DNA from: Lachnospiraceae bacterium 28-4
Lineage (GTDB): Bacteria; Bacillota; Clostridia; Lachnospirales; Lachnospiraceae
DNA: 64,000 bases
Direction of reading: 5' to 3'
Assembly (NCBI GenBank): GCA_000403275.2
Contig: KE159599.1
Coordinates: 645,391 to 709,390, forward strand
This document shows, piece after piece, positions 1 to 64,000 of this stretch (position 1 is the first letter of the stretch; every line of letters starts with the position of its first letter). Below the pieces are notes generated by a model, which was not told where the DNA came from, searched no databases, and saw only the letters and a list, made by a program, of their open reading frames with translations. The position numbers and the translations under genes are program-made.

Positions 1-840
1 TGCCTCCAATGGGTGGCAGCGCTCTGTCTGCTTTTGGGATGGCGATGTCAATACCGTTAGTGAAGGCTCATCCAAACTCATCCTCCGTAATATCCCGGTA
101 CGTCCGCCCTCCATTTCCCAACAGCTTTTCATATACTCTTTTGCTACATTTGGGTCAATATCCCGCCAGTACCCGCCTGCAGGAACCAACTCAAATATTT
201 TTTTCTTTTTTTCCCCATACGGGATATACGGACTATCTGGACAATCCAACAAAACATCTTTCAACACAGGTTTATAATCATGAGGTCTCGGAAAAGTATA
301 TTCTGTTTTTTCTATTAAATCATTTCTAATTCCAATCGTAATTAAACGTTCCCTTTTTTGAGGGACGCCATAATCCCACGCATTTAATATTTTTTTGTCA
401 ATTTTATATCCTGCTTTTGCAAAAATATTTAACATCGTTTCATATGTATTTCCATGATCATGGGTAAGCAGTCCTCTGACATTTTCAAATAAAAACATCT
501 TCGGCTGCAATTTTTGTAAAAATAATGCATAATGATAAAAAAGCGTTCCCCTGGCATCTTCCAAGCCAAGTCTTTTCCCCGCATATGAAAACGCCTGACA
601 AGGCGCTCCCCCTGAAAGCAAATCCAATTCTCCTTTTTTTATATGAAAATACTTTTCCAAATCCAAACAGGAAATATTGGCAATATCATCATGAATAACG
701 TTCCAATCAGGTCTGTTTCTTTTCAACGTATCTGCCGCATCTTTATCAAATTCGATCAATCCAAGCGTTTCAAATCCCGCTTTCTCAATTCCTAACGCAA
801 GTCCGCCTGCGCCGGCAAACAATTCCATTGTGTAAAACAT
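1..840 (-). CDS. DNA (cytosine-5-)-methyltransferase, 3' end beyond window
   Basis: The minus-strand frame from ATG at 840 stays open for 280 codons to the window edge, so the C-terminus is missing. The translation shows the C5-methyltransferase motifs in order: FAGAGGLALG (SAM binding, residues 8-17), GGAPCQAFS with the catalytic Cys at about 81, ENV at 119-121, and QKRERLITIG from 161. It then enters the target-recognition region and reaches ERCHP at the edge. An AGAGG ribosome site lies about 8 bases upstream; an internal ATG four codons later is a possible alternative start. It methylates cytosine in a specific DNA site, either as part of a restriction-modification system or as a solitary enzyme; no endonuclease is visible. 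The DNA is AT-richer than the polysaccharide genes, which suggests a separate origin. Confidence 0.9.
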   Translation of the reverse strand, partial: MFYTMELFAGAGGLALGIEKAGFETLGLIEFDKDAADTLKRNRPDWNVIHDDIANISCLDLEKYFHIKKGELDLLSGGAPCQAFSYAGKRLGLEDARGTLFYHYALFLQKLQPKMFLFENVRGLLTHDHGNTYETMLNIFAKAGYKIDKKILNAWDYGVPQKRERLITIGIRNDLIEKTEYTFPRPHDYKPVLKDVLLDCPDSPYIPYGEKKKKIFELVPAGGYWRDIDPNVAKEYMKSCWEMEGGRTGILRRMSLDEPSLTVLTSPSQKQTERCHPLEA

Positions 841-890
841 AAGATTACCTCTTCTTTTTTTATAATGCTAGCATACTATGTGTCCAATTA

Positions 891-1002
891 TCAGGACACA
901 TTAAATATTTCCTCATCATCTTCAATAAGTTCCATTATATTCCGTATCCCCTTCGCAGAAAACTTTAAAAATCTTTTTTGTTGCCCGCACTTTTCTACTC
1001 AA
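891..1002 (-). pseudogene. rloB remnant (internal deletion)
   Basis: Directly after the ATPase gene, overlapping its stop codon, a short frame starts with TTG at 1002 and reads KKIFKVFCEGDTEYN, which resembles the N-terminus of RloB-family proteins. It stops after 26 codons at 922. A second frame continues as MELIEDDEEIFNVS to a stop at 891 and may be the old C-terminus. The simplest reading is that most of an rloB gene (usually about 200 codons) was deleted, leaving both ends. RloB genes commonly follow ATPases of the type found immediately upstream here. The N-terminal match comes from memory of the family; the C-terminal assignment is a guess. Confidence 0.5.
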
Positions 1003-2251
1003 TAGCCGTCCCCCCTAAAATACCTTTCATATAAAATTCGTATATTTTAGTAGTTTCATATCGTATCTCCGGAAAATCCGCCAATGAGTATAATTCCGAT
1101 TCCAAAGTTTCAATATCTTTGGTGATAAAATAAATTTGTTCTTTCATGTAATTTTTTAAATCAAGATGCAAAACATTGTGTGTCGTGAAGATAAATTGCC
1201 CCAAATGCTTTTTTCCACAAATAAAAGAAATGACTCTGTCCGCTAAAACAGGATTTAACACTCTATCCATTTCATCTGCAAAAACAGTCTTATTTTCATA
1301 TACCACTTTAAAAATCTGAACCGCCCACGCAAAGAATTCGCGGACACCGCTCGAATCTTTTGCAAGTTCCCTGGCAAAAGTACTGCCGTCCCTTTTCTGC
1401 CTGACTATCATTGTTTTTGAAAACGGCTTTTCCTCATCCACTTTAAAATCTATAATACTATAATCAATCATTCTAAAAATATCTAAATATCTTGCATCAC
1501 ATAAAATCTGCAAATCCTCTTCTTCGTTTTTCATGGATTTATAGATATCATAATTTATAATATTAGTCTTCGGACACAAATCATTTTTTATCCAGTCTGT
1601 AAAAGCAATCGCATGTTCATTCCCTAACAATGCATACTTAATTATGGTTAATCCCAGCATTTTTTCTTTGTTGATGGATTCTCCTATTTTGTTCTCGGCT
1701 TCCGGTTTATCTAAAGAATATTCCATTTTCACCCGAGCATGACAGTTATTACTATTTTGGCATTCTTCCTCCCCTTTACATTCTATTGCGCAGCCATCTC
1801 TTTCCATAGCAAATATTTTTTTATATCTGCTTTTCACCCGGTCTTTATAGTAAAAATCCTCCTTTACAATACCCACAAAATCTACTTCTAAACGATACAA
1901 ATACAAAATATTTTCTTTCATGAAAATTTCGATCTCAAAGGATTGGGAAGTTTTATTCTTTTTAATGCAAAAATCTTGATTATTATTCGTATTTATAACA
2001 CTTCTATATGCCTTAACTGATTCCGTTTTTACAAAAAATGATTGTAAATAAGATAAACTTCTGACAAAATTTGATTTTCCGCCGGCATTTTCCCCAACTA
2101 CTACGGCCGTTTTCAATACATCAATTCCAACATCCGATGTAGTATAATTATTAGGAAATCTGTTTTTCACTTTTGTCTTTGGTGCCAACATCGAAAATTC
2201 CACATTCTCCCGAAAGGACATAAAATTTTCAAATTTGTAATTAAGTATCAT
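995..2251 (-). CDS. AAA15-type ATPase, RloA-like
   Basis: A 418-residue protein of the SMC/ABC-like AAA15 group (COG1106 type). It opens with MILNYKFENFMSFRENVEFS, typical of the family. It has a Walker A GENAGGKS near residues 53-60, a signature-like DSSGVREFF, a Walker B VFADEMD with D-loop, and a switch His in FTTHN. Such ATPases pair with RloB and are found in restriction/anticodon-nuclease and other defence loci. Here the partner appears to be a remnant (891-1002), so the system is probably inactive or the ATPase works alone. An AGAGGG ribosome site precedes the ATG. Low GC and position beside a DNA methyltransferase suggest a defence island. The biochemical role is inferred only. Confidence 0.75.
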   Translation of the reverse strand: MILNYKFENFMSFRENVEFSMLAPKTKVKNRFPNNYTTSDVGIDVLKTAVVVGENAGGKSNFVRSLSYLQSFFVKTESVKAYRSVINTNNNQDFCIKKNKTSQSFEIEIFMKENILYLYRLEVDFVGIVKEDFYYKDRVKSRYKKIFAMERDGCAIECKGEEECQNSNNCHARVKMEYSLDKPEAENKIGESINKEKMLGLTIIKYALLGNEHAIAFTDWIKNDLCPKTNIINYDIYKSMKNEEEDLQILCDARYLDIFRMIDYSIIDFKVDEEKPFSKTMIVRQKRDGSTFARELAKDSSGVREFFAWAVQIFKVVYENKTVFADEMDRVLNPVLADRVISFICGKKHLGQFIFTTHNVLHLDLKNYMKEQIYFITKDIETLESELYSLADFPEIRYETTKIYEFYMKGILGGTAIE

Positions 2252-2389
2252 AGCATCCCTCTAATAACATTTTTTGTTTTTCACTGCGCCTATTATCATA
2301 TTAATCCATACAAGAATAACAGTCAAACCATTTTTTTGTTTTAATAAGTATATCCCAATTTTTATAACAATATAACAAAACGCAATGGA

Positions 2390-2424
2390 ATAAAAGCTAT
2401 GGCCGGAGACAGACATCCCCGGCC
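2390..2424 (-). terminator. Rho-independent terminator of the polysaccharide operon
   Basis: On the minus strand, 15 bases after the last gene of the operon, a GGCCGGGGA/TCTCCGGCC stem (one G-T pair, 6-base loop, 2401-2424) is followed by a short T-rich run (CTTTTATT). It marks the 3' end of the operon running down from 13.9 kb. Confidence 0.7.
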
Positions 2425-2438
2425 ATGCATTCTTCTTT

Positions 2439-4481
2439 TCACTCCACTTTCAAAGAAAAATCGCTCCTGTCCAAAGAAAAATTAGGATTGTAATAAGGGT
2501 CTCCCTTTTCCAGCACCTCTTTCCACTTCTCGCGGAAACGTGCGGATTCTTCATTATAACGAGCCGCCTTCTCGCCCTGGTCATCCAAGCCGCGGGATAC
2601 GGATTCATAATGATACAGCTCGGCAAATGGAGTAAATACGTTCAAATAACCCATTTCCCTGAGCTTTATGCAAAAGTCCACATCGTTTAAGGAGATGGCA
2701 AAGGATTCATCCAAGCCCCCGGCTTTTTCAAAAAGTTCCCTCGATACCATCAAGCATGCGCCGGTAACGGCGGATACGTTTTGGGCGTAGCAGAGTCGGC
2801 CCATGTAACCGAGATTTTCCCTGTGCTGCATATAGTGGCTGTGGCCCGCCGTGCGGTGAGCCCCCAGTCCCAATACGACGCCGGCGTGCTGGATCGTTTT
2901 ATCGCCGTAATAGAGTTTTGCCCCTACTGCGCCCACATCTTCCCGCTGGGCGTACATAAGCAGCTCTTCCATCCAGTTTACGGTAATCACCTGGGTATCG
3001 TTATTCAACAGAAGGATATATTCGCCTTCCGCCGCCTTTACTCCCAGATTATTCACGGCAGAATAGTTAAAGCTGCCCTCGTAAGTAACGATCTTTATGC
3101 GCTCGTCCTCTTTCAATTCTTCATAATATTTCTTGATTTCCGGCGTCTCGCTGTTATTTTCCACTATGATGATCTCATAGTTATCATAGGTGGATTTTTC
3201 CATAATGGAAGAAATGCACCGTCGCAGATCCGGCTCATGGTCCTTATTGGCGATCACAATAGATATTTTAGGGTTTCCGATGATCTGGTAACTGATTTTA
3301 AAAATAGTTTCAAATGCCCTCGTGCTGGTAATCTTAAAATGAGTGTAGCCATGCTTGCGCAGATGATCGGCCACCGCCCCTTTGGCCGCGTCCACCGCGT
3401 AGGTCTTGGCCTGGATGCCGCTGGCCACGCTGCCGGCATGGGAACGCCAGTAATACATAAGCTTCGGCACATGCACCACCTTTTTTGCCTTATCCGTAAG
3501 GCGCAGTATCATATCGTGATCCTGGCTGCCGTCATATTTCGTACGGAACAGTTCGCTTCCATCCAAAAGATGCCTGTGGAAAACGCTGAAATGGCAGATG
3601 TAATTATTTGCCCGCAGGTTATCAACAGCATAATCCGGTTTAAAATGCATCGTCAGCATCTTGTTGATATCATTATTTTTAAAAGTAGTCTCATCGCAAT
3701 AAATATAATCCGCGCCCTGCTCATTGATTGCCTTCGCATACTCATACAGCACGGAAGGATGAAGGATATCGTCATGGTCAAAAAGACCGATATATTCTCC
3801 CGTCGCCAGAGCCAGACAGCGGTTCGTATTCCCGGAAATGCCTTCGTTCTTTTCCAGCTTTTGGTAAATAATCCTCCCCTGCCCGCCGTTCTTTTCCCTG
3901 TCCGCCTTCTGGTATTCCCGGCATATTTCGCCCACATAGCTATGATTGCCGCCGGAACCGATCGAGCCGCCGATGTCAGAGCCGATCGACCCGCCGATGT
4001 CAGAGCCGATCGACCCGCCGATGTCAGAGCCATCGGCTAGGCAGAGTTCCCAGTTTTTATAAGTCTGGGCGACCACCGAATCCAGCATGGCCGTCAGAAA
4101 TTCCCTGGGCGTATTATATAAGGGAACCAGAATACTGAACTTCACCATATGGGGGAACACCGTTTCTTCTTCCGCGCGTCTGCGCTCCTCCGTCGGAAAG
4201 CTCGCCGTGCCGTAGCGCTCCATAGCCTCCCGTTCCCGCCCTTTATATTTTATTTTTGCCCAGATCCCCCGCAGATTCCCGCAATTTTTCAGCCGATCCC
4301 TCTGCCGGATCACATAATGCATGGCTTTTCGGAACGGAGCGCTCATTTTCCAAATAGGATTGGTCTTGATCCTGTTGATCTTAAAATTCAGCTCTTCATT
4401 TTTTTCCTCCAGCTCCGCCACCCGCTCGGCCAGATCCGCACATTTGATATGCTCTTTTTCATATGCTTCCTTATAATCCAT
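2439..4481 (-). CDS. Two-domain GT2 glycosyltransferase
   Basis: About 680 residues. A coiled-coil-like N-terminus (residues 1-45) precedes two GT2 (GT-A fold) domains. The first begins near KFSILVPLYNTP (about 114) with FDHDDILHP as the metal-site region; the second begins near PKISIVIANKD with LLLNNDTQ and a C-terminal LNDVDFCIKLRE block. Such double GT2 enzymes extend rhamnan-like wall polysaccharides in ABC-exporter loci; the substrate cannot be told. I place the start at 4481 (MDYKEAYE), where a GAGG site is well spaced; an upstream ATG at 4499 overlaps the previous stop as ATGA. A 24-base tandem repeat inserts a Gly/Ser/Asp-rich loop in the first catalytic domain. It is the last gene of the operon. 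Confidence 0.88.
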   Translation of the reverse strand: MDYKEAYEKEHIKCADLAERVAELEEKNEELNFKINRIKTNPIWKMSAPFRKAMHYVIRQRDRLKNCGNLRGIWAKIKYKGREREAMERYGTASFPTEERRRAEEETVFPHMVKFSILVPLYNTPREFLTAMLDSVVAQTYKNWELCLADGSDIGGSIGSDIGGSIGSDIGGSIGSGGNHSYVGEICREYQKADREKNGGQGRIIYQKLEKNEGISGNTNRCLALATGEYIGLFDHDDILHPSVLYEYAKAINEQGADYIYCDETTFKNNDINKMLTMHFKPDYAVDNLRANNYICHFSVFHRHLLDGSELFRTKYDGSQDHDMILRLTDKAKKVVHVPKLMYYWRSHAGSVASGIQAKTYAVDAAKGAVADHLRKHGYTHFKITSTRAFETIFKISYQIIGNPKISIVIANKDHEPDLRRCISSIMEKSTYDNYEIIIVENNSETPEIKKYYEELKEDERIKIVTYEGSFNYSAVNNLGVKAAEGEYILLLNNDTQVITVNWMEELLMYAQREDVGAVGAKLYYGDKTIQHAGVVLGLGAHRTAGHSHYMQHRENLGYMGRLCYAQNVSAVTGACLMVSRELFEKAGGLDESFAISLNDVDFCIKLREMGYLNVFTPFAELYHYESVSRGLDDQGEKAARYNEESARFREKWKEVLEKGDPYYNPNFSLDRSDFSLKVE
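3959..4030 (-). repeat. 24-bp in-frame tandem repeat, three units
   Basis: Three nearly identical 24-base units encode the octapeptide SDIGGSIG three times, followed by a partial unit. They lie in the first GT2 domain between LCLADGSD and the EICREYQ helix, a place where relatives normally have a short loop. Only a few bases differ among units. Confidence 0.9.
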
Positions 4482-4495
4482 CGCTTTTCTTATCC

Positions 4496-6628
4496 TCATA
4501 TTTCCAAGTATCGGTTCGTCCAGGCATAAAGCTTTTGCCTGGAACATCTGTCCTTTGCCAGTATTCCGATCCGGTAACTGCCCTTCGCCAGCTCCCGCCC
4601 GTCGATCACCGCACAAAATCCGCTCAGCCCTACGTGAACCTGATCCGGCAGGTTGTCTTCCACGTCTTTGCGTCTTAGCGGCTCCGGCCGGATACCTGAC
4701 AATTTTCCCCCGTTTTTTTCTGCGTCTTCTTCCGGCTTTAAGAGAATCCATTTTTCAAACAAGGCGTTGTCCGAACCGGATATGAAACAATACCCCTGGA
4801 TCAAAAGTTCCGTTTTGTCCTTGCGTCCTCCAAAATCGGCCGCCGGCCCCGCATACTCCAGGCTGATCATCACACAGCCATCCTCCCTTGCTCCTCTTTC
4901 CAGTTCCCTCGTATCCATCGTCCGAACCGGCAGTTCCTCCTTTTCCGGTTCATATTCCGCCTTCAGTTCAAAACCGGTGCTCAACATATCGCCCGCCAGA
5001 TATTTATGGTAAAAAGGATCTTTTCCATACAGTCCCGGATGCCTCTCATACAGCTTATCCTTTTCCCGGAGAAGCCGGAGCAGTTTTTCTTTATCATCAT
5101 CGTTCCCACGGCTCAACGATTCGTGATGGTATAACGGCATATCCTGCAAAACCACATTATAATATCCCTTTTCAAAAAGAGAAAAACAAAGATCCACATC
5201 ATTAAATGCTACCGGAAGCTCTTCCGGAAATCCCCCGGCCTCCAGAAATTTCTTTTTTTCCACGGCAAGACAGGCTCCCGTTACCGCTATCACATTGCGC
5301 TTCCCCCGGTTCCAGCCGTAATAATAATTCATACGATCCTCTTTGAATTGCAGCTTGTGTACCGGCCCAAGCCGCAGGTTCACGATCCCGGCATGTTGTA
5401 TCCTGGCGGAATCAGGATAATACAGTTTCGCGCCAACCGCCCCCGTATAGGGCCGGCGCGCCATACGGCACATTTCATCCAAAAGGCTGCCCGTTTTCCC
5501 CTCCGTTCCCTCCGGGAACTCCACGTCATCATTTAAAAACAGCAGCACATCTCCTTCCGCCGCCTCCGCGCCCAGATTGCACATTTTTGAAAAATGAAAA
5601 GGCATCTCCTGGTACAGATACCGAAAGGAAATCCCGCTCTCTTCCAGCCATTTTTCCAATTCTTTACGCGCGGCCTCCCCGCTGCCGTTATCTACAAGAA
5701 TAACTTCATAGGCATCTCCGGTTCCCTGTGCCGCCTCTGCCATCAAAGAACGGATACAGCGTTTCAATATCTCGGGATTATCTTTGGAAGGAATGACTAC
5801 CGACAGCTTCCGCTCCGCCGCACCGATATTTTCTCCTGCAAAAGCGGATTGGCTGAAAGCTTCCATACCTGAAACATCAAGCCTTCCTTCCCTTCCCATC
5901 CCCATCTCCCGGTTGACCTTTCCATGGAACAGCACTTCATCCAGATGCCCAATGGGAAATCCCCATCCTTCCGTCTCTCCTGCATCCCCTCGCCGCTTCT
6001 CAAAACCGCCGCACTTTCGCGCAAGCACATAGCAAAGGCTGTAGATTCCGTTCCTGACATCTTCCCCTATATGATCCCTGTCCAAAATCCATTTTTTTTC
6101 TTCCGTCGTCAGCTGCCGGAGCAGTTCCGTCCTGACTGCAAATATGCTTCCAAAATAAAAAAAAGACAGAAAAGTATCCGGGGACCAGTCCGGTTTCAAC
6201 CAGGGCGTATAGCGGATGCCCTCCGGACTCAGCACATCCTCATCCCCATAAAGCATCTGAACCCCGCCGGCGGCGATGCCTCCCGCACTGGCGGCTGCCA
6301 TACGGTCCGCAGCGCCGGAACCGCCGCCCCAGGCGCTGAAATACCCGGCCACTTCCTGCTCAGCCCCGTCGCTTGCCCTTCCGCCGGAATCCACAAACAG
6401 GATAATATCCGCCGTCTCTTTCTCAAGAACTTTTCCGAGGCAAAAGCTGGTACATGCCTCGTACGGAACCTGTTTCACCGTCAGCGGACTGCCGTCGTCT
6501 CCTTCCTCCGTTCTTTCCATCTCTCTGTTTTTTATCCATGTATCGTAACTTACCGTCTTTTTTTCAAGAAGCCTGTCATATTTTCTCTGCCATCCCCTGG
6601 CCAGCATTTTTTTCATCCATTGTTTCAT
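4496..6628 (-). CDS. GT2 family glycosyltransferase
   Basis: About 710 residues. The C-terminal half holds a clear GT2 domain starting at KLSVVIPSKDN, with LLFLNDDVE (metal-binding DxD region), a VTGACLAVEK block and a FNDVDLCFSL segment, all typical of rhamnan/O-antigen-type glycosyltransferases. The N-terminal 250 residues look like a degenerate companion GT-like domain (LYGDEDVLSPEG). A beta-rich tail follows the catalytic domain. ATG at 6628 overlaps the upstream stop (ATGA), suggesting translational coupling; ATG at 6637 with GGAGG close by is the alternative. It presumably acts on the cytoplasmic face during chain assembly before ABC export. Sugar specificity is unknown. Confidence 0.85.
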   Translation of the reverse strand: MKQWMKKMLARGWQRKYDRLLEKKTVSYDTWIKNREMERTEEGDDGSPLTVKQVPYEACTSFCLGKVLEKETADIILFVDSGGRASDGAEQEVAGYFSAWGGGSGAADRMAAASAGGIAAGGVQMLYGDEDVLSPEGIRYTPWLKPDWSPDTFLSFFYFGSIFAVRTELLRQLTTEEKKWILDRDHIGEDVRNGIYSLCYVLARKCGGFEKRRGDAGETEGWGFPIGHLDEVLFHGKVNREMGMGREGRLDVSGMEAFSQSAFAGENIGAAERKLSVVIPSKDNPEILKRCIRSLMAEAAQGTGDAYEVILVDNGSGEAARKELEKWLEESGISFRYLYQEMPFHFSKMCNLGAEAAEGDVLLFLNDDVEFPEGTEGKTGSLLDEMCRMARRPYTGAVGAKLYYPDSARIQHAGIVNLRLGPVHKLQFKEDRMNYYYGWNRGKRNVIAVTGACLAVEKKKFLEAGGFPEELPVAFNDVDLCFSLFEKGYYNVVLQDMPLYHHESLSRGNDDDKEKLLRLLREKDKLYERHPGLYGKDPFYHKYLAGDMLSTGFELKAEYEPEKEELPVRTMDTRELERGAREDGCVMISLEYAGPAADFGGRKDKTELLIQGYCFISGSDNALFEKWILLKPEEDAEKNGGKLSGIRPEPLRRKDVEDNLPDQVHVGLSGFCAVIDGRELAKGSYRIGILAKDRCSRQKLYAWTNRYLEI

Positions 6629-8706
6629 CGAAACCATCCCGCCTCCGCCATATCCGCAGCCATATCCTGGGGCAGCCTGACGATCTCCAGTTCCAGTTCC
6701 ATCTCGTTGTCTCCCGCTTCCTCCATGCTGCCCGCTTTTATACAAAGGTTGGGATCCTTGGTGGCAAATACATAACTCCCCTTTCCGGTTCTTTTTCCGT
6801 TCGTACTAAGGGTCTTTCTGCTGTTTCCCATCTCTTTCCCATTCCATAAAAGCTTCCTGATCTTTACCGCGCAGCAGTCCATCGCCGGATCCACCCGCAG
6901 CGCCCGCACATCCCTGTCCACTTTCACACGGATGTGGATCACATGTTCCCCGTCATAAGCGTCTTTCAGAAAATAAGAATCTTCCTCGCTATAGCCCTTT
7001 CCCCGATCCATATAGAGCTGAACCCGTTCCTCTTTCGAAGAGCCGTCAAACTTATGCAGCCATTTTTCCGGCTCCATCGTCCGAAAACCGATCAGTTCCC
7101 GCATCTCTCCCATGGACTTATACCGCCCTGTCACAAACTTCTGGAAATCCGCCTCCCTGGCCACGAAGCCCTCTTCTTCTTCGGACGTTATCCCCAGCCG
7201 GCCCGCCATATGTGCCAGATCCAGTTTTTTCCGCTTTTCATTTTCCAAAACATAGCAATAAAGCGCGCGATACGCGGTTTCCTTAGCGCTCATGGACTTC
7301 CCGAATGTCCATTCATAATCAATCACCGTCCAGGGAGAAACCTTTACCGTCTCTAAATCCGCCGCCTTCGCCCCTTCCGGCAGACTGACGAGTATATTTG
7401 CAAATATCAGGTCATAATCCGCCACCGGCAGTTCCTCTCCATAAGAGATCCGTTCCACATATTCATCAAACAGCGCATAAAAACTGTCCCAATCCTCTTT
7501 TTCCAGAAATCCGTCCAGAATTTCCTCCAGCGTTGTTCCTTCGATATATTCAAATTCCGCTCCGGTTCCGTCTTCCAACACCCGGCACTCGTTGATTTCC
7601 AACTTGCTTCCCGCATATCTCTCCGCCAGATCCCGGTAAGCCGTTCCCATTCCCTGGATATGTTCGGACGCTTCGGCCGACATGGCATATTTCCGAATCA
7701 GAGGGCGTTCGTTTTCCACCTGCAATTCGGTACGGATGGCATATTCCGCCGCCCTGTCGTTAGAATATTTCGCATATTTTATGTCCGGCCGCGGCCCGGC
7801 CACCACCATGTAGGAATTAGAGAATACAGGAAAAAGACCGTCTCTGATCAATCCGTCAAAAGCCTGTTTTTCATCGAAAAGAAGCATCCTGTCTCTGTCG
7901 AAATTCCTCAGATTATCATACAATTCCCCCGGTTTTGGCAGTCTTTCATCCGAATACACCGCTGTCATAAACTTATAATCGGGATAGGGATAATAGAAGG
8001 AATACTCTCCCAATCCGCTTTCGGCCAGCATCCGCTCCAGTCTGCTTCTGACAAAAGTGCGTACCCCGCCTCCGCCGGCATAGTCCTCAATGCCGGAAAA
8101 ATAAGTTCCCAGGTGGTCTTCCATACAGCCAGCAAAATATTTTAATCCCAGCCTGTTTTCTATAGCGATCACAATCCTGCCGTCCTCTTTCAAATGCCTC
8201 CGCATCATCTTCAGCCAATCCACATAAGGGTCTTCCGTACCGATATAGCTTTGCCCGTATTCAAAGACGCCGATAAAACAAATATAGTCAAAATCTCCTG
8301 GCAGATCCGGCTCAATATCTTTAAAATTCCCCAAATGAATCGTTACATTCCCGCAATCCTGATGGCGGTATGCATTGATAAGACTCCTCTTTTTTGACAG
8401 TTCCACACAGGTAACACTTCCTGCCTTCTCCGCTAGCTTTCCCGTAATAGCCCCGCATCCGCTGCCGATCTCCAGCACTTTCGCATTCTTATCCATCGGG
8501 AGCCAGTCCACGATATTTTCCCGCAGCGGCGACAAGTGATACAGCACCGGCCACTGGGCCCGTTCCTCGATAATCCGCCGGAACTGTCCGCTGTCATGCC
8601 TTTTCACGATTTCCAGCAGTTCATCCTCTACCGCACCGTCACAGTAAAAATCCTTTCCGGGGTAATGTTTATCATCCAACGTGATTTGTCCGATCTTCTC
8701 CTTCAT
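6625..8706 (-). CDS. SAM-dependent methyltransferase with long C-terminal region
   Basis: About 693 residues. A class I methyltransferase fold occupies the N-terminal third: VLEIGSGCGAITGKLAEKAG is the SAM-binding motif I, followed by an acidic beta-2 end (CVE) and FDYICFIGVFEYGQ as motif IV. The remaining region (WTVIDYEWTFGKS, then a beta-rich tail) is typical of multi-domain proteins in O-antigen and wall-polysaccharide loci. The likely role is methylation of a sugar or chain terminus, which can set chain length before ABC export, but this is inference. The start at 8706 has AAGGAG about 8 bases upstream. It overlaps the next gene by 4 bases. Confidence 0.8.
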   Translation of the reverse strand: MKEKIGQITLDDKHYPGKDFYCDGAVEDELLEIVKRHDSGQFRRIIEERAQWPVLYHLSPLRENIVDWLPMDKNAKVLEIGSGCGAITGKLAEKAGSVTCVELSKKRSLINAYRHQDCGNVTIHLGNFKDIEPDLPGDFDYICFIGVFEYGQSYIGTEDPYVDWLKMMRRHLKEDGRIVIAIENRLGLKYFAGCMEDHLGTYFSGIEDYAGGGGVRTFVRSRLERMLAESGLGEYSFYYPYPDYKFMTAVYSDERLPKPGELYDNLRNFDRDRMLLFDEKQAFDGLIRDGLFPVFSNSYMVVAGPRPDIKYAKYSNDRAAEYAIRTELQVENERPLIRKYAMSAEASEHIQGMGTAYRDLAERYAGSKLEINECRVLEDGTGAEFEYIEGTTLEEILDGFLEKEDWDSFYALFDEYVERISYGEELPVADYDLIFANILVSLPEGAKAADLETVKVSPWTVIDYEWTFGKSMSAKETAYRALYCYVLENEKRKKLDLAHMAGRLGITSEEEEGFVAREADFQKFVTGRYKSMGEMRELIGFRTMEPEKWLHKFDGSSKEERVQLYMDRGKGYSEEDSYFLKDAYDGEHVIHIRVKVDRDVRALRVDPAMDCCAVKIRKLLWNGKEMGNSRKTLSTNGKRTGKGSYVFATKDPNLCIKAGSMEEAGDNEMELELEIVRLPQDMAADMAEAGWFR

Positions 8707-8749
8707 ACCGCTTCTCCTTGCAAAAAACGGGCCTTCCGGCCCCACCGTC

Positions 8750-10021
8750 TTATTCCGTCCTGTCATGTACCTCGGCATTGGTTCCCATATCGTAAAAGCC
8801 GACCGTATCCTTATCCGATATGACCGTAAGGTTCAATACATCGTACAATCTGTGATATACTTCAAACTTGTCCCTCTCATATCCTGTCACGCCGAGGGAA
8901 AGCAGATATTCTCCTCCCTGCAGACTCATTTTCTGCGTAAAAACAATTTCTTTTTTCGCTCCCGCCTGTACGGACTCCAGAAATGCTTTTTCCACCATCG
9001 TATTCGTTCCGGTGATCTCCGTACCCTTAATATTCTTTATGGTAAAAGCGAAAATAGGCGCCGGCACATCCTCCATAAAGTCTACCTCCATATGGATGCT
9101 GAACTCCTGCCCCTTGATCACCGCAGTGGTATGTATTCCCTTGTCGTCCGTAATATAATATTCCGTAATTTTGGCCGCGTTCGTCCCATACTCCAGCAAT
9201 TCGGGATTCACGCCCATCTTTGCCGCAGCCGCCACGTCTTTGTCTTCCAAAAGGTTTGTTCCCTCATCTTCGTGCATCTTATACTGCCCCACCAGCACGC
9301 GTTTATACACATCGATCATTTCTTTCGGAGAGCCTTCTCCCAGCTTCACTCCTTGGTTCAGCAATACCACCCGGTCGCAATATTTACTGATGCTGCTCAG
9401 ATCATGGCTGACAAAGAGAATCGTTTTCCCCATTTCCTTAAATTCTTCAAACTTGTGGTAACACTTCGCCTGGAAAAATACATCGCCTACCGACAGCGCT
9501 TCATCTACGATCAAAATCTCGGGTTCAATATTAATTGCCACGGCAAACGCAAGCCGGACAAACATACCGCTGGAATAAGTCTTCACCGGCTGGTACACAT
9601 AATCGCCGATATCAGCAAATTCCAGGATAGCATCCATCTTTTCATCAATCTCCTTTTCCGAAAAGCCGATCATGGTACCGTTCAAATATACATTTTCTAT
9701 TCCGTTATATTCCATGTTAAATCCTGCACCAAGTTCCAGCAGTGCGGAAATGCGCCCGTTTACCGTCACTTTCCCCCCGGAAGGATTCAACACTCCGGTA
9801 ATGATTTTCAGGATCGTCGATTTCCCGGAACCATTCGTACCGATGATCCCCACCGTTTCCCCCTGGTAAATCGTCAGATTTACCTGATCTAAGGCGTGAT
9901 GTTCCTTATATTTCTTCTTTTTGGAAAGTCCCAGCGCCTCCTTCATTCTGTCCGAAGGTTTGTCATATAATTTATATACTTTATCCAGATTCTTTACCTG
10001 GATCGCAATCTTTTTTTTCAT
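8750..10021 (-). CDS. Polysaccharide ABC exporter ATPase (Wzt/TagH type)
   Basis: A 423-residue ATPase. The nucleotide-binding domain has Walker A GTNGSGKS (about 61-68), signature YSSGMFVRL, Walker B ILIVDEA and the switch HDLSS. A roughly 150-residue C-terminal extension (from about 270) is beta-rich and resembles the Wzt C-terminal carbohydrate-binding domain, which recognises the finished glycan end. It works with the permease encoded just upstream to move lipid-linked polysaccharide across the membrane. The ATG at 10021 follows a GGAGG site at 5-base spacing, so earlier in-frame ATGs are not used. A methyltransferase next door fits the model where a modified terminus is the export signal. 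Confidence 0.93.
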   Translation of the reverse strand: MKKKIAIQVKNLDKVYKLYDKPSDRMKEALGLSKKKKYKEHHALDQVNLTIYQGETVGIIGTNGSGKSTILKIITGVLNPSGGKVTVNGRISALLELGAGFNMEYNGIENVYLNGTMIGFSEKEIDEKMDAILEFADIGDYVYQPVKTYSSGMFVRLAFAVAINIEPEILIVDEALSVGDVFFQAKCYHKFEEFKEMGKTILFVSHDLSSISKYCDRVVLLNQGVKLGEGSPKEMIDVYKRVLVGQYKMHEDEGTNLLEDKDVAAAAKMGVNPELLEYGTNAAKITEYYITDDKGIHTTAVIKGQEFSIHMEVDFMEDVPAPIFAFTIKNIKGTEITGTNTMVEKAFLESVQAGAKKEIVFTQKMSLQGGEYLLSLGVTGYERDKFEVYHRLYDVLNLTVISDKDTVGFYDMGTNAEVHDRTE

Positions 10022-10037
10022 GTTGACCTCCATGCCG

Positions 10038-11084
10038 TTATAAAACATCGGCAAAATGCACCTTCAACCTTTTAAAGATCAAAGAGCCGACACAAAAGAG
10101 CGTAACCGTAAAAATCCAGAAATACGTAGAGGAATAAAAATGTTCGAAAAACCATTCCTGCTCATAGATCGCGCTGCGGTAACCATTCACGATATAAACC
10201 ATTGGATTCAGTTTAAAGAAAGGCTTCATTTGATCGGTCAAAACCGAAATATCCCACAGGATCGGCGTCGCCCACATCCCGATTTGAAGCACAATACCGA
10301 TGATCTGCTGCAGATCCCTGAAAAAAACAACCACCGCACAGGTGACATAACTAATCGCCAGCACAAGCATGAACTCGCAAAAACTATAATAAAAAATCTG
10401 CAGCGTGTAAATATTCGGATAATACCCATAAGCGACCGCAATCGCAAGCAATACACACACAAAAAAGATATGGATAAACGTAGCCGCTATTATTTTTATA
10501 ATTGGCAGGATGCTGATTTTAAATACTACCTTTTTCACAAGATAGTTATATTCCAGCAGCGCCGTCGTGCCATTGCTCAAAGACTCGGAAAAATAGAACC
10601 ATGGAACCAGCCCCGCCGTCAGGTACAGAACATAGGGAACCTCGATCCCTCCTGCCACAAGCTGGCTCCTTGTATTAAACACCCGGTCAAACACGATCCA
10701 ATACATCACCACCGTCACCACAGGCTGTACAAATGCCCAGATCATTCCAAGATAAGAACCGGCATATCTTTTTTTAAAATCGTTTTTCGCCAGCTTCCAG
10801 ATCAGCCTTCTGCTCTGGTAAAGCTCCTTGGGGAGAACCGTCAGCCGGTCATAAAAAATACCGAAAATAACACAGGTAAATGCGATCAGCAGACAGGCCA
10901 TTACCTTTTTCATCATCTCCGTCGTCTGATCCGCCAGCGGATTATGATGGAGCAGCACTACTGTCGCCAATAGAACCGCCAGTATATAAAAAATACCTAT
11001 CACCGTTCTTTTCGTTGAGTATCCTTTCCGGCGTTTCGCTCCTATATTCCCGTTTTTCTTATGCTTTTCCGTTTTCTTTACCAT
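10038..11084 (-). CDS. Polysaccharide ABC exporter permease (Wzm/TagG type)
   Basis: About 348 residues, an ABC-2 type permease. The core matches the family: RRLIWKLAKNDFKKRYAGSYLG amphipathic start, then about six membrane segments with GLVPWFYFSESL and LNPMVYIVNGYR. It carries an extra N-terminal part of about 85 residues with two hydrophobic segments (TVIGIFYILAVLLATVV and VMACLLIAFTCVIFGIF), longer than the usual 260-residue family. ATG at 11084 has AAGGA upstream; TTG at 11093 is a weaker option. It pairs with the ATPase downstream, 16 bases away. Confidence 0.92.
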   Translation of the reverse strand: MVKKTEKHKKNGNIGAKRRKGYSTKRTVIGIFYILAVLLATVVLLHHNPLADQTTEMMKKVMACLLIAFTCVIFGIFYDRLTVLPKELYQSRRLIWKLAKNDFKKRYAGSYLGMIWAFVQPVVTVVMYWIVFDRVFNTRSQLVAGGIEVPYVLYLTAGLVPWFYFSESLSNGTTALLEYNYLVKKVVFKISILPIIKIIAATFIHIFFVCVLLAIAVAYGYYPNIYTLQIFYYSFCEFMLVLAISYVTCAVVVFFRDLQQIIGIVLQIGMWATPILWDISVLTDQMKPFFKLNPMVYIVNGYRSAIYEQEWFFEHFYSSTYFWIFTVTLFCVGSLIFKRLKVHFADVL

Positions 11085-11099
11085 CTCTATCAAGTATCC

Positions 11100-11657
11100 T
11101 TACTTATCCGCCATATATTCCCTGATACCGCCCCATTTCTGGTCCTTTTCGGACATGATCAGTTCCATTCCCTCAGGAACCGGCCATTCCACGCCTATTT
11201 CCGGATCATTATAAAGGATTCCCCCTTCATCGTTAGGGTGATAAAAATCCGTACATTTATAAGCAAACTCCGCATAATCCGACAGCACAAGGAAACCATG
11301 GGCAAAATTTTTCGGAATAAAAAACTGTTTCTTATTCTCCGCAGAAAGCACTACCCCAAACCACTTTCCAAAAGTAGCGCTTCCTTCCCGTAAGTCTACC
11401 GCCACATCGAATACCTCACCGCTCAATACTCTGACCAATTTGTCCTGTGGAAACTCTTTTTGAAAATGCAAGCCTCTCAGAACTCCTTTTCTGGATGACG
11501 ACTGATTGTCCTGCACAAACACCTGGTCAATCCCCGCCGCTTTATAATCCTCATAATGGTAGGTCTCCATAAAATACCCTCTTTCGTCCCCAAAAACTTT
11601 TGGAACGATTACTTTCAATCCCTCGATCCCGCAAGTCTCTACCGTTATCTTACCCAC
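11100..11657 (-). CDS. rfbC: dTDP-4-dehydrorhamnose 3,5-epimerase
   Basis: A 185-residue cupin-fold epimerase. Hallmarks are GDERGYFMETYHYEDY, SSSRKGVLRGLHFQ with the catalytic His, VFDVAVDLREGSATFGKW and FIPKNFAHGFLVLSD. It converts dTDP-4-keto-6-deoxyglucose to dTDP-4-keto-rhamnose. The start is GTG at 11657, which has AAGGAG at good spacing; a GTG three codons earlier overlaps that site itself. rfbA is two genes upstream and rfbB is at 16.5-17.6 kb, but rfbD, which would finish dTDP-rhamnose, is absent from the window. Confidence 0.96.
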   Translation of the reverse strand: MGKITVETCGIEGLKVIVPKVFGDERGYFMETYHYEDYKAAGIDQVFVQDNQSSSRKGVLRGLHFQKEFPQDKLVRVLSGEVFDVAVDLREGSATFGKWFGVVLSAENKKQFFIPKNFAHGFLVLSDYAEFAYKCTDFYHPNDEGGILYNDPEIGVEWPVPEGMELIMSEKDQKWGGIREYMADK

Positions 11658-11681
11658 TTTTTCCACTCCTTTTCCATCTTT

Positions 11682-13076
11682 TTAAAAATCAGCGTTCTCC
11701 GTTCCTCCGATCGGCCTCGGCTCTTCGATCTCTTCCTCCGGAATATCCGCCGGATCGATCTGCGTTTCTTCTTCCTGGACAACATCAGGCACGGAGTTCT
11801 CTATCTTCAGATAACTCAAGTTAAAGTCTACCTTCCCTTCGATACCGTCCACGCTTCCGCCGGAAGTATATTGCCACATATGATAATAGCCCTGATAAAT
11901 GGGTACATCTCTGTATTCCGCCAGCCACACTACATAATCTTTTAATTTATCCATATCCAGCATCTGATTTAACCAGTTTCTGGAAGAATACACGCCGGCG
12001 CGGTACCCTTCGCTTTCTATCGTTGCACAAAATGCCTGGCTGACCGCAGTTCTCGTTTCCACGTCCAGACCGTCCGCCCGTCCGCTTCCTCCAAGCCCTT
12101 CCACGTCAATGAATACCGGATAGGTAATCTTATAATCCCGGCAAAGCGCCGTCACCATACTGGCCTCTTCCACCGCTTCCACTACATCAACCGCCTGGGT
12201 AAAGAAATAAACTCCTACCGGAATCCCCGCCCGTATCGCTCCCTTTATATTCTTTTCAAAATAAGGATCCTCTATCAATGCCCCTGTAGTAGCGCCGCGG
12301 TATCCCACACGGATAATAGCGAATTCCACGCCGGCATTCTTTACCTTGTCCCAGTCGATCTCCTTGTTCCACTTGGAAACATCGATCCCCATCTTCGCAT
12401 TCGGATTTCCTTCCTGCATTCCGGTAATTTCCGACTGATCCGCGTCATCCAGCGCATCGTTAGCCTCCAAGTCTTCCAATTCCGCGTTAATCTCGTCCTC
12501 CGTCAGAATCAGCAGATTGATATCGTCAATCACTACATATTCCACGCTTTGCTTTACTGTTATTTTCGCACTGGTGTCGGGCACCCGATAGCCCTCCACT
12601 TCCTTTAATTCCACCTCATAATCGCCCGCCCGGAGATATTCAATATAAATAACGCCATCCCGGTCATCATCCATATATTCCTTATTCCCGTTCAATACCA
12701 CGCAGAAATCCTCTCCTGCCACCAGCTTTCCTGCATTATCCACGATCTGGATACGCAGATCCTTTTGTACCGACGTCATAAGCAGCGACAAACTCTTCCC
12801 GTCTATCTTTTCAATAGAGGAATAGGGCTGTTTATCCGGATCAAAAAAAGTATCGTCCGATAAAAAGGCCCTTGTGTCATCACCAATCTGCATCGCCCCG
12901 ATCTGCATCGTTCCGTTTTCAACCGCGCCGTTTTCATCTGTCAAAGCAGCAGCCTCCCGCTCTCCGTCGGAGTGATTTCCTTCGGAGCGGATATTGGCAT
13001 ACAAAAAAATACCTGCCACGGCTATGAACATAAATACGATCATCCATATCACAGTACGTTTTACATTAGAGCCCAT
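11682..13076 (-). CDS. Membrane-anchored GH25 muramidase
   Basis: About 464 residues. A single N-terminal hydrophobic segment (about 9-28) anchors the protein outside. A linker region with a beta-rich, Asp-rich module precedes the GH25 lysozyme domain, which starts at [15 protein letters not shown] and has the catalytic acidic pair in YPVFIDVEG plus HMWQYTSGG near the end. It should cleave N-acetylmuramyl bonds in peptidoglycan. The tail is acidic and Pro-rich. ATG at 13076 overlaps the rfbA stop by 11 bases and has AGAGG at 6-base spacing. Its presence inside a polysaccharide operon suggests wall remodelling during polymer attachment. Confidence 0.92.
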
Positions 13077-13935
13077 TCGCAACCTCTACCATATATTTCC
13101 CATAGTCCGTCTTCATCAGCGGTTCCGCCAGCTTCAACAGCTGCTCTTTTGTAATAAATCCCCTTTTATAAGCGATCTCCTCTATACAGGAAATATACAT
13201 CCCCTGCCTTTTCTGGACAGCCGCCACAAAATCTGCCGCATCCAAAAGGGAATTATGGTTTCCCGTATCCAGCCATGCGAAACCTCTCCCCAGGGTTTCC
13301 ACCATCAGGCTTCCCCGTCGCAGATATTCATTGTTAATACTTGTAATTTCTATTTCTCCTCTGGCGGAAGGCTTTACATTTTTCGCAATTTCCACCACCT
13401 CATTGTCATAAAAATACAAGCCGGGTACCGCATAATTGCTCTTTGGATTCTCCGGCTTTTCCTCTATGGAAAGAGCCCTGCCGCTTTCGTCGAATTCCAC
13501 GACTCCGTATTCCCTCGGATCCCTGACATAATATCCGAAGATCGTCGCCCCTTTTTCCCTGGACGCCGCCTCCCGCAGCACTCTGGAAAAACTCTGCCCG
13601 TAAAAAATATTATCCCCAAGCACCAGCGCAACGCTGTCCTGCCCGATAAAATCCGCCCCTATAATAAAGGCATCCGCCAATCCTCTTGGATACTCCTGTA
13701 CCGCATATTCCATCCGCAGCCCGAGCTGTTCCCCCGTACCGAACAAATCCTCAAACACAGGCAAATCCCTTGGCGTGGAAATAATCAATATCTCCCGTAT
13801 CCCCGCCAGCATCAATGTGGACAACGGATAATATATCATCGGTTTATCATACACCGGCATAATCTGTTTTGAAATCGCTTTCGTCAGCGGATAAAGCCTT
13901 GTCCCGCTCCCCCCAGCCAATATAATCCCTTTCAT
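13066..13935 (-). CDS. rfbA: Glucose-1-phosphate thymidylyltransferase
   Basis: A 289-residue nucleotidyltransferase of usual family length. [16 protein letters not shown] is the nucleotide-binding loop, followed by [17 protein letters not shown] and [13 protein letters not shown]. It makes dTDP-glucose from dTTP and glucose-1-phosphate, the first step of dTDP-deoxysugar synthesis. It is the first gene of the large minus-strand operon; a good promoter lies 130 bases upstream, and a GGAGG site precedes the ATG by about 12 bases. Confidence 0.97.
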
Positions 13936-13953
13936 AATAAAGACGATCCTCCT

Positions 13954-14066
13954 TCACAATTTTCCCACCAGGAAATTAATCCCCTTCTACAATCAGCGCA
14001 ATTTATTATTTCTTGTCACCAATTTCCGTTAGGAAATTGATGACCTGCTTGCGCATCAGCGCAATT
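13954..14066 (-). repeat. Duplicated hairpin unit in the rfbA leader
   Basis: Two imperfect copies of about 50 bases (13954-14003 and 14016-14066) lie between the promoter and rfbA. Each begins, in the transcribed direction, with AATTGCGCTGAT and ends with an AATTTCC...GGAAATTG-type hairpin. They would form two consecutive stem-loops in the 5' untranslated RNA. Confidence 0.65.
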
Positions 14067-14067
14067 C

Positions 14068-14096
14068 ATTATACCACAAATATAAAAAAATGAAAA
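14068..14096 (-). promoter_or_regulatory. Promoter of the rfbA polysaccharide operon
   Basis: The minus strand has an extended -10 TGGTATAAT (TATAAT at 14068-14073) and a -35-like TTTTCA at 14091-14096, separated by 17 bases. A TTGACA lies further upstream at non-standard spacing. Transcription would start near 14061. Confidence 0.75.
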
Positions 14097-14114
14097 TGTC
14101 AATATCTGCGTTTT

Positions 14115-14470
14115 CACGGAAATCAATTTTGATTTTGATCAGTGGCGCAAGAGGGAAGGCAAAGGGGACAGGGGCAGCCGGGGCAGGGCTGGCGGGGGGC
14201 GGTTTTCTGCCGTTGCTCCCAATCAGTAATTTCATTTATGAAATGGTCGAAATGCTAGGGAAAAATCGCATGGATGCGATTTTAGGGAGCCCAGGACAGG
14301 ATGTCCGTGGCTCCCGGCCCGGCCGGTTCCGCGATCTTGCTCCATTTCATTAATGAAATCTGATTGGAAGCTCCGGCAGAAAACCGCCCCCGCCAGCCCT
14401 GTCCCGGCTGTTCCTGTCCCCTTTGCCTTCCCTCCTGCGCCACTGATCAAAATCAAAATTGATTTCCGTG
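14115..14470. repeat. Large palindromic element A (356 bp)
   Basis: Two inverted arms of about 130 bases with over 90% complementarity enclose a core of about 100 bases. Both arm ends carry CACGGAAA. Nearer the core comes GGTTTTCTGCC, then an ATTTCAT/ATGAAAT box on each side. The core holds two hairpins: 14285-14315 (outer stem GGGAGCC with GGCTCCC, inner stem GGACA with TGTCC) and 14262-14283 (centre ATCGCAT/ATGCGAT). The element starts 20 bases after the DUF5722 gene stop and ends before the rfbA promoter. Its core reads in the minus orientation relative to copies B and C. No protein gene is seen here; the open frames on both strands merely mirror the palindrome. Confidence 0.9.
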
Positions 14471-14489
14471 CTTCCATCCCCTCTCAAAA

Positions 14490-16337
14490 TTATTTTTCTT
14501 TTATCTCTTTTATCACCGTCTTCCAATCGCTGATCCCAATGATCTTTTTCGCAAAATCAGTATATTTCTCCTGCTCTTCCGTATCCATATATTTATAAAC
14601 ATTATATACATATTTCCGTGAGCCATCCATATAATTAATCCCCAAATCAAGCCCCTGCTCCATTTCCTCCGCCGCATCCGTTTGTCTGGAAAACAGCACG
14701 GACTCTATATGCGGATTGGCTTCTGCCGCCTTATAAGCGTACACGATGGCCGCCGCCTGCACATCCTCTCCGTCAGAAGATGTATACCCAAGCTCGCTAA
14801 TCGTTACGGGACGGACTTCCCCGTCTTCCATGAGGAATTCTTCCTGCTGCAGATAATCCGTCACCACATCAATATTCGCCATCGTAACCATAGGGGTATC
14901 CTCCGAATCCTTCACATACAGAGAATCTTTCCATATATAGGGCGAGGTCAGCGGAACATTATATGGGTGGATCGCCAATCCCCAGTCGATATTTCCCTCT
15001 TCTCTGATCTGTTTGTTGAACTCTTCCAATATATCCTTGGCATCATAGTGGATCAGGCTATTGGAATTGCTGTCCCATCTCTGATCCAGGGAAATAAATA
15101 TCCTGCTGGCGCCATTGATACTTTTAATCGAATTATAAAGTACGCGGAAAGCTCTGATATATTCCTTGACATATGCTCTGATGCTTGTATATTCCATATA
15201 GTTCCAGTCTTTTCTTGCATTGATTTCATTCCCGATAATCCAGTTTGCAACGATCCCCCTGCCATTTGCCCTTCCGGAATACCGCTCTGCCAAAAAAGAT
15301 CCTATCGCTGCCAGATATTCCACCCCTTCTTCATCCGCTCCGTTAAATGCATAGTAAGGAGCCGTCCCTATGCCCGAACGGGCCTGCGGGTGAATCAGCT
15401 GCGGATAGGCAGGAACCACATCATTCAGCAAAATCACCGTAATTTCAATTTCTTTTTCCGTAAGAGTCTTGAATATCAGGTCATATTCCGAAATCACTTC
15501 CCCGTTAAACGTATACCCCTTCCCATTATAAACATATTCCACAGGCGGGTATTCCTCGTTGTCAGACTCTCCCAATATCCTTGATACCGGGATATTATAT
15601 GCCGCATGTTTAATCCCGAGATCCTCCAGTTCCCCCGACAAAAGCTTATCCGGGTCGATCAGAAGTCCTTTCTTTGATTCCGCGTTCTTTCCGTTGGATT
15701 TGTATACGGATATTTCCTCCGGATTTGTCACATAATAAGGTTTGCTCACCGCCACAAACTTATCGTCTTTTTTCACCGCCACCACATACTTGTACAGCAG
15801 TCCGCTTATATTCCCCACGTGCCTTGAAAACTGAAATTCCACTTCGCTTCCTTTATATTTTTGTTCAATAGGGAACATATCCTCCGTAATCTGATCATTG
15901 TGTACCCGCAATGCAAACAAATAGTAATAAGAATCGTCGCTGACAGGAATCTCCTCAGCCACCGCCTTAAGCACGATGTTGCTCGTGGTATTATCGACCA
16001 GGCAGGACTCCACCGTGAGAATGCTTTCCGTACCCGTCTCTGTCAATTCCACAAAATCCGGGCGTTTTTCCACCATTTCAAACACATTGGCTCCGGCATC
16101 CACGGCCGCTTCCAATACCTCTTCGCTTCGGGCTTTTGCAGCCTCGGCTTCCCTTTCCGCCTCCGCGATCTGCTGCTTTTCCCTCTCTATCCGATTCGCC
16201 CAGGCCTCCCTCGTCTGCCTGTCCGCCGCTGCCTTATATGCGATCCTGCCAATAACCGCCAAAATACATATCCCTATTGCAACGGCTGCCGCATAACGCT
16301 TTTTCCCTTCTCCTTTTTTCCTTTTTCCAAATCTCAT
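14490..16337 (-). CDS. Membrane-anchored DUF5722 protein (glycosidase-like)
   Basis: About 615 residues. A basic N-terminus and one membrane segment (about 16-35) are followed by a coiled-coil stretch (REKQQIAEAEREAEAAKARSE), a beta-rich module, and a long C-terminal domain resembling DUF5722, which has a TIM-barrel glycoside-hydrolase look: WIIGNEINARKDWNYM (possible acid/base Glu), IHPYN and ISELGYTSSDG (possible nucleophile Glu). It probably acts on an extracellular glycan, but no activity is established from sequence. ATG at 16337 has a GAGGT site; longer frames lack one. Element A follows its stop by 20 bases. rfbB lies upstream on the same strand. Confidence 0.75.
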   Translation of the reverse strand: MRFGKRKKGEGKKRYAAAVAIGICILAVIGRIAYKAAADRQTREAWANRIEREKQQIAEAEREAEAAKARSEEVLEAAVDAGANVFEMVEKRPDFVELTETGTESILTVESCLVDNTTSNIVLKAVAEEIPVSDDSYYYLFALRVHNDQITEDMFPIEQKYKGSEVEFQFSRHVGNISGLLYKYVVAVKKDDKFVAVSKPYYVTNPEEISVYKSNGKNAESKKGLLIDPDKLLSGELEDLGIKHAAYNIPVSRILGESDNEEYPPVEYVYNGKGYTFNGEVISEYDLIFKTLTEKEIEITVILLNDVVPAYPQLIHPQARSGIGTAPYYAFNGADEEGVEYLAAIGSFLAERYSGRANGRGIVANWIIGNEINARKDWNYMEYTSIRAYVKEYIRAFRVLYNSIKSINGASRIFISLDQRWDSNSNSLIHYDAKDILEEFNKQIREEGNIDWGLAIHPYNVPLTSPYIWKDSLYVKDSEDTPMVTMANIDVVTDYLQQEEFLMEDGEVRPVTISELGYTSSDGEDVQAAAIVYAYKAAEANPHIESVLFSRQTDAAEEMEQGLDLGINYMDGSRKYVYNVYKYMDTEEQEKYTDFAKKIIGISDWKTVIKEIKEK

Positions 16338-16383
16338 CGGCCTTACCTCTTTTGTCCCTATCCTTGTCCCCTCTGAAACCGCA

Positions 16384-16417
16384 CTGCCGGGCAATCCCAT
16401 ACCGCCCGGCAGTTTTT
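16384..16417 (+). terminator. Hairpin with T-run between rfbB and the DUF5722 gene
   Basis: CTGCCGGGC (16384-16392) pairs perfectly with GCCCGGCAG (16404-16412), followed by TTTTT on the plus strand. On the minus strand, where the flanking genes are transcribed, no T-run follows, so there it may only pause transcription or protect RNA ends. Confidence 0.55.
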
Positions 16418-16523
16418 CATCGCTTTTTAGTTATTGATGCCGGTACCGAATCCGGCGGAGCGTTCCCCATATACATTTGCGTCTGCTGTGAGAGCCGGCG
16501 TTCCCATCGGTTGCAGATGCATC

Positions 16524-17600
16524 TTACTTGTACATTTCCTCATAATATTTCTGATAATCGCCGCTCGTCACATTTTTCATCCATTCCTCATGTTCAAAAA
16601 ACCACTGGATCGTAAGCCTGATTCCCTCTTTAAACATCGTTTCCGGCTCCCAGCCAATCTCTTCCTTAATCTTGTCCGGAGCTATCGCATATCTCCTGTC
16701 ATGACCCTTACGATCCTCCACATAGGTAATCAAATCTTTGCTGACCAGCTCTTTTCTCGGATCGCCTTCCGGCAGCATTTCCTGCAATGTCTCGATAATG
16801 ATATGGACGATCTCGATATTCTGCTTCTCGTTATGCCCTCCTACATTATAAGTCTCAAACAGCCGGCCCTTTTCCTGCACCATATCGATCGCCTTGGCAT
16901 GATCTTCCACATACAGCCAGTCCCTTACATTTTTACCGTCACCATATACCGGCAGTTTTTTACCTTGCAGCGCATTATTGATAATCAACGGAATCAACTT
17001 TTCCGGGAACTGGTAAGGGCCGTAATTATTCGAGCAGTTCGTAATGTTCGCCGGAAAATGATACGTATCCATATAAGCCTTCACCAGCATATCCGATCCC
17101 GCTTTGCTTGCCGAATAAGGGCTATGAGGCGCATAAGGAGTTGTTTCATAAAAATATTCTCCCTCTTCCTCCAGAGAACCGTATACTTCATCCGTAGACA
17201 CGTGGAGGAATTTTTTCCCTTCCTTAAATGTCCCGTCCGGCAGTTCCCAGGCCGCTTTCGCACAGTTCAACATAACCGCTGTTCCGAGGACGTTAGTCTG
17301 AATAAAAACTTCCGGGTTGCGGATGCTTCTGTCCACATGGCTTTCCGCCGCAAAATGAACCACCCTGTCAATATCGTTCTCAGCAAATATTTTCGCCACA
17401 GCATCCTTATCGCAGATATCCGCTTTCACGAACGTATAATTCTTCCTGCCTTCCACGCCCTTCAGATTTTCCAGATTCCCCGCATAAGTAAGGGCGTCCA
17501 CATTAATAATGCGAATCTCGTCGCCATACTTCTTAAACATATAATGAATATAATTAGAGCCTATAAAACCGGCTCCGCCTGTCACCAGATAAGTTCTCAT
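16524..17600 (-). CDS. rfbB: dTDP-glucose 4,6-dehydratase
   Basis: A 358-residue extended short-chain dehydrogenase. It has the NAD-binding TGGAGFIGSNY, FAAESHVDRSI, STDEVYGSL and the catalytic YSASKAGSD (YxxxK), then NNYGPYQFPEK. It makes dTDP-4-keto-6-deoxyglucose from dTDP-glucose, linking rfbA and rfbC. ATG at 17600 has GGAGG at 8-base spacing; a consensus-like promoter sits 36 bases upstream. Confidence 0.97.
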   Translation of the reverse strand: MRTYLVTGGAGFIGSNYIHYMFKKYGDEIRIINVDALTYAGNLENLKGVEGRKNYTFVKADICDKDAVAKIFAENDIDRVVHFAAESHVDRSIRNPEVFIQTNVLGTAVMLNCAKAAWELPDGTFKEGKKFLHVSTDEVYGSLEEEGEYFYETTPYAPHSPYSASKAGSDMLVKAYMDTYHFPANITNCSNNYGPYQFPEKLIPLIINNALQGKKLPVYGDGKNVRDWLYVEDHAKAIDMVQEKGRLFETYNVGGHNEKQNIEIVHIIIETLQEMLPEGDPRKELVSKDLITYVEDRKGHDRRYAIAPDKIKEEIGWEPETMFKEGIRLTIQWFFEHEEWMKNVTSGDYQKYYEEMYK

Positions 17601-17635
17601 GCTTTCTTCCTCCATACTTTCCATCTGTTCTTCCC

Positions 17636-17664
17636 ATCATACCTTCTAATCCCCCCGCCGTCAA
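17636..17664 (-). promoter_or_regulatory. Promoter of rfbB
   Basis: -35 TTGACG (17659-17664) and -10 TATGAT (17636-17641) with a 17-base spacer on the minus strand. This leaves a leader of about 30 bases before the rfbB start. Confidence 0.8.
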
Positions 17665-17738
17665 TATCTGAAATAAAGCCCGCAAAAGAAATAAAATCAA
17701 CCTGCTTATACATTTTGTCGATGAATTACTATCATTAA

Positions 17739-17771
17739 GTTATTGACTTTTTTCGTCATAACTGACACAAT
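17739..17771 (+). promoter_or_regulatory. Possible promoter with overlapping operator
   Basis: TTGACT (17743-17748) with a weak -10 CACAAT 17 bases on could serve the small zinc-ribbon gene. The -35 lies inside an inverted repeat GTTATTGAC/GTCATAAC (17739-17762, one bulge), a plausible repressor site. No regulator can be named. Confidence 0.4.
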
Positions 17772-17842
17772 CTAATAGTACCAATTAAATATACACTGTA
17801 TTTCATTACAATGATTACAAATTTGAAAAGGGGAATAGAATC

Positions 17843-18091
17843 ATGATGTACATGCACTACTGCAAGCCCTGCCACCGTGTTCATATGCTGAACGGCCACA
17901 AAATGACATGCCCCAAATGCGGCGGTTCCATTACCGAACTCCGTATTCCGTATATGGAATACGTCAGTATGGATATGGACGAGCGCAACGCCTTTAAAAC
18001 GAGGTGTGCTGACGAAACACAGTTAAAAGAACTCAGCACTACTTACAGGATGTACAAATACAGCAAGTGGTACAAAGAGCTGCATGGTTGA
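17843..18091 (+). CDS. Small zinc-ribbon protein, function unknown
   Basis: 82 residues. The N-terminus has CKPC at about 7-10 and CPKCGG at about 24-29, forming a Cys4 zinc ribbon like a rubredoxin knuckle. The rest is helical and basic with many Tyr residues. AGGGG lies 9 bases before the ATG. I do not recognise a specific family. The next gene begins 135 bases on, and a CAGATA/TATCTG palindrome (18191-18205) sits between them. Confidence 0.75.
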   Translation: MMYMHYCKPCHRVHMLNGHKMTCPKCGGSITELRIPYMEYVSMDMDERNAFKTRCADETQLKELSTTYRMYKYSKWYKELHG

Positions 18092-18226
18092 TCCTCCAGA
18101 AGAATTCGCGGAAACAAAATATCCTAAAGTGGATTTTTTCAGTAAATCATAGTACAATAACAGATACAGCGAAAAATATCATCGTACTTGCAGATATTTT
18201 ATCTGTTATAAATGTGGAGGATTTAC

Positions 18227-19213
18227 ATGAAAAAATCAAGCAACCGAAAGCATAGAAAAAAACAGTTCCGTCTTAACTGGCATCTTCTGTTATTTGCTCT
18301 GATACTTATCATTGCAGCTACCGCAATTATCAAGCTCGTTATATGGAATGCCGGCACAAAATCCGATTTTGATCCCGCTCATATTGCAGAGGGGGGCGAC
18401 GTGGAACCCCTCGATACTATTATTCCTCTCAGCGATTCCAAGCTGGAAGGACATGAAGATGACGGCGTCATGACGGTTTTGTGCCTGGGAAACAACCCCC
18501 TTACGGATGAAACCGGGGAAAGGGGATTTGTTTCGCTGCTCTCTTCTAAGACCAATGCCACCGTTTATAACGGGGGATTTCCGGATTCCACCATCGGAAC
18601 AAAGTATTCCGTATACAATGAAGGCTATCCAAGAGACAACTTCAATCTTCCTCATGTTGCCCAGAGCATTTGCAGCGGAGATTTTTCCCGTATGGAAGCG
18701 GCCTCTTCCGCAGAATCAAATCCAATCTATGCAGAAACGGTAAACACTTTAAAGTCCATCGATTACAGCAAAATAGACATGATCGCCATTATCTACGACG
18801 GCACGGATTATCTGGCGGGCATTCCCTCCGACAACCCCAATGATCCTTACGAAATCAGCGCTTACACCGGAGGGCTGCGCACTGCGATCGAAGCGATCCA
18901 GAATTCTTACCCGTATATAAGGATCGTAGTCATGTCCCACACTTTTGCCCAGTCCATCGATGCAAACGGCAATTTCCAAAACGGAGGCAGTACAGATCTT
19001 GGAAACGGAGCCCTTCCCCATTATCTGCTCAAAGAAATCGACGTATCCATTTCCTGCGGCGTATCCATTATCGACAACTTTTACGGAACGATCAATGAAG
19101 ACAACTACCGCGATTATATGTCCGATAACATCCATTTAAACGATTCCGGAAGGCAGCTCATGGCAGACCGTCTCGCCGAATTCATAAACACCGGCCGCAC
19201 CTCCGCCCACTAA
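18227..19213 (+). CDS. Membrane-anchored SGNH-like protein lacking the usual Ser
   Basis: About 328 residues. A basic N-terminus and one hydrophobic segment (about 19-38) anchor it outside. The fold follows SGNH/GDSL esterases: VLCLGNNPLTD at the nucleophile block, IIYDGTDYLAGIP at block III, and DNIHLNDSG with the block V His. Compared with its neighbour at 40.2-41.3 kb, GDS is replaced by GNN, and the block III Asn is replaced. The nucleophile therefore appears lost, and the protein may bind rather than hydrolyse acyl-glycans. GGAGG precedes the ATG at 6 bases. Likely works with wall-polymer acylation. Confidence 0.7.
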   Translation: MKKSSNRKHRKKQFRLNWHLLLFALILIIAATAIIKLVIWNAGTKSDFDPAHIAEGGDVEPLDTIIPLSDSKLEGHEDDGVMTVLCLGNNPLTDETGERGFVSLLSSKTNATVYNGGFPDSTIGTKYSVYNEGYPRDNFNLPHVAQSICSGDFSRMEAASSAESNPIYAETVNTLKSIDYSKIDMIAIIYDGTDYLAGIPSDNPNDPYEISAYTGGLRTAIEAIQNSYPYIRIVVMSHTFAQSIDANGNFQNGGSTDLGNGALPHYLLKEIDVSISCGVSIIDNFYGTINEDNYRDYMSDNIHLNDSGRQLMADRLAEFINTGRTSAH

Positions 19214-19234
19214 CCACCAATAAAAAATCCCATC

Positions 19235-19373
19235 TCCCGCGGCATAAACCATCAATAGGAAAAATGCCGCGGGGCGGAATTTTAAATCAATGCGGAGAAT
19301 GCCCGCTTTCTGGGCATTCTCTGGCGTGAAAAGTACTTCGAATTGCTTTATCAATTCGAAGTACTTTTCACGC
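19235..19373. terminator. Three consecutive hairpins between convergent genes
   Basis: Three stem-loops fill the gap between convergent genes. First, a 10-bp stem CCCGCGGCAT/ATGCCGCGGG (about 19235-19272). Second, AGAATGCCC/GGGCATTCT (19296-19320). Third, a perfect 22-bp stem (19324-19345 with 19352-19373, 6-base loop). The third ends just before the stop of the minus-strand gene. They probably terminate transcription from both sides, though T-runs are poor. Confidence 0.7.
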
Positions 19374-19375
19374 TA

Positions 19376-20428
19376 CTAAGGTTCGCCAGAAAACAACTCC
19401 TCAAAATCATATTCTTCCACGATCCGTCTCATTTCTTCCAGCTCTTCTTGCAGGTTTTCTTCCGTTACCCCGCATTCCCCGTCCGCAAAGCATTCCGCCA
19501 TATAGCGATTGATATCCGGGTGGTAATGGCTGTAATCCGCATATCGGTCCAGATCGCATATGATCCATTCCTGGTTGGGAAAAAAGAACACCCTGACATT
19601 TTCATAAGAAAACAACCGCTCCGAAATATATTCATATTCCCTCAACACCGCTTCCAACTGTTTTTCCTGCAGCACGTCATTCCAATACAAAATGCTGTAG
19701 GGCGGATAAAACACATAAAATTCCGTATCCGGGTTCGCTTCAATATAAGGACATATATTCGCATCCATATTCGCCCTGATATTGTCGATAAATTTTTCCG
19801 GGTCGGCCTCTTCCTGCGCCGGTTCAGCCGGCACATAGTTATGCATTACCCATTGTTTATTATAATATTCTTCCGTCCACCAGCTCGCGTACATCGTCGC
19901 CAGATCTGTTTTATCCGGATCAGCCAGGGGCCTCATAATATATTGGAGTACTACATCTTTATTCAACAAATATGGAATATCGTTCCACACATAATCGTCA
20001 TACAGATATTCCGGTATCGGGTATTTCGTCTCTTCCACTCCGCCGCTGTAAGTGATCACATCGATCCCCAAAAAAACCGCATCCACTTTGCGCCCGTCCT
20101 GAAACACGATATCCATAATATTCGCCTGGTCTTTTGGAAACGCTCCGCTGTAGCTTAGCTTCAAAGTTTTTAATCCCATCAGTTCCCCAAACCAGTTCGT
20201 ATTAAAATTCACGGTCATGGAAGAACCTAAAATCACGCTGTCATACTCCATATGCCTTGCCATGCCCGGATTCTGGTTTACCTGATGATCCACCACATAG
20301 GGAAAATCCTCCAAAGGAGCATGATACTGAAAAAAAGGATCTATATACGCGGTCAGCAGCATTACCAATACCGCCGCCGCCAGAAAACTGCCGGCAAATA
20401 TAACCAGCCATCTCTTATATTGTTTCAT
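19376..20428 (-). CDS. Extracytoplasmic SGNH-like acyl-transfer partner
   Basis: 350 residues with one N-terminal membrane segment (about 7-27). It has SVILGSSMTVNF, where GSS matches the DltD/PatB-type nucleophile block, and a late HYHPDINRY segment that may supply the His. Proteins of this kind sit beside MBOAT acyltransferases and complete transfer of an acyl group to a glycan outside the cell. The MBOAT gene lies 14 bases upstream on the same strand, supporting a pair. The C-terminus is highly acidic. Substrate is unknown. Confidence 0.72.
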   Translation of the reverse strand: MKQYKRWLVIFAGSFLAAAVLVMLLTAYIDPFFQYHAPLEDFPYVVDHQVNQNPGMARHMEYDSVILGSSMTVNFNTNWFGELMGLKTLKLSYSGAFPKDQANIMDIVFQDGRKVDAVFLGIDVITYSGGVEETKYPIPEYLYDDYVWNDIPYLLNKDVVLQYIMRPLADPDKTDLATMYASWWTEEYYNKQWVMHNYVPAEPAQEEADPEKFIDNIRANMDANICPYIEANPDTEFYVFYPPYSILYWNDVLQEKQLEAVLREYEYISERLFSYENVRVFFFPNQEWIICDLDRYADYSHYHPDINRYMAECFADGECGVTEENLQEELEEMRRIVEEYDFEELFSGEP

Positions 20429-20442
20429 CTTCTATCATTCCT

Positions 20443-21906
20443 CTAAAAATTAAAGTACAGAAAAGTGCTGACCCCGGAAAAAGCAAGCACACACCAGAGC
20501 ATCGCCCCCGCAAACAATACCGCCGTCCATGGTTTCGGTTTTATTTTATCCGCGACTCCGGCCGCATTTTTTCCAAAAAATACAAGCAGCAAAGAAAATA
20601 CCGTGATCGCTCCCATCAGGATATAATGTCCGTATTCCCATCCATCCAACCGCAAAACCTTTAAAATATACCAGAATTCGTCCAGGTTAAAATATCCCGC
20701 CAAATTCCTGTTCACCCTGGCATAATCCCCCGAAAACAACAGGGAAATCAACCGGTTTCCCTGCGCTGCATTCTCCGCCCTGAAATATACCCAGGCAAAC
20801 GCCGTATAGCAGAAAGTAAGGGGAACGGAAATAACCCGGGGAACCTTTCTTCCGTGAAAAGCCCCTCTCCGATTCATCCACATCCTCGTCAGGACATATA
20901 ATACGCCATGGAGCATTCCCCAAAGGATAAAATTCCATCCGGCCCCGTGCCATATTCCGCTGACCAGAAACACAATCAGCAGATTGCCGTACATCCGCGC
21001 CCTGCCTTTCCGGTTTCCCCCAAGAGGAATATAAATATATTTTGTAAAAAAACGGTTCAAAGTAATATGCCACCGCTTCCAGAACTCTACAATATTCCCC
21101 GCCTGATATGGGGAATTGAAATTCACCGGCAGCTCTATGCCAAACATCCGGCTCACTCCAAGAGCCATATCGCAGTAACCGCTGAAATCAAAATAAAGCT
21201 GCAAAGCATAAAAAACCACGATCAAAAGAGCGTCCCAGCCATGCATGATCTCCAGGTTGGAATAACCATAGTCCACCGCTCCTCCAAAAGTATCCGCCAA
21301 TATCACCTTTTTCATCATGCCCATCACAAACTGGCAGACGCCCCTCATAAACTTTTCCGCATCAAACCCCTTTTCTCCTGCTCCCGCAAGCTCCGGCTCC
21401 CATTCGGCATATATGACAAGCGGTCCCTCCACCAGTTTCGGAAAGTATACGATCGAAAGCATATAATCAAGAAATCCTTTTGTTTCAATCTCCCCCTTAT
21501 AACAATCCGCCAGATAGGAAATCTGCTGAAAAGTAAAAAAACTGATACCCACGGGCAGCGCCACGTGAAGCAGCGGCAATTCCATGCCGCTGATATAGTT
21601 CCAGTTCCCGATAAAAAAATCCATATATTTAAAATAAACAAGCGCAGCAAGATTTACCGCAACTCCAGCCGCCAGCAGCCCGCCGGCCCGTTTTTTCCCC
21701 TTCATCCCCAACGCAATCCCATAGTTCAAAAATACGCTGAGCAACAGAAGGAGCAAGTATTCCAGCCGGAAACTGCCGTAGAACCAAAGCGACATGGCTG
21801 CCAGCCAGAGCTTTGCCGCCCTGCTTCCGATCCTGCCCGCCAGATAATACCCGCCAAGGCTCACAGGCAAAAATACGAATACAAAAATATACGAATGAAA
21901 TAACAT
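20443..21906 (-). CDS. MBOAT O-acyltransferase (AlgI/DltB type)
   Basis: 487 residues with about ten or more membrane segments. Family signatures: VYFPKLVEGPLVIY, YFDFSGYCDMALG, FWKRWHITLNRFFTKYIYIPLGG and the catalytic His region SGIWHGAGWNFILWG. Such enzymes pass acyl groups across the membrane to extracellular polysaccharide or teichoic acid. It is followed 14 bases later by its probable SGNH partner and preceded by two membrane-protein genes. A modest AGGTG ribosome site is present. Confidence 0.92.
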   Translation of the reverse strand: MLFHSYIFVFVFLPVSLGGYYLAGRIGSRAAKLWLAAMSLWFYGSFRLEYLLLLLLSVFLNYGIALGMKGKKRAGGLLAAGVAVNLAALVYFKYMDFFIGNWNYISGMELPLLHVALPVGISFFTFQQISYLADCYKGEIETKGFLDYMLSIVYFPKLVEGPLVIYAEWEPELAGAGEKGFDAEKFMRGVCQFVMGMMKKVILADTFGGAVDYGYSNLEIMHGWDALLIVVFYALQLYFDFSGYCDMALGVSRMFGIELPVNFNSPYQAGNIVEFWKRWHITLNRFFTKYIYIPLGGNRKGRARMYGNLLIVFLVSGIWHGAGWNFILWGMLHGVLYVLTRMWMNRRGAFHGRKVPRVISVPLTFCYTAFAWVYFRAENAAQGNRLISLLFSGDYARVNRNLAGYFNLDEFWYILKVLRLDGWEYGHYILMGAITVFSLLLVFFGKNAAGVADKIKPKPWTAVLFAGAMLWCVLAFSGVSTFLYFNF

Positions 21907-21914
21907 AACAACAC

Positions 21915-22733
21915 CTATTGAAACGTTTCTCTTTTAATTTGCTCAGCCACCGGATCATAGTAGACCGGATATCCGTCCACCGTATCTATCAGCTCCAGGC
22001 CAAAGTTCTCCGGCGCTTCCGTCACCCCTTTGCTCTCCGCATTAGGCAGCACGATATACGTACAATACCGCTCCCTCGTCAATTTCAACAGCTCTTCCAC
22101 ATCAATCATCGTCGGATGATTCATCACCGTATGCACCGGTTCCGCATACTGCCACTTCGGCTCCACCATCTCCCTTCCATAAAGAAGCTGGATATCCGTA
22201 TCGTACTGTCTGACGAAATAGACCAAATCCGTCGGAAATACCGCCCATATACGTTCTTCCCCCTCCGCCGGCGCTATCAGGTCACAGATATCGACCACCG
22301 TCTGCGGCAAATGATAAGGATTCTGCGCCTTTGACATATACTGGCTCGCATACACATATCTCCCTCCCAGTATAATAACGGCCCCAACTGCGGCACAGGC
22401 GATGCCTCCCGCCCATGTCCCCCATCTTTCATAAAGAAACCCTGCCAGCTTCACACCGCCATAAGCAACGATAATCCCCATGGGAATCAGCCAGAGTACT
22501 CTGTAATAAGTATCTCCTTCTCCGCCCATCAAACGGACAAACACCTTTCGGAAAATAGGGAAAAAGAAAAGCAGCAACAGGCTCAAAGGCATATAAATGA
22601 ACAGAGCCCGCCTCCTTTTATTTTTTTCCGTTATCAACAGCCAGACAAGGGCAAGCAAAAACAAAGCTGCCAGATACTTCCCCCCGGCATAATTTTTAAA
22701 TATTACCACACTTTCCATAAAAATTCCGTACAT
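21915..22733 (-). CDS. Membrane protein with soluble C-terminal domain
   Basis: 272 residues. About five hydrophobic segments fill the first 130 residues; the rest is soluble and probably extracytoplasmic, ending near YPVYYDPVAEQIK. It resembles the C-terminal half of GT-C-like or DUF6077-type membrane proteins, and the gene upstream looks like the N-terminal half, so the two may form one functional unit. GGAGG at 9 bases precedes the ATG at 22733. No function can be assigned. Confidence 0.6.
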   Translation of the reverse strand: MYGIFMESVVIFKNYAGGKYLAALFLLALVWLLITEKNKRRRALFIYMPLSLLLLFFFPIFRKVFVRLMGGEGDTYYRVLWLIPMGIIVAYGGVKLAGFLYERWGTWAGGIACAAVGAVIILGGRYVYASQYMSKAQNPYHLPQTVVDICDLIAPAEGEERIWAVFPTDLVYFVRQYDTDIQLLYGREMVEPKWQYAEPVHTVMNHPTMIDVEELLKLTRERYCTYIVLPNAESKGVTEAPENFGLELIDTVDGYPVYYDPVAEQIKRETFQ

Positions 22734-22770
22734 ATCTTATCTCCTCCGCTGAACGAATACATATGCTCAT

Positions 22771-23877
22771 TTACGCATGCAGGAATAAATACAACAGCAT
22801 ATAGATTCCGTTCGGAATGCATACACATCCCGCCTTTATGAGAATGCTAAACTTTTTTTCCGCAATCATCAGCCAAAACGCCGCCGCGCCTATCAGCACC
22901 ACATTGAGGAAAACCACCATGGAAGTGCAGACGCCAGCCGTCATATTCGTCAATACAAGAAGAACCCATATGGCCGCCACCGGCTCTTTTTTTCTTCTCC
23001 TCTTTTTCTCTTCCTCCCCGTCAAAAATCCACAGCATCAGCCATATCGTAACGGGAATCACAAAGCTTGCCGCGACCGCCTTCCCCTGCCATGTCCGTGT
23101 CAGAAAAAAGGTTTCGTTCGTATAAATCGATACGTTTCCAAACATTTGAAAAAGCGCGATAAACACCATAAACAAAGACAGTCCTCCCTGGACCTTCTCC
23201 GTCTTTCTTCGGAACAAATGTTTTCCAATCTCATAAAACACCATATAAGTCAACGGAATCCATACAAAAGGCAGTACACTATGGGCAAGTATCGTCGTAT
23301 GAAGCCCTGTCATTCTTCCAATATAAGCGATCCATATAGGCAATACCGCCAGGGAATGTCTGATATCCAGGGAAGTCGTCCCCCCCGTATAAGGAAGAAT
23401 CCGGTACATCGTGTTGCTTTGAACCGTTACCAGCGACTGCGCCACATACTCCGCATCATCCCCGTCAAAAGATGTCAGCGTAAACGCCTTGTACAACTGC
23501 CAGGCAACCAGCCCCAAAAATACCAGCCATCCCAGCCTTTCCCCCCATGTCATTTCCATGATATCCGGCGGCTGCAGACGCAGCACCCGTTTCCCCTTCC
23601 TGGCAGCCCATATGCAGATACCGATTCCGGCAGCCGCCCCCGCTGCCAGCAGCACGGTAAACCATCTTACCATTACCAGAAAACTATCATATTCCACGAG
23701 CAATATGCAGGGAACTGTTACCAGCCAGCACAGCGGCAGCATAATCAAATACCCTGCAGTCACGGTCACTCCCACGTTCCTGTTTTTCTCGGGAATCCAG
23801 GGCATCGGGATCAGTCCAATGCAAAACGGAATGATAAACAGCCATAAAATCAGGCCGGGAATCGTAAATATCGTCAT
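22771..23877 (-). CDS. Polytopic membrane protein, DUF6077-like
   Basis: 368 residues with roughly nine hydrophobic segments. A loop with SFDGDDAEYVAQSL after the third or fourth helix carries paired acidic residues, as in GT-C glycosyltransferases. It ends abruptly after a hydrophobic segment, and the next gene begins 37 bases on with more membrane segments. This suggests a gene split into two parts, or two interacting subunits. AAGGAG precedes the ATG. It is first in a four-gene operon with the MBOAT and SGNH genes. Confidence 0.6.
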   Translation of the reverse strand: MTIFTIPGLILWLFIIPFCIGLIPMPWIPEKNRNVGVTVTAGYLIMLPLCWLVTVPCILLVEYDSFLVMVRWFTVLLAAGAAAGIGICIWAARKGKRVLRLQPPDIMEMTWGERLGWLVFLGLVAWQLYKAFTLTSFDGDDAEYVAQSLVTVQSNTMYRILPYTGGTTSLDIRHSLAVLPIWIAYIGRMTGLHTTILAHSVLPFVWIPLTYMVFYEIGKHLFRRKTEKVQGGLSLFMVFIALFQMFGNVSIYTNETFFLTRTWQGKAVAASFVIPVTIWLMLWIFDGEEEKKRRRKKEPVAAIWVLLVLTNMTAGVCTSMVVFLNVVLIGAAAFWLMIAEKKFSILIKAGCVCIPNGIYMLLYLFLHA

Positions 23878-23904
23878 TTCTTTTCTCCTTACACAGTTTT
23901 CTAT

Positions 23905-23962
23905 AGTTTACCCCAATTCACCCTATCTGTCCATGGACAATCCAATAATTCCATGTTAAAAT
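23905..23962. promoter_or_regulatory. Divergent promoters sharing a 12-bp palindrome
   Basis: The palindrome TGTCCATGGACA (23928-23939) supplies a -35 TGGACA on each strand. Minus: -10 TAAACT at 23905-23910. Plus: -10 TAAAAT at 23957-23962. Both spacers are exactly 17 bases. They would drive the membrane/MBOAT operon leftward and the flavoprotein gene rightward. Confidence 0.65.
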
Positions 23963-24019
23963 AACAATAGTTATGCGCAAAAGTTAAGTCAAATCCAACA
24001 GTCGAGAGGAATTTATTCA

Positions 24020-25615
24020 ATGAGAAAAGTACTTGTCATAGGCGCAGGCCCCGCCGGGCTTACCGCCGCTTATGAATTATTAACGAACAGACAGCCCGGC
24101 AGCCCGGACGTGGATAATAATTATGAAGTGATTGTATTTGAAGAAAGCGAAGCCATGGGCGGCATATCCAAAACGGTAAACCACAACGGCAACCGGATGG
24201 ATATGGGCGGACACCGTTTTTTCTCCAAAGTCCCCGAAGTCAACGAATGGTGGGAAAAAATGCTCCCCGAACAGGGTTCCCCCACCTACGACGATATTCT
24301 TCTTCACCGGAAAATGCCCCTGGCGGCCGGAGGGCCTAATCCCCAGAAGGAAGACAGGGTCATGCTGAACAGAAACCGGGTATCCCGTATTTACTTTAAA
24401 AAGAAATTTTTTGATTATCCGGTCTCCCTGAAATTCGAAACGCTCCGTGACATGGGACTGCTGACCACGATCCATGTTTTTTTCAGTTATTTGAAAACCC
24501 TTGTCCATAAAAGAGAGGAAAAATCGCTGGAAGATTTTTATATCAACCGGTTCGGACACAAGCTTTATTCCATGTTTTTTGAAAATTATACCGAAAACCT
24601 CTGGGGCCGCCATCCCAGCGAAATAGCGCCGGATTGGGGCGCGCAGAGGGCAAAGGGATTATCCATTTTCGCCATTATCAAAGACATGTTCGCCAAGCTT
24701 CTGCCTAACAAGAAAAACCGCAAGGTGGAAACTTCCCTGATCGAACAGTTCAAATATCCAAAGCTCGGCCCAGGCCAGCTTTGGGAGGTTACTGCGGAAG
24801 AAATCACCAGGCTCGGCGGCAAAATCCTGACCAACAGCAAAGTTACCGGCTTTACAAAGGATGAGAACAACCATATTGTCTCCCTTACCTACGAACATAA
24901 TGGAGTTGTCTCCACGATGGAAGGCGATATTTTCATTTCCTCCATGCCGGTCAAAGATCTGGTAGGGGGCATGAACGATGTGCCGAAAAGAGCTGCCAAG
25001 ATCGCCGCAGGGCTTCCTTACCGGGATTACCGCACCCTTGGGGTTCTGGTTCCGAAGCTGAACCTGAAAAATAAGACAAAAATGAAAACGGTTAGTAATA
25101 TCGTTCCCGACTGCTGGATCTATGTCCACGACAAAACCGTCAAGCTGGGAAGGCTTCAGATCTACAACAACTGGTCTCCTTACATGATCAAAGACCTGAA
25201 ACATACCGTGTGGGTAGGTCTGGAATATTTCTGCAATGAAGGGGATAAATACTGGAATATGTCCGACGAAAAATTTACCAAATTCGCGCTGCGCGAAATG
25301 GTAAAAATGGGACTGATCGACAGCGCTTCCGAAGTACTCGACACCCATTCGGAACGGGTGAAAAAAGCTTATCCTGCCTATTTCGATACCTACAAATATA
25401 TGGATCAGCTCATAAAATATTTGGATACCATCGATAACCTTTATTGTGTCGGCCGCAACGGGCAGCATAGATATAACAACATCGACCATTCCATGTGTAC
25501 TTCTTTTGAAGCCGTAAAAAATATCAAAAACGGAATCCGCGACAGAAGCAATATCTGGAGCGTCAATACGGAAAAGGAATACCACGAAGAAGCATCTGCT
25601 AACGAAATGGAATAG
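24020..25615 (+). CDS. FAD-dependent oxidoreductase, UGM-like
   Basis: 531 residues. It starts with the FAD-binding [18 protein letters not shown], then [13 protein letters not shown] and [12 protein letters not shown], typical of the UDP-galactopyranose mutase/protoporphyrinogen-oxidase-like flavoproteins found in polysaccharide loci. A C-terminal [15 protein letters not shown] segment forms the second FAD contact. It may isomerise or oxidise a nucleotide sugar or lipid-linked glycan; substrate unknown. A GAGAGG site precedes the ATG. It is monocistronic, ending at a strong bidirectional terminator. A second, different flavoprotein lies at 50.7-52.0 kb. Confidence 0.85.
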
Positions 25616-25635
25616 ATTCTGCAACGTATATGATA

Positions 25636-25690
25636 AAGAGGATGCCCCAAAACTATGAATTCAATTTTTCATAGTTTGGGACATCCTCTT
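25636..25690. terminator. Bidirectional terminator
   Basis: A 23-24 bp stem with one or two mismatches (25636-25659 with 25668-25690) is followed by CTTTTTCTT on the plus strand and preceded by an A-rich stretch, so it can also act on the minus strand. It separates the convergent flavoprotein and radical SAM genes. Confidence 0.85.
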
Positions 25691-25704
25691 CTTTTTCTTA
25701 CCAT

Positions 25705-26685
25705 TTATTTCTTAAACATAGACTGTCTCGCTCCATGCGCAGCCCCGCGATTTTTCAGCACATCATCCACCGCATCCATACGCAGTCCCGCATCGATAAA
25801 ATCGCAATGCTTGCAAAACGGATAATTCTGCCGTCCTGTCCGAATGGCTTCCCGAAGGATCCTGTATTTTTCACTGTTCCACCCTTCCTTCAACGGCGTT
25901 TCGTGCAGATCCGCCAAATCCGTCACTTCAAAATTATCACAACAGCAAATTCCCAGTTTCCCGTTCGGCATAATCCACATATCCGTATAAGGCATCAGAC
26001 AGGTCTCTTTTACCACCTTTTCCGTCGCCTGTTTATTCGGCGCGCTGCCCGCCCGGTTTGTCAGCACTTCTTTCAAATAACGCATCTGGATGAGAATATC
26101 CACATCCTTGAATTCATTGGGATGATCCAAAATATATTTATAGATCACCTGAATGTTCTTATGCAATTTCATATCCAGACAATAATTATTAATGATCAGC
26201 TGATCCACATAGGGCACTACCGCTTTTACCTTCTCCACATCAAGCAGAAGCCCGTTGGTTGACATAAAGATAAACGCTTCTGGAAGCTTCTCCCTGGCAT
26301 ACTTATGAAATTCCACGATACGGGTATCCAGCCATGGCTCATTATTGCCATACATCGTCAAATGCCCTTTATAATTCCAATCTGCCAACTGATCGATAAT
26401 GCTGTAAAAAAGCTCGTCCTCCATTCTTTTATAAGGACGTTTTTCCGCATTTTTATTCGCCGTGCAAAATTCGCAGGTACTATTGCAGCGATTGATAGTT
26501 TCCAGATTCACCACTAACGGCTGCGGAGCCTCCTTTGCCCTCATGAAATAGTCTATATAATTCTTTTGTAACTTCCTTCTCGTCACGAACTGCAGCTTCA
26601 AATAACTTTCACTGGACAACCTGGGAAAATATTTTCTCGCGTTCCATCCCAACCGCCCTAAAAAATTGTGTACTCTAACCGGCAT
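25705..26685 (-). CDS. Radical SAM protein with SPASM-like C-terminus
   Basis: 326 residues. The radical SAM cluster motif CNSTCEFC lies at about 67-74, followed by a TIM-barrel pattern (GHLTMYGNNEPWLD, FIFMSTNGLLLD). The C-terminus has a Cys-rich SPASM-like region (GICCCDN and CKHCDF), which would bind an auxiliary iron-sulfur cluster. An N-terminal stretch of about 55 residues is basic. Related enzymes modify peptides or sugars; the substrate is unknown. AAGGAGG lies 10 bases before the ATG. Confidence 0.88.
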   Translation of the reverse strand: MPVRVHNFLGRLGWNARKYFPRLSSESYLKLQFVTRRKLQKNYIDYFMRAKEAPQPLVVNLETINRCNSTCEFCTANKNAEKRPYKRMEDELFYSIIDQLADWNYKGHLTMYGNNEPWLDTRIVEFHKYAREKLPEAFIFMSTNGLLLDVEKVKAVVPYVDQLIINNYCLDMKLHKNIQVIYKYILDHPNEFKDVDILIQMRYLKEVLTNRAGSAPNKQATEKVVKETCLMPYTDMWIMPNGKLGICCCDNFEVTDLADLHETPLKEGWNSEKYRILREAIRTGRQNYPFCKHCDFIDAGLRMDAVDDVLKNRGAAHGARQSMFKK

Positions 26686-26779
26686 TGGCCACTGCCTCCT
26701 TTTCGTTGTTTCTGCTACCGCTATTTATATTATCATTGAATGGGGATGCGGTCAAGGCATACGGGAAAGTGATTTCTAC

Positions 26780-26808
26780 TTGTAATTCTAACAACCATAT
26801 GTTATACT
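26780..26808 (+). promoter_or_regulatory. Antitoxin RNA promoter, copy 1
   Basis: -35 TTGTAA (26780-26785), 17-base spacer, -10 TATACT (26803-26808). The same arrangement occurs in copy 2 at 27242-27270. Confidence 0.7.
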
Positions 26809-26814
26809 GACGAT

Positions 26815-26918
26815 ACAAAAGGGAAAACAACCGCCCACAAAGTGGTTGACCTCCCGGTTTGCTTATATAAGCCTACCTGAGTACCGGTCAAGTAAACAAG
26901 GCAGGCTTATTTATTTGC
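26815..26918 (+). ncRNA. Antisense antitoxin RNA, copy 1
   Basis: The predicted RNA of about 100 bases starts after the promoter at 26780-26808 and ends at a hairpin (AAGCCT at 26869-26874 with AGGCTT at 26903-26908, followed by a T-rich run). Its 3' end overlaps the 3' end of the toxin gene on the opposite strand. It also carries ACCTCCC (26849-26855), which is exactly complementary to the toxin Shine-Dalgarno GGGAGGT, so it could block translation as well as pair at the 3' end. Boundaries are predicted from sequence only. Confidence 0.65.
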
Positions 26919-27006
26919 GCTTTTCCCTACTATCTAAGTAGGCAAGCAACGCCATCAGGAAATTACCAGCTAAAAACAATAAGCTTAAAATACGGTATGT
27001 ATCCAT
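26911..27006 (-). CDS. Type I toxin, Hol_Tox (holin-like) family, copy 1
   Basis: A 31-residue hydrophobic peptide beginning MDTYRILSLLFLAGNF and ending in a basic SREKRK tail. One membrane helix with a short N-terminus and charged C-terminus is typical of putative holin-like toxins of Bacillota type I systems. A near-perfect GGAGGT lies 7 bases before the ATG. A long 5' leader (about 115 bases) contains a CCTCCC able to sequester this site. The gene is convergent with, and overlaps, the antisense RNA at 26815-26918. Overproduction would be expected to damage the membrane; this is family knowledge, not shown here. Confidence 0.82.
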   Translation of the reverse strand: MDTYRILSLLFLAGNFLMALLAYLDSREKRK

Positions 27007-27128
27007 CTGCGCCACCTCCCTCTTTCCTTATTTCCCCGAAAGGATAATGCCGACTGGCATAACGGCGATTGCCGCTTTCGAAAGCCGGGAGGCTGCCACC
27101 TTGCAACGCGATTGTTTCCTTGTCCACT

Positions 27129-27157
27129 ATTCTACTACATTCTGATTCCCCTAACAA
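27129..27157 (-). promoter_or_regulatory. Toxin promoter, copy 1
   Basis: -35 TTGTTA (27152-27157), 17-base spacer, -10 TAGAAT (27129-27134) on the minus strand. The start near 27122 gives a structured leader of about 115 bases before the toxin ATG. Confidence 0.6.
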
Positions 27158-27276
27158 TGATTTGGCGTGTGACACTTAATCCAATCTTCGCCCAGCATGG
27201 CGCTTATAAAAATTGATTTCTGCAGCCCAAAGTATTCCCACTTGTAATCCCAACAACAATATGTTATACTGGCAAT

Positions 27277-27379
27277 ATAAAAGGGAAAACAACCGCCCAC
27301 AAAGTGGTTGACCTCCCGGTTTAGGTATATAAGCCTACCTGAGTACGGTCAAGTAAACAAGGCAGGCTTATTTATTTGC
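27277..27379 (+). ncRNA. Antisense antitoxin RNA, copy 2
   Basis: Same layout as copy 1: promoter TTGTAA (27242-27247)/TATACT (27265-27270), an ACCTCCC segment complementary to the toxin ribosome site, and a terminator hairpin at about 27331-27369 that overlaps the toxin 3' end. It differs from copy 1 at several bases in the promoter-proximal part and loop. Confidence 0.62.
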
Positions 27380-27467
27380 GCTTTTCCCTACTGTCTAAGT
27401 AGGCAAGCAACGCCATCAGGAAATTACCAGCTAAAAATAATAAGCTTAAAATACGGTATGTATCCAT
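27372..27467 (-). CDS. Type I toxin, Hol_Tox family, copy 2
   Basis: Encodes the same 31-residue peptide as copy 1; the observed base changes are synonymous (for example TTG to TTA in a Leu codon). The GGAGGT ribosome site and structured leader are kept. Preservation of the protein while flanks drift indicates both copies have been under selection or duplicated recently. Confidence 0.82.
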   Translation of the reverse strand: MDTYRILSLLFLAGNFLMALLAYLDSREKRK

Positions 27468-27589
27468 CTGCGCCACCTCCCTCTTTCCTTATTTCCCCGA
27501 AGGGATAATGCCGACTGGCATAACGGCGATTGCCGCTTTCGAAAGCCGGGAGGCTGCCACCTTGCAACGCGATTGTTTCCTTGCTCACT

Positions 27590-27618
27590 ATTCTACTACA
27601 TTCTTATTCCCCTAACAA
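27590..27618 (-). promoter_or_regulatory. Toxin promoter, copy 2
   Basis: -35 TTGTTA (27613-27618), 17-base spacer, -10 TAGAAT (27590-27595), as in copy 1. Confidence 0.6.
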
Positions 27619-27659
27619 TGATTTGGTGTGTGACACTTAGTCCAATCTTCGCCCAAAGT

Positions 27660-27930
27660 CACGGAAAAGGGAAGCCGATAGAGATGGAAAGGGACGGGGG
27701 GCTGGTTTTCTGCTGAAGCTTCCAATCAGATTTCACTAATGAAATGGATAATGCGATAAAACCGAACGAGCCGGAAGCAACGGCATCCATGCCTATGCTT
27801 CCTGAACCCGCCCTCCCTGGCGGGTTCGCTCTGGTTATCGACCATTTCATAAGTGAAATTACTGATTGTACGCAACAGCAGAAAACCAGCCCCCGTCCCT
27901 TTCCATCTCTACCGGCTTCCCTTTTCCGTG
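27660..27930. repeat. Large palindromic element B (271 bp)
   Basis: Inverted arms of about 90 bases start and end with CACGGAAA, as in element A, but the arm sequence between is different. Near the core are GGTTTTCTGCTG and the box ATTTCACTAATGAAATGG, mirrored on the other side. The core (plus orientation) has hairpin 1 at 27773-27802 (outer GGAAGCA with TGCTTCC, inner GGCAT with ATGCC) and hairpin 2 at 27804-27827 (GAACCCGCC with GGCGGGTTC). It lies between the second toxin-antitoxin copy and a 19-base toxin remnant. Confidence 0.9.
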
Positions 27931-27941
27931 ACGTTTACAAA

Positions 27942-27960
27942 GTATGTATCCATCTGCGCC
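27942..27960 (-). pseudogene. Toxin start-region remnant
   Basis: These 19 bases match exactly the ribosome-site-to-start region of the Hol_Tox toxin genes (bases around the ATG and first codons). Nothing else of the module is left, and element B abuts it. It suggests a third module copy that was mostly lost. Confidence 0.5.
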
Positions 27961-27969
27961 TCAGCCGTT

Positions 27970-29397
27970 TCACAAATAATATCCCAAAAACCGGTTAAAC
28001 AAACTATAGGAAAATGCTGCCATCACATAAAGCATGACGCCAAGACAGATTATTTTTCCAATGACAGGCCGTATCATATCGGACAGCCGGCATAGCTTCC
28101 CGATCCCCAGAGTCACCAGATACATAAAGGGAATCAGGATTGGAAGAATGTACCGTCCTTGGGGCTGGAACTCCCATGTATAGGAATAAAAAACGCATAA
28201 ACCGATCGTAATCGCACATGCCAGCGCCATGCATATGTAAAAAGCCGCCCGGTATCTCTCGTCCCATTCCGTCCTTTTCCATTCTCCCTCTTCTCTCCGC
28301 CCTTTCCCATATGCAGCCCTGATTTTTTCTACTGGAAGAAATGCCGCCAGGCATCCGATGATCCAAAGCCGTTTATAATAAATATAAATCAATCCGTGGG
28401 TGGGGATGATCATCGGTCCGAACATGGCAATAAAACTATCCCGCATCAGCGTGATATAGCCCGTATCAAACAACATCTCCCGCAGACTCTTTCCCGCATT
28501 CTGATAAGTAAACCTTGTTAATGGATTATATTCCTCGGCAGCCGTCAAAATCGCGCAATCCCTTCTGGCATTCATGGCAATAATATCGCCCTGATAGAGA
28601 ATGGCATTTCTTGCAAACCACCACCCAATCCCCAGAAGAACAAACAGGGATATATAAAATCCCTTTCGGAGCAGCGGTTTCCATTCCACCCGAATCCCTC
28701 TTTCAAAATGGACATAACGGACGAAAAAGATCAACATCGCCGCCAGTATCATCCCATAGGCATTATAATAGGACATAGCGCACAACACAATCCCTGCGGA
28801 GAGCAGAAGGCAGCCCTTCCTGTCGAAATCCGCCCTTCTCGCCCTGAGCAGCGCATAAAATATAATCGCCACCGACAGCATCGCCATAGAATCCGTATTC
28901 ACATAGGAATGAATAAATATATTCTGAGGCAGGAAGACCACCAGAAGCGTAAACGTCCACTGGATATACGGGTTTCTCCATGCCTCCTTTGCCGTTTTGC
29001 GGACAAAATAAGCCATCAGGACACCAAAGCAGACATTGACCATGCGGGCGGCCAGCAGAAGCGTACCGCTGTCTTCCGTAAATAGCTTCAAAAACCGGAG
29101 CAGAAAACCCTGAATAATATAAGTCAAAATAGGCTGAAAAGCATAGGATGCGCCATACCCCGCCAAAATCACCTCGGGATCGGCCCCATGAGGGAGTACG
29201 CCGTGGCGGCATATGTAATCCACGACCTTAAAACGATTAATCTCATCCGGCGGATCGCCGAAAGGCTGCACCACGGCAAAACATGTAATCGAAGCAAATA
29301 CAAGCAGATAAAAGACGATTTCCACCGCCAGTTCCAGCCTTCCATTCTTATTCCTTTGACGCTTTTTTCTTCCTGTCCAGCTATTTTTCCTCTCCAT
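27970..29397 (-). CDS. Polytopic membrane protein, DUF2142/GT-C-like
   Basis: 475 residues, around eleven membrane segments. An early loop has PFGDPPDEINRFK, matching the acidic first loop of DUF2142 and related GT-C membrane glycosyltransferases. A basic N-terminus precedes the first helix. It may transfer a sugar from a polyprenyl-phosphate donor on the outer face; a DPM1-like enzyme that could make such a donor is first in the same operon (32.6-33.5 kb). It is last of four genes; element B follows the stop after 40 bases. Confidence 0.7.
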   Translation of the reverse strand: MERKNSWTGRKKRQRNKNGRLELAVEIVFYLLVFASITCFAVVQPFGDPPDEINRFKVVDYICRHGVLPHGADPEVILAGYGASYAFQPILTYIIQGFLLRFLKLFTEDSGTLLLAARMVNVCFGVLMAYFVRKTAKEAWRNPYIQWTFTLLVVFLPQNIFIHSYVNTDSMAMLSVAIIFYALLRARRADFDRKGCLLLSAGIVLCAMSYYNAYGMILAAMLIFFVRYVHFERGIRVEWKPLLRKGFYISLFVLLGIGWWFARNAILYQGDIIAMNARRDCAILTAAEEYNPLTRFTYQNAGKSLREMLFDTGYITLMRDSFIAMFGPMIIPTHGLIYIYYKRLWIIGCLAAFLPVEKIRAAYGKGRREEGEWKRTEWDERYRAAFYICMALACAITIGLCVFYSYTWEFQPQGRYILPILIPFMYLVTLGIGKLCRLSDMIRPVIGKIICLGVMLYVMAAFSYSLFNRFLGYYL

Positions 29398-29415
29398 CTA
29401 TATCCCTGCCCTTCC

Positions 29416-31191
29416 TCAATATGCCATATCGCTTCCGCAGCAATATACATAAACCGCATAAGGAGCCTCTTCTGCCTCATAGGCTTTTATCAGATGCAGC
29501 CCGGCTTCATCGGCGTTGCCCAGTTCAAATCGTGAAAATATATATTTTCCTCCCAGATCCGCAAACGCCCCGGCATCTATATAAATATCTTTGTCCTCCA
29601 CCGTAAAAGACTTAAACTGACTTACCACCGACAGATCCGTTCCCGAATAAAGATATGCCCTGGCACCCCAATCATCATAATAGGCCCGGCTGGCCTCCAC
29701 CCGCTCCAGCGCCGGAGCAATGATCCTGCGAAAATCCTCCTTATAACTTTGCGGATAAAAACCGAGGTAGCCGTCCAGCGTGGCGATTCCGTTATATTCT
29801 AACACGGCCGGATGAAAGCCGTAAGCCGCCGACCATTCTCCCTCATAACCGATATCCTCCTTCACCTTCTCAAACAGATCGCAGGAATAAAATTCCCGGA
29901 AATTCATTTCGTCAATCTCTTTCCCTTTTATGATTTCCAACGCTTTATTCTTGCAGGTAAAAAACAGGTCGTTATACCTGGAAGGCGTCAGCAGAATCAC
30001 GGCCGCCGCCGCCAGCGCCAGCCCATTTGCCGCCCAGCGGCTCCAGCGCCGGATCGCTTCCCGCCCCTCCGTTCCAAAAGAAAACGTATACATCCTCTGC
30101 AAAATCATAAAATATGCCCCATACCAGAGAAAAGGACTAAAAAACACGGTACGGTTGAACTGAAAGCCTTTCAGGGGAGGAACAAGCATTTCCACCATCC
30201 GCCGGAAGGCCCCCCAATTATAAATACCATATACCACGCTGTTAAACACCAGAAGCAGCATCAACAGATTATAGACATCATGGAAAATCGCTTTGTATTT
30301 CCTCTCCGCCACATATTTCCCATTCCGCCAGAAAAAATACCCTGCACATATCCATAAAACCAGCTTATCATGAACGCTTTCCGCATGAAACATGCCATGC
30401 AGCCATACATCCGCACTCTGGGCCATTATCTCTCCCGCCGTCAGATCCGCCTCTGCCATAGTAGCGCGAATCGTTTCCACGCCTCCGAAAAGCATAACGT
30501 AAAATAAACGATATTCAAAAAACACATATCCAAGCCCCAGTACCACCAAAGCGGCCATCAAAGATACCGGTGCCTTTCTGTCCCTGATCCACAGCCAGAT
30601 AATCCCGGCCAGAAGATACGCAAGAATAAAAAAACCATGATAAGAAAAATAAGAGAAAAAGGGATAGCAGAATAACAAGACATACAGCTTTACGGAGGGT
30701 TTCCTGTAAATCCGCAGCAGAAGATACAGCGCCAGCGGAATTGACGCGAACGGAATACCAAAAGCCGGAAATAAGTTCAAAATTCCATAACAAAACCCCA
30801 TCATGGCCGCCATCGGCCTATATTTTACAAAATCCTCCCCATACCATTCCTTTGCCAGCATCCAAACGGATGCCAATGATATCGCCACTTTCAGCAGATA
30901 TCCTGTAATATAGGCCGCAAAAGGGGGAAGCAAAAAATAGAGCAGCGTATAAAGAGACAGCTCCGAAGGCAGATTATCCCTTGTGACCCCGCCCAAAAAA
31001 GGTACATCAACGCCATGGGAAAAAAAGCTGTCCGTATTTTTCAACATACCGAACTGTGCCATAAACAGATCCAGATTATCATGCACCGCAATATAGCTGC
31101 TTTCTCCAAAAACAATATATACCGCGGAAACGGACAATAAAAATGCCCCTATGAAAATAACGTACCAATTACCGATGATTCTTTTCTTCAT
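29416..31191 (-). CDS. Large polytopic membrane protein, DUF6044-like
   Basis: 591 residues with about ten membrane segments, then a soluble C-terminal region of about 170 residues (from roughly 420). The first external loop has VHDNLDLFMAQFGML, an acidic pattern like GT-C enzymes. The start overlaps the preceding gene by 23 bases, and the ribosome site is poor, so translational coupling is likely. Its role is probably glycan modification or transfer outside the membrane, judged from fold and operon only. Confidence 0.68.
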   Translation of the reverse strand: MKKRIIGNWYVIFIGAFLLSVSAVYIVFGESSYIAVHDNLDLFMAQFGMLKNTDSFFSHGVDVPFLGGVTRDNLPSELSLYTLLYFLLPPFAAYITGYLLKVAISLASVWMLAKEWYGEDFVKYRPMAAMMGFCYGILNLFPAFGIPFASIPLALYLLLRIYRKPSVKLYVLLFCYPFFSYFSYHGFFILAYLLAGIIWLWIRDRKAPVSLMAALVVLGLGYVFFEYRLFYVMLFGGVETIRATMAEADLTAGEIMAQSADVWLHGMFHAESVHDKLVLWICAGYFFWRNGKYVAERKYKAIFHDVYNLLMLLLVFNSVVYGIYNWGAFRRMVEMLVPPLKGFQFNRTVFFSPFLWYGAYFMILQRMYTFSFGTEGREAIRRWSRWAANGLALAAAAVILLTPSRYNDLFFTCKNKALEIIKGKEIDEMNFREFYSCDLFEKVKEDIGYEGEWSAAYGFHPAVLEYNGIATLDGYLGFYPQSYKEDFRRIIAPALERVEASRAYYDDWGARAYLYSGTDLSVVSQFKSFTVEDKDIYIDAGAFADLGGKYIFSRFELGNADEAGLHLIKAYEAEEAPYAVYVYCCGSDMAY

Positions 31192-32608
31192 TCCCTAACC
31201 ATTTTCCTTTGTTCCCATTCCGCCACAAAGCCCGGCCTTTTATTTCATCATAAATCATCATCGACAGAGCTGTGTAAAACAATCCCATACTATAAATCAT
31301 ATAACGCGGCTGACAGAAAATCATAGCGCCCACGACAAAGCAGTTTACCGCCACGCTGCCAAAGACGATCTCAGCCATCGTCCCGCTTTCATCCCTTTTC
31401 GCCCAGCCTTTATTCCTCCATATGCGGCGCGCATAAAGCAGCAAATACAGAATATAAGCCGCTGCTGCGCAAAGGTTCAGATAACGGTTTACCCTTGCGA
31501 TAGAATTAATAAAGCCTTTCCATGTATTCGATACATACACGCGGATCAGATTTCCCTTTTTCTGGCCAAACAACGTCTTCACCATAGCATTGCAATATTC
31601 GTCATATTTCAAGACCGCATCAATGCCCGTATATCCATCATGCTCCCTGACGTATCCCTGCACTACCGGATTAATAATACCATAGCCGATCGCATCGTAA
31701 CTGTCCGCATAATGGGAAGAAAGATCCACCCATCCCTCGGGCGCATAAGCGATCTTAAGCCCCTGTCTGTCCGCTTCCGCAAAAATCTCCTCATAGAGCC
31801 CCCGAAGCGTCTCATCCTCAAACAGGCCGCTATCTTCCGCCTCCGCAGTATAGACCAGCGTGCAAAGCATCCCCATGGAATTGCCCGAATGCTCAATCCA
31901 TGCCCCCCTGACACAATAATTATAAAGTCTGTCCGTAAACTTACAGGCAAAGAATATCCCGGCAGTCAGAACAAGCAGAAACAGCAGCTTTTTCACCCTT
32001 TTTTCTTTTATCAGATAATAAAGGAGAAACACTGCCGCCATCAGGCAGATCGTAATCAGCATCTGCTTCCGCAGATTCACCAGCAGCAACGCAAAAAATA
32101 CCGTCCCTGCCAGATTTCTTTTTTTCTCCTCCATCATATACCGGTACAACTGCACGATAAAAAGAACATACAGCGACAGCCCAAGCCCTTCCGTCATAAT
32201 ACTGCAAATATAGGAAGAACGTCTGGCCGCTACAAATCGACATAAAATAGTAACGCCAAACTGAAAGAGTACCGAAAGAAGCGCCAGTATGTTGCTGTTC
32301 CCTTTATCCCTTTTCACCGTCACAGCCAGTTTCCATGTCGCATAAGCCGCAAGAAGGCTCTGGACAAACACTACCGGCACCAGATAACTTTCCTCGCCAA
32401 ACATTCGCCGGAATATCCAAAGAAACGTAGGATACAACGGTTCTCTCGTCAAATCCATCGTCGCGTAACTAAGGGAGTCCTTACACCAGACCGGCCCGTC
32501 ATAAAAGGCAAAAAAGAGATAAAATCCCAGCGATGCCGCCAATAGGCCGAGTTCCCATTTATCCCACTTTTTCCCCATCTTCTTCCCGATATCAGTCCAC
32601 ATCCCCAC
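31169..32608 (-). CDS. Polytopic membrane protein, possibly GT-C-like
   Basis: 479 residues with about ten membrane segments. An early loop with WCKDSLSYATMDLTREPLYP has acidic residues as in GT-C proteins, and a soluble stretch of about 120 residues lies between later helices. I choose GTG at 32608 because GGAGG is 7 bases upstream; ATG two codons later is the alternative. It overlaps the end of the GT2 gene by 17 bases. No exact family is recognised. Confidence 0.68.
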   Translation of the reverse strand: MGMWTDIGKKMGKKWDKWELGLLAASLGFYLFFAFYDGPVWCKDSLSYATMDLTREPLYPTFLWIFRRMFGEESYLVPVVFVQSLLAAYATWKLAVTVKRDKGNSNILALLSVLFQFGVTILCRFVAARRSSYICSIMTEGLGLSLYVLFIVQLYRYMMEEKKRNLAGTVFFALLLVNLRKQMLITICLMAAVFLLYYLIKEKRVKKLLFLLVLTAGIFFACKFTDRLYNYCVRGAWIEHSGNSMGMLCTLVYTAEAEDSGLFEDETLRGLYEEIFAEADRQGLKIAYAPEGWVDLSSHYADSYDAIGYGIINPVVQGYVREHDGYTGIDAVLKYDEYCNAMVKTLFGQKKGNLIRVYVSNTWKGFINSIARVNRYLNLCAAAAYILYLLLYARRIWRNKGWAKRDESGTMAEIVFGSVAVNCFVVGAMIFCQPRYMIYSMGLFYTALSMMIYDEIKGRALWRNGNKGKWLGNEEKNHR

Positions 32609-33533
32609 GCTCTTTCCTCCCCTGGATCATATTCAGCCGGAATTCAAAATCTCTTCTGTTCTTCAGCGCCATATTGGACAAGATAAGTCCTGAAAAAAAG
32701 GACTGTATGGCTGCCAGCATGACAAAACCGCATACGAACAGCGTCGGAAACTTATCCACCATTCCTGTTTTGATAAAATCCACCAGGACAGGAATAAAAA
32801 AGACAATCGATACTGCCGCCAGGAGTACGGCCAGCAACGTGAAAAAGCCCAGCGGCTTATAATCCTTATACAGCTTTCCTATCGTTCCAAGCACTTTCAA
32901 CCCATCCGCATAAGTGTTTAATTTGGATTCGCTTCCCTCCGGCCGATCCCTGTAATCCACGACCACGTTCTCAATCTGCATATTATTGGATACCGCATGG
33001 ATCGTCATCTCTGTCTCGATCTCAAATCCTTTGGACAGCACCGGAAAAGTTTTTACAAAACCATAGCTGAAAGCCCTGTAGCCTGTCATAATATCTTTAA
33101 TATCACAGCCAAACAACCGGTTAATGCTTCCCCTCACCAGACTGTTTCCCATATTATGAAAAGGCCTTTTATTTTCAGTAAAATACGTGGACGACAGCCT
33201 GTCCCCCACCACCATATCCGCATTATGATTCAGCACCTTGTCCACCATCTCTGCGGCATACTCCATCGGGTAAGTGTCATCCCCGTCCACCATTACATAA
33301 CACTCCGCCTCCACCTCGCGGAACATGCGCCGAATCACATTTCCTTTCCCCTGCATATACTCATTCCGCACCAGCGCTCCCGCCTCTGCGGCCAACTCCG
33401 CCGTTCTGTCGCTGGAGTTATTATTATATACATAAATCACCGCCTCAGGCAAAGCAGCTCTTGCATCCTTCACTACTTTGGCAATCGTTTTTTCCTCGTT
33501 ATAACACGGTATCAGCACTGCTATCTTATCCAT
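32592..33533 (-). CDS. DPM1-like GT2 with two C-terminal membrane helices
   Basis: 313 residues. The GT2 domain begins IAVLIPCYNEEKTI, with VMVDGDDTYP as the metal-binding site and MTGYRAFSYG later. Two hydrophobic segments at about 235-260 and 270-290 anchor the C-terminus. Enzymes of this kind make polyprenyl-phosphate sugars used by membrane GT-C enzymes, and three membrane proteins with GT-C-like loops follow in the operon. Sugar is unknown. Element C lies about 140 bases upstream. Confidence 0.88.
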   Translation of the reverse strand: MDKIAVLIPCYNEEKTIAKVVKDARAALPEAVIYVYNNNSSDRTAELAAEAGALVRNEYMQGKGNVIRRMFREVEAECYVMVDGDDTYPMEYAAEMVDKVLNHNADMVVGDRLSSTYFTENKRPFHNMGNSLVRGSINRLFGCDIKDIMTGYRAFSYGFVKTFPVLSKGFEIETEMTIHAVSNNMQIENVVVDYRDRPEGSESKLNTYADGLKVLGTIGKLYKDYKPLGFFTLLAVLLAAVSIVFFIPVLVDFIKTGMVDKFPTLFVCGFVMLAAIQSFFSGLILSNMALKNRRDFEFRLNMIQGRKERGDVD

Positions 33534-33673
33534 TATTTACTCTCTATTCTTTCTTGATTTATTCTGCATATTCTGACTTTTCCTCTATAGTATATCCGTC
33601 ATAAGGTATATTTTAACAGAATCTTACGGTTTCGTCTATATATGGGATAGAAATCAGGTTGGAGAACGAGGAA

Positions 33674-33999
33674 AGATTTGGAAGAGTTTGGAAACGGAGG
33701 GGCGGTTTGGCAGCAGCAGGGGTGGCGCGGCAGCGGGGCGGGGTTTTCCAGGTGGATCTTTTCATCAGATTTCACTAATGAAATGGATGGAATTTTGTCA
33801 AACTGGCCGGGTCGGAAATGAAGGGCATCCATGCCCTGCATTTCCTATAATTGCCATCCATGGCAATTATTCCCTGGGGGTTCGACCATTTCATAAGTGA
33901 AATTGCTGATGAAAAGCAACACCTGGAAAACCCAGCCCCGCTGCCGCCCACCCCTGTCGCTGCCAAACCGCCCCTCCGTTTCCAAACTCTTCCAAATCT
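33674..33999. repeat. Large palindromic element C (326 bp)
   Basis: Arms of about 110 bases are over 90% complementary, rich in purines on one strand, with a GGTTTGGCAGCAGCAGGGG segment shared with element E. The core (plus orientation) has hairpin 1 at 33814-33845 (outer GGAAATG with CATTTCC, inner GGGCAT with ATGCCC) and hairpin 2 at 33847-33870 (ATAATTGCC with GGCAATTAT). The boxes ATTTCACTAATGAAATGG and its mirror flank the core. The gap 33534-34366 otherwise holds no gene. Confidence 0.9.
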
Positions 34000-34246
34000 C
34001 TAATTCTCCCACCCCAACTAATTTCATACCAAAAAGCAAAAACGGCAACTACATATTTGTTAAGTGGTGGTGGAATAATAGAAGCCCCATGTCCCATAGT
34101 GATGCGTCTCCCCTGGCGGACGGGTTCGGCCGGAGGGAAGGCGGGTTTTCCGGGTGTTACGCGAAATCAGCCATTTTACTTATGAAATGGTTCATAAGCC
34201 AAGGTAAAATTGCCATGGATGGTAATGTCATTAAGTTAGGCTTTGT

Positions 34247-34296
34247 AATACCGAAGTGATCACAGCGATTGCTTCGGTATTATTTTGCTTTTTTTG
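34247..34296 (+). terminator. Terminator inside the left end of the IS
   Basis: AATACCGAAG (34247-34256) pairs with CTTCGGTATT (34272-34281), followed by a T-rich run. It would stop read-through from flanking DNA into the transposase gene, a common IS safeguard. Confidence 0.75.
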
Positions 34297-34366
34297 AAAA
34301 AGGTATTGACAAATCATCAAAAATGTGTGGCGGAGCCCTTGATGAAAACATACCAAGGAGGACTCC

Positions 34367-35689
34367 ATGAAACATATCACACATATTAAGGCCAGCCTTA
34401 GGAAGGCCATCAGGCACATATCCGACCAGAAAGAACAATTCGTCTGGAACAGCAAAACCGATTTTACCCGCAGAAAAAAACTCGACTTCCCTACCATGCT
34501 GCGCTTCCTTCTCCAGATGGAAGGCAGCACCATCCGCAACGAACTCACCGATTATTTTCATGACAGCCCGGACTGCCCTTCCCCTTCTGCCTTCTACCAG
34601 CAGCGCTTAAAGATAAAGCCCGATGCGCTCTATATGCTTTTCCGTACTTTTACCGCCCAGTATAAAGGGACCCGCTGGAAGGGATACCGCCTGCTGGCTG
34701 TGGATGGGTCCACGATTTATACCCCCAGGAACGAAAAGGATGCTTCCTCTTATCTCTTTAACGGCGCCGGAAAGAAGGGATGGAACTGCGTACATATGAA
34801 TGCCCTTTATGACCTTATGGACGGCCTGTATGTGGACGCGGCCGTCCATCCCGGGAAGAAGCCGGGGGAGCAGGCGGCGCTGAAGCCTATGCTGGACCGG
34901 CTCAGCGACCCGGGGCATTCCATCATCATCGGGGACCGCGGCTATGAATCCTTCCAGATGGTTGCCGACCTCGAGGCCCGCGGCATCCCGTTTGTCATCC
35001 GGGTCAAAAAGCCTTCCAGCAACTGGGGGTTCCTTGCAAAGGCAGACTTCCCGGAGCAAAAGGAGTTTGACCTTCCATTCACCTGCAAAATAGCCCATGC
35101 CAATTCCTTCAAGGGAAACAAGAGCCGCGCCAGAATGCTGGGGGAGGGATACCGGCCTGGCAACCGCTGCTTTTCCTATGTTTCCAAGGACTCCCCCACT
35201 TACCACTTCCAGCCCATGAGGGTGGTCAGATGCGGCAACGACCTGCAGGAGGGGGAACCGGTATACCTCCTTACGAACCTGCCGGAAGGACGCTTTGGCT
35301 TATCGGAAATCAAAGAGCTGTACAAGCTGCGCTGGGGGATAGAGACTTCTTTCCGGGAATTAAAATATGCCCTTTCGCTGCTCCATTTCCATTCAAAAAA
35401 GATGGACCTTATGATGCAGGAGATCTTTGCAAGGCTTACCATGTACAACTTCAGCCACATGATTACCAGTCAGTTGAAGCCTGAAGTGAAACCGGGGAAA
35501 AAACACGCCCGGCAGATCAATCATACATATGCGGCAAAAATATGCAAGGAATACTTCCGCAATAAAATCGGCCCATCCCATTTGAAAGCACTTATACTGC
35601 GCCATACATTGCCCATCCGCCCTGACAGGCATTACGAACGTAAGGCCAACAAAAAGCAGCCAAGGACTTTCCACTACAGGATATCATAA
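34367..35689 (+). CDS. IS4-family transposase
   Basis: 440 residues. The DDE triad is visible: Asp in LLAVDGSTI (about 110), Asp in IIGDRGYES (about 188), and Glu in the signature YKLRWGIETSFRELK (about 325), which fits the IS4 rule Y-2-R-3-E-6-K. GGAGG precedes the ATG at 5 bases. No frameshift or stop is seen, so the enzyme should be functional. It cuts and pastes the element using its 23-bp ends. Confidence 0.95.
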   Translation: MKHITHIKASLRKAIRHISDQKEQFVWNSKTDFTRRKKLDFPTMLRFLLQMEGSTIRNELTDYFHDSPDCPSPSAFYQQRLKIKPDALYMLFRTFTAQYKGTRWKGYRLLAVDGSTIYTPRNEKDASSYLFNGAGKKGWNCVHMNALYDLMDGLYVDAAVHPGKKPGEQAALKPMLDRLSDPGHSIIIGDRGYESFQMVADLEARGIPFVIRVKKPSSNWGFLAKADFPEQKEFDLPFTCKIAHANSFKGNKSRARMLGEGYRPGNRCFSYVSKDSPTYHFQPMRVVRCGNDLQEGEPVYLLTNLPEGRFGLSEIKELYKLRWGIETSFRELKYALSLLHFHSKKMDLMMQEIFARLTMYNFSHMITSQLKPEVKPGKKHARQINHTYAAKICKEYFRNKIGPSHLKALILRHTLPIRPDRHYERKANKKQPRTFHYRIS

Positions 35690-36027
35690 TTCAGATAAAA
35701 TTTATAGATAAAATTCAGGCAGTGGAAACTGTCTTTTTGGCATGCAAAAAAGGGAGAAGAAAAATGCGAATTGTATGGTCTCAGTTATTCTCAAAGCCTA
35801 ACTTAATGACATTACCATGGATGGCAATTTTAGGAAATGCAGGGCACGGATGCCCTTCATTTCCGACCTGTTCGGTTTGACAAACCTCCATCCATTTCAT
35901 TAGTAAAATCTGATTTCCCGTTCCACCCGGAAAACCCGCCTTCCCTCCGGCCGAACCCGTCCGCCAGGGGAGACGCATCGCTATGGGACATGGGGCTTCC
36001 ATCCTTCCCCCACAACTACTCCCCCTT

Positions 36028-37563
36028 TTAAAACCCCTGATAAATAAACTCTGCCGCACTATAATCCGGCCCGTAATGCCCCAGCAATATGATATAAAAT
36101 AGCAGGGCATACCACAAAGCAAAGCGGAACAGAACGGGCTTTTTCTCTATCCGCTCCCTTACGGAACCTTTTTGGTGAAGCAGGGAGACCGCAAGCAGCA
36201 GAAGCAAAGATACTATGGCGATAACCGTTTCGATCACATCCAGGCCGAGCGTAAAAATCCCGCCCCTAAGCAAGTCGCCCACATTCCATACGCCGACCGC
36301 ACTGGCAAGCATCCGGCATGCATCCGTCGTGGAAGCTGCCCGGAAAAATACAAAGCCGATATTCACAAGGAAAAATGTTCGCAGCACACGGAACCCGTCT
36401 ACCCATTTACTTTTGGCGTCAATGGAAAGTTTTTCCATGCACTTTCGAAAGAAAGGGGCAAGCAGTTCCCCGGAAACGATATAGAACCAGTGCAGCAGAC
36501 CGGAGCCGATCACGAATTTCCAGTCCCCGCCATGCCATATTCCTACCGTAAACCAGAGGATGAGCATAGCAAGAAATGTAGTCAGCTGCTTTCCTCTTTT
36601 TTTGCCGAACTTTTTCCGCAGTTTCTTCCCCAACTCCATAAACATGTTGGTGCGCAGAAGGGGATAGAATACATATTCTTTCATCCATACGCCCAGACTG
36701 ATATGCCACCTCCGCCAATATTCCGAAATATTTTTTGAAAAAAACGGAGTTTCAAAGTTCTCCGGCAGACGAATGCCAAAAGTCTGCGACATGCCGAGCA
36801 CAATGTCCATGGAACCCGAAAAATTAGTATAAAGCTGGAAGGCAAAGCATATTGTCGCGATCCATATATAACTGCCGGGGTAGGCGGTATAATTGTCGTA
36901 CACGGTATTCACCACAATATTCATCCGTTCCGATATGACAAGGGTCTTAAAAAATCCCCAAACCATCCGCTGGAGGCCGAACGTAACCTGGCGGTAGCCA
37001 AACGGATGGGGCTCAAAAAACTGCTCCCCGTCTTCCCGGTACCGCAGGATCGGCCCGGACAGAATCGATGGAAAATACATCCCGTATAAAGCGGTCTTAA
37101 AAAAATTCTTCTGCGGTTTCGCAATTCCGTTGTATACATCCACAATATATCCTAAAATGGAAAAAGTATAAAAAGAAATACCCAGCGGAACAAGAAAATC
37201 AAATACTCCGATCATTTCTCCCTGTGCGCCGCACAAAAACGCAGCCGCATTGATCGTATAGATGCCGAAGTTAATATATTTCAGAACGACCAACGCGCCT
37301 ATTAAAAGCAAAAGCGCCGCGGCCAGGGCCCACCGGCGTTTCTTCACATCCTCCGTCCCCGCCATCACACGGACGGCGCCATAGGCTGTCAGACAGGCGG
37401 CGGCAGGATACAGGATCAATAAACCGTTTCCCGTCAGCAGATAAAAAGCTGCGCTGGCAAAAAGCAAAAATACCCATTGCGTTTTTCGGGGAATCAGATA
37501 ATATATAAGTAATATGAAAGTGTAAAAGCATAAAAAATAAAAAGAAGTAAAACTTGCTGGCAT
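36028..37563 (-). CDS. MBOAT O-acyltransferase
   Basis: 511 residues, about eleven membrane segments. Key motifs: MYFPSILSGPILRY, LYTNFSGSMDIVLG, YWRRWHISLGVWMKEYVFYPL and the catalytic His in TVGIWHGGDWKF. It differs from the other two MBOATs here by the NFSGSMD block and by lacking the PLGG signature, so it is a separate subgroup. Close to a VOC protein (divergent, 52 bases away), an acyl carrier protein and an FkbH-like enzyme, it may receive acyl groups from that carrier. AAAGGA precedes the ATG. Confidence 0.9.
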   Translation of the reverse strand: MPASFTSFYFLCFYTFILLIYYLIPRKTQWVFLLFASAAFYLLTGNGLLILYPAAACLTAYGAVRVMAGTEDVKKRRWALAAALLLLIGALVVLKYINFGIYTINAAAFLCGAQGEMIGVFDFLVPLGISFYTFSILGYIVDVYNGIAKPQKNFFKTALYGMYFPSILSGPILRYREDGEQFFEPHPFGYRQVTFGLQRMVWGFFKTLVISERMNIVVNTVYDNYTAYPGSYIWIATICFAFQLYTNFSGSMDIVLGMSQTFGIRLPENFETPFFSKNISEYWRRWHISLGVWMKEYVFYPLLRTNMFMELGKKLRKKFGKKRGKQLTTFLAMLILWFTVGIWHGGDWKFVIGSGLLHWFYIVSGELLAPFFRKCMEKLSIDAKSKWVDGFRVLRTFFLVNIGFVFFRAASTTDACRMLASAVGVWNVGDLLRGGIFTLGLDVIETVIAIVSLLLLLAVSLLHQKGSVRERIEKKPVLFRFALWYALLFYIILLGHYGPDYSAAEFIYQGF

Positions 37564-37615
37564 ATAACGGTTTCCTTTCCGGCTGCTGCTTTACTTATTT
37601 CAGTGAGGTATTGTC

Positions 37616-38026
37616 ATGAATCATTTAAAAGTACACCATATCGGATATTTAGTCAAACATATCGACAAAGCCCTATCGGAGTTTGAACGGCTCGGATATG
37701 CCGCCGTTTCCCAAGTCGTTTTCGACGGCATCAGGAAGATCCATATCTGCTTTATAGAAAAAGACGGCTATCGGATAGAACTGGTTTCTCCTGCCGACAG
37801 CTCATCCGTCGTTGCCGGCCTGATAAAAAAATATAAGAACAGCCCTTACCATCTCTGTTACGAAACGCCGGATCTCGATGCCTCTCTGGCCGCTTTGGCC
37901 GGGGAAGGATTTACCGCCATCGACATGCCCACCCCTGCCCCTGCCTTACAGAACAGACGGGTGGTATTCCTGATGAATCCTTTTCTTGGCATGATCGAAC
38001 TCCTTGAAAACCGGTTTCCGGAATAG
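37616..38026 (+). CDS. VOC (glyoxalase-fold) family protein
   Basis: 136 residues in two beta-alpha-beta-beta-beta modules. The N-terminus VHHIGYLVKHIDKALSEFE supplies a His metal ligand, and FIEKDGYRIELVSP a Glu; MIELLEN near the end could give the last ligand. The pattern resembles methylmalonyl-CoA epimerase-like VOC enzymes. Lying beside FkbH and ACP genes, it may act on the acyl unit, but the reaction is unknown. GAGG is 7 bases before the ATG. Convergent with the ACP gene. Confidence 0.8.
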   Translation: MNHLKVHHIGYLVKHIDKALSEFERLGYAAVSQVVFDGIRKIHICFIEKDGYRIELVSPADSSSVVAGLIKKYKNSPYHLCYETPDLDASLAALAGEGFTAIDMPTPAPALQNRRVVFLMNPFLGMIELLENRFPE

Positions 38027-38069
38027 AAACCGGCCTTCCTTTCCTGTTTGCAAATTTCCGGAGCTGGTA

Positions 38070-38315
38070 TCAATCCTTGATCTGGCCCATAATAATATCG
38101 GCCATTTCTCCCACGTTCTTCATGGCCACTACCTGTCCCATGGAGAACTTGATGCCGAACTCCTGCTCCACGGCTGCAATCAAATTGATATGTTCCAGGG
38201 AATCCCAGTCTTCGATATCATCCGCCGTGGTCTCTTCCTTCACTACGATCGACTCGTCGTCGAATACATCCTGGAATACTCCGTTTAAAGTTTCAAATAC
38301 TTCTTCTCTCGTCAT
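38070..38315 (-). CDS. Acyl carrier protein
   Basis: 81 residues, acidic, four-helix carrier-protein pattern. The phosphopantetheine attachment Ser is in EDWDSLEHINLI (Ser39). It is not next to fatty-acid genes; instead its start is 5 bases from the end of an FkbH-like gene, the arrangement used for glyceryl-ACP formation in methoxymalonate pathways and comparable to DltC in D-alanylation. A dedicated carrier for a wall-polymer acyl group is the likely role. Confidence 0.9.
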   Translation of the reverse strand: MTREEVFETLNGVFQDVFDDESIVVKEETTADDIEDWDSLEHINLIAAVEQEFGIKFSMGQVVAMKNVGEMADIIMGQIKD

Positions 38316-38319
38316 TGTT

Positions 38320-40107
38320 TCATTCCCTTTCCATTTCCACTTCTATATATTTATTTTTCTTCTCATAAATTTCCGGTATTTCATATAGCCATACGGTATT
38401 GCCTTCTTCGTCCTCTTTTATTTTGCCAAACCCCTGCAATCCGTAAAAATTTTCCACCATTTTATTTTTTGCCGTAGGATAATAATAACCCAGAATCCTT
38501 TCTATCCCTTCCTTCCGGCTCTCTTCCACCAACCTGTCCATCATGGCGAACTCCATATCCCGTTTCAGCACCCGGCAGCTCATAATCCACAGATCGATGT
38601 GGAGTTCCTCTTCTTTCTTATGCCCGATCACGACGGACACCACGCCATTATCCCCGAACTTATCTTCCAGCTTTCCATAAAGAGTGATGTACTCCCCGTC
38701 TGCCGCTGCCTGTTCGATCTCTCCCTGCGTATATCTTCTCGTTGTCAGATTGAACTGATTGCTCTTATTCGTCAGCTGGGCGATCCTGGCCATATACACG
38801 GGTTCAAAGGAACGGATCGTCCCCTTCATTCCAAGAGATTTCAAATATTCCCCATAATCTGCAAATCCCGTCTGCTGTTTCTCACGCATCCGGTTGGCCC
38901 TGTACATATCGCTTCTCCTCCTGTCATCTTCCGACAGGGAAGTCACTTCAAAAAAACCCGACCGATCCAATACGCGTATATATTGCTCCGGTCTGCCGAT
39001 CTCCGGCGCCGCCGCCGGCGTCTGCATCCTGACAATCTCCCTCTCGGCAGGATTATCATCCACGAATACCAGGCTTTCCGGCAGAATATTCAACTCTGCA
39101 GCGATATCCTCCAGATTCTTGCTCTTCGGCTCCCAGTTGGCCTTGATCACGATAAAATCATCCGGCTTCAAAGTTCCCGCCGGATGCTCCAATCCCGCCA
39201 TAGCGTTTTCTTCCTCGTTCTTGGAATTGATGTTGAGCATCACGCCGATATCTTTCTGGGCTTTTATATAACTCTGAAACTCTGCATATACCTGCCCCAT
39301 GGAAGTCTCCTGTCCGATCTCCAGATTATCCGCTCCGTCATCCCCTACGACTCCCCCCCACAGCGTATTGTCCAGGTCCAGAACAAGGGCCTTTTTGTTC
39401 TTCCCGAAAACCGCTTTTATAATATTGCACAAATTGTATGCAAATTCCGGAATGGCCTGCATACAAAGACAATATTTATACATATGCCAGTAAAAAGGAT
39501 CCGACCACTTGTCCAGTCCATAGGCTGCCGAAATATAATTAATATCATTAATATAAAAATTCTCATGAGTTTCCCCATATTGATAAAAACGTTCGTTCAA
39601 ACGCGTCAGGAAACGAGTTCTCCCGCTGATGGCCGCCCCGTCCTGATTTCCCAACAGGCGGTAGAAAGGATATTCAAAATTATTCTGTATCACCGGGCAA
39701 TGGTAATCGGCTTCCAGTTTGTCCCACATCGCGCTAAAATGCCCGAACTGCTCCTCCAGCAAAGCCTCTGTCTCTTCCCGTCCGTCTCCCGGCTTGGGAC
39801 AGGCCGTCACGTTCCTGCCGCTGGTATGGATATAGATCACATCCGGCGCAAAATCCTTCAACCGTTCGTTCCCGAACATGGCATCCTGAAAGTATTGACC
39901 GTATTCCGACTCATAAAACTCCGGTTCAATCCCCTGATGCAGAAGAAAAAGTTCCAGAATACGGATAATATCGTGAGTAGTACTTCCTCCCAGAACCGCT
40001 ATTTTCTTCCGGATCCTCACTCCCTCTTCCGCCAGAAGAACCCTTCTTAGCTTCTTTGCATTCTTTAAAATATATTCACTGTCAAAAGGATATTCTAACT
40101 CTCTCAA
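38320..40107 (-). CDS. FkbH-like HAD-IIIC protein
   Basis: About 595 residues. The central HAD domain has LVLDLDNTLWGGVVGDDG (nucleophile Asp) and VFVDDNPAEREIV; the C-terminal part has the GNAT-like region of the FkbH family (LTNKSNQFNLTTRR, IDLWIMSCRVLKRDMEF). FkbH proteins take a glyceryl group from 1,3-bisphosphoglycerate and load it on ACP; the ACP gene follows immediately. I place the start at TTG 40107, where GGAG lies about 9 bases upstream and the protein begins LRELEYPFDSEYI as in relatives; ATGs at 40122 and 40140 lack a site. Confidence 0.88.
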   Translation of the reverse strand: MRELEYPFDSEYILKNAKKLRRVLLAEEGVRIRKKIAVLGGSTTHDIIRILELFLLHQGIEPEFYESEYGQYFQDAMFGNERLKDFAPDVIYIHTSGRNVTACPKPGDGREETEALLEEQFGHFSAMWDKLEADYHCPVIQNNFEYPFYRLLGNQDGAAISGRTRFLTRLNERFYQYGETHENFYINDINYISAAYGLDKWSDPFYWHMYKYCLCMQAIPEFAYNLCNIIKAVFGKNKKALVLDLDNTLWGGVVGDDGADNLEIGQETSMGQVYAEFQSYIKAQKDIGVMLNINSKNEEENAMAGLEHPAGTLKPDDFIVIKANWEPKSKNLEDIAAELNILPESLVFVDDNPAEREIVRMQTPAAAPEIGRPEQYIRVLDRSGFFEVTSLSEDDRRRSDMYRANRMREKQQTGFADYGEYLKSLGMKGTIRSFEPVYMARIAQLTNKSNQFNLTTRRYTQGEIEQAAADGEYITLYGKLEDKFGDNGVVSVVIGHKKEEELHIDLWIMSCRVLKRDMEFAMMDRLVEESRKEGIERILGYYYPTAKNKMVENFYGLQGFGKIKEDEEGNTVWLYEIPEIYEKKNKYIEVEMERE

Positions 40108-40166
40108 ACTGCCTCTCTCCATTTTTCTGCTTTTTCGCATATATAAACCATGCGTCCAATGCCCAA

Positions 40167-40199
40167 AGGCGGATGCCTGAACATCCGCCTAACATTTTA
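40167..40199 (-). promoter_or_regulatory. FkbH promoter and leader hairpin
   Basis: On the minus strand an extended -10 TGGTAAAAT (TAAAAT at 40194-40199) is followed by a 9-bp stem AGGCGGATG/CATCCGCCT (40167-40190). The hairpin could end transcription of the upstream SGNH gene or act as a leader structure for FkbH. No clear T-run follows. Confidence 0.45.
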
Positions 40200-40225
40200 C
40201 CATACTTTGCTATTTACCGCCACCT

Positions 40226-41275
40226 CTAATTATTTTTTTCAGCCTCATATTCCAGAATAATTTCCGATAGTTTCTCCGCATATTTCCGCCGCCCTTTTTC
40301 CGACAGATGTATGCCGTCTTCCAGATATTCATCTGCGGAATAAGTATCCAGCCCGATCCCTTCATAGGCATTCAAAAACAACGTATGCATATCTGCGGAA
40401 ACATTGCCGCATACTCTGTAATATTCCACCAGCTTGCCGCCGCCGTTACTCACCATATTTCCATCGCCCAGGTAAGAACCGTCTTTGCCCCAGAACTGTG
40501 CATAGTTCGGTGAACAAAGCACGATCGTCGCATCTGGAAAGGAGTCCCGCAGTCTTTGTATCGCTATGCGCAAAGCCCCTACATAAGTATATTCATCATA
40601 AATATCATCCTCATCGTTCAACGGTATCCCGCTCAGGAAATCATTCATCCCATATTCGATCACAAAATAATCCGTATTGGAGAAATCACACATAGCGAAT
40701 ACTTCGCCCGCCCGATGGCCATCCAGAATCTTAGCATCCACATTTCCGCAGATAGCGTGTACGACCCCCTGAAGGCAGCGGGAACTCCATTCTTCATAGG
40801 TAGATTTTTCATAGTTGGTCAGCGCCGCCGTCGTCCCCCCCATTGCCAGATTATACACATCCGCATCGCAATATACTCCTGTCAGATAGGCAATACCCGA
40901 TTCATCCCGGTAACCGTCCAGAATACTGTCTCCCAGAAAAACGATCTGCATTCTGTTGACCGCCGGCTGCTCAGGAATCGGCTCCGCCACTTCCTTTTGC
41001 TCGATTTCCGGTTCATGCAGCTGCTCTGGGTCCACCACCATCTCCTCCTGGGGCGGCTCCGGCTCTATAACCTGTGCCGACTCATTTTCCATATTCATTT
41101 CTTCCGTCGCCTTCGGAACCTCATTGCGGGATTCCTCCTCGATCACAACTGCGTCCCCCGCCGCATCTTCCGGGAGAACATCTTCTTTTGCCGTGTTTTT
41201 CCCGCATCCCATCAGCAATACCGCCGACAGAATAAGAACCGCCGTTACTTTTAATTTTTCCATAACCATCCTCAT
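40226..41275 (-). CDS. SGNH/GDSL-family lipoprotein
   Basis: 349 residues. A signal peptide ends with the lipobox LLMGC (Cys about 24), so it is lipid-anchored outside. An acidic Pro/Glu-rich spacer leads to an SGNH domain: FLGDSILDG (nucleophile Ser), YNLAMGGTT, EYGMNDFLSG (block III) and DGIHLSEKG (catalytic His). All catalytic residues are present, unlike the related protein at 18.2 kb. It may add or remove acyl groups on surface glycans next to the FkbH/ACP/MBOAT genes. AAAGGA precedes the ATG. Confidence 0.88.
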   Translation of the reverse strand: MRMVMEKLKVTAVLILSAVLLMGCGKNTAKEDVLPEDAAGDAVVIEEESRNEVPKATEEMNMENESAQVIEPEPPQEEMVVDPEQLHEPEIEQKEVAEPIPEQPAVNRMQIVFLGDSILDGYRDESGIAYLTGVYCDADVYNLAMGGTTAALTNYEKSTYEEWSSRCLQGVVHAICGNVDAKILDGHRAGEVFAMCDFSNTDYFVIEYGMNDFLSGIPLNDEDDIYDEYTYVGALRIAIQRLRDSFPDATIVLCSPNYAQFWGKDGSYLGDGNMVSNGGGKLVEYYRVCGNVSADMHTLFLNAYEGIGLDTYSADEYLEDGIHLSEKGRRKYAEKLSEIILEYEAEKNN

Positions 41276-41324
41276 TGCAACATCCTTTCTGTATATTTAT
41301 TGCATTTATGTCCATGTTTATATT

Positions 41325-41333
41325 ATTATAACA
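41325..41333 (-). promoter_or_regulatory. Extended -10 promoter of the SGNH lipoprotein gene
   Basis: TGTTATAAT on the minus strand, 50 bases before the gene start; no convincing -35 is seen, as allowed for extended -10 promoters. Confidence 0.5.
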
Positions 41334-41448
41334 TATTTTTTGTTTTGGAATGCCCTTTCGTCTATTCTTAAGGAAATGTTCCACAGACCTTAAAGAAAAC
41401 TTAATATTATCCTATTGCGGTAATATATGGAAAGTAATGAGGTTTTTT

Positions 41449-42879
41449 ATGATATTTAACTCTATGGCATTTGCCGTATTTTTACCAACTATTTTTATTT
41501 TATACTGGATCTGCCCTGCAAAATACCGCTACATCTTCCTTCTTGCAGCCAGCTTTTATTTTTATATGGCAATGGATAAGCGATATGCCCTTCTTCTTTT
41601 ATCCATTGCCATAGTTTCCTTTTTCCTCGCATTGGCTCTCCAGTCCGCCGCTTCCCTGCCGGATAAAGGATGGGATGGGGACAGGAAAAGATGTTTATTG
41701 AAAAAAATATATCTGCTGGCAGGAATTATCCTTTTGGCCGGTTGTTTAATCTTACTTAAATATACGGGCTTTTTTTTCGAAGCCGCCGGTCTGCCATCCC
41801 CTGCTATACAGCTTATGCTGCCGGTAGGAATTTCATTCTATACCTTTCAGACATTGGGATACTTAATCGATATCTACAGGGAAAAATATCCTGCGGAACG
41901 GCACTTCGGCTATTACTGCCTGTTCGTTTCTTTTTTCCCCCAACTTCTCTCCGGCCCCATCGGCCGGGGCGACGCGCTTCTGCCCCAATTCAAAAAAACA
42001 CGTATCTTCAATCCTGCCCAGGCATCTTACGGCCTGAAGCTGATGTCCGTGGGATATTTTAAAAAATTAGTTGTCGCCGAACTGCTGGCGCCCGTGGTAA
42101 ACAGCATTTACGACCACCCCGGCGATTACAGCGGCCTGGTATTTCCTGTCGCCACCGTCATGTTTGCCGTTCAGATCTATTGTGATTTCTCAGGATATAC
42201 GGACATTGCCATCGGCTGCGCCAAACTTTTCGGGATAGAACTCCAGGAGAACTTTAAAAGCCCTTATTTTTCCCATAGCATCCGGGAATTCTGGAGCCGT
42301 TGGCATATTTCCCTTTCCACATGGTTCCGGGATTATGTATATATCCCTCTGGGCGGCAGCCGCAAAGGATCTTTCCGCCATTGCCGGAATCTGCTCCTCA
42401 CCTTCCTGGTCAGCGGGCTTTGGCACGGAGCCGGCTTTCCTTATATCATATGGGGAGCTGTCCATGGCATTTATCAGATCCTGGAAACATTCCTGAACCC
42501 CAGGCGTCGGCGCGGTTTTTTCTTCCTCCTGCTCACTTTCGCAGAAGTATGCTTCGCATGGGTATTTTTCCGGGCCAATACCTTACCGGACGCATGGCGT
42601 ATTCTTTCCCTCAGTTTCCACGGAATCGGAAGTCCCGGCAACTACTTAAAAAACGCCGTCATCTCCCTGGATATGTCTTATGCTTATATGATATATTTAT
42701 GCATCCCTGTGCTGCTTTTGGCGGCCTACGACTACGCTTCCCTGAAAACTGACGTTATCGCCCGTATCTCATCCTGGAAGCCCTGGGCCCGTTACTCTGT
42801 TTATATTCTTTTTTTACTTGTTATCCTGTTATTTTCCGAGAAAGGAGTATCGACTGAATTTTATTATTTTCAGTTCTGA
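41449..42879 (+). CDS. MBOAT O-acyltransferase
   Basis: About 476 residues, multi-pass. It has SFFPQLLSGPIGRG, YCDFSGYTDIAIG, FWSRWHISLSTWFRDYVYIPLGG and the catalytic SGLWHGAGFPYIIWG, typical of AlgI-type MBOATs. The start at 41449 (MIFNSMAF) has GAGG at 6 bases; longer frames have no ribosome site. The next gene, an SGNH-like partner, begins 12 bases after its stop, forming a two-gene operon. Acyl donor and glycan are unknown. Confidence 0.92.
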   Translation: MIFNSMAFAVFLPTIFILYWICPAKYRYIFLLAASFYFYMAMDKRYALLLLSIAIVSFFLALALQSAASLPDKGWDGDRKRCLLKKIYLLAGIILLAGCLILLKYTGFFFEAAGLPSPAIQLMLPVGISFYTFQTLGYLIDIYREKYPAERHFGYYCLFVSFFPQLLSGPIGRGDALLPQFKKTRIFNPAQASYGLKLMSVGYFKKLVVAELLAPVVNSIYDHPGDYSGLVFPVATVMFAVQIYCDFSGYTDIAIGCAKLFGIELQENFKSPYFSHSIREFWSRWHISLSTWFRDYVYIPLGGSRKGSFRHCRNLLLTFLVSGLWHGAGFPYIIWGAVHGIYQILETFLNPRRRRGFFFLLLTFAEVCFAWVFFRANTLPDAWRILSLSFHGIGSPGNYLKNAVISLDMSYAYMIYLCIPVLLLAAYDYASLKTDVIARISSWKPWARYSVYILFLLVILLFSEKGVSTEFYYFQF

Positions 42880-42890
42880 TATAGAAAATT

Positions 42891-43835
42891 ATGAAAAAAA
42901 TTATGTTATTTTTATTAAAATGCCTCGCCGTATCCCTCGCCGCTTTCTCTTTGCTCCTGCTCCTGAACTACCGCTACCTGCAGGTCATGGAAGAGCCTTA
43001 CAGCGATGCCGACAAATTCCATTATATGGATTCTTCTTACAACAATATTCAAATCTGCAATATCGGCAGTTCCCACGGAGAATATGCTTTTACTTATAAA
43101 GATCTGACAAAAGAACAGGGCTATGAGTGCTTTAACTTTGCCATGTCCAGCCAGACCTACGACTACGATTACGCTATCCTGTCCATGTACCAAAAACATT
43201 TTTCCGATTCATGCCTGATGTTTATTCCTGTTTCCTATTTTTCCTTCAATAACGAAGTGGTGGATGAAAAAGAAAAACAGTTTTTAAGCGCCAAATATTA
43301 TACCTTTTTATCGCCCAAATACATTCCTTCCTACGATCCCTATATCGACCTGGTTACAAACCGGCTCCCCATTCTTTCCGCCGGAGAAGATATCATAAAG
43401 CTACTGCCCTCCTTATCCATCAAAGCTCATGCCGCAGAAGCAGAACCTTCCTTCCAGGAAAAGGCGCGGAACCGCTACCACCGCCATATGGATAACAAGG
43501 AAAACTATTTCCTCCCCGAAAGAATCGACAATCTGTATGATATCCTCACATTTTGCGAAGACAACCATATCACTCCCGTTTTAATTACCACACCTTATAC
43601 CGGCCTTTACTCCGATCTGTTCTCCCGGGAATTTAAAGCAGAATTCTATCAGACGATAAACGCCATTTCTCAACAAAGCGGCGTTCCCTATTATGATTAT
43701 TCCGAGGATGAGCGTTTTTCCGATGCACTGGATTATTTTTCCGACGCAGATCATTTGAACGAAGAAGGCTCTTCCTATTTTATGGAAATCATAGAAAAAG
43801 AAATTCCCGAATTTCGGGAATTTCTTCAAAAATAG
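42891..43835 (+). CDS. SGNH-like partner of the MBOAT (DltD-like)
   Basis: 314 residues with an N-terminal membrane anchor (about 5-26). NIGSSHGEYAF gives the GSS(H) nucleophile block and FSDADHLNEEG the Asp-His pair, the pattern of DltD/PatB-type partners of MBOATs. It likely completes acyl transfer outside the membrane. Its last codons encode, on the other strand, the terminator of the convergent gene. Confidence 0.82.
   Translation: MKKIMLFLLKCLAVSLAAFSLLLLLNYRYLQVMEEPYSDADKFHYMDSSYNNIQICNIGSSHGEYAFTYKDLTKEQGYECFNFAMSSQTYDYDYAILSMYQKHFSDSCLMFIPVSYFSFNNEVVDEKEKQFLSAKYYTFLSPKYIPSYDPYIDLVTNRLPILSAGEDIIKLLPSLSIKAHAAEAEPSFQEKARNRYHRHMDNKENYFLPERIDNLYDILTFCEDNHITPVLITTPYTGLYSDLFSREFKAEFYQTINAISQQSGVPYYDYSEDERFSDALDYFSDADHLNEEGSSYFMEIIEKEIPEFREFLQK
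43795..43824 (-). terminator. Terminator embedded in the end of a convergent gene
   Basis: On the minus strand GAAATTCCCG (43815-43824) pairs with CGGGAATTTC (43800-43809), then CTTTTTC follows. It lies 45 bases after the stop of the membrane-protein gene at 43870 and inside the last codons of the convergent SGNH gene. Confidence 0.8.
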
Positions 43836-43869
43836 CTCTTTCATTTATGGCGTCTTTCTTCTGTAGCTG

Positions 43870-45981
43870 CTATTCTACTTTCTCAATCATCAGGCTTTCC
43901 ACGAGCATATCCCCGCCGCCGATGTTCCATAACGCGCATTCCAAATCACCGGCCAACTCCGTCAGTTCCACCTCATAGCAAATCCTGTTTTCCTCCACCG
44001 CCAGGTTCTGCGGTTCCAGAACATTGTCCCCATGATTATAATAGCACTTGATATCCACTGCGCCCATGCCGCTGCCCGTCGCCGTCACCCGGTATCTTCC
44101 CGCCTCCGCATACAGATAAGGCCCGTAAGAATTGCCATAGGAGTGAATAACCCATCCCTCTTCTGTCACCTCGGCATTATTCAAATAACGGCTGCTCCCC
44201 ATATTATATCTGTATATGGCCAGGTCTTCCCCGGATATGGGTTCCAAACTTCCCAGAGGCTTGCTGCATCCGACCACAAGCCCGTCCATTTCATAATAAT
44301 TCAGAGGATAAGACAAGCATTTCTGCTTCTCGTTTTGGAAGAAAACAAAAACGGTATCCGAAGGGCATTCCGCCAACGCCCGGTCTCTCGCCTCGATTTC
44401 TTTCCCTTCTAAAGATCTGGCAAAATAAAAGTTACTCAGGGTCAGTCCGTAATCCGATGCGTAATCGCCAAAGGAAAACAACTGCTTCCTTTCGTTCACT
44501 ACTTCCGAAACAAAGCATATATGCTCCACATCCGTTTCATTTCCGATCACCGCCCATCCTTCCGACGGCAGCAATGTCTGATAAACGTCCCTTTTATTAT
44601 AAATCTCATTTTTCTCCGCCAGCATCCCCCTGATATCCGCAAATTGGAGAAGGAGGCAGACCAGCAGCATCAGATCGGCCGCCCTGCGCCCGATTTTTTT
44701 CCTTCCCGCACAGACAGCGCCCAGTACGAATAAATAGACCAACGGCCAAATCAGCCGGCCGGAGGCACGGAAAACGCTCCATGCCTTATATAATATCTTA
44801 GGCAGGGGAAACTCAAACAAAACTTTCTCCCCATACATGACCACATGGGAAACCGACGCCAGCAGCGTCAAGGTCCCTATCAGTCCCCAAACCAGTCCCC
44901 ATATATGATTTTTCATCCAGTTTCCGGCTTTTCCGCCAGCAGAGTCTGCCGGATGTTCCTGCACCGGCAAATCTCCCTTCCTCCATCCCCCTGTCAGATT
45001 TTTCCGATCCAGCCATCCTCCGACCCGTAAAAGAAGCGCCCACAGGCATAGTACCAGCAAGCCAAGCCCCAAATAACCAAAGCCTTCGTACTGGCTGTCC
45101 GTACAAGGCATATCCTTCCAATACCGCGACCATCCCTGGGGATTCCAAAAACCATTTAAATTAAAGCTATAATAACCAAGCCCGTCGTTTCCCGCTTTCA
45201 TCCCGGAAGCAAATCCTCCGAAGAGGAACACCGTCCCCGCCGCCGCTGCCAGATAAGACCCCAAAGGCAACAATGCCTTCCACTTCTTCCTGCCCTTCAC
45301 CGCATCCAACAGAACAAAGCCGAGCAGGATCACGCCGCACATCGGCAAAAAATAAAGATGGATGCCGCCGCACAGCATTCCCAAAATGCCCCATCCTTTC
45401 ACCGCTTTTTTTGTATTTTTATACACCGGTTCATAATAAACGATAAACATAAGCCCCAACAGACAAAGAAAATGCCCGGCCAGCGCCGTCATCCAATACA
45501 TCCTGTCGATAAAAACAGGACTTAAAACAAAAAACATTCCTCCTGCCACAATCCCCGGAACGCTGTCCACATATTTCTTTACCAATTTCGCGCCGATCCC
45601 GCCCTGCAGCATAAAGCACAGGATACCAAACCATCCGAAATATTGGAACCGCACCGGAAGCAGAAAACGGAATATTTTAAAAATAAAGGCAAACCACGGA
45701 ATAGAATCCGTAAAAATCACCGATGTTTCATTCGGATAAGCCATCGTATCTATCATCCCAAAAGGGAAACGCCACGGCGCATGGCGGTAAAATTTCCACC
45801 CGAGATAATGCTGTGTCAGATCCCCGTCCTCGCTGGTAAGCAGCCAGTCCGTATAGCAGGGATCCAAAACATGCACTCCATAAATGAACACGAATACGGC
45901 TGCGCCCAACAGGGCACAAACAATCATTTCTTTATTCCTGTTTAAAAATTCTATTGCCTTCTTTTTCCATCCGGTTTTCAT
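43870..45981 (-). CDS. Large polytopic membrane protein, DUF6311-like
   Basis: About 703 residues. Roughly ten or more membrane segments fill residues 20-480; the first loop has TSEDGDLTQHYLGWKFYRH, an acidic GT-C-like pattern. The last 220 residues are soluble and end in a beta-sandwich-like, possibly carbohydrate-binding region. I choose ATG 45981 because AAAGG is about 10 bases away; ATG 45990 is too close to it. It is probably a glycan-modifying GT-C enzyme, by fold only. Element E lies upstream. Confidence 0.68.
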   Translation of the reverse strand: MKTGWKKKAIEFLNRNKEMIVCALLGAAVFVFIYGVHVLDPCYTDWLLTSEDGDLTQHYLGWKFYRHAPWRFPFGMIDTMAYPNETSVIFTDSIPWFAFIFKIFRFLLPVRFQYFGWFGILCFMLQGGIGAKLVKKYVDSVPGIVAGGMFFVLSPVFIDRMYWMTALAGHFLCLLGLMFIVYYEPVYKNTKKAVKGWGILGMLCGGIHLYFLPMCGVILLGFVLLDAVKGRKKWKALLPLGSYLAAAAGTVFLFGGFASGMKAGNDGLGYYSFNLNGFWNPQGWSRYWKDMPCTDSQYEGFGYLGLGLLVLCLWALLLRVGGWLDRKNLTGGWRKGDLPVQEHPADSAGGKAGNWMKNHIWGLVWGLIGTLTLLASVSHVVMYGEKVLFEFPLPKILYKAWSVFRASGRLIWPLVYLFVLGAVCAGRKKIGRRAADLMLLVCLLLQFADIRGMLAEKNEIYNKRDVYQTLLPSEGWAVIGNETDVEHICFVSEVVNERKQLFSFGDYASDYGLTLSNFYFARSLEGKEIEARDRALAECPSDTVFVFFQNEKQKCLSYPLNYYEMDGLVVGCSKPLGSLEPISGEDLAIYRYNMGSSRYLNNAEVTEEGWVIHSYGNSYGPYLYAEAGRYRVTATGSGMGAVDIKCYYNHGDNVLEPQNLAVEENRICYEVELTELAGDLECALWNIGGGDMLVESLMIEKVE

Positions 45982-46085
45982 TTCATTCATACCTTTCCGG
46001 CATTGCTTTCCATGCCTTCTGTTCAATTACTTTATTCTGCTTGATTTTCATGGACATGTCAAGAGTGTAGGATGGAAAGAGGGGG

Positions 46086-46303
46086 AAAACCATTTTTGCG
46101 GAGGGGGGAGGAAGGGAATGGAAGGCCAAAGAAGAAGGCGGGGGGAGGTTTGGCAGCAGGGGGGACGGGGCGCAAAGGGGCGATGGGAGGGGCAGTTACC
46201 AGCTTGCGCTTACCATCGCCCCTTTGCGCCCCGTCCCCCCTGCTGCCAAACCTCCCCCCGCCTTCTTCTTTGGCCTTCCATTCCCTCTGCAACAGTGGTT
46301 TCC
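46086..46303. repeat. Palindromic element E with perfect 73-bp arms
   Basis: Arms 46113-46185 and 46214-46286 are perfect inverted repeats, 73 of 73, with a 28-base loop; complementarity continues imperfectly outward to about 46086 and 46303. The arm contains AGGTTTGGCAGCAGGGG, close to part of the element C arm. The two-hairpin core and ATTTCAT boxes of A-D are absent, so this is a short relative or a core-deleted form. It lies between divergent genes and touches the truncated MFS gene. Confidence 0.92.
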
Positions 46304-46324
46304 CTTGAAGCATATTAAGGTAAA

Positions 46325-47103
46325 TTGCCATTGCATCCAGGGATATCTTTTGTTATTATACTATTGAAAAATATAATAACAAATATTTCCGGGGTATGTA
46401 TTGATGACGGTGTGGATACCGCGCTTCTTTACCTTTCCTGCGGCCAGGAGCAGACGAAACCATACAAAGAGGATCCTCCCCTCCGGGAAAAGAGCCACCG
46501 GGTCTTCGGTATTTACAACAGTCTCCAGACTGCCGGTTTATTATTCGCCGCTTTTTTATTTTCCCTGACCTTCCGGTCAGCGGGCAACGGATATTCTTTG
46601 GCCGCCTTTCTTACCATAATCAGTTATGGCTTGGCATCCCTGCTTTCTTTAGGGCTTGTGGATGTGAACCGCAAGAGGGAGCCGCATTGTTTCCGTGATT
46701 TTATTTTTCTGCTGAAACAGACGTTGTCGGATAAATATCTTCTTCTGTTCCTCGTCGGTGTCGCGTTTTTGAACGAATCCCATCAGACTATCACCGTTTT
46801 TCTCAGTCAGCTCCAATATGCGGAATGCGGACTTTCCAATACTGCAATAGGTTATATCTACATTGCCGCGACGATTGCCGGACTGTGCGGCGCGTTCTCT
46901 GCCAGTATAGCGAAAAAACTGGGAATAACCCGTACTGCCTCCGCCCTGTTTCTTTCTGCCACAGCCGCATGCCTTATGCTGTCGTTGACGAGAAGCGCCT
47001 GGCCGAACGAAAACTTTCCCATGCTCTGTTGCTCGGTGCCGCGCTCTGCATGACCGGAGGATTTTTCTTCCGGCTTTGGTATAGGAAATGCGGCCGGTCA
47101 TAA
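46325..47103 (+). pseudogene. Decayed MFS transporter gene
   Basis: The frame gives membrane segments matching the middle of a major facilitator (VFGIYNSLQTAGLLFAAF, and later IGYIYIAATIAGLCGAF), but the first three to four helices and a convincing start are missing. Near 46990 the reading frame changes: the C-terminal tail (KLSHALLLGAALCMTGGFFF to CGRS) is in another frame and ends at 47103, and some sequence between seems lost. Element E ends 20 bases before the remnant. The gene is most likely dead. Confidence 0.75.
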
Positions 47104-47155
47104 AAACAGAAATTAAAACAAATGTTCGATTTCTCTGGATATACGGTTTTACTTA

Positions 47156-47164
47156 TGGTATAAT
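47156..47164 (+). promoter_or_regulatory. Extended -10 promoter of the methylase/specificity genes
   Basis: TGGTATAAT with TATAAT at 47159-47164; -35 is weak. It lies 75 bases before the methylase start. Confidence 0.6.
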
Positions 47165-47238
47165 GAAGCATGCTGATGTAAATGTAGGGTATAAGGCATT
47201 TAAAATATACGACACAGACATAAAAGGAGCGGCGTGAA

Positions 47239-48621
47239 ATGGCGATTGAGCAGTACACGGAAAGTCATAGGCTAAAGAAAGCATATTCCCTGGATGAGAT
47301 CAGAAACACTGCCATCGATATGCATAACTCCTTAAGAGAAGTAAAGATCACGGAAGCGCATAAGCCAATCTTCATCGCCGGAATATTGATTGCATTGAAC
47401 GATGAGGACTTTTCCAAAAGTTATTCCGCTCTTACATCCTACAAATCAGTCATGCAGAACATTCAGAACGCCATAGAAAATGTTCTGAAAGACAGTGATA
47501 TTAAGAGCCGCCGAATAGACTACATAAAACAAGTTTTCAATACGCTTCTGAATAATACAATATTTGCAGAAATTCCCCTTGGATATTCAAAATCTATCAC
47601 CTGGTATATTGAACAGTTAGAAATGAAAATCAAGCCAATGATGGATTATGCAGACAGCACGGTGGATGCTTTAGGAGTATTTTACCACGAATTCATTAAA
47701 TATTCAGGCGGCGATGGAAGCGGATTGGGAATTGTCCTGACTCCCCAGCATTTGACTGAATTTATGTGCGATCTCGCTGACATAAATAAAAACAGCCGCG
47801 TAGTTGACATATGCTGCGGATCCGGTTCTTTTTTAGTAACTGCCATGAGCAAAATGTTTAAAAATGCAAATCCCGATGAAATTGAAAATATCCGCCAAAA
47901 TGGGCTATATGGGGTGGAATTTGACGACGGTCTTTACACATTGGCCATTGCCAACATGATCATTCGAAAGGATGGAAAATCAAATATTTATAAAGGCGAT
48001 TGCTTCCATAAAAGTATAACCAATGAACTGAAGAAAAAAAACATAAATATAGGATTAATTAACCCTCCTTATTCGCAAAAAGATGTGGTTGAGCTGGAAT
48101 TTGTAGAACATTTGTTAGATATTCTTACGATAGGCGGTACAGGAGTCGTCGTCGTCCCAATGAGCTGCGCGATCGGTACAAAATTTAAAGATGTCCGGGA
48201 GCGATTAATGAAAAAGAATACGCTAAAAGCCGTATTTTCAATGCCGGACGATATTTTCTACCCTACCGGAACAAATGTATGCGTAATGGTCTGGACTGCC
48301 CATCAGCCTCATGACAGTACGCAGGAAACTTTTTTCGGATATTGTAAAAATGACGGATTTGTAAAACGGAAAAAATTAGGAAGAGTCGATATCCTCGGAA
48401 AATGGGAACATATTGAAAAAGAATGGCTGAAATTATACCGGAACCGGGACGTTGTTGACGGCTTGTCCGCAAGGCATTGTGTGGGATATGATGACGAATG
48501 GCTATGCGAAGCATATATGCAGACCGATTACAGCACATTGACACAGGATGACTTCCAGCAGACAATCAACGACTATTTGGCATACCTGGTGAAAAGTGGT
48601 GATATAGATGAAGCTGACTGA
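47239..48621 (+). CDS. N6-adenine DNA methylase (HsdM/BcgI-like)
   Basis: 460 residues. The SAM motif VVDICCGSGSFL (about 187) and catalytic NPPY in LINPPYSQ (about 274) mark an N6-adenine methylase of the type I/type IIB modification group. The N-terminal helical part begins directly at the region before the methylase domain; the nuclease domain found in fused BcgI-like enzymes is absent. A specificity-subunit gene overlaps its end by 14 bases. No restriction subunit is present in the window, so it may be an orphan methylase. AT-rich DNA suggests acquisition. AAGGAG precedes the ATG. Confidence 0.9.
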   Translation: MAIEQYTESHRLKKAYSLDEIRNTAIDMHNSLREVKITEAHKPIFIAGILIALNDEDFSKSYSALTSYKSVMQNIQNAIENVLKDSDIKSRRIDYIKQVFNTLLNNTIFAEIPLGYSKSITWYIEQLEMKIKPMMDYADSTVDALGVFYHEFIKYSGGDGSGLGIVLTPQHLTEFMCDLADINKNSRVVDICCGSGSFLVTAMSKMFKNANPDEIENIRQNGLYGVEFDDGLYTLAIANMIIRKDGKSNIYKGDCFHKSITNELKKKNINIGLINPPYSQKDVVELEFVEHLLDILTIGGTGVVVVPMSCAIGTKFKDVRERLMKKNTLKAVFSMPDDIFYPTGTNVCVMVWTAHQPHDSTQETFFGYCKNDGFVKRKKLGRVDILGKWEHIEKEWLKLYRNRDVVDGLSARHCVGYDDEWLCEAYMQTDYSTLTQDDFQQTINDYLAYLVKSGDIDEAD

Positions 48622-49531
48622 TTTATTTTTTATAGAGTATCCGAAGACATTGATCTTTGCGGACATGATCCCCCAAAAAGACGGTATCAATTTTATAAGT
48701 TCTCAGGACAAAAATAATGGTGTCGTTGCAAAAGTCCAGGAATGCGAGGGAATTAAAAAATATCCTGCCGGCATTGTAACCGTCCCTTTGAAGGGTTCTG
48801 TCCTAATGGCCCATTTGCAGCCGGAGCCATGCTATGTGGCGCATCAAATAGCAGTATTGACACCCAAGAAGCCCATGACAAAACAAGCAAAATTATTCTA
48901 TTGTTTATGTATACAAAAAAACGCTTATAGATTTAATTATGGCAGACAAGCCGATAAAACATTGAAAAATCTTGTCCTGCCGGATTCCCTGCCGGAATGG
49001 GTGAATACTTCCAGAATAGAACCGCTTTCAACGTCCGTCTGTTCCTCCAGTCCGCTCCGCGCTTCCGAATGGAAAGATTATACAATGAACGATTTATTTC
49101 GTTTTGTCAAAGGTAAACGATTGACAAAGGAAGACATGGTTCCGGGAAAAATAAACTTCCTGGGTGCGATCAGCGAAAATAACGGCGTCAGGGAAAAAAT
49201 AGATGCCGATGAACTTTGGCAGCCAAATTGTATTACCGTTAATTATAACGGAAGCGTCGGAGAAGCATTTTACCAGTCAAAACCATTTTGGGCATCAGAC
49301 GATGTCAATGTTTTGTATGCAAAAGATTTTTGGAAAATGAATAAATATATTGCAATGTTCCTTATAACCGTAATTAAAGCAAACAAATATCGTTTTGGAT
49401 ATGGAAGAAAATGGACGATAGAAAAGATGAAGGAAACGGTAATAAAGCTCCCCGGCCAGCCGGACGGCAGTCCTGATTTTCAATACATGGAGCATTATAT
49501 CAAATCGCTCCCTTACAGCGACAAAATTTAG
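48608..49531 (+). CDS. DNA specificity subunit (HsdS/BcgIB-like)
   Basis: 307 residues with two related target-recognition domains. The repeat is visible in paired motifs: INFISSQDKNNGV/INFLGAISENNGV, IVTVPLKGSV/CITVNYNGSV, and RFNYGRQADKTLKNLVLP/RFGYGRKWTIEKMKETVIKLP. Each domain would read one half of a bipartite DNA site for the methylase encoded upstream. It is short for HsdS (about 400), lacking long spacer helices, which favours a BcgI-like type. Translational coupling is likely (14-base overlap, weak ribosome site). Confidence 0.85.
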   Translation: MKLTDLFFIEYPKTLIFADMIPQKDGINFISSQDKNNGVVAKVQECEGIKKYPAGIVTVPLKGSVLMAHLQPEPCYVAHQIAVLTPKKPMTKQAKLFYCLCIQKNAYRFNYGRQADKTLKNLVLPDSLPEWVNTSRIEPLSTSVCSSSPLRASEWKDYTMNDLFRFVKGKRLTKEDMVPGKINFLGAISENNGVREKIDADELWQPNCITVNYNGSVGEAFYQSKPFWASDDVNVLYAKDFWKMNKYIAMFLITVIKANKYRFGYGRKWTIEKMKETVIKLPGQPDGSPDFQYMEHYIKSLPYSDKI

Positions 49532-49549
49532 AAAAGAATGAGGTAAACC

Positions 49550-50782
49550 ATGACGAAAAAAGCAAAACAGTTCCTATACACGTTCCACAGAGAAATTCTC
49601 ATTTTTCTCCTGCTGTTTTTTACCCTTTTATGCCGGATTCCGGAAGAACTCCACGGATGGAACAGCGCCTGGTATGCCATGGATTACTCCCTTGGCTTTG
49701 ATTCGCGTCTTTTTATCGGCTCCGTCCTCCGTTTGCTTTACCCCGGATTTCTTCCGGCAGAAGCGGCGTGGCAATTTGTATTTTTTTCTCTCATTCTGCT
49801 CCTTTTCCTGCTTTCCTTGGTTTTGGGTTATTCCCTGCGGCAGTTGGAAGGGCAGCGCGCCGAAAAGGGATTGCTGCTGGTTATCCTGCTTTACCTCCTC
49901 TCCCCCGGCTCTCCGTCCTATCTCTGGACCTCAGAAAACATGGGAAGATTTGATATGTACCTCCTGACCGTATCCCTTATTGCGGTCATCTGCTGCATTC
50001 TGATTCGTTCTGTCTGGCTGCAGCTTATCCTGCTCACTATTTTGGGATTGATTGCCCTGAGCATACATCAGGCGTTTATGTTTCTTTTCTTTCCTTTATT
50101 TTTCACCTTGTATTTAAAATCCGCATTAGCGAAAAAGCAGACTCTTCTGCCCGTTCTTTTTGCGGTCAGCGGTATGGCGGGCATGGCGGCCGCCTTTTTG
50201 TACTTCCAGCTTTTCTCCCATATAGACATCACATCCTGTGAAGAACTTGTTTCCCTGCTGACGGCGCGCACGGATCTTCCTGTCAACGATATCGCCCTGA
50301 ATTACGAATATTTTGCCACAACGGCACAGTCCTTTTCCGAACTGGTGCTGAACCAGCCGGGAGAACGCATCCGTTATGGCTTGGTCACCCTTCTGCTCCT
50401 CTCCCCCTTAGCCATTCTTTATGGTTTTCTTTGGGTACGTATTCTGAAAGCGGCTATGAAAAAAGACCGGCCTGTTTACGCCCTCTTTCTTCTCAGCCAC
50501 TTGTGCATTGTACCGGCCTTCCTTGTGGCGATCGACTGGGGACGCTGGTTCGGCGCTTTCCTTACCATGCAAGCCCTCCAGCTTGTCATTCTTGCGGCTA
50601 AAAAGGATGCCCCGGTTTTATCCGCCCTTACTTCCCTGGCAGATAAATTCCGCAGACATCCCTATATTTTCTTCCTTGCCGCCGTATGGATGGGTTCCCT
50701 CCACAAGTTCCAGGCAACCCTCCTTCCCGACGCTCCGTCATTCTTCTATTCCTTATATGCGCTTTACCGCCTTGTTTTCTGA
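49550..50782 (+). CDS. Polytopic membrane protein of polysaccharide locus
   Basis: 410 residues with about ten membrane segments. It has the look of polymerase or EpsG-like wall-glycan membrane proteins (SENMGRFDMYLLT, IHQAFMFLFFP), but I cannot assign a family. GAGG is 6 bases before the ATG, and the gene follows the specificity subunit by 18 bases, yet its GC content is like the polysaccharide genes. Its end overlaps the convergent flavoprotein gene by 30 bases. Confidence 0.68.
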   Translation: MTKKAKQFLYTFHREILIFLLLFFTLLCRIPEELHGWNSAWYAMDYSLGFDSRLFIGSVLRLLYPGFLPAEAAWQFVFFSLILLLFLLSLVLGYSLRQLEGQRAEKGLLLVILLYLLSPGSPSYLWTSENMGRFDMYLLTVSLIAVICCILIRSVWLQLILLTILGLIALSIHQAFMFLFFPLFFTLYLKSALAKKQTLLPVLFAVSGMAGMAAAFLYFQLFSHIDITSCEELVSLLTARTDLPVNDIALNYEYFATTAQSFSELVLNQPGERIRYGLVTLLLLSPLAILYGFLWVRILKAAMKKDRPVYALFLLSHLCIVPAFLVAIDWGRWFGAFLTMQALQLVILAAKKDAPVLSALTSLADKFRRHPYIFFLAAVWMGSLHKFQATLLPDAPSFFYSLYALYRLVF

Positions 50783-52027
50783 CCCTAAAAGCTCCTCCGC
50801 CAGCTTCATCGCCCGCTCCACTACCAGGTCGGAATTATAATGTTCATGCTCCCCCCATCTGCCGAGCCCGTAGATCTCCCTGCATCTGACCTGTTCCAGC
50901 AGTTCTTTCATGATCTGCGGCTTATCCGCCGTATTCAAGGGGTAGGCATATTCGTTCATATAGCGGAACCTTCCCTTATCCGGCTCCACTCTTTCTTTAT
51001 TTGTTTCTGTCCAATATCCCTTTCCATTCGGGCAAAAGTTATGCCTCACCAGTATACGGTGATAAGAGATCTCTCTTTCCGGATAATAGATCCAGTGTGC
51101 TTTTGTCTCCATTTTTTCCGGCACATACTCGATTTGCGTGGAACTATGCTTTAGCTTCCTTACGTTCTGTGAAAATCCATCCGGCATTCCAATAATTTCC
51201 TCCCATTCCGCCCACGGAATGGTTGTAACGATCCTTTCTGCCTCATATTCCCTTCCATCCGCACAAACTACTCTGCGGCGCAGGGCATCCAGTTTTTTTA
51301 CGGCCGCGCCTGTTGCAATTCTTTCCCCGACTGCCTTCTGCATCCGCAGCCACAGTTCCCCATAACCATACTTTTTCGGATAATAAAACTGCGCATGTCC
51401 CGGCTGATACCCATAGGGCTTCTTTTCCATGCAGCTTTTTCTTGTTTCTTCATAAGAAACATCAGGGAGTTTCTCAAGCCAGTAGGTGCCGAGTATGTTC
51501 AAGTCCTTGCCAAACATTTTTTCATTATAAGGAAGCATATAATCCTCTGCGATCCGTTTCCCAAGCTTCCAATAAATCCAGTCCACAAACCGTTCCGGCA
51601 TTTCCTCGCCCTTGTTACATCCGGCTTCCGCGATCGACTCCAAGTATTCCTTCTGTTTTTCCGGCTTCATCTGCCAGATATTTGCCTCAAAAGGATGATC
51701 GATATACCGGTTGCCATGCCCTCCGCTGTCCTGTTCGATATATCGCTCACCAAAAGATATCTTGGAATCCCTCTCATATCTGTTCCATTCTTCCTCCGGC
51801 ATAAAGCCAAATAAAAAGCGGTTCACTTCCGGCCTTCTTACATCCAGAAAATGGCCGCCTCCAATATCGAGAGGCGCGCCGTCCACATCCATACTGCGGC
51901 ACAAACCTCCTGCCTCCTTTTCTTTTTCCAGCAAAAGAAAAGACTCTTCCCCCTTCTGTTTCAAACAGTTGGCCAAGGACAGCCCTGCCGGCCCCGCCCC
52001 TAAAATCAGGTATTTTACTCTTTCCAT
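50753..52027 (-). CDS. FAD-dependent UGM-like oxidoreductase
   Basis: 424 residues. The FAD-binding YLILGAGPAGLSLANCL is followed by EKEKEAGGLCRSM and PLDIGGGHFLD, the pattern of UDP-galactopyranose mutase-like proteins. GLGRWGEHEHYNSD near the C-terminus is the second FAD contact. It may interconvert or oxidise a nucleotide sugar for the operon that includes an epimerase and GT26 enzyme. It is the last gene of that operon. The 30-base tail overlap with the convergent gene leaves no room for a terminator between them. Confidence 0.85.
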   Translation of the reverse strand: MERVKYLILGAGPAGLSLANCLKQKGEESFLLLEKEKEAGGLCRSMDVDGAPLDIGGGHFLDVRRPEVNRFLFGFMPEEEWNRYERDSKISFGERYIEQDSGGHGNRYIDHPFEANIWQMKPEKQKEYLESIAEAGCNKGEEMPERFVDWIYWKLGKRIAEDYMLPYNEKMFGKDLNILGTYWLEKLPDVSYEETRKSCMEKKPYGYQPGHAQFYYPKKYGYGELWLRMQKAVGERIATGAAVKKLDALRRRVVCADGREYEAERIVTTIPWAEWEEIIGMPDGFSQNVRKLKHSSTQIEYVPEKMETKAHWIYYPEREISYHRILVRHNFCPNGKGYWTETNKERVEPDKGRFRYMNEYAYPLNTADKPQIMKELLEQVRCREIYGLGRWGEHEHYNSDLVVERAMKLAEELLGSENKAVKRI

Positions 52028-52028
52028 T

Positions 52029-52496
52029 TTAAACCTGTTCCTTTTCCTTCCCCATTCCTATAAATACAAAAAATTTCTGCCCTATAAAATTAAAGATGAT
52101 AAACAGCCCCATACCTGCCAAAATGGCCACATTTTCTTCCACCGCACGGGCTTCCATATGGATCACATCTCCTATTCTCTGGGCCAGTCCCGGCAAATAT
52201 CCCCTCATAACACTCCGCGCCAGCGGTTTTGCAATTCCGTAGGCCAGCAGATAGCAGATGGCAATATTCACCGCAAACTTTAACGCGGCTTTCCAACTGT
52301 TCCCTTCCACCCGGAAGGTCAGTTTCTTATTGGCAAAATAGGAAAAAATACTTCCGATCACATAAGACGTTCCGCTTGCCGCCCAATAATTCCAATGCCA
52401 CAAATTATAAAATACCATAATCAGCACAAATCCAAGCAGCGTATTAAATACCCCTATAATGCCAAAATGAAGTATTTCATGAAACAGTTTCTTCAT
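52029..52496 (-). CDS. GtrA-family membrane protein
   Basis: 155 residues with four membrane segments. HFGIIGVFNTLLGFVL at the start and YFANKKLTF after the second helix are GtrA hallmarks. GtrA proteins are thought to help flip polyprenyl-phosphate sugars. It overlaps the epimerase gene by 20 bases, and the next gene starts 2 bases after its stop. The loop between helices 3 and 4 is longer than usual. Confidence 0.9.
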   Translation of the reverse strand: MKKLFHEILHFGIIGVFNTLLGFVLIMVFYNLWHWNYWAASGTSYVIGSIFSYFANKKLTFRVEGNSWKAALKFAVNIAICYLLAYGIAKPLARSVMRGYLPGLAQRIGDVIHMEARAVEENVAILAGMGLFIIFNFIGQKFFVFIGMGKEKEQV

Positions 52497-53478
52497 AGCC
52501 GTAATACTCCTTAAACCATTCTACAAAACGCCGCATCCCCTCATCCATGGAAGTCTCCGGCTGAAATCCGAAATCATTTTTCAGATCCGATATATCCGCA
52601 TATGTTTGATATACATCCCCCGGCTGCATCGGCAAGTATTCCTTCCGTGCTTCTTTCCCCAAATATTTTTCCAGGGATGCGATAAAGTCCATCAGTTTTT
52701 CCGGCTTATGATTTCCTATATTATATATCTTATAACGAACTCCCTGCCTGTCCGCCTCAGGCACATGGCCAAGAACTTTTTCCACCCCGCCGATGATATC
52801 ATCAATATAAGTAAAGTCCCGGTACATATCCCCATTATTGTATATCTGGATCGGCTTGTCCTCCATCATTTTCAGGGCAAACTTATAACAAGCCATATCA
52901 GGCCTTCCATATGGCCCATATACTGTGAAAAAGCGCAATCCCGTTACCGGAATTCCATATAGTTTTCCGTAAGAATAAGCCATAAGCTCGTTGGATTTCT
53001 TCGTAGCTGCATACAAGCTTACCGGATGATCTACTTGGTCTTCCGTGGAAAACGGCACCTTCTCGTTTCCTCCATACACCGAACTGGAGGAAGCAAATAC
53101 AAGATGTTCTACCGGATAATGTCTGCATGCCTCTAGTATATGGAAAAAGCCTACCAAATTTGACTGCACATAAGCATCCGGATTCTCGATACTGTATCTA
53201 ACCCCTGCCTGGGCCGCCAGATTCACCACAATATCTGGCTTTTCCTTTTTAAACAGGGAAAACACACCTTCTTTATCCGCCAGATCGCATTTTACAAAAG
53301 AATACCCTTCATATTTCTTTAAAATTTTCAGGCGGGCTTCCTTCAGGCTTACTTCATAGTAGTCGTTCAAATTATCCATGCCGATCACTCTTGCTCCCGA
53401 CTCCAACAACCGTTTTGACAAATGATATCCGATAAATCCGACCCCGCCGGTAATTAAATAAATTTTTTCCGTTTCCAA
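52477..53478 (-). CDS. NAD-dependent sugar epimerase (UDP-glucuronate 4-epimerase-like)
   Basis: 333 residues, extended SDR family. TGGVGFIGYHLSKRLL binds NAD (Val replaces the usual Ala), NLAAQAGVRYSIENPDAY and SSSSVYGGN are close to UDP-glucuronate 4-epimerases, and YAATKKSNE gives the catalytic YxxxK. FFTVYGPYGRPDMA also fits. It should supply an epimerised nucleotide sugar for the operon. The start appears to be TTG at 53478; no ATG is near. Confidence 0.87.
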   Translation of the reverse strand: METEKIYLITGGVGFIGYHLSKRLLESGARVIGMDNLNDYYEVSLKEARLKILKKYEGYSFVKCDLADKEGVFSLFKKEKPDIVVNLAAQAGVRYSIENPDAYVQSNLVGFFHILEACRHYPVEHLVFASSSSVYGGNEKVPFSTEDQVDHPVSLYAATKKSNELMAYSYGKLYGIPVTGLRFFTVYGPYGRPDMACYKFALKMMEDKPIQIYNNGDMYRDFTYIDDIIGGVEKVLGHVPEADRQGVRYKIYNIGNHKPEKLMDFIASLEKYLGKEARKEYLPMQPGDVYQTYADISDLKNDFGFQPETSMDEGMRRFVEWFKEYYGYEETVS

Positions 53479-53505
53479 TTCTACACCGCTTTCCCTTCCG
53501 CACTC

Positions 53506-54999
53506 CTAGTGCCCGGTCAATATCAGCCAAATAAACTCCATATTCGAAAACATATATCGTTTCAAAAGCCTCTTAGGATCCTGGATCAGACGGTACAGCC
53601 ACTCCAGATAAATTTCCTGCATCCATTTCGGCGCCCTTTTCGATGTTCCTGCATGGAAATCAAAAGCCGCACCGACTCCGATCATAATCCCGTTTACTTT
53701 GCCTCTGTGTTCATGCATCCAGCGTTCCTGCTTTGGCGCGCCCAGGCCTACCCATATGAAATCCGGCTTCGCCGCATTGATCCGTTCTATAACCTTCTGA
53801 TCTTCCTCTTTCGTCAGTCTGCGGAAAGGAGGCGAATAAATTCCCGCAATTTTCAGCCTGGGATACTTTTCCCTGATATTTTTTTCCAAATACTTTAATG
53901 TCTTCTCCGTACTTCCGTAAAAATAATGGGTATATCCTTCTGCTTCCGAAAGCCTGAGAATCTCCGGCATCAGATCAGGACCTGCCACGCGTCTTGCCGC
54001 CTTGTGGCCTCTCAATTTGCAGATCAGGGAAAGAGGCTTGCCATCCGGTACGGCGATCGCCGCATTATTCTGAACCTTTCTGTAAGATTCATCATTATAT
54101 GCCATTACTGTCGTATGCACGTTGGACACGCACACATATTCTCCACGGAGTCTCTCCAGATTATCTGTCAGGTATTGACACACCGATTTCATATTCGTTA
54201 CCGCAATATTCACCCCGAGGATATTGCAGGAGCCAAATACATAAGAGAGAGGCCGTTTCCTGTATTTCCAAAAAAGTGGGAAAATCTCCAGGTCATCCAG
54301 CAAATACCGGCGATACAGCCTTCGGGGTTCCTTCAGCAGACGGTAAAACCATTCCAGCCCCGCATAGCTGATCCACCTCGGAGCTCTTTTTACCACCCCT
54401 GCCTCAAAGTCTATCGTTGCTCCAATATGCAGCGTCAGAGGAACTTCCAGCAGATCTTTATATTTATAGTAAAATTTCTCCTGTTTCGGCGTACCCAGTC
54501 CAATGCATAAGATATCCGGCTTCACTTTATTAATTTTGTGAATGATATACGAGATTTCATTGGCATCGCTTTCAAAAGTATAGCTGGGCGAGTATACCCC
54601 GGCAATCTTCAGATGCTTGTACTTTTTCATCAGATTCACGGCGGCTTTTTTCGCCACCCCTTCCGCCGCCCCCAGAAGAAAGATCGACATGCCTTCCTCT
54701 GCCGCCATTTTACAAACTTCAGGAAAATAATCGGAACCGGATATCTTTTCCTTAATAGGAGTGCGAAGCAGCCTGGACATCCAAATCAAAGGCTTTCCAT
54801 CCGTCAGGATCAGATCGGCTCCTTCATATATTTCCCGGAATAAATGGTCATGCTCTATTTTTACAATATGATCCACGTTCGGCGTGACCACATAGCTTCT
54901 TCCGCCTTTGCGCACAAGCTTCCGAGCCTCTTCCACTGCCTCTTCCATCGTTAAATTGTCAACATGCGTATTTAAAAACTTTATTCTTTTATCACTCAT
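53506..54999 (-). CDS. Tandem double WecG/TagA/CpsF (GT26) glycosyltransferase
   Basis: 497 residues, twice the family length. Two full GT26 domains follow each other: residues 1-240 (THVDNLTMEEAVEEA, TPNVDHIVK, LTDGKPLIWMSR, IGLGTPKQEKF, FEAGVVKRAP) and about 255-497 (NILGVNIAVTNM, SNVHTTVMA, VPDGKPLSLIC, VGLGAPKQERW, FHAGTSKRAP). Both keep the key Asp of the DGKP motif and the PKQE motif. GT26 enzymes add ManNAc or similar to polyprenyl-linked GlcNAc, starting wall teichoic acid-type linkage units. Two active domains could add two sugars. Confidence 0.92.
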   Translation of the reverse strand: MSDKRIKFLNTHVDNLTMEEAVEEARKLVRKGGRSYVVTPNVDHIVKIEHDHLFREIYEGADLILTDGKPLIWMSRLLRTPIKEKISGSDYFPEVCKMAAEEGMSIFLLGAAEGVAKKAAVNLMKKYKHLKIAGVYSPSYTFESDANEISYIIHKINKVKPDILCIGLGTPKQEKFYYKYKDLLEVPLTLHIGATIDFEAGVVKRAPRWISYAGLEWFYRLLKEPRRLYRRYLLDDLEIFPLFWKYRKRPLSYVFGSCNILGVNIAVTNMKSVCQYLTDNLERLRGEYVCVSNVHTTVMAYNDESYRKVQNNAAIAVPDGKPLSLICKLRGHKAARRVAGPDLMPEILRLSEAEGYTHYFYGSTEKTLKYLEKNIREKYPRLKIAGIYSPPFRRLTKEEDQKVIERINAAKPDFIWVGLGAPKQERWMHEHRGKVNGIMIGVGAAFDFHAGTSKRAPKWMQEIYLEWLYRLIQDPKRLLKRYMFSNMEFIWLILTGH

Positions 55000-55058
55000 A
55001 AAAAGGAAACCTCATCATCACATTTCATTTTCGCACAAATGACTAACATTGGGATCTA

Positions 55059-56183
55059 TTAGGCCAGCGTTGATAAATATTCCATAAAATTGCGTTTATT
55101 CTCTATCGCCGGCGTGGTCGGCCTTCCAAGATCATCACGTGCCCCAATCGCGGCTCTCGCTTCGATCAAAGTCAGTCCGTTTCTTTTCTTTGCCGCATTC
55201 AATTCCTTATCCAAAGCATCAAAATCATCCACGCAGACAGTATATCCATAACCGCATGCCGATGCTATTTTCGTCAGTTCAATGTTACCGGCTGCCGTAG
55301 GCATCCCCCCCACTGTTTCATGCGCACCGTTATTGATCACCACGTGAACCAGATTCCCGCATCCGCACGTTCCTATGACTGCCATAGCCCCCATATGCAT
55401 CAGAACCGCTCCGTCCCCATCGATGCACCATATCTTTGTTCCCGGCTTTTGCACGGCCGCCCCCAGTGCAATAGAAGAACTATGACCCATGGAACCAACC
55501 GTTAAAAAGTCATATTTATGGTCCTGCCCGTTCGCCTCCCGAATCTCAAACAATTCCCTGCTTGCTTTTCCCGTCGTGGAAATAATAGGATCTTTTTCCG
55601 ATACCGCCACTATATGCCGTATGATTTCCTCGCGGCTCATCGTATAATTATTCTCGTATTTTATTTTTCCATTATAAGAAACAGCTCCTTTGCGGACTAC
55701 AAACGCAACACTCTTGCCTGTTGCCAATACAGCCTGAAATTTTCCCATCGCATTCCGCAATTCGTCTTCTTTTGTTTCTTTATCCAGGATAAATGTCCTG
55801 ATATCCATATCTTCCAACAATTTCAGCGTTATTTTACCCTGGTAAATATGCTGCGGTTCGTCATGAACCCCCGGTTCCCCCCGCCATCCGACAATAAAAA
55901 TCATTGGAATCGCATAAACCTGATCATTCAAAAGGGAGGCCACCGGATTTATTATATTCCCTTCGCCGGAATTCTGCAAATAAACTACCGGAATCTTTCC
56001 GGTCGCAAGATGATATCCTGCTGCCAGCGCCGTACAGTTTCCCTCGTTTGCGGCAATTACATGATGCCGGAAATCAATTCCATAAGTGTCCATCAAATAA
56101 TCGCATAACGCCTTTAATTGCGAATCGGGCACCCCTGTATAAAAATCCGCCCCTATTATATCCAGTATTTTTTCAGCTTCCAT
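55059..56183 (-). CDS. aepY: Phosphonopyruvate decarboxylase
   Basis: 374 residues, thiamine-diphosphate enzyme. YTGVPDSQLKALCDYL, HVIAANEGNCTALAAGYHLATG with the catalytic Glu, and the ThDP/Mg site GDGAVLMHMGAMAVIG...VINNGAHE are as in phosphonopyruvate decarboxylase; related sulfopyruvate decarboxylases are possible. It makes phosphonoacetaldehyde for phosphonate tailoring such as aminoethylphosphonate. The PEP mutase and transaminase that usually accompany it are not in the window. It is first of a five-gene minus-strand operon (to 50.75 kb). AAAGGA precedes the ATG. Confidence 0.87.
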   Translation of the reverse strand: MEAEKILDIIGADFYTGVPDSQLKALCDYLMDTYGIDFRHHVIAANEGNCTALAAGYHLATGKIPVVYLQNSGEGNIINPVASLLNDQVYAIPMIFIVGWRGEPGVHDEPQHIYQGKITLKLLEDMDIRTFILDKETKEDELRNAMGKFQAVLATGKSVAFVVRKGAVSYNGKIKYENNYTMSREEIIRHIVAVSEKDPIISTTGKASRELFEIREANGQDHKYDFLTVGSMGHSSSIALGAAVQKPGTKIWCIDGDGAVLMHMGAMAVIGTCGCGNLVHVVINNGAHETVGGMPTAAGNIELTKIASACGYGYTVCVDDFDALDKELNAAKKRNGLTLIEARAAIGARDDLGRPTTPAIENKRNFMEYLSTLA

Positions 56184-56283
56184 TTTTTCAATCCTTTCAG
56201 CCTATAGTTTACACTATATTTCCCAATATAGAAACCCCAAAAGCATCAAAGTAAATAATTTATTATAACTTCCTGCATTCTCC

Positions 56284-56312
56284 TTGCCTCCTGCCTGCAA
56301 ATATGCTATATA
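56284..56312 (+). promoter_or_regulatory. Promoter of the surface glucosaminidase gene
   Basis: -35 TTGCCT (56284-56289), 17-base spacer, -10 TATATA (56307-56312); the start would be about 25 bases before the AAGGAG ribosome site. Confidence 0.55.
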
Positions 56313-56345
56313 TACCATTACAGGATTTCCAAAAGGAGAATACTA

Positions 56346-59300
56346 ATGAAAAAGAACATAAAAAAACGTATTTACGCAGCAGGGTTTGCCTTGCTCCTCA
56401 CTTTTATATCCGTTTATCAGGATGCCCTCCCCGCAATAGCTGCGGAAACATCCGCTGCGGAAACCGAAGAGAGCGGGACTTTGCCGCCGGAGGAAGCTGA
56501 AAATAGCGGAACGATGCAACCAGCGGATTCAGAAGATGAAAAGACCTCCCAACCGGCAGCGCAAGAAGATGGAAAAATTTCCCAACCGCCGGAGCAAGAA
56601 GACGGAAAAATTTCCCAACCGACGGAGCCGGAAAATGACAAAACTTCCCAACCGGCAGATTCAGAGGATAAAGATAAGGAATCTTCCCTGCCAATGGAGC
56701 CGGAAGAATCGCCCATGGCGATTACTTCGATCGCCCCTCTTTCCGATGAAGAAAGCGAATTTTTCTTTGACGCCAAACCAACTCTCGAGGAGCTTAGCGC
56801 CTCCTTCCCCAAAGAACTTTCCGTATTTCTGGATGAATCCGGTTCTCCCACCCCGATTCCCGTTACATGGGAATGCGGTGACGATTATGAAAATACGGAA
56901 TTCGATGCTTATGAGTTTACGCCGGTATGGGATACCGACGCTTATCCCCTTGCGCCCTCCTTCGACGCTTATACAAACATGCCTTCTATCACTGTTTACG
57001 TGCAGCAGGGCATGTCTTCCGTGCGCCTGTTGGATGCGGCAAAGGCACAGGACGATCTGGCTTCCCTCATAGCGGGCAAAGATATCTATGCCCTGCTGTA
57101 CCTTTGCGACACATATGAAGCAAAGCAGAAGCCCGGAAAGGAAGAAGCGGCATCGGTCAATATTTCTACCGGCCAGTCTGTCCGTATCACAGGCGTCGGT
57201 GAAGATTCCTTTCATAATATCTGGTACCAGGCCGGCATCGACATCGGCGGCAGTTCCTATATTGGTTATATCGAAAGGGATTATCTCGCTTATGCCGATG
57301 AAGACTTGCTCGCGTGGGAAGACCGGTGGATCTCCGGCCAGACTTACCGCATGGATGCCGGAACCGCCCAAGCGAAGCTTCCGGCTGATATTGCCCAATT
57401 TCCCGCCTCCTATCAAAGCGGTCTCTTAAACCTGAAAACAGCCCATCCTAATTGGATTTTTGTCAGAATGGAAACGGATCTTGACTGGAAAACAGCCGTA
57501 CAGGAAGAAAATAAAAACTCCCGGAGCCTGATTTCCTCCAGCGTTACCAGTTCCTGGAAAACAGCCGACTTTGATAAATCCTGGTCTTATCCCAGCGACG
57601 GTATCCTCGCTTATTATATGGATCCCCGTAATTTTTTATCGGAAAACTATATTTTCCAGTTTGAGCTGTTGAGTTATAACGACACCTACCACAAAGAAAG
57701 CGCCGTCCAGAGCATCCTGAACGGAACCTTTATGTCCGGCGCTATTCCGGGCGACTCCAAAGGCCAAAGTTATGCCCAGGCTTTTTGCAATATTGCCAGA
57801 CAGCTTGGCGTCAGCCCCTTCCATCTGGCTTCCCGCGTCCGTCAGGAGCAAGGAAACGGAACCTCTCCGCTGATCTCGGGAACCCACCCTTCCTATCCCG
57901 GCGTATATAATTACTTCAATATAGGCGCCACCGGAAAAGGAAGCGCCCAGGTCATTGAAAACGGGTTGAAAAAAGCGGCGGAATATAAATGGACCACACG
58001 CTACCTTTCCCTGGAAGGCGGCTCCAACATTATATCCAAAGATTACATAAGGAAAGGGCAGAACACTCTCTACCTGCAAAAGTTCAATGTGAGCAAGACC
58101 TCTCCTTCCGGCCTCTACCAGCATCAATACATGCAGAATATCGCCGCGCCGTCTTCCGAGGCGGTTTCGGTAAAAAAAGCTTATGCCACTGCGGGTTCCC
58201 TCAACAATCCGTTTGTATTTCGTATACCCGTATATAAAAATATGCCCTCCTCCGCGTGTCCTCAGCCCGCGGCCGTCAAGGACATCACTTTAAACAAAAC
58301 CTCACTTTCCCTGAAAGCAGGCGAATCTGCCGTTCTCACCGCTTCCATCGACGGCAAGCCCATCGATGCTCCGGCAGCCGGCTCTTCCCTGACTTTCACC
58401 AGTTCCAATCCAAAAGTGGCTTCTGTCGCAGCGGACGGAGCCGTTACTGCCATTTCCGCAGGAACAACGGATATCAGTTGTTCCTTATCCGGAGACTCCA
58501 AGGCAGGAGGCACCGCTTCCTGTACGGTAACAGTAGCTAAAACCGATCCGGCATATACTCTTCCGGTCTTAAACGCCGTTATTTATGCTCCGAATCAGAC
58601 ATTGGCCAATATTAAACTGCCGTCGGGATGGACATGGGATAACCCTTCCATTGTTCCTACCGTATCCAACCAGGGGTATCCGGCCACCTTTACTCCTTCG
58701 GATACCAGCAAGTACAATACCGTAAAAAAGAACCTTTCATTGACTGTAAACAAAGGAGTTCCCGTTTATACGGTTCCCTCCGGCCTGAAAGCTTCGGTCG
58801 GAAACACTTTGTCTTCCATCAAACTGCCCGCCGGCTTTGCATGGGAGAAACCTGAAACCGTACTGGAAAAAGAAGGCACGGTTTCGTATCATGCCTCTTA
58901 TAACCCGGATCCGGCCAACTATCAGACCGCAGCCAATATCGCAGTCGCTGTCAGCGTAACTCCGAAAGCTTCTTCGGCATGTACTTCTCATACTTACGGA
59001 GAGTGGACAGTTACAACACCGGCCACTTGTACGGCTCCCGGTGTACAGGCACGTTCCTGCCTTTCCTGTAATTCCAAAGAGACCAGGGAGATTCCGGCTT
59101 CAGGGCATGATTATATTTCTACCATCACGAAAGAAGCTACCGAAACTGCGGAGGGCATCCGTACCTATACCTGTTCCAAATGCCAGGATTCCTATACGGA
59201 GGCCATTGCAAAGCTGCCAGCCAGCCACAAGCACAGCTATTCCTCCTCCGTATCGAAACAGCCCTCTTGTACCGAAAAGGGTACTAAGACCTATACCTGT

Positions 59301-60935
59301 TCCTGCGGCGACACTTATTCCGAGGAGATTCCGGCGTCAGGCCATGACTATACCTCTAAGGTTACAAAAGAAGCTACCGAAACTGCGGAGGGAGTCCGCA
59401 CCTATACCTGTTCCAAATGCCAGGATTCCTATACGGAGGCCATTGCAAAGCTGCCAGCCAGCCATAAGCACAGCTATTCCTCCTCCGTATCGAAGCAGCC
59501 CTCTTGTACCGAAAAGGGCACCAAAACCTATACCTGTTCCTGCGGCGACACTTATTCCGAGGAAATTTCGGCCTTAGGCCACGACATGGCCGACAGCAAA
59601 TGCCGCAGATGCGGTTATCAGGCACCACAGGCTAACCATAATAACGGACAAACGAACGGCAGCAGCTCTTCTTCCGGCGGTTCCTCTTCCACTAGCAGCA
59701 GTACTTCGACTAACGGAAGTTCTCCCTCCGGCAGCAACCCTCCGGCAAACGGAACCACCCCTTCCGGCAGCAACCCTCCGGCAAGCGGAACCACCCCTTC
59801 CGGCAGCAACCCTCCGGCAAGCGGAACCACCCCTTCCGGCGGCAATCCTCCGGCAAGCGGCAACTCTTCTAATGGCGGCAAAAAACCGGCAGACAATACT
59901 TCTGACAACAGCGCAGCTCCAACAGCCCCGGCCAAAAATGTCACCATAGATATGAAAAACAATACCGTTTTATACGAAGAGGCCATATCTTCGATCCGCG
60001 GGAAAGATATTGATGTTATTCTCAACATGGGGAACAGCATAAGCTGGACGATTAACGGAAGTAATATTGTGGCAGATGAGGCAAACGGCATTGACATGGG
60101 CGTTACGCCGGATACCGGAAGCATCCCGGATGCGCTGATCATGCGGGCTTCCGCTCTCAGCACAACGGGAACCGTCATCGGGCTTTCCCTTGTCCATAAC
60201 GGCCCTCTCGATTTCCATCCGGTATTGGCTATAAGCACCGCCCCGGAAAATGCAGGACTGGCCGCAAACCTTTATTACTATAATCCGGACAGCGAACAGC
60301 TCGAGTTCATGGACGCTGTGGAGATCGATGAAAACGGCACCATTTGTTTTACCTTTTCCCACGCTTCCGATTACGTGATTATCATCAGCGAAACAGTTAT
60401 GACGGACACCGGTGTTATCGTATCCGATCATTCTGCCGGCAATGAACCTTCATCGGAATCCCCTTCCGAAGATAACGGCGGCGGCCCCCTTTCGGAAGAA
60501 GAGCCTTCCGGCTTACAACCGACAACCATGGTTATTATTGCTGTTATGCTTCTCATCGCCATTGCCATAGGTATTACGCTGTTTTTCATTCTCCGCTCCA
60601 AAAAGGAAGCGGACGACGATTGGGAAGAAGACGAGGACGATGAAGAGGATGAGACAGATGAGATCTGGAAGGAGGCAGAAGACTCCTCTTCCGGCAGAAA
60701 AGAGTTCTTCACGGAGGATCTAAGCACAGCTCCCGATAAAAAGAAATTTTTTACGGAAGACGTGTCCAGCCTTCCCAATAAAGGCAAACGCCGGAAAACC
60801 ATAAAGGAAGATTCTTCCTTAGATGACGGCGACTTCGATGACTACCGGGAGCCGAAAAAACGCAAGCCCGTCGGAAACCGCCCTAAAATCGAGCCGAGCG
60901 AATTCGATGAGGATGAATTCGACGGATTTGAATAA
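56346..60935 (+). CDS. Large membrane-anchored surface glucosaminidase
   Basis: 1529 residues. Signal peptide (1-33); acidic region with four 11-residue repeats (about 60-110); catalytic glucosaminidase domain (about 350-635) with SPFHLASRVRQEQGNG, whose Glu is the probable acid; a Big_2 Ig-like domain (about 641-731, ITLNKTSLSLKAGESAVL); two related beta modules (736-875); Cys-rich modules with CxxC pairs (878-1095); a Ser/Pro/Gly linker with 12-residue repeats (1128-1175); another beta domain; one membrane helix (about 1393-1418); and an acidic cytoplasmic tail of about 110 residues. It should hydrolyse peptidoglycan at the surface. The long cytoplasmic tail, unusual for a wall hydrolase, may bind an internal partner. 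AAGGAG precedes the ATG. Confidence 0.9.
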   Translation: MKKNIKKRIYAAGFALLLTFISVYQDALPAIAAETSAAETEESGTLPPEEAENSGTMQPADSEDEKTSQPAAQEDGKISQPPEQEDGKISQPTEPENDKTSQPADSEDKDKESSLPMEPEESPMAITSIAPLSDEESEFFFDAKPTLEELSASFPKELSVFLDESGSPTPIPVTWECGDDYENTEFDAYEFTPVWDTDAYPLAPSFDAYTNMPSITVYVQQGMSSVRLLDAAKAQDDLASLIAGKDIYALLYLCDTYEAKQKPGKEEAASVNISTGQSVRITGVGEDSFHNIWYQAGIDIGGSSYIGYIERDYLAYADEDLLAWEDRWISGQTYRMDAGTAQAKLPADIAQFPASYQSGLLNLKTAHPNWIFVRMETDLDWKTAVQEENKNSRSLISSSVTSSWKTADFDKSWSYPSDGILAYYMDPRNFLSENYIFQFELLSYNDTYHKESAVQSILNGTFMSGAIPGDSKGQSYAQAFCNIARQLGVSPFHLASRVRQEQGNGTSPLISGTHPSYPGVYNYFNIGATGKGSAQVIENGLKKAAEYKWTTRYLSLEGGSNIISKDYIRKGQNTLYLQKFNVSKTSPSGLYQHQYMQNIAAPSSEAVSVKKAYATAGSLNNPFVFRIPVYKNMPSSACPQPAAVKDITLNKTSLSLKAGESAVLTASIDGKPIDAPAAGSSLTFTSSNPKVASVAADGAVTAISAGTTDISCSLSGDSKAGGTASCTVTVAKTDPAYTLPVLNAVIYAPNQTLANIKLPSGWTWDNPSIVPTVSNQGYPATFTPSDTSKYNTVKKNLSLTVNKGVPVYTVPSGLKASVGNTLSSIKLPAGFAWEKPETVLEKEGTVSYHASYNPDPANYQTAANIAVAVSVTPKASSACTSHTYGEWTVTTPATCTAPGVQARSCLSCNSKETREIPASGHDYISTITKEATETAEGIRTYTCSKCQDSYTEAIAKLPASHKHSYSSSVSKQPSCTEKGTKTYTCSCGDTYSEEIPASGHDYTSKVTKEATETAEGVRTYTCSKCQDSYTEAIAKLPASHKHSYSSSVSKQPSCTEKGTKTYTCSCGDTYSEEISALGHDMADSKCRRCGYQAPQANHNNGQTNGSSSSSGGSSSTSSSTSTNGSSPSGSNPPANGTTPSGSNPPASGTTPSGSNPPASGTTPSGGNPPASGNSSNGGKKPADNTSDNSAAPTAPAKNVTIDMKNNTVLYEEAISSIRGKDIDVILNMGNSISWTINGSNIVADEANGIDMGVTPDTGSIPDALIMRASALSTTGTVIGLSLVHNGPLDFHPVLAISTAPENAGLAANLYYYNPDSEQLEFMDAVEIDENGTICFTFSHASDYVIIISETVMTDTGVIVSDHSAGNEPSSESPSEDNGGGPLSEEEPSGLQPTTMVIIAVMLLIAIAIGITLFFILRSKKEADDDWEEDEDDEEDETDEIWKEAEDSSSGRKEFFTEDLSTAPDKKKFFTEDVSSLPNKGKRRKTIKEDSSLDDGDFDDYREPKKRKPVGNRPKIEPSEFDEDEFDGFE
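59097..59570 (+). repeat. 237-bp direct repeats encoding Cys-rich modules
   Basis: Two nearly identical units (59097-59333 and 59334-59570) encode 79 residues each with CSKC and CSC pairs; a partial third follows. High DNA identity suggests recent duplication and possible copy-number change. Confidence 0.88.
59730..59870 (+). repeat. 36-bp tandem repeats encoding a Gly/Ser/Pro linker
   Basis: Four units with a 36-base period encode SGSNPPASGTTP-type dodecapeptides, forming an extended linker before the last beta domain. Confidence 0.88.
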
Positions 60936-61000
60936 AGAAATACAGGCGTTGCGACAGCGCCGTCTATAAAGCAAGCAGCTGCCAACACTTAACAGAACAA

Positions 61001-61035
61001 GGGGGGCAGGATTAAAGTTCCTGCCCCCCTCTTCT
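61001..61035 (+). terminator. Terminator after the surface glucosaminidase gene
   Basis: GGGGGGCAGGA (61001-61011) pairs perfectly with TCCTGCCCCCC (61019-61029), followed by TCTTCTATT. It separates the gene from the convergent M24 operon and may act on both. Confidence 0.85.
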
Positions 61036-61093
61036 ATTAAATAAATACCTCCGCATAAAAAATCAGGCCATGACATGCCCCATATCCAGCGGC

Positions 61094-62488
61094 TTACCGA
61101 ACAATCACAAAAGCCTTCTCCCTTTCCAAAGCAAACGGATTAAACCATCCGGCAATGTCGCTCATCGGGAAAACTTCCGGTTTTAAAAGAATACCGATTT
61201 CCTCTTGCATATACTGCTTTCTGGCTTTCATGCGTTCCCACACCTCCGGATAATTTTCCTCCAGTTCTTTCTGCAGCCCTTCATCCGCAATACAAATACC
61301 ATCCTCGCAGTTCGGGCCTCCATACCCTTCCATGCCGGGAATAATATCCATCTGAATCAGCATGCCGCTTTTCAGTTCAACCGTGGAATCGGGATAAAAA
61401 GGCGAAGACATCCATTCTTCCGAACCGATCAAATGCCCCGGGTTGAGTACCCACCCATATTTTTCTTTCGGTATTATGGATTGCACCGCATGGTAAATTT
61501 CCCCTCCGGTCACTCCTATCCCTATCTTTTCATACCATGTTGCCACCGCCGCAAAATAAGGCTTTGCCAGCTTTTCCAAATAATCTTTGGCTCCTTCTTC
61601 CAAGTCCCCGGTTCCTTCTGCCACATAACCGGCACGGCAGGAAAGGCCGCCTTCCAATCCCATAGAAACGCAGAAAGCATCTCCTCTTTGCGCTCTATAA
61701 CCCGTCACACTGACCAATCCCCTGTCACGGTTAGGGCCGATGGTCAGCAGCGGATGGCATGACATCACTCTTCCTTTCGGATTCAAATACGCCCCAAGCT
61801 CCGCCTCGCTCTTTCCCGGCTCCAATGCTTCCAGCATCCCCGCAAGGCACCCTGCCGCCTCTGCCGCCCCATGCTCCAGCGCTGCAATCGTATGCACATC
61901 ATTTATAACCCTGATGCCCCTTTCCGGATCGATAAATATTCCGGTGGCATTCGACACATTTTCTTCGCCGGCCACCGCTTTTAATGCGTCCGCCATATAA
62001 CCCGGAACATCAAAGAGATTCCCTTTTGCCTTCCCAGTAAACAACTTCCACCCCACAACTCCTGTTTTCATGCCATCTTTGATTCCCGCACGGCGGAAAG
62101 ATTCTTCCATCGACCAAAACTCATCCATCGGCTGGTTCGGCAGCGACAATATCTGGCAGAGTACCGGCTCCGCCGCCACTTTGCATTCCCGGTACAAGTT
62201 CAGGCATTCATTTCCCAGCAGCACATAATTTTTCCCGTTCCTATGCACCACCAGAACTCCTTCTTCAAACCTTGGATCAAAGGCCGCCAAATAGCGGAAG
62301 TTGGAATAATGCTCCCTGTCCCCGTAAATGACTGCCACATCCAGCCCGTCCTCGTCCATTCTCTCATATAGTCTTTCATATCTCTTTTCATATACCTGCC
62401 CCGGAAGCTCCGGGCAATCTCCGGGTTCCTTCCAGACAGGCCGTTTTACTTTTTGATACTGTACATTTTCCGCTAAAATATTTTTCAC
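61094..62488 (-). CDS. M24-fold (Xaa-Pro peptidase-like) protein, second paralog
   Basis: About 464 residues: creatinase-like N-terminal domain (VAVIYGDREHYSNFRYLAAFDPRFEEG) and M24 pita-bread domain. The usual two metal-binding Asp residues are not seen where expected: the segment reads GDAFCVSMGLEGGLSCRAGY. His is present in NPGHLIG, and the Glu ligand of the IEPG motif reads as Asp in QMDIIPG. A peptidase activity is doubtful; another hydrolase or binding role is possible. GTG at 62488 has GGAGG at 5 bases and overlaps the upstream stop (GTGA). Confidence 0.8.
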   Translation of the reverse strand: MKNILAENVQYQKVKRPVWKEPGDCPELPGQVYEKRYERLYERMDEDGLDVAVIYGDREHYSNFRYLAAFDPRFEEGVLVVHRNGKNYVLLGNECLNLYRECKVAAEPVLCQILSLPNQPMDEFWSMEESFRRAGIKDGMKTGVVGWKLFTGKAKGNLFDVPGYMADALKAVAGEENVSNATGIFIDPERGIRVINDVHTIAALEHGAAEAAGCLAGMLEALEPGKSEAELGAYLNPKGRVMSCHPLLTIGPNRDRGLVSVTGYRAQRGDAFCVSMGLEGGLSCRAGYVAEGTGDLEEGAKDYLEKLAKPYFAAVATWYEKIGIGVTGGEIYHAVQSIIPKEKYGWVLNPGHLIGSEEWMSSPFYPDSTVELKSGMLIQMDIIPGMEGYGGPNCEDGICIADEGLQKELEENYPEVWERMKARKQYMQEEIGILLKPEVFPMSDIAGWFNPFALEREKAFVIVR

Positions 62489-63885
62489 TCTATCCTCCAT
62501 TTCTGCCCAATCTTCCTCAACGCATAATCCCGTTCCAGGATATACGGCCTGAAATATCCGCAAATATCGCTCATGGGGAACACTTCATCTTTCAGGCAAA
62601 TGCCGAGGCAGTCACGCATATACTCCTTTCGCTTTTTCATCCTTGCCCACGTTTGCGGATATCTTTCCCCTATCTCCTTTTGCAGCTTTTCATCCGCAAC
62701 CGCAACGCCATCTTCTGCCCCCGCTCCCCCATATCCGGGAACAGACGGGATAATGTCCATCTGCAAAAGCATCCCGCTTTGCAATACAACCGGCGACTCC
62801 GGGTAAAAAGGGGAAACCGTCCACTCTTCCTGCCCGGTAAAATGTCCCGGATTTAATGTCCAGTGATATTCTTCTTTCGGCAGCGTTTCCTCTATTTTCC
62901 TGTAAACATCACCGCAGTTCACTCCGATTCCTATCATTTCAAACCAGACAGCTGCCGCCCTGTAATAAGGTATTGCCACCTTTTCCATATAATCCCTGAC
63001 TCCTAGCGGCAAGTCCTCCCTGCTTCCGGCCACATAAGACGCCCTTGAGGAAAGCCCTCCCCGCAGCCCGATCGTCATGGAAAATTTATCTCCCAAAGCT
63101 ATTTTTTTATCTCTTGGGAAAACCACTCCATTCGTAAACCTATCCCCGGTCGCACATATCGTGGTAACGCTGACGGGCTGCCCATAGGCGGAAAGCTGAT
63201 CCGCAATCTCCATCTCCGTTTTTCCAGGTTCTATGCTGTTGTAGGCCTCTAACAGCCTGGCGGATGCGAGGCCGGCGCCAAATTCATAATGCGCCAGTTC
63301 ATTCGCATTCACCACATTCCTCACACCGGAACGCGGATTCAGAAAAATACCTCCCGCATGGACGATTTCCCCATGGGCGTTGATCTGCCTCACCGCATCC
63401 ATGATAAAAGCCGGAACATCAAACAGCTTATTCTCTTCACCCTTTCTGCCTGTAAAATATTTCCACCCCGCGCAGCCTATTTTCGTATGATCCCTGATCC
63501 CCGCCGATGCCGTCAATTCCGCCAGGGTCTTTCCCTCGCCCATAGGCTGGCAGGGCAGGGAAAAATAAGGTACATGGACAACCTCCGCTTTTATAAAGCT
63601 GTACTCCGCCATTTTCAGATTTTCATTCCCTAAAAGCAAATAACAGCTTCCATCCTTATGCAACACCAATACGCTTTCCTCAAACCTTGGCTCAAATCCC
63701 GTCAAATAAGCGAAGTTGGCGCCATGCTCCCTATCCCCGTAGATGAGCAGCGTATCCAGCCCGTCGTCCTCCATTTTCCCGAGAACCTTTTGCAAATGCT
63801 CCTTCATCGTCTCTTCCGTCAGATCCACCGGCACATAACCCCGGTTTCCCTCCGGCTCTTTTGTCCTGCCATACACAATTTCCAT
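62485..63885 (-). CDS. M24-fold (Xaa-Pro peptidase-like) protein, first paralog
   Basis: About 466 residues, clearly related along its length to the next gene (LLIYGDREHGANFAYLTGFEPRFEE; NPGHFTGQEEW; MLLQMDIIP; GAEDGVAVADE). Like its paralog it lacks the two canonical Asp ligands (GDKFSMTIGLRGGLSSRASY). ATG at 63885 has AGGAG at 7 bases. It follows an amidohydrolase gene, so the operon may degrade or process a small amide or sugar derivative. Confidence 0.8.
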   Translation of the reverse strand: MEIVYGRTKEPEGNRGYVPVDLTEETMKEHLQKVLGKMEDDGLDTLLIYGDREHGANFAYLTGFEPRFEESVLVLHKDGSCYLLLGNENLKMAEYSFIKAEVVHVPYFSLPCQPMGEGKTLAELTASAGIRDHTKIGCAGWKYFTGRKGEENKLFDVPAFIMDAVRQINAHGEIVHAGGIFLNPRSGVRNVVNANELAHYEFGAGLASARLLEAYNSIEPGKTEMEIADQLSAYGQPVSVTTICATGDRFTNGVVFPRDKKIALGDKFSMTIGLRGGLSSRASYVAGSREDLPLGVRDYMEKVAIPYYRAAAVWFEMIGIGVNCGDVYRKIEETLPKEEYHWTLNPGHFTGQEEWTVSPFYPESPVVLQSGMLLQMDIIPSVPGYGGAGAEDGVAVADEKLQKEIGERYPQTWARMKKRKEYMRDCLGICLKDEVFPMSDICGYFRPYILERDYALRKIGQKWRIE

Positions 63886-63918
63886 ATCCAAGCTCCTATT
63901 ATCTGCGATTTACCATAA

Positions 63919-64000
63919 TTACAGACCGTAAAGCCGCGCCGCATTGTCATGCAATATTCCTTCGATTTCCTTCTCCGAGAACACCGGCCATCCCGCATTT
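63919..64000 (-). CDS. Amidohydrolase-like protein, C-terminal end only
   Basis: The last 26 codons before a stop at 63919-63921 read to the window edge and end with EIEGILHDNAARLYGL. The closing NAARLYGL is common in metal-dependent amidohydrolases of the TIM-barrel group. It is upstream of, and probably in the same operon as, the two M24 paralogs. Confidence 0.6.
   Translation of the reverse strand, partial: NAGWPVFSEKEIEGILHDNAARLYGL

What the first reader, a model, noticed from the sequence alone, without database searches (positions are those of the whole stretch)
14115..36000. Family of large palindromic elements with a covarying two-hairpin core
Four intergenic elements (A 14115-14470, B 27660-27930, C 33674-33999, D 34081-36000 split by an IS) share one architecture. 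Long inverted arms (about 90-130 bp, over 90% self-complementary) have different sequences in each copy. They then converge on conserved boxes (GGTTTTC, CAG, ATTTCAT/ATGAAAT) and a core with two adjacent hairpins separated by one base. Hairpin 1 always has a 7-bp outer stem, a 2x2 internal loop and a 5-6 bp inner stem capped by TCC. Its stems change together: GGGAGCC/GGCTCCC, GGAAGCA/TGCTTCC and GGAAATG/CATTTCC for the outer stem; GGACA/TGTCC, GGCAT/ATGCC and GGGCAT/ATGCCC for the inner. Hairpin 2 also covaries (ATAATTGCC in C, AAAATTGCC in D, GAACCCGCC in B). Even the flanking boxes change in pairs (TTTCACT, TTTCATT, TTTTACT with matching partners). This is the signature of selection on structure. 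I know of no named family with this shape.
Basis: seen in the sequence. Interest (0 to 1): 0.9.

Follow-up and report, generated by a model that had tools for sequence, protein, structure and literature searches.

The report
Jumping palindromes with an RNA core
A gut bacterium carries dozens of scattered mirror-image DNA elements that appear to jump, keep rewriting both of their arms in step, and hold at their centre a known but unexplained two-hairpin RNA motif.

Summary
The centres of B and C are Rfam RF01731 (TwoAYGGAY) on the minus strand. A and D are the same family by architecture, although Rfam does not call A and scores the IS-split D below its cut-off. So "no named family" is wrong.

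The published RNA motif is only the middle of a larger mobile palindrome. This genome holds at least 84 copies with an uninterrupted core (62 type II, 22 type I). Many share terminal repeats (CACGGAAATCAATTTT), and 9-bp target duplications are significant. Element B is absent from a related species.

Arms differ between copies yet stay self-complementary: in 53 of 55 copies the opposite arm is closer than any other copy's. One orthologue has an inverted core, and site A holds type II here but type I in the relative. Arm mismatches show no G-U excess over A-C (128 v 136). I infer DNA-level copying, such as template switching, keeps the symmetry and makes much of the "covariation".

The GGA loops resemble CsrA sites, and 38 of 39 TwoAYGGAY genomes encode CsrA, but this is confounded with flagella. 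Transcription and CsrA binding are untested.

The parts
14115..14470 (+). Element A, complete: terminal repeats 14115-14130 and 14455-14470, long palindromic arms, type II core 14229-14359 on +
   Evidence: Inverted arms; perfect CACGGAAATCAATTTT at both ends. It also matches model R1, but A was among the 41 training sequences. The related genome G258 has a type I element at this site
14262..14283 (+). A, hairpin 1 (AAAATCGC ATGGAT GCGATTTT)
   Evidence: Read from sequence; aligned with the family
14285..14315 (+). A, hairpin 2 (GGGAGCC..GGACAGGATGTCC..GGCTCCC; loop region contains ACAGGATGT)
   Evidence: Read from sequence; aligned with the family
27655..27935 (-). Element B: palindromic arms and type II core (27730-27859, sense strand -)
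   Evidence: Rfam RF01731 at 27716-27875, 87.9 bits; absent at this place in G258
27804..27827 (-). B, hairpin 1 (GAACCCGCC/GGCGGGTTC)
   Evidence: Read from sequence; cmscan alignment
27773..27802 (-). B, hairpin 2 (outer GGAAGCA/TGCTTCC)
   Evidence: Read from sequence; cmscan alignment
33674..33999 (-). Element C: palindromic arms and type II core (33769-33903, sense strand -)
   Evidence: Rfam RF01731 at 33755-33919, 90.0 bits; an element lies at the same place in G258
34063..36017 (+). Element D: palindromic arms and type II core, sense strand +, split by an IS; head-to-head neighbour of C
   Evidence: Arms 108 nt, 92% complementary; Rfam 30.6 bits, below cut-off; an uninterrupted copy lies at this place in G258 (sequence printed); by the right part of D's core, C is its closest of 64 cores compared
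34223..35814 (+). IS4-family insertion sequence (1592 bp, 10-bp duplication CCATGGATGG) inside the loop of D hairpin 1; transposase 34367-35689
   Evidence: Ends and duplication; DDE_Tnp_1; NCBIfam IS4 NF033592, 175 bits

Best explanation
These are copies of a non-autonomous, MITE-like mobile palindrome, roughly 340-460 bp when both ends are present. SHOWN: shared terminal repeats; significant 9-bp target-site duplications; at least 84 copies with an uninterrupted core; presence/absence at two sites between related genomes; a conserved two-hairpin centre that is Rfam TwoAYGGAY; arms that differ between copies but are nearly complementary within a copy. INFERRED: (a) a DDE-type transposase acting in trans moves them; (b) the arms are kept symmetrical by copying one arm from the other at the DNA level, most likely polymerase template switching, which is published as homogenising inverted-repeat arms and inverting their spacer, both of which are seen here; (c) whole interiors are also exchanged between copies; (d) much of the covariation that marks the core as RNA is a by-product of this process; (e) when the sense strand is transcribed, the GGA-loop hairpins bind CsrA, so the elements act as dispersed CsrA ligands or decoys. 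Step (e) is the weakest.
For: Family: 62 of 66 matches over the Rfam cut-off in the own genome; 62 type II matches at 120 bits or more with model R1, a count that includes its 41 training sequences; 53 matches in related genome G258. Ends: CGGAAATCAATTTT with at most 1 mismatch 84 times in the genome against 3 for the reversed pattern. Duplications: at length 9 the mean flank match is 4.51 against 2.24 in mismatched flanks, permutation P = 2e-4, 8 of 43 copies with at least 8 of 9; at no other length from 5 to 13 did more copies than expected by about one reach length-1 matches. Mobility: B absent from G258; a G258 element absent from the window near 17677-17704. Arms: 59 of 65 copies have arms of 56-154 nt; G-U 128 against A-C 136, 95 against 100 in 43 elements from 26 other genera. 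In 53 of 55 copies the opposite arm is closer than any other copy's same-side arm; copies T23 and T24 differ by 9 changes on both arms and none on one arm. Inverted core in orthologue T56; type I against type II at site A. Core: 98 doubly changed cells against 9 one-sided. CsrA: 38 of 39 TwoAYGGAY genomes have CsrA against 88 of 211 others over cut-off, P = 6e-12 (lists compared by eye; test).
Against: No autonomous partner with these ends was found (only IS256-type transposases checked). Flagellin is present in 39 of 39 TwoAYGGAY genomes, so the CsrA association is confounded with motility. Core orientation is random relative to codirectional neighbour genes (17 sense, 19 antisense), against cis-regulation by read-through. 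A simple scan found two GGA-loop hairpins in only 67 of 142 cores, one in 65 and none in 10 (it misses stems broken by internal loops). The mean flank match was also raised at length 10 (3.28 against 2.52, P = 4e-4) and weakly at 6 and 8 (P about 0.01). The G-U/A-C test has limited power: terminator-like control hairpins gave 26:14 in the own genome but 8:13 in G258. At two of four informative shared sites (T52, T31) the arms may not be homologous by descent, so interior replacement rather than stepwise copying may explain them. Some copies (T39, T07) show mostly one-arm changes. No shuffled control for arm length was run in the other genera.
Confidence: 0.75

Rival explanations
1. Dispersed small-RNA genes of the CsrB/RsmZ kind: the elements are kept because their RNA binds CsrA, and covariation, arms included, reflects selection on RNA structure.
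For: GGA motifs are conserved while stems change. They include ACAGGATGT (17 occurrences in 50 type II cores) and CAYGGATGT (18 occurrences in 19 type I cores), close to the CsrA consensus RUACARGGAUGU (PMC4347634, passages). CsrA binding was proposed for this family in PMC4333381 (passages). CsrA in 38 of 39 genomes.
Against: A single mismatch in a 100-bp stem can hardly be selected against (inference), yet the median arm identity is 0.92-0.96. G-U and A-C mismatches are equal in the arms and not G-U biased in the cores (16 against 25). Orientation to codirectional genes is random. Target duplications and presence/absence show transposition.
Confidence: 0.3
2. Symmetry is made only at birth: each transposition passes through a fold-back intermediate that copies one arm into the other, and the arms then decay independently.
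For: Several copies are perfectly paired outside the asymmetric inner box (T23, T24, T32, T35) while others have decayed (T07, T39).
Against: Elements at shared sites, presumably older than the species split (0.37 divergence at 4-fold sites), are still nearly symmetrical within each species (4-16% arm difference). In 4 of 44 copies the palindrome continues 5-15 bp past the terminal repeat into host DNA, against 0.16% of mismatched flank pairs.
Confidence: 0.25
3. Bidirectional transcription terminators, or REP/BIME-like repeats with an mRNA-end function.
For: Hairpins between genes; in codirectional neighbourhoods they tend to lie close to the upstream gene's end.
Against: Convergent gene pairs, where terminators would concentrate, hold only 4 of 61 copies against 21 in divergent pairs. 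No T-run was seen after the stems of the four window elements as read (no terminator scan was run). Terminal repeats with 9-bp duplications are not REP features (recalled).
Confidence: 0.07

Closest known systems
TwoAYGGAY RNA motif (Rfam RF01731; reported in PMC2864571, 2010)
   Same: The core is this family: B and C over the gathering score, 62 matches over it in the genome.
   Different: Rfam models 168 nt and types it Cis-reg; PMC2864571's table has it as probably RNA, not cis-regulatory (passage). Here it is the centre of a longer palindrome with terminal repeats and target duplications. The passages read in PMC2864571, PMC4333381, PMC11701678 and PMC11661157 do not mention this.
MITEs (miniature inverted-repeat transposable elements)
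   Same: Short, high copy, terminal inverted repeats, target duplications.
   Different: The inverted repeat covers nearly the whole arm, arm sequence differs between copies while staying symmetrical, and no partner transposase was found.
REP/BIME/REPIN repeats and the IS elements that target them
   Same: Dispersed palindromes; an IS with a preference for the hairpin loop, as IS elements are reported to insert into REPs (PMC1525189, abstract).
   Different: About 340-460 bp rather than 20-40 bp hairpins; 9-bp target duplications; a different core.
Template-switched inverted repeats (yeast genes, PMC8604942; RNA hairpins, PMC8794818)
   Same: Arm homogenisation and spacer inversion, and multibase compensatory changes (abstracts).
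   Different: Here it would affect a whole family of mobile elements, and the arms are far longer than RNA helices.
CsrB/RsmZ-type CsrA-binding sRNAs
   Same: GGA in hairpin loops (recalled for these sRNAs); hosts encode CsrA.
   Different: Dozens of dispersed copies, palindromic arms, transcription unknown.

Membership tests
Rfam TwoAYGGAY (RF01731) | Covariance-model score at or above 43 bits | tested here: met
   Met for B (87.9 bits) and C (90.0 bits). Not met for D (30.6 bits, IS-interrupted) and A (no match at E <= 5): these are assigned by architecture and by model R1, whose training set included A, B and C
Rfam TwoAYGGAY (RF01731) | Two adjacent hairpins with GGA-containing loops | tested here: met
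   Both hairpins seen in A, B and C. Each of 50 type II and 19 type I cores holds at least two GGA, as do 43 of 43 from other genera; most were found with the Rfam model, a bias. An automatic scan confirmed two such hairpins in 67 of 142 cores only
MITE | Terminal inverted repeats shared between copies | tested here: met
   84 hits of CGGAAATCAATTTT with at most 1 mismatch, against 3 for the reversed control
MITE | Target-site duplication of fixed length | tested here: met
   9 bp, permutation P = 2e-4, 8 of 43 copies with at least 8 of 9 matches
MITE | Polymorphic insertion sites | tested here: met
   B absent from G258; a G258 element absent from the window
MITE | An autonomous element with the same ends | tested here: inconclusive
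   None of the four fetched IS256-type matches (two intact, two fragments; five matches in all) had these ends; other transposase families were not scanned
CsrA-binding sRNA | CsrA encoded in the host | tested here: met
   Own genome has CsrA; 38 of 39 TwoAYGGAY genomes, confounded with flagellin, 39 of 39
CsrA-binding sRNA | Transcribed, binds CsrA | not testable with these tools
   No RNA-seq or binding data on hand
REP/REPIN | Short tagged hairpin moved by a RAYT without target duplication (recalled) | tested here: not met
   Elements of roughly 340-460 bp with a 9-bp duplication; RAYT and the REP tag were not searched

The most novel reading that the evidence does not exclude
A self-symmetrising mobile element that carries a CsrA decoy. 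Its arms and stems are continually rewritten from one another by template switching, so it manufactures RNA-like covariation without RNA selection, while its two GGA loops, the part under real constraint, tie its spread to CsrA-bearing, flagellated hosts and make dozens of dispersed CsrA ligands per genome.
Probability: 0.3. Interest if true: 0.87.

Novelty: new variant of a known kind. Interest (0 to 1): 0.66.

Why it matters
TwoAYGGAY has been listed as a "probable" RNA of unknown function since 2010. Placing it at the centre of a transposing palindrome explains its high copy number here and offers a new kind of explanation for its covariation. It is a natural test case for the proposal that template switching, not only selection, makes paired substitutions, and it warns that a covariation test alone can mistake a DNA palindrome for a functional RNA. 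It also makes the CsrA-ligand proposal directly testable.

Tried and rejected
Covariation as proof of RNA: an RNAalifold-based count (type II G-U 34, A-C 16; type I 29 and 8) suggested a G-U excess in the core, but a neutral stem extension over 142 cores did not (16 G-U, 25 A-C), so I dropped that argument. Controls: tRNA acceptor stems were mis-registered, only 8 tRNAs, and are not used; terminator-like hairpins were not discriminating. IS256-type partner: no shared ends. Plasmid search with A: no match. Shared site T22 gave no usable arms in G258 and is left out of the four-site totals. Rows dropped by hand before the target-duplication test: T63, T65, T66, T10, T11, T27, T40, T44, T54, T59, T43, as truncated or with doubtful ends; eight further full-length copies, A among them, were added. 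Ten of 65 copies were left out for short or missing arms, four of 65 out. CsrA as the specific correlate: flagellin fits equally well. A promoter inside the left arm was considered only by eye; no scan was run. Literature on a mobile or palindromic TwoAYGGAY: the listings showed nothing of the kind by title or opening of abstract; seven papers hold the word TwoAYGGAY, five were listed, and I read passages of four (not PMC7657543).
Full report
WHAT IS THERE. The four elements of the finding are real. Rfam identifies the centres of B and C, on the minus strand, as TwoAYGGAY, RF01731, at 87.9 and 90.0 bits against a gathering score of 43. D scores 30.6 bits because an IS splits it; A is not called at E <= 5, but has the same boxes, hairpins and arms and aligns with 40 other cores. 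On the sense strand the hairpin loops read GGA.

COPY NUMBER. The window lies in a 4.28-Mb genome. Rfam RF01731 gives 66 matches there, 62 over the cut-off, in two subtypes: 22 at 107-121 bits (type I) and 40 at 59-96 bits (type II, to which the window's elements belong). A type II model built from 41 own copies finds 62 matches at 120 bits or more, those 41 included, and several IS-interrupted ones at 50-68 bits; only 150 of 2500 candidates were scored. Types I and II together make at least 84 copies with an uninterrupted core; arms are not complete in all of them.

ENDS AND MOBILITY. Many copies of both types end in CACGGAAATCAATTTT or close to it. In the genome, CGGAAATCAATTTT with at most one mismatch occurs 84 times against 3 for the reversed pattern. 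In 43 copies with both ends placed, flanks match as direct repeats best at length 9: mean 4.51 of 9 against 2.24 in mismatched flanks, permutation P = 2e-4, 8 copies with at least 8 of 9 where none is expected. The mean was also raised at length 10 (P = 4e-4) and weakly at 6 and 8 (P about 0.01), without strong individual matches. Two duplications are perfect (T04 and L071). G258, the closest of the 15 other genomes of the genus by match score, lacks B and carries an element where this window has none, near 17677-17704 (match coordinates; the alignment printed misplaced the left flank). Elements lie at the places of C and D in G258, D without the IS.

ARMS. In 59 of 65 own copies the arms are 56-154 nt; the other six are truncated, IS-split or short-armed. 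Elements from 26 other genera have the same build with different arms: in 42 of 43 the left arm extends at least 25 nt beyond the Rfam match, and one ends at unread bases (no shuffled control). Outer arm identity within a copy has a median of 0.92 (type I) or 0.96 (type II), against 0.68 to the best other copy; shuffled arms give 0.54. In 53 of 55 copies the opposite arm is closer than the same-side arm of any other copy. So symmetry is renewed after copies diverge. Copies T23 and T24 differ at 9 columns, all changed on both arms. Across 13 close pairs there were 152 concerted and 112 one-arm columns; 68 of the 112 come from the four pairs with the decayed copies T39 and T07.

SHARED SITES. 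At four informative shared sites, 130 columns differ in concert, 28 on one arm only, 8 are shared left-right differences and 13 are other; a fifth site, T22, was uninformative. Same-side arms differ by 31-50% between species, within-copy arms by 4-16%. For scale, 4-fold degenerate sites of six window genes differ at 365 of 991. Caveat: for T52 and T31 the element at the shared site is not among the four best arm matches in G258, for T11 it is second, for T56 first, so interiors may have been replaced. Replacement does occur: at site A this genome has type II and G258 type I between matching flanks. At T56 the core is inverted relative to flanks of 89-94% identity. In 4 of 44 copies the palindrome runs 5-15 bp beyond the terminal repeat into flanking DNA; insertion into an existing hairpin could also give this.

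DNA OR RNA. Arm mismatches on the sense strand are G-U 128 and A-C 136 in the own genome and 95 and 100 elsewhere. Neutral counting in 142 cores gives 16 and 25. The core covaries strongly, with 98 doubly changed cells and only 9 one-sided. That pattern, with arm homogenisation and spacer inversion, is what DNA template switching is reported to produce (PMC8604942 and PMC8794818, abstracts). My controls for the G-U test were weak, so this rests mainly on the arm comparisons.

CsrA. The loops resemble the CsrA consensus RUACARGGAUGU (PMC4347634, passages), and CsrA binding has been proposed for this family (PMC4333381, passages). Each of 69 own cores holds at least two GGA, but an automatic scan confirmed two GGA-loop hairpins in only 67 of 142 cores. 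In 250 genomes of the family, TwoAYGGAY matched in 39, 37 over cut-off, with only ten candidates scored per genome, and CsrA in 128, 126 over cut-off; comparing the lists by eye, 38 of the 39 have CsrA, the exception being G168. Flagellin is in all 39 and in 129 of 250 overall, so CsrA cannot be separated from motility. Core orientation is random in codirectional neighbourhoods (17 sense, 19 antisense), while 21 copies lie between divergent and 4 between convergent genes (61 copies; a simple ORF picker that drops ORFs overlapping an element, so it does not itself prove that elements are intergenic). This argues against a simple cis-regulatory role.

PAIRS AND THE IS. Of 16 neighbouring matches less than 1 kb apart among 261 listed hits, 14 are head to head, 2 same-strand and none tail to tail; the family list was limited to printed rows, and some pairs may be orthologous. 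In 4 of 6 own pairs the mates are mutual or near-mutual best matches. Of the eight long copies of the IS4-family element that were fetched, six sit in the hairpin 1 loop of a TwoAYGGAY core, two of these seen from one side only; shorter fragments were not examined.

VERDICT. A known RNA motif turns out to be the core of a mobile palindrome whose arms evolve in concert. Mobility and concerted arms are well supported, template switching is the likeliest mechanism, and the CsrA role is plausible but untested.

Noticed in passing
34223-35814; L092, L093, L094, L095, L098: The IS4-family element in D is inserted at the same place, the hairpin 1 loop of a TwoAYGGAY core, in 6 of the 8 long copies fetched (L093 and L098 seen from one side); the other two (L096, L097) sit at GGA-containing sites elsewhere.
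   Followed up: partly
33674-36017 (C and D); own-genome and other pairs: Elements under 1 kb apart are almost always head to head (14 of 16 listed, none tail to tail), suggesting a polar local duplication or a functional reason for this arrangement.
   Followed up: partly
L064:3999-4381: An element with the same terminal repeats and long arms but an A-rich centre that does not look like the TwoAYGGAY core; its palindrome continues 15 bp into flanking DNA.
   Followed up: no
13992-14095: A different short repeat upstream of A has 14 listed matches at other places in G258.
   Followed up: no
L085 near 3967-4016: A minimal pair of the terminal repeats about 50 bp long with no core, perhaps a deletion remnant.
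   Followed up: no
type I and type II cores; L167-L206: A T-T mismatch and an asymmetric box in the inner arms recur although the rest of the arms is nearly symmetrical, so some asymmetry may be protected from arm copying. The own cores were picked with patterns that fix the T-T site; a loose pattern matched 31 of 43 cores from other genera.
   Followed up: partly
L171, L197, L181, L204, L198: In three other genera the arms contain GGTGTCAAAA towards their ends, so the terminal repeats seem to differ between lineages.
   Followed up: no
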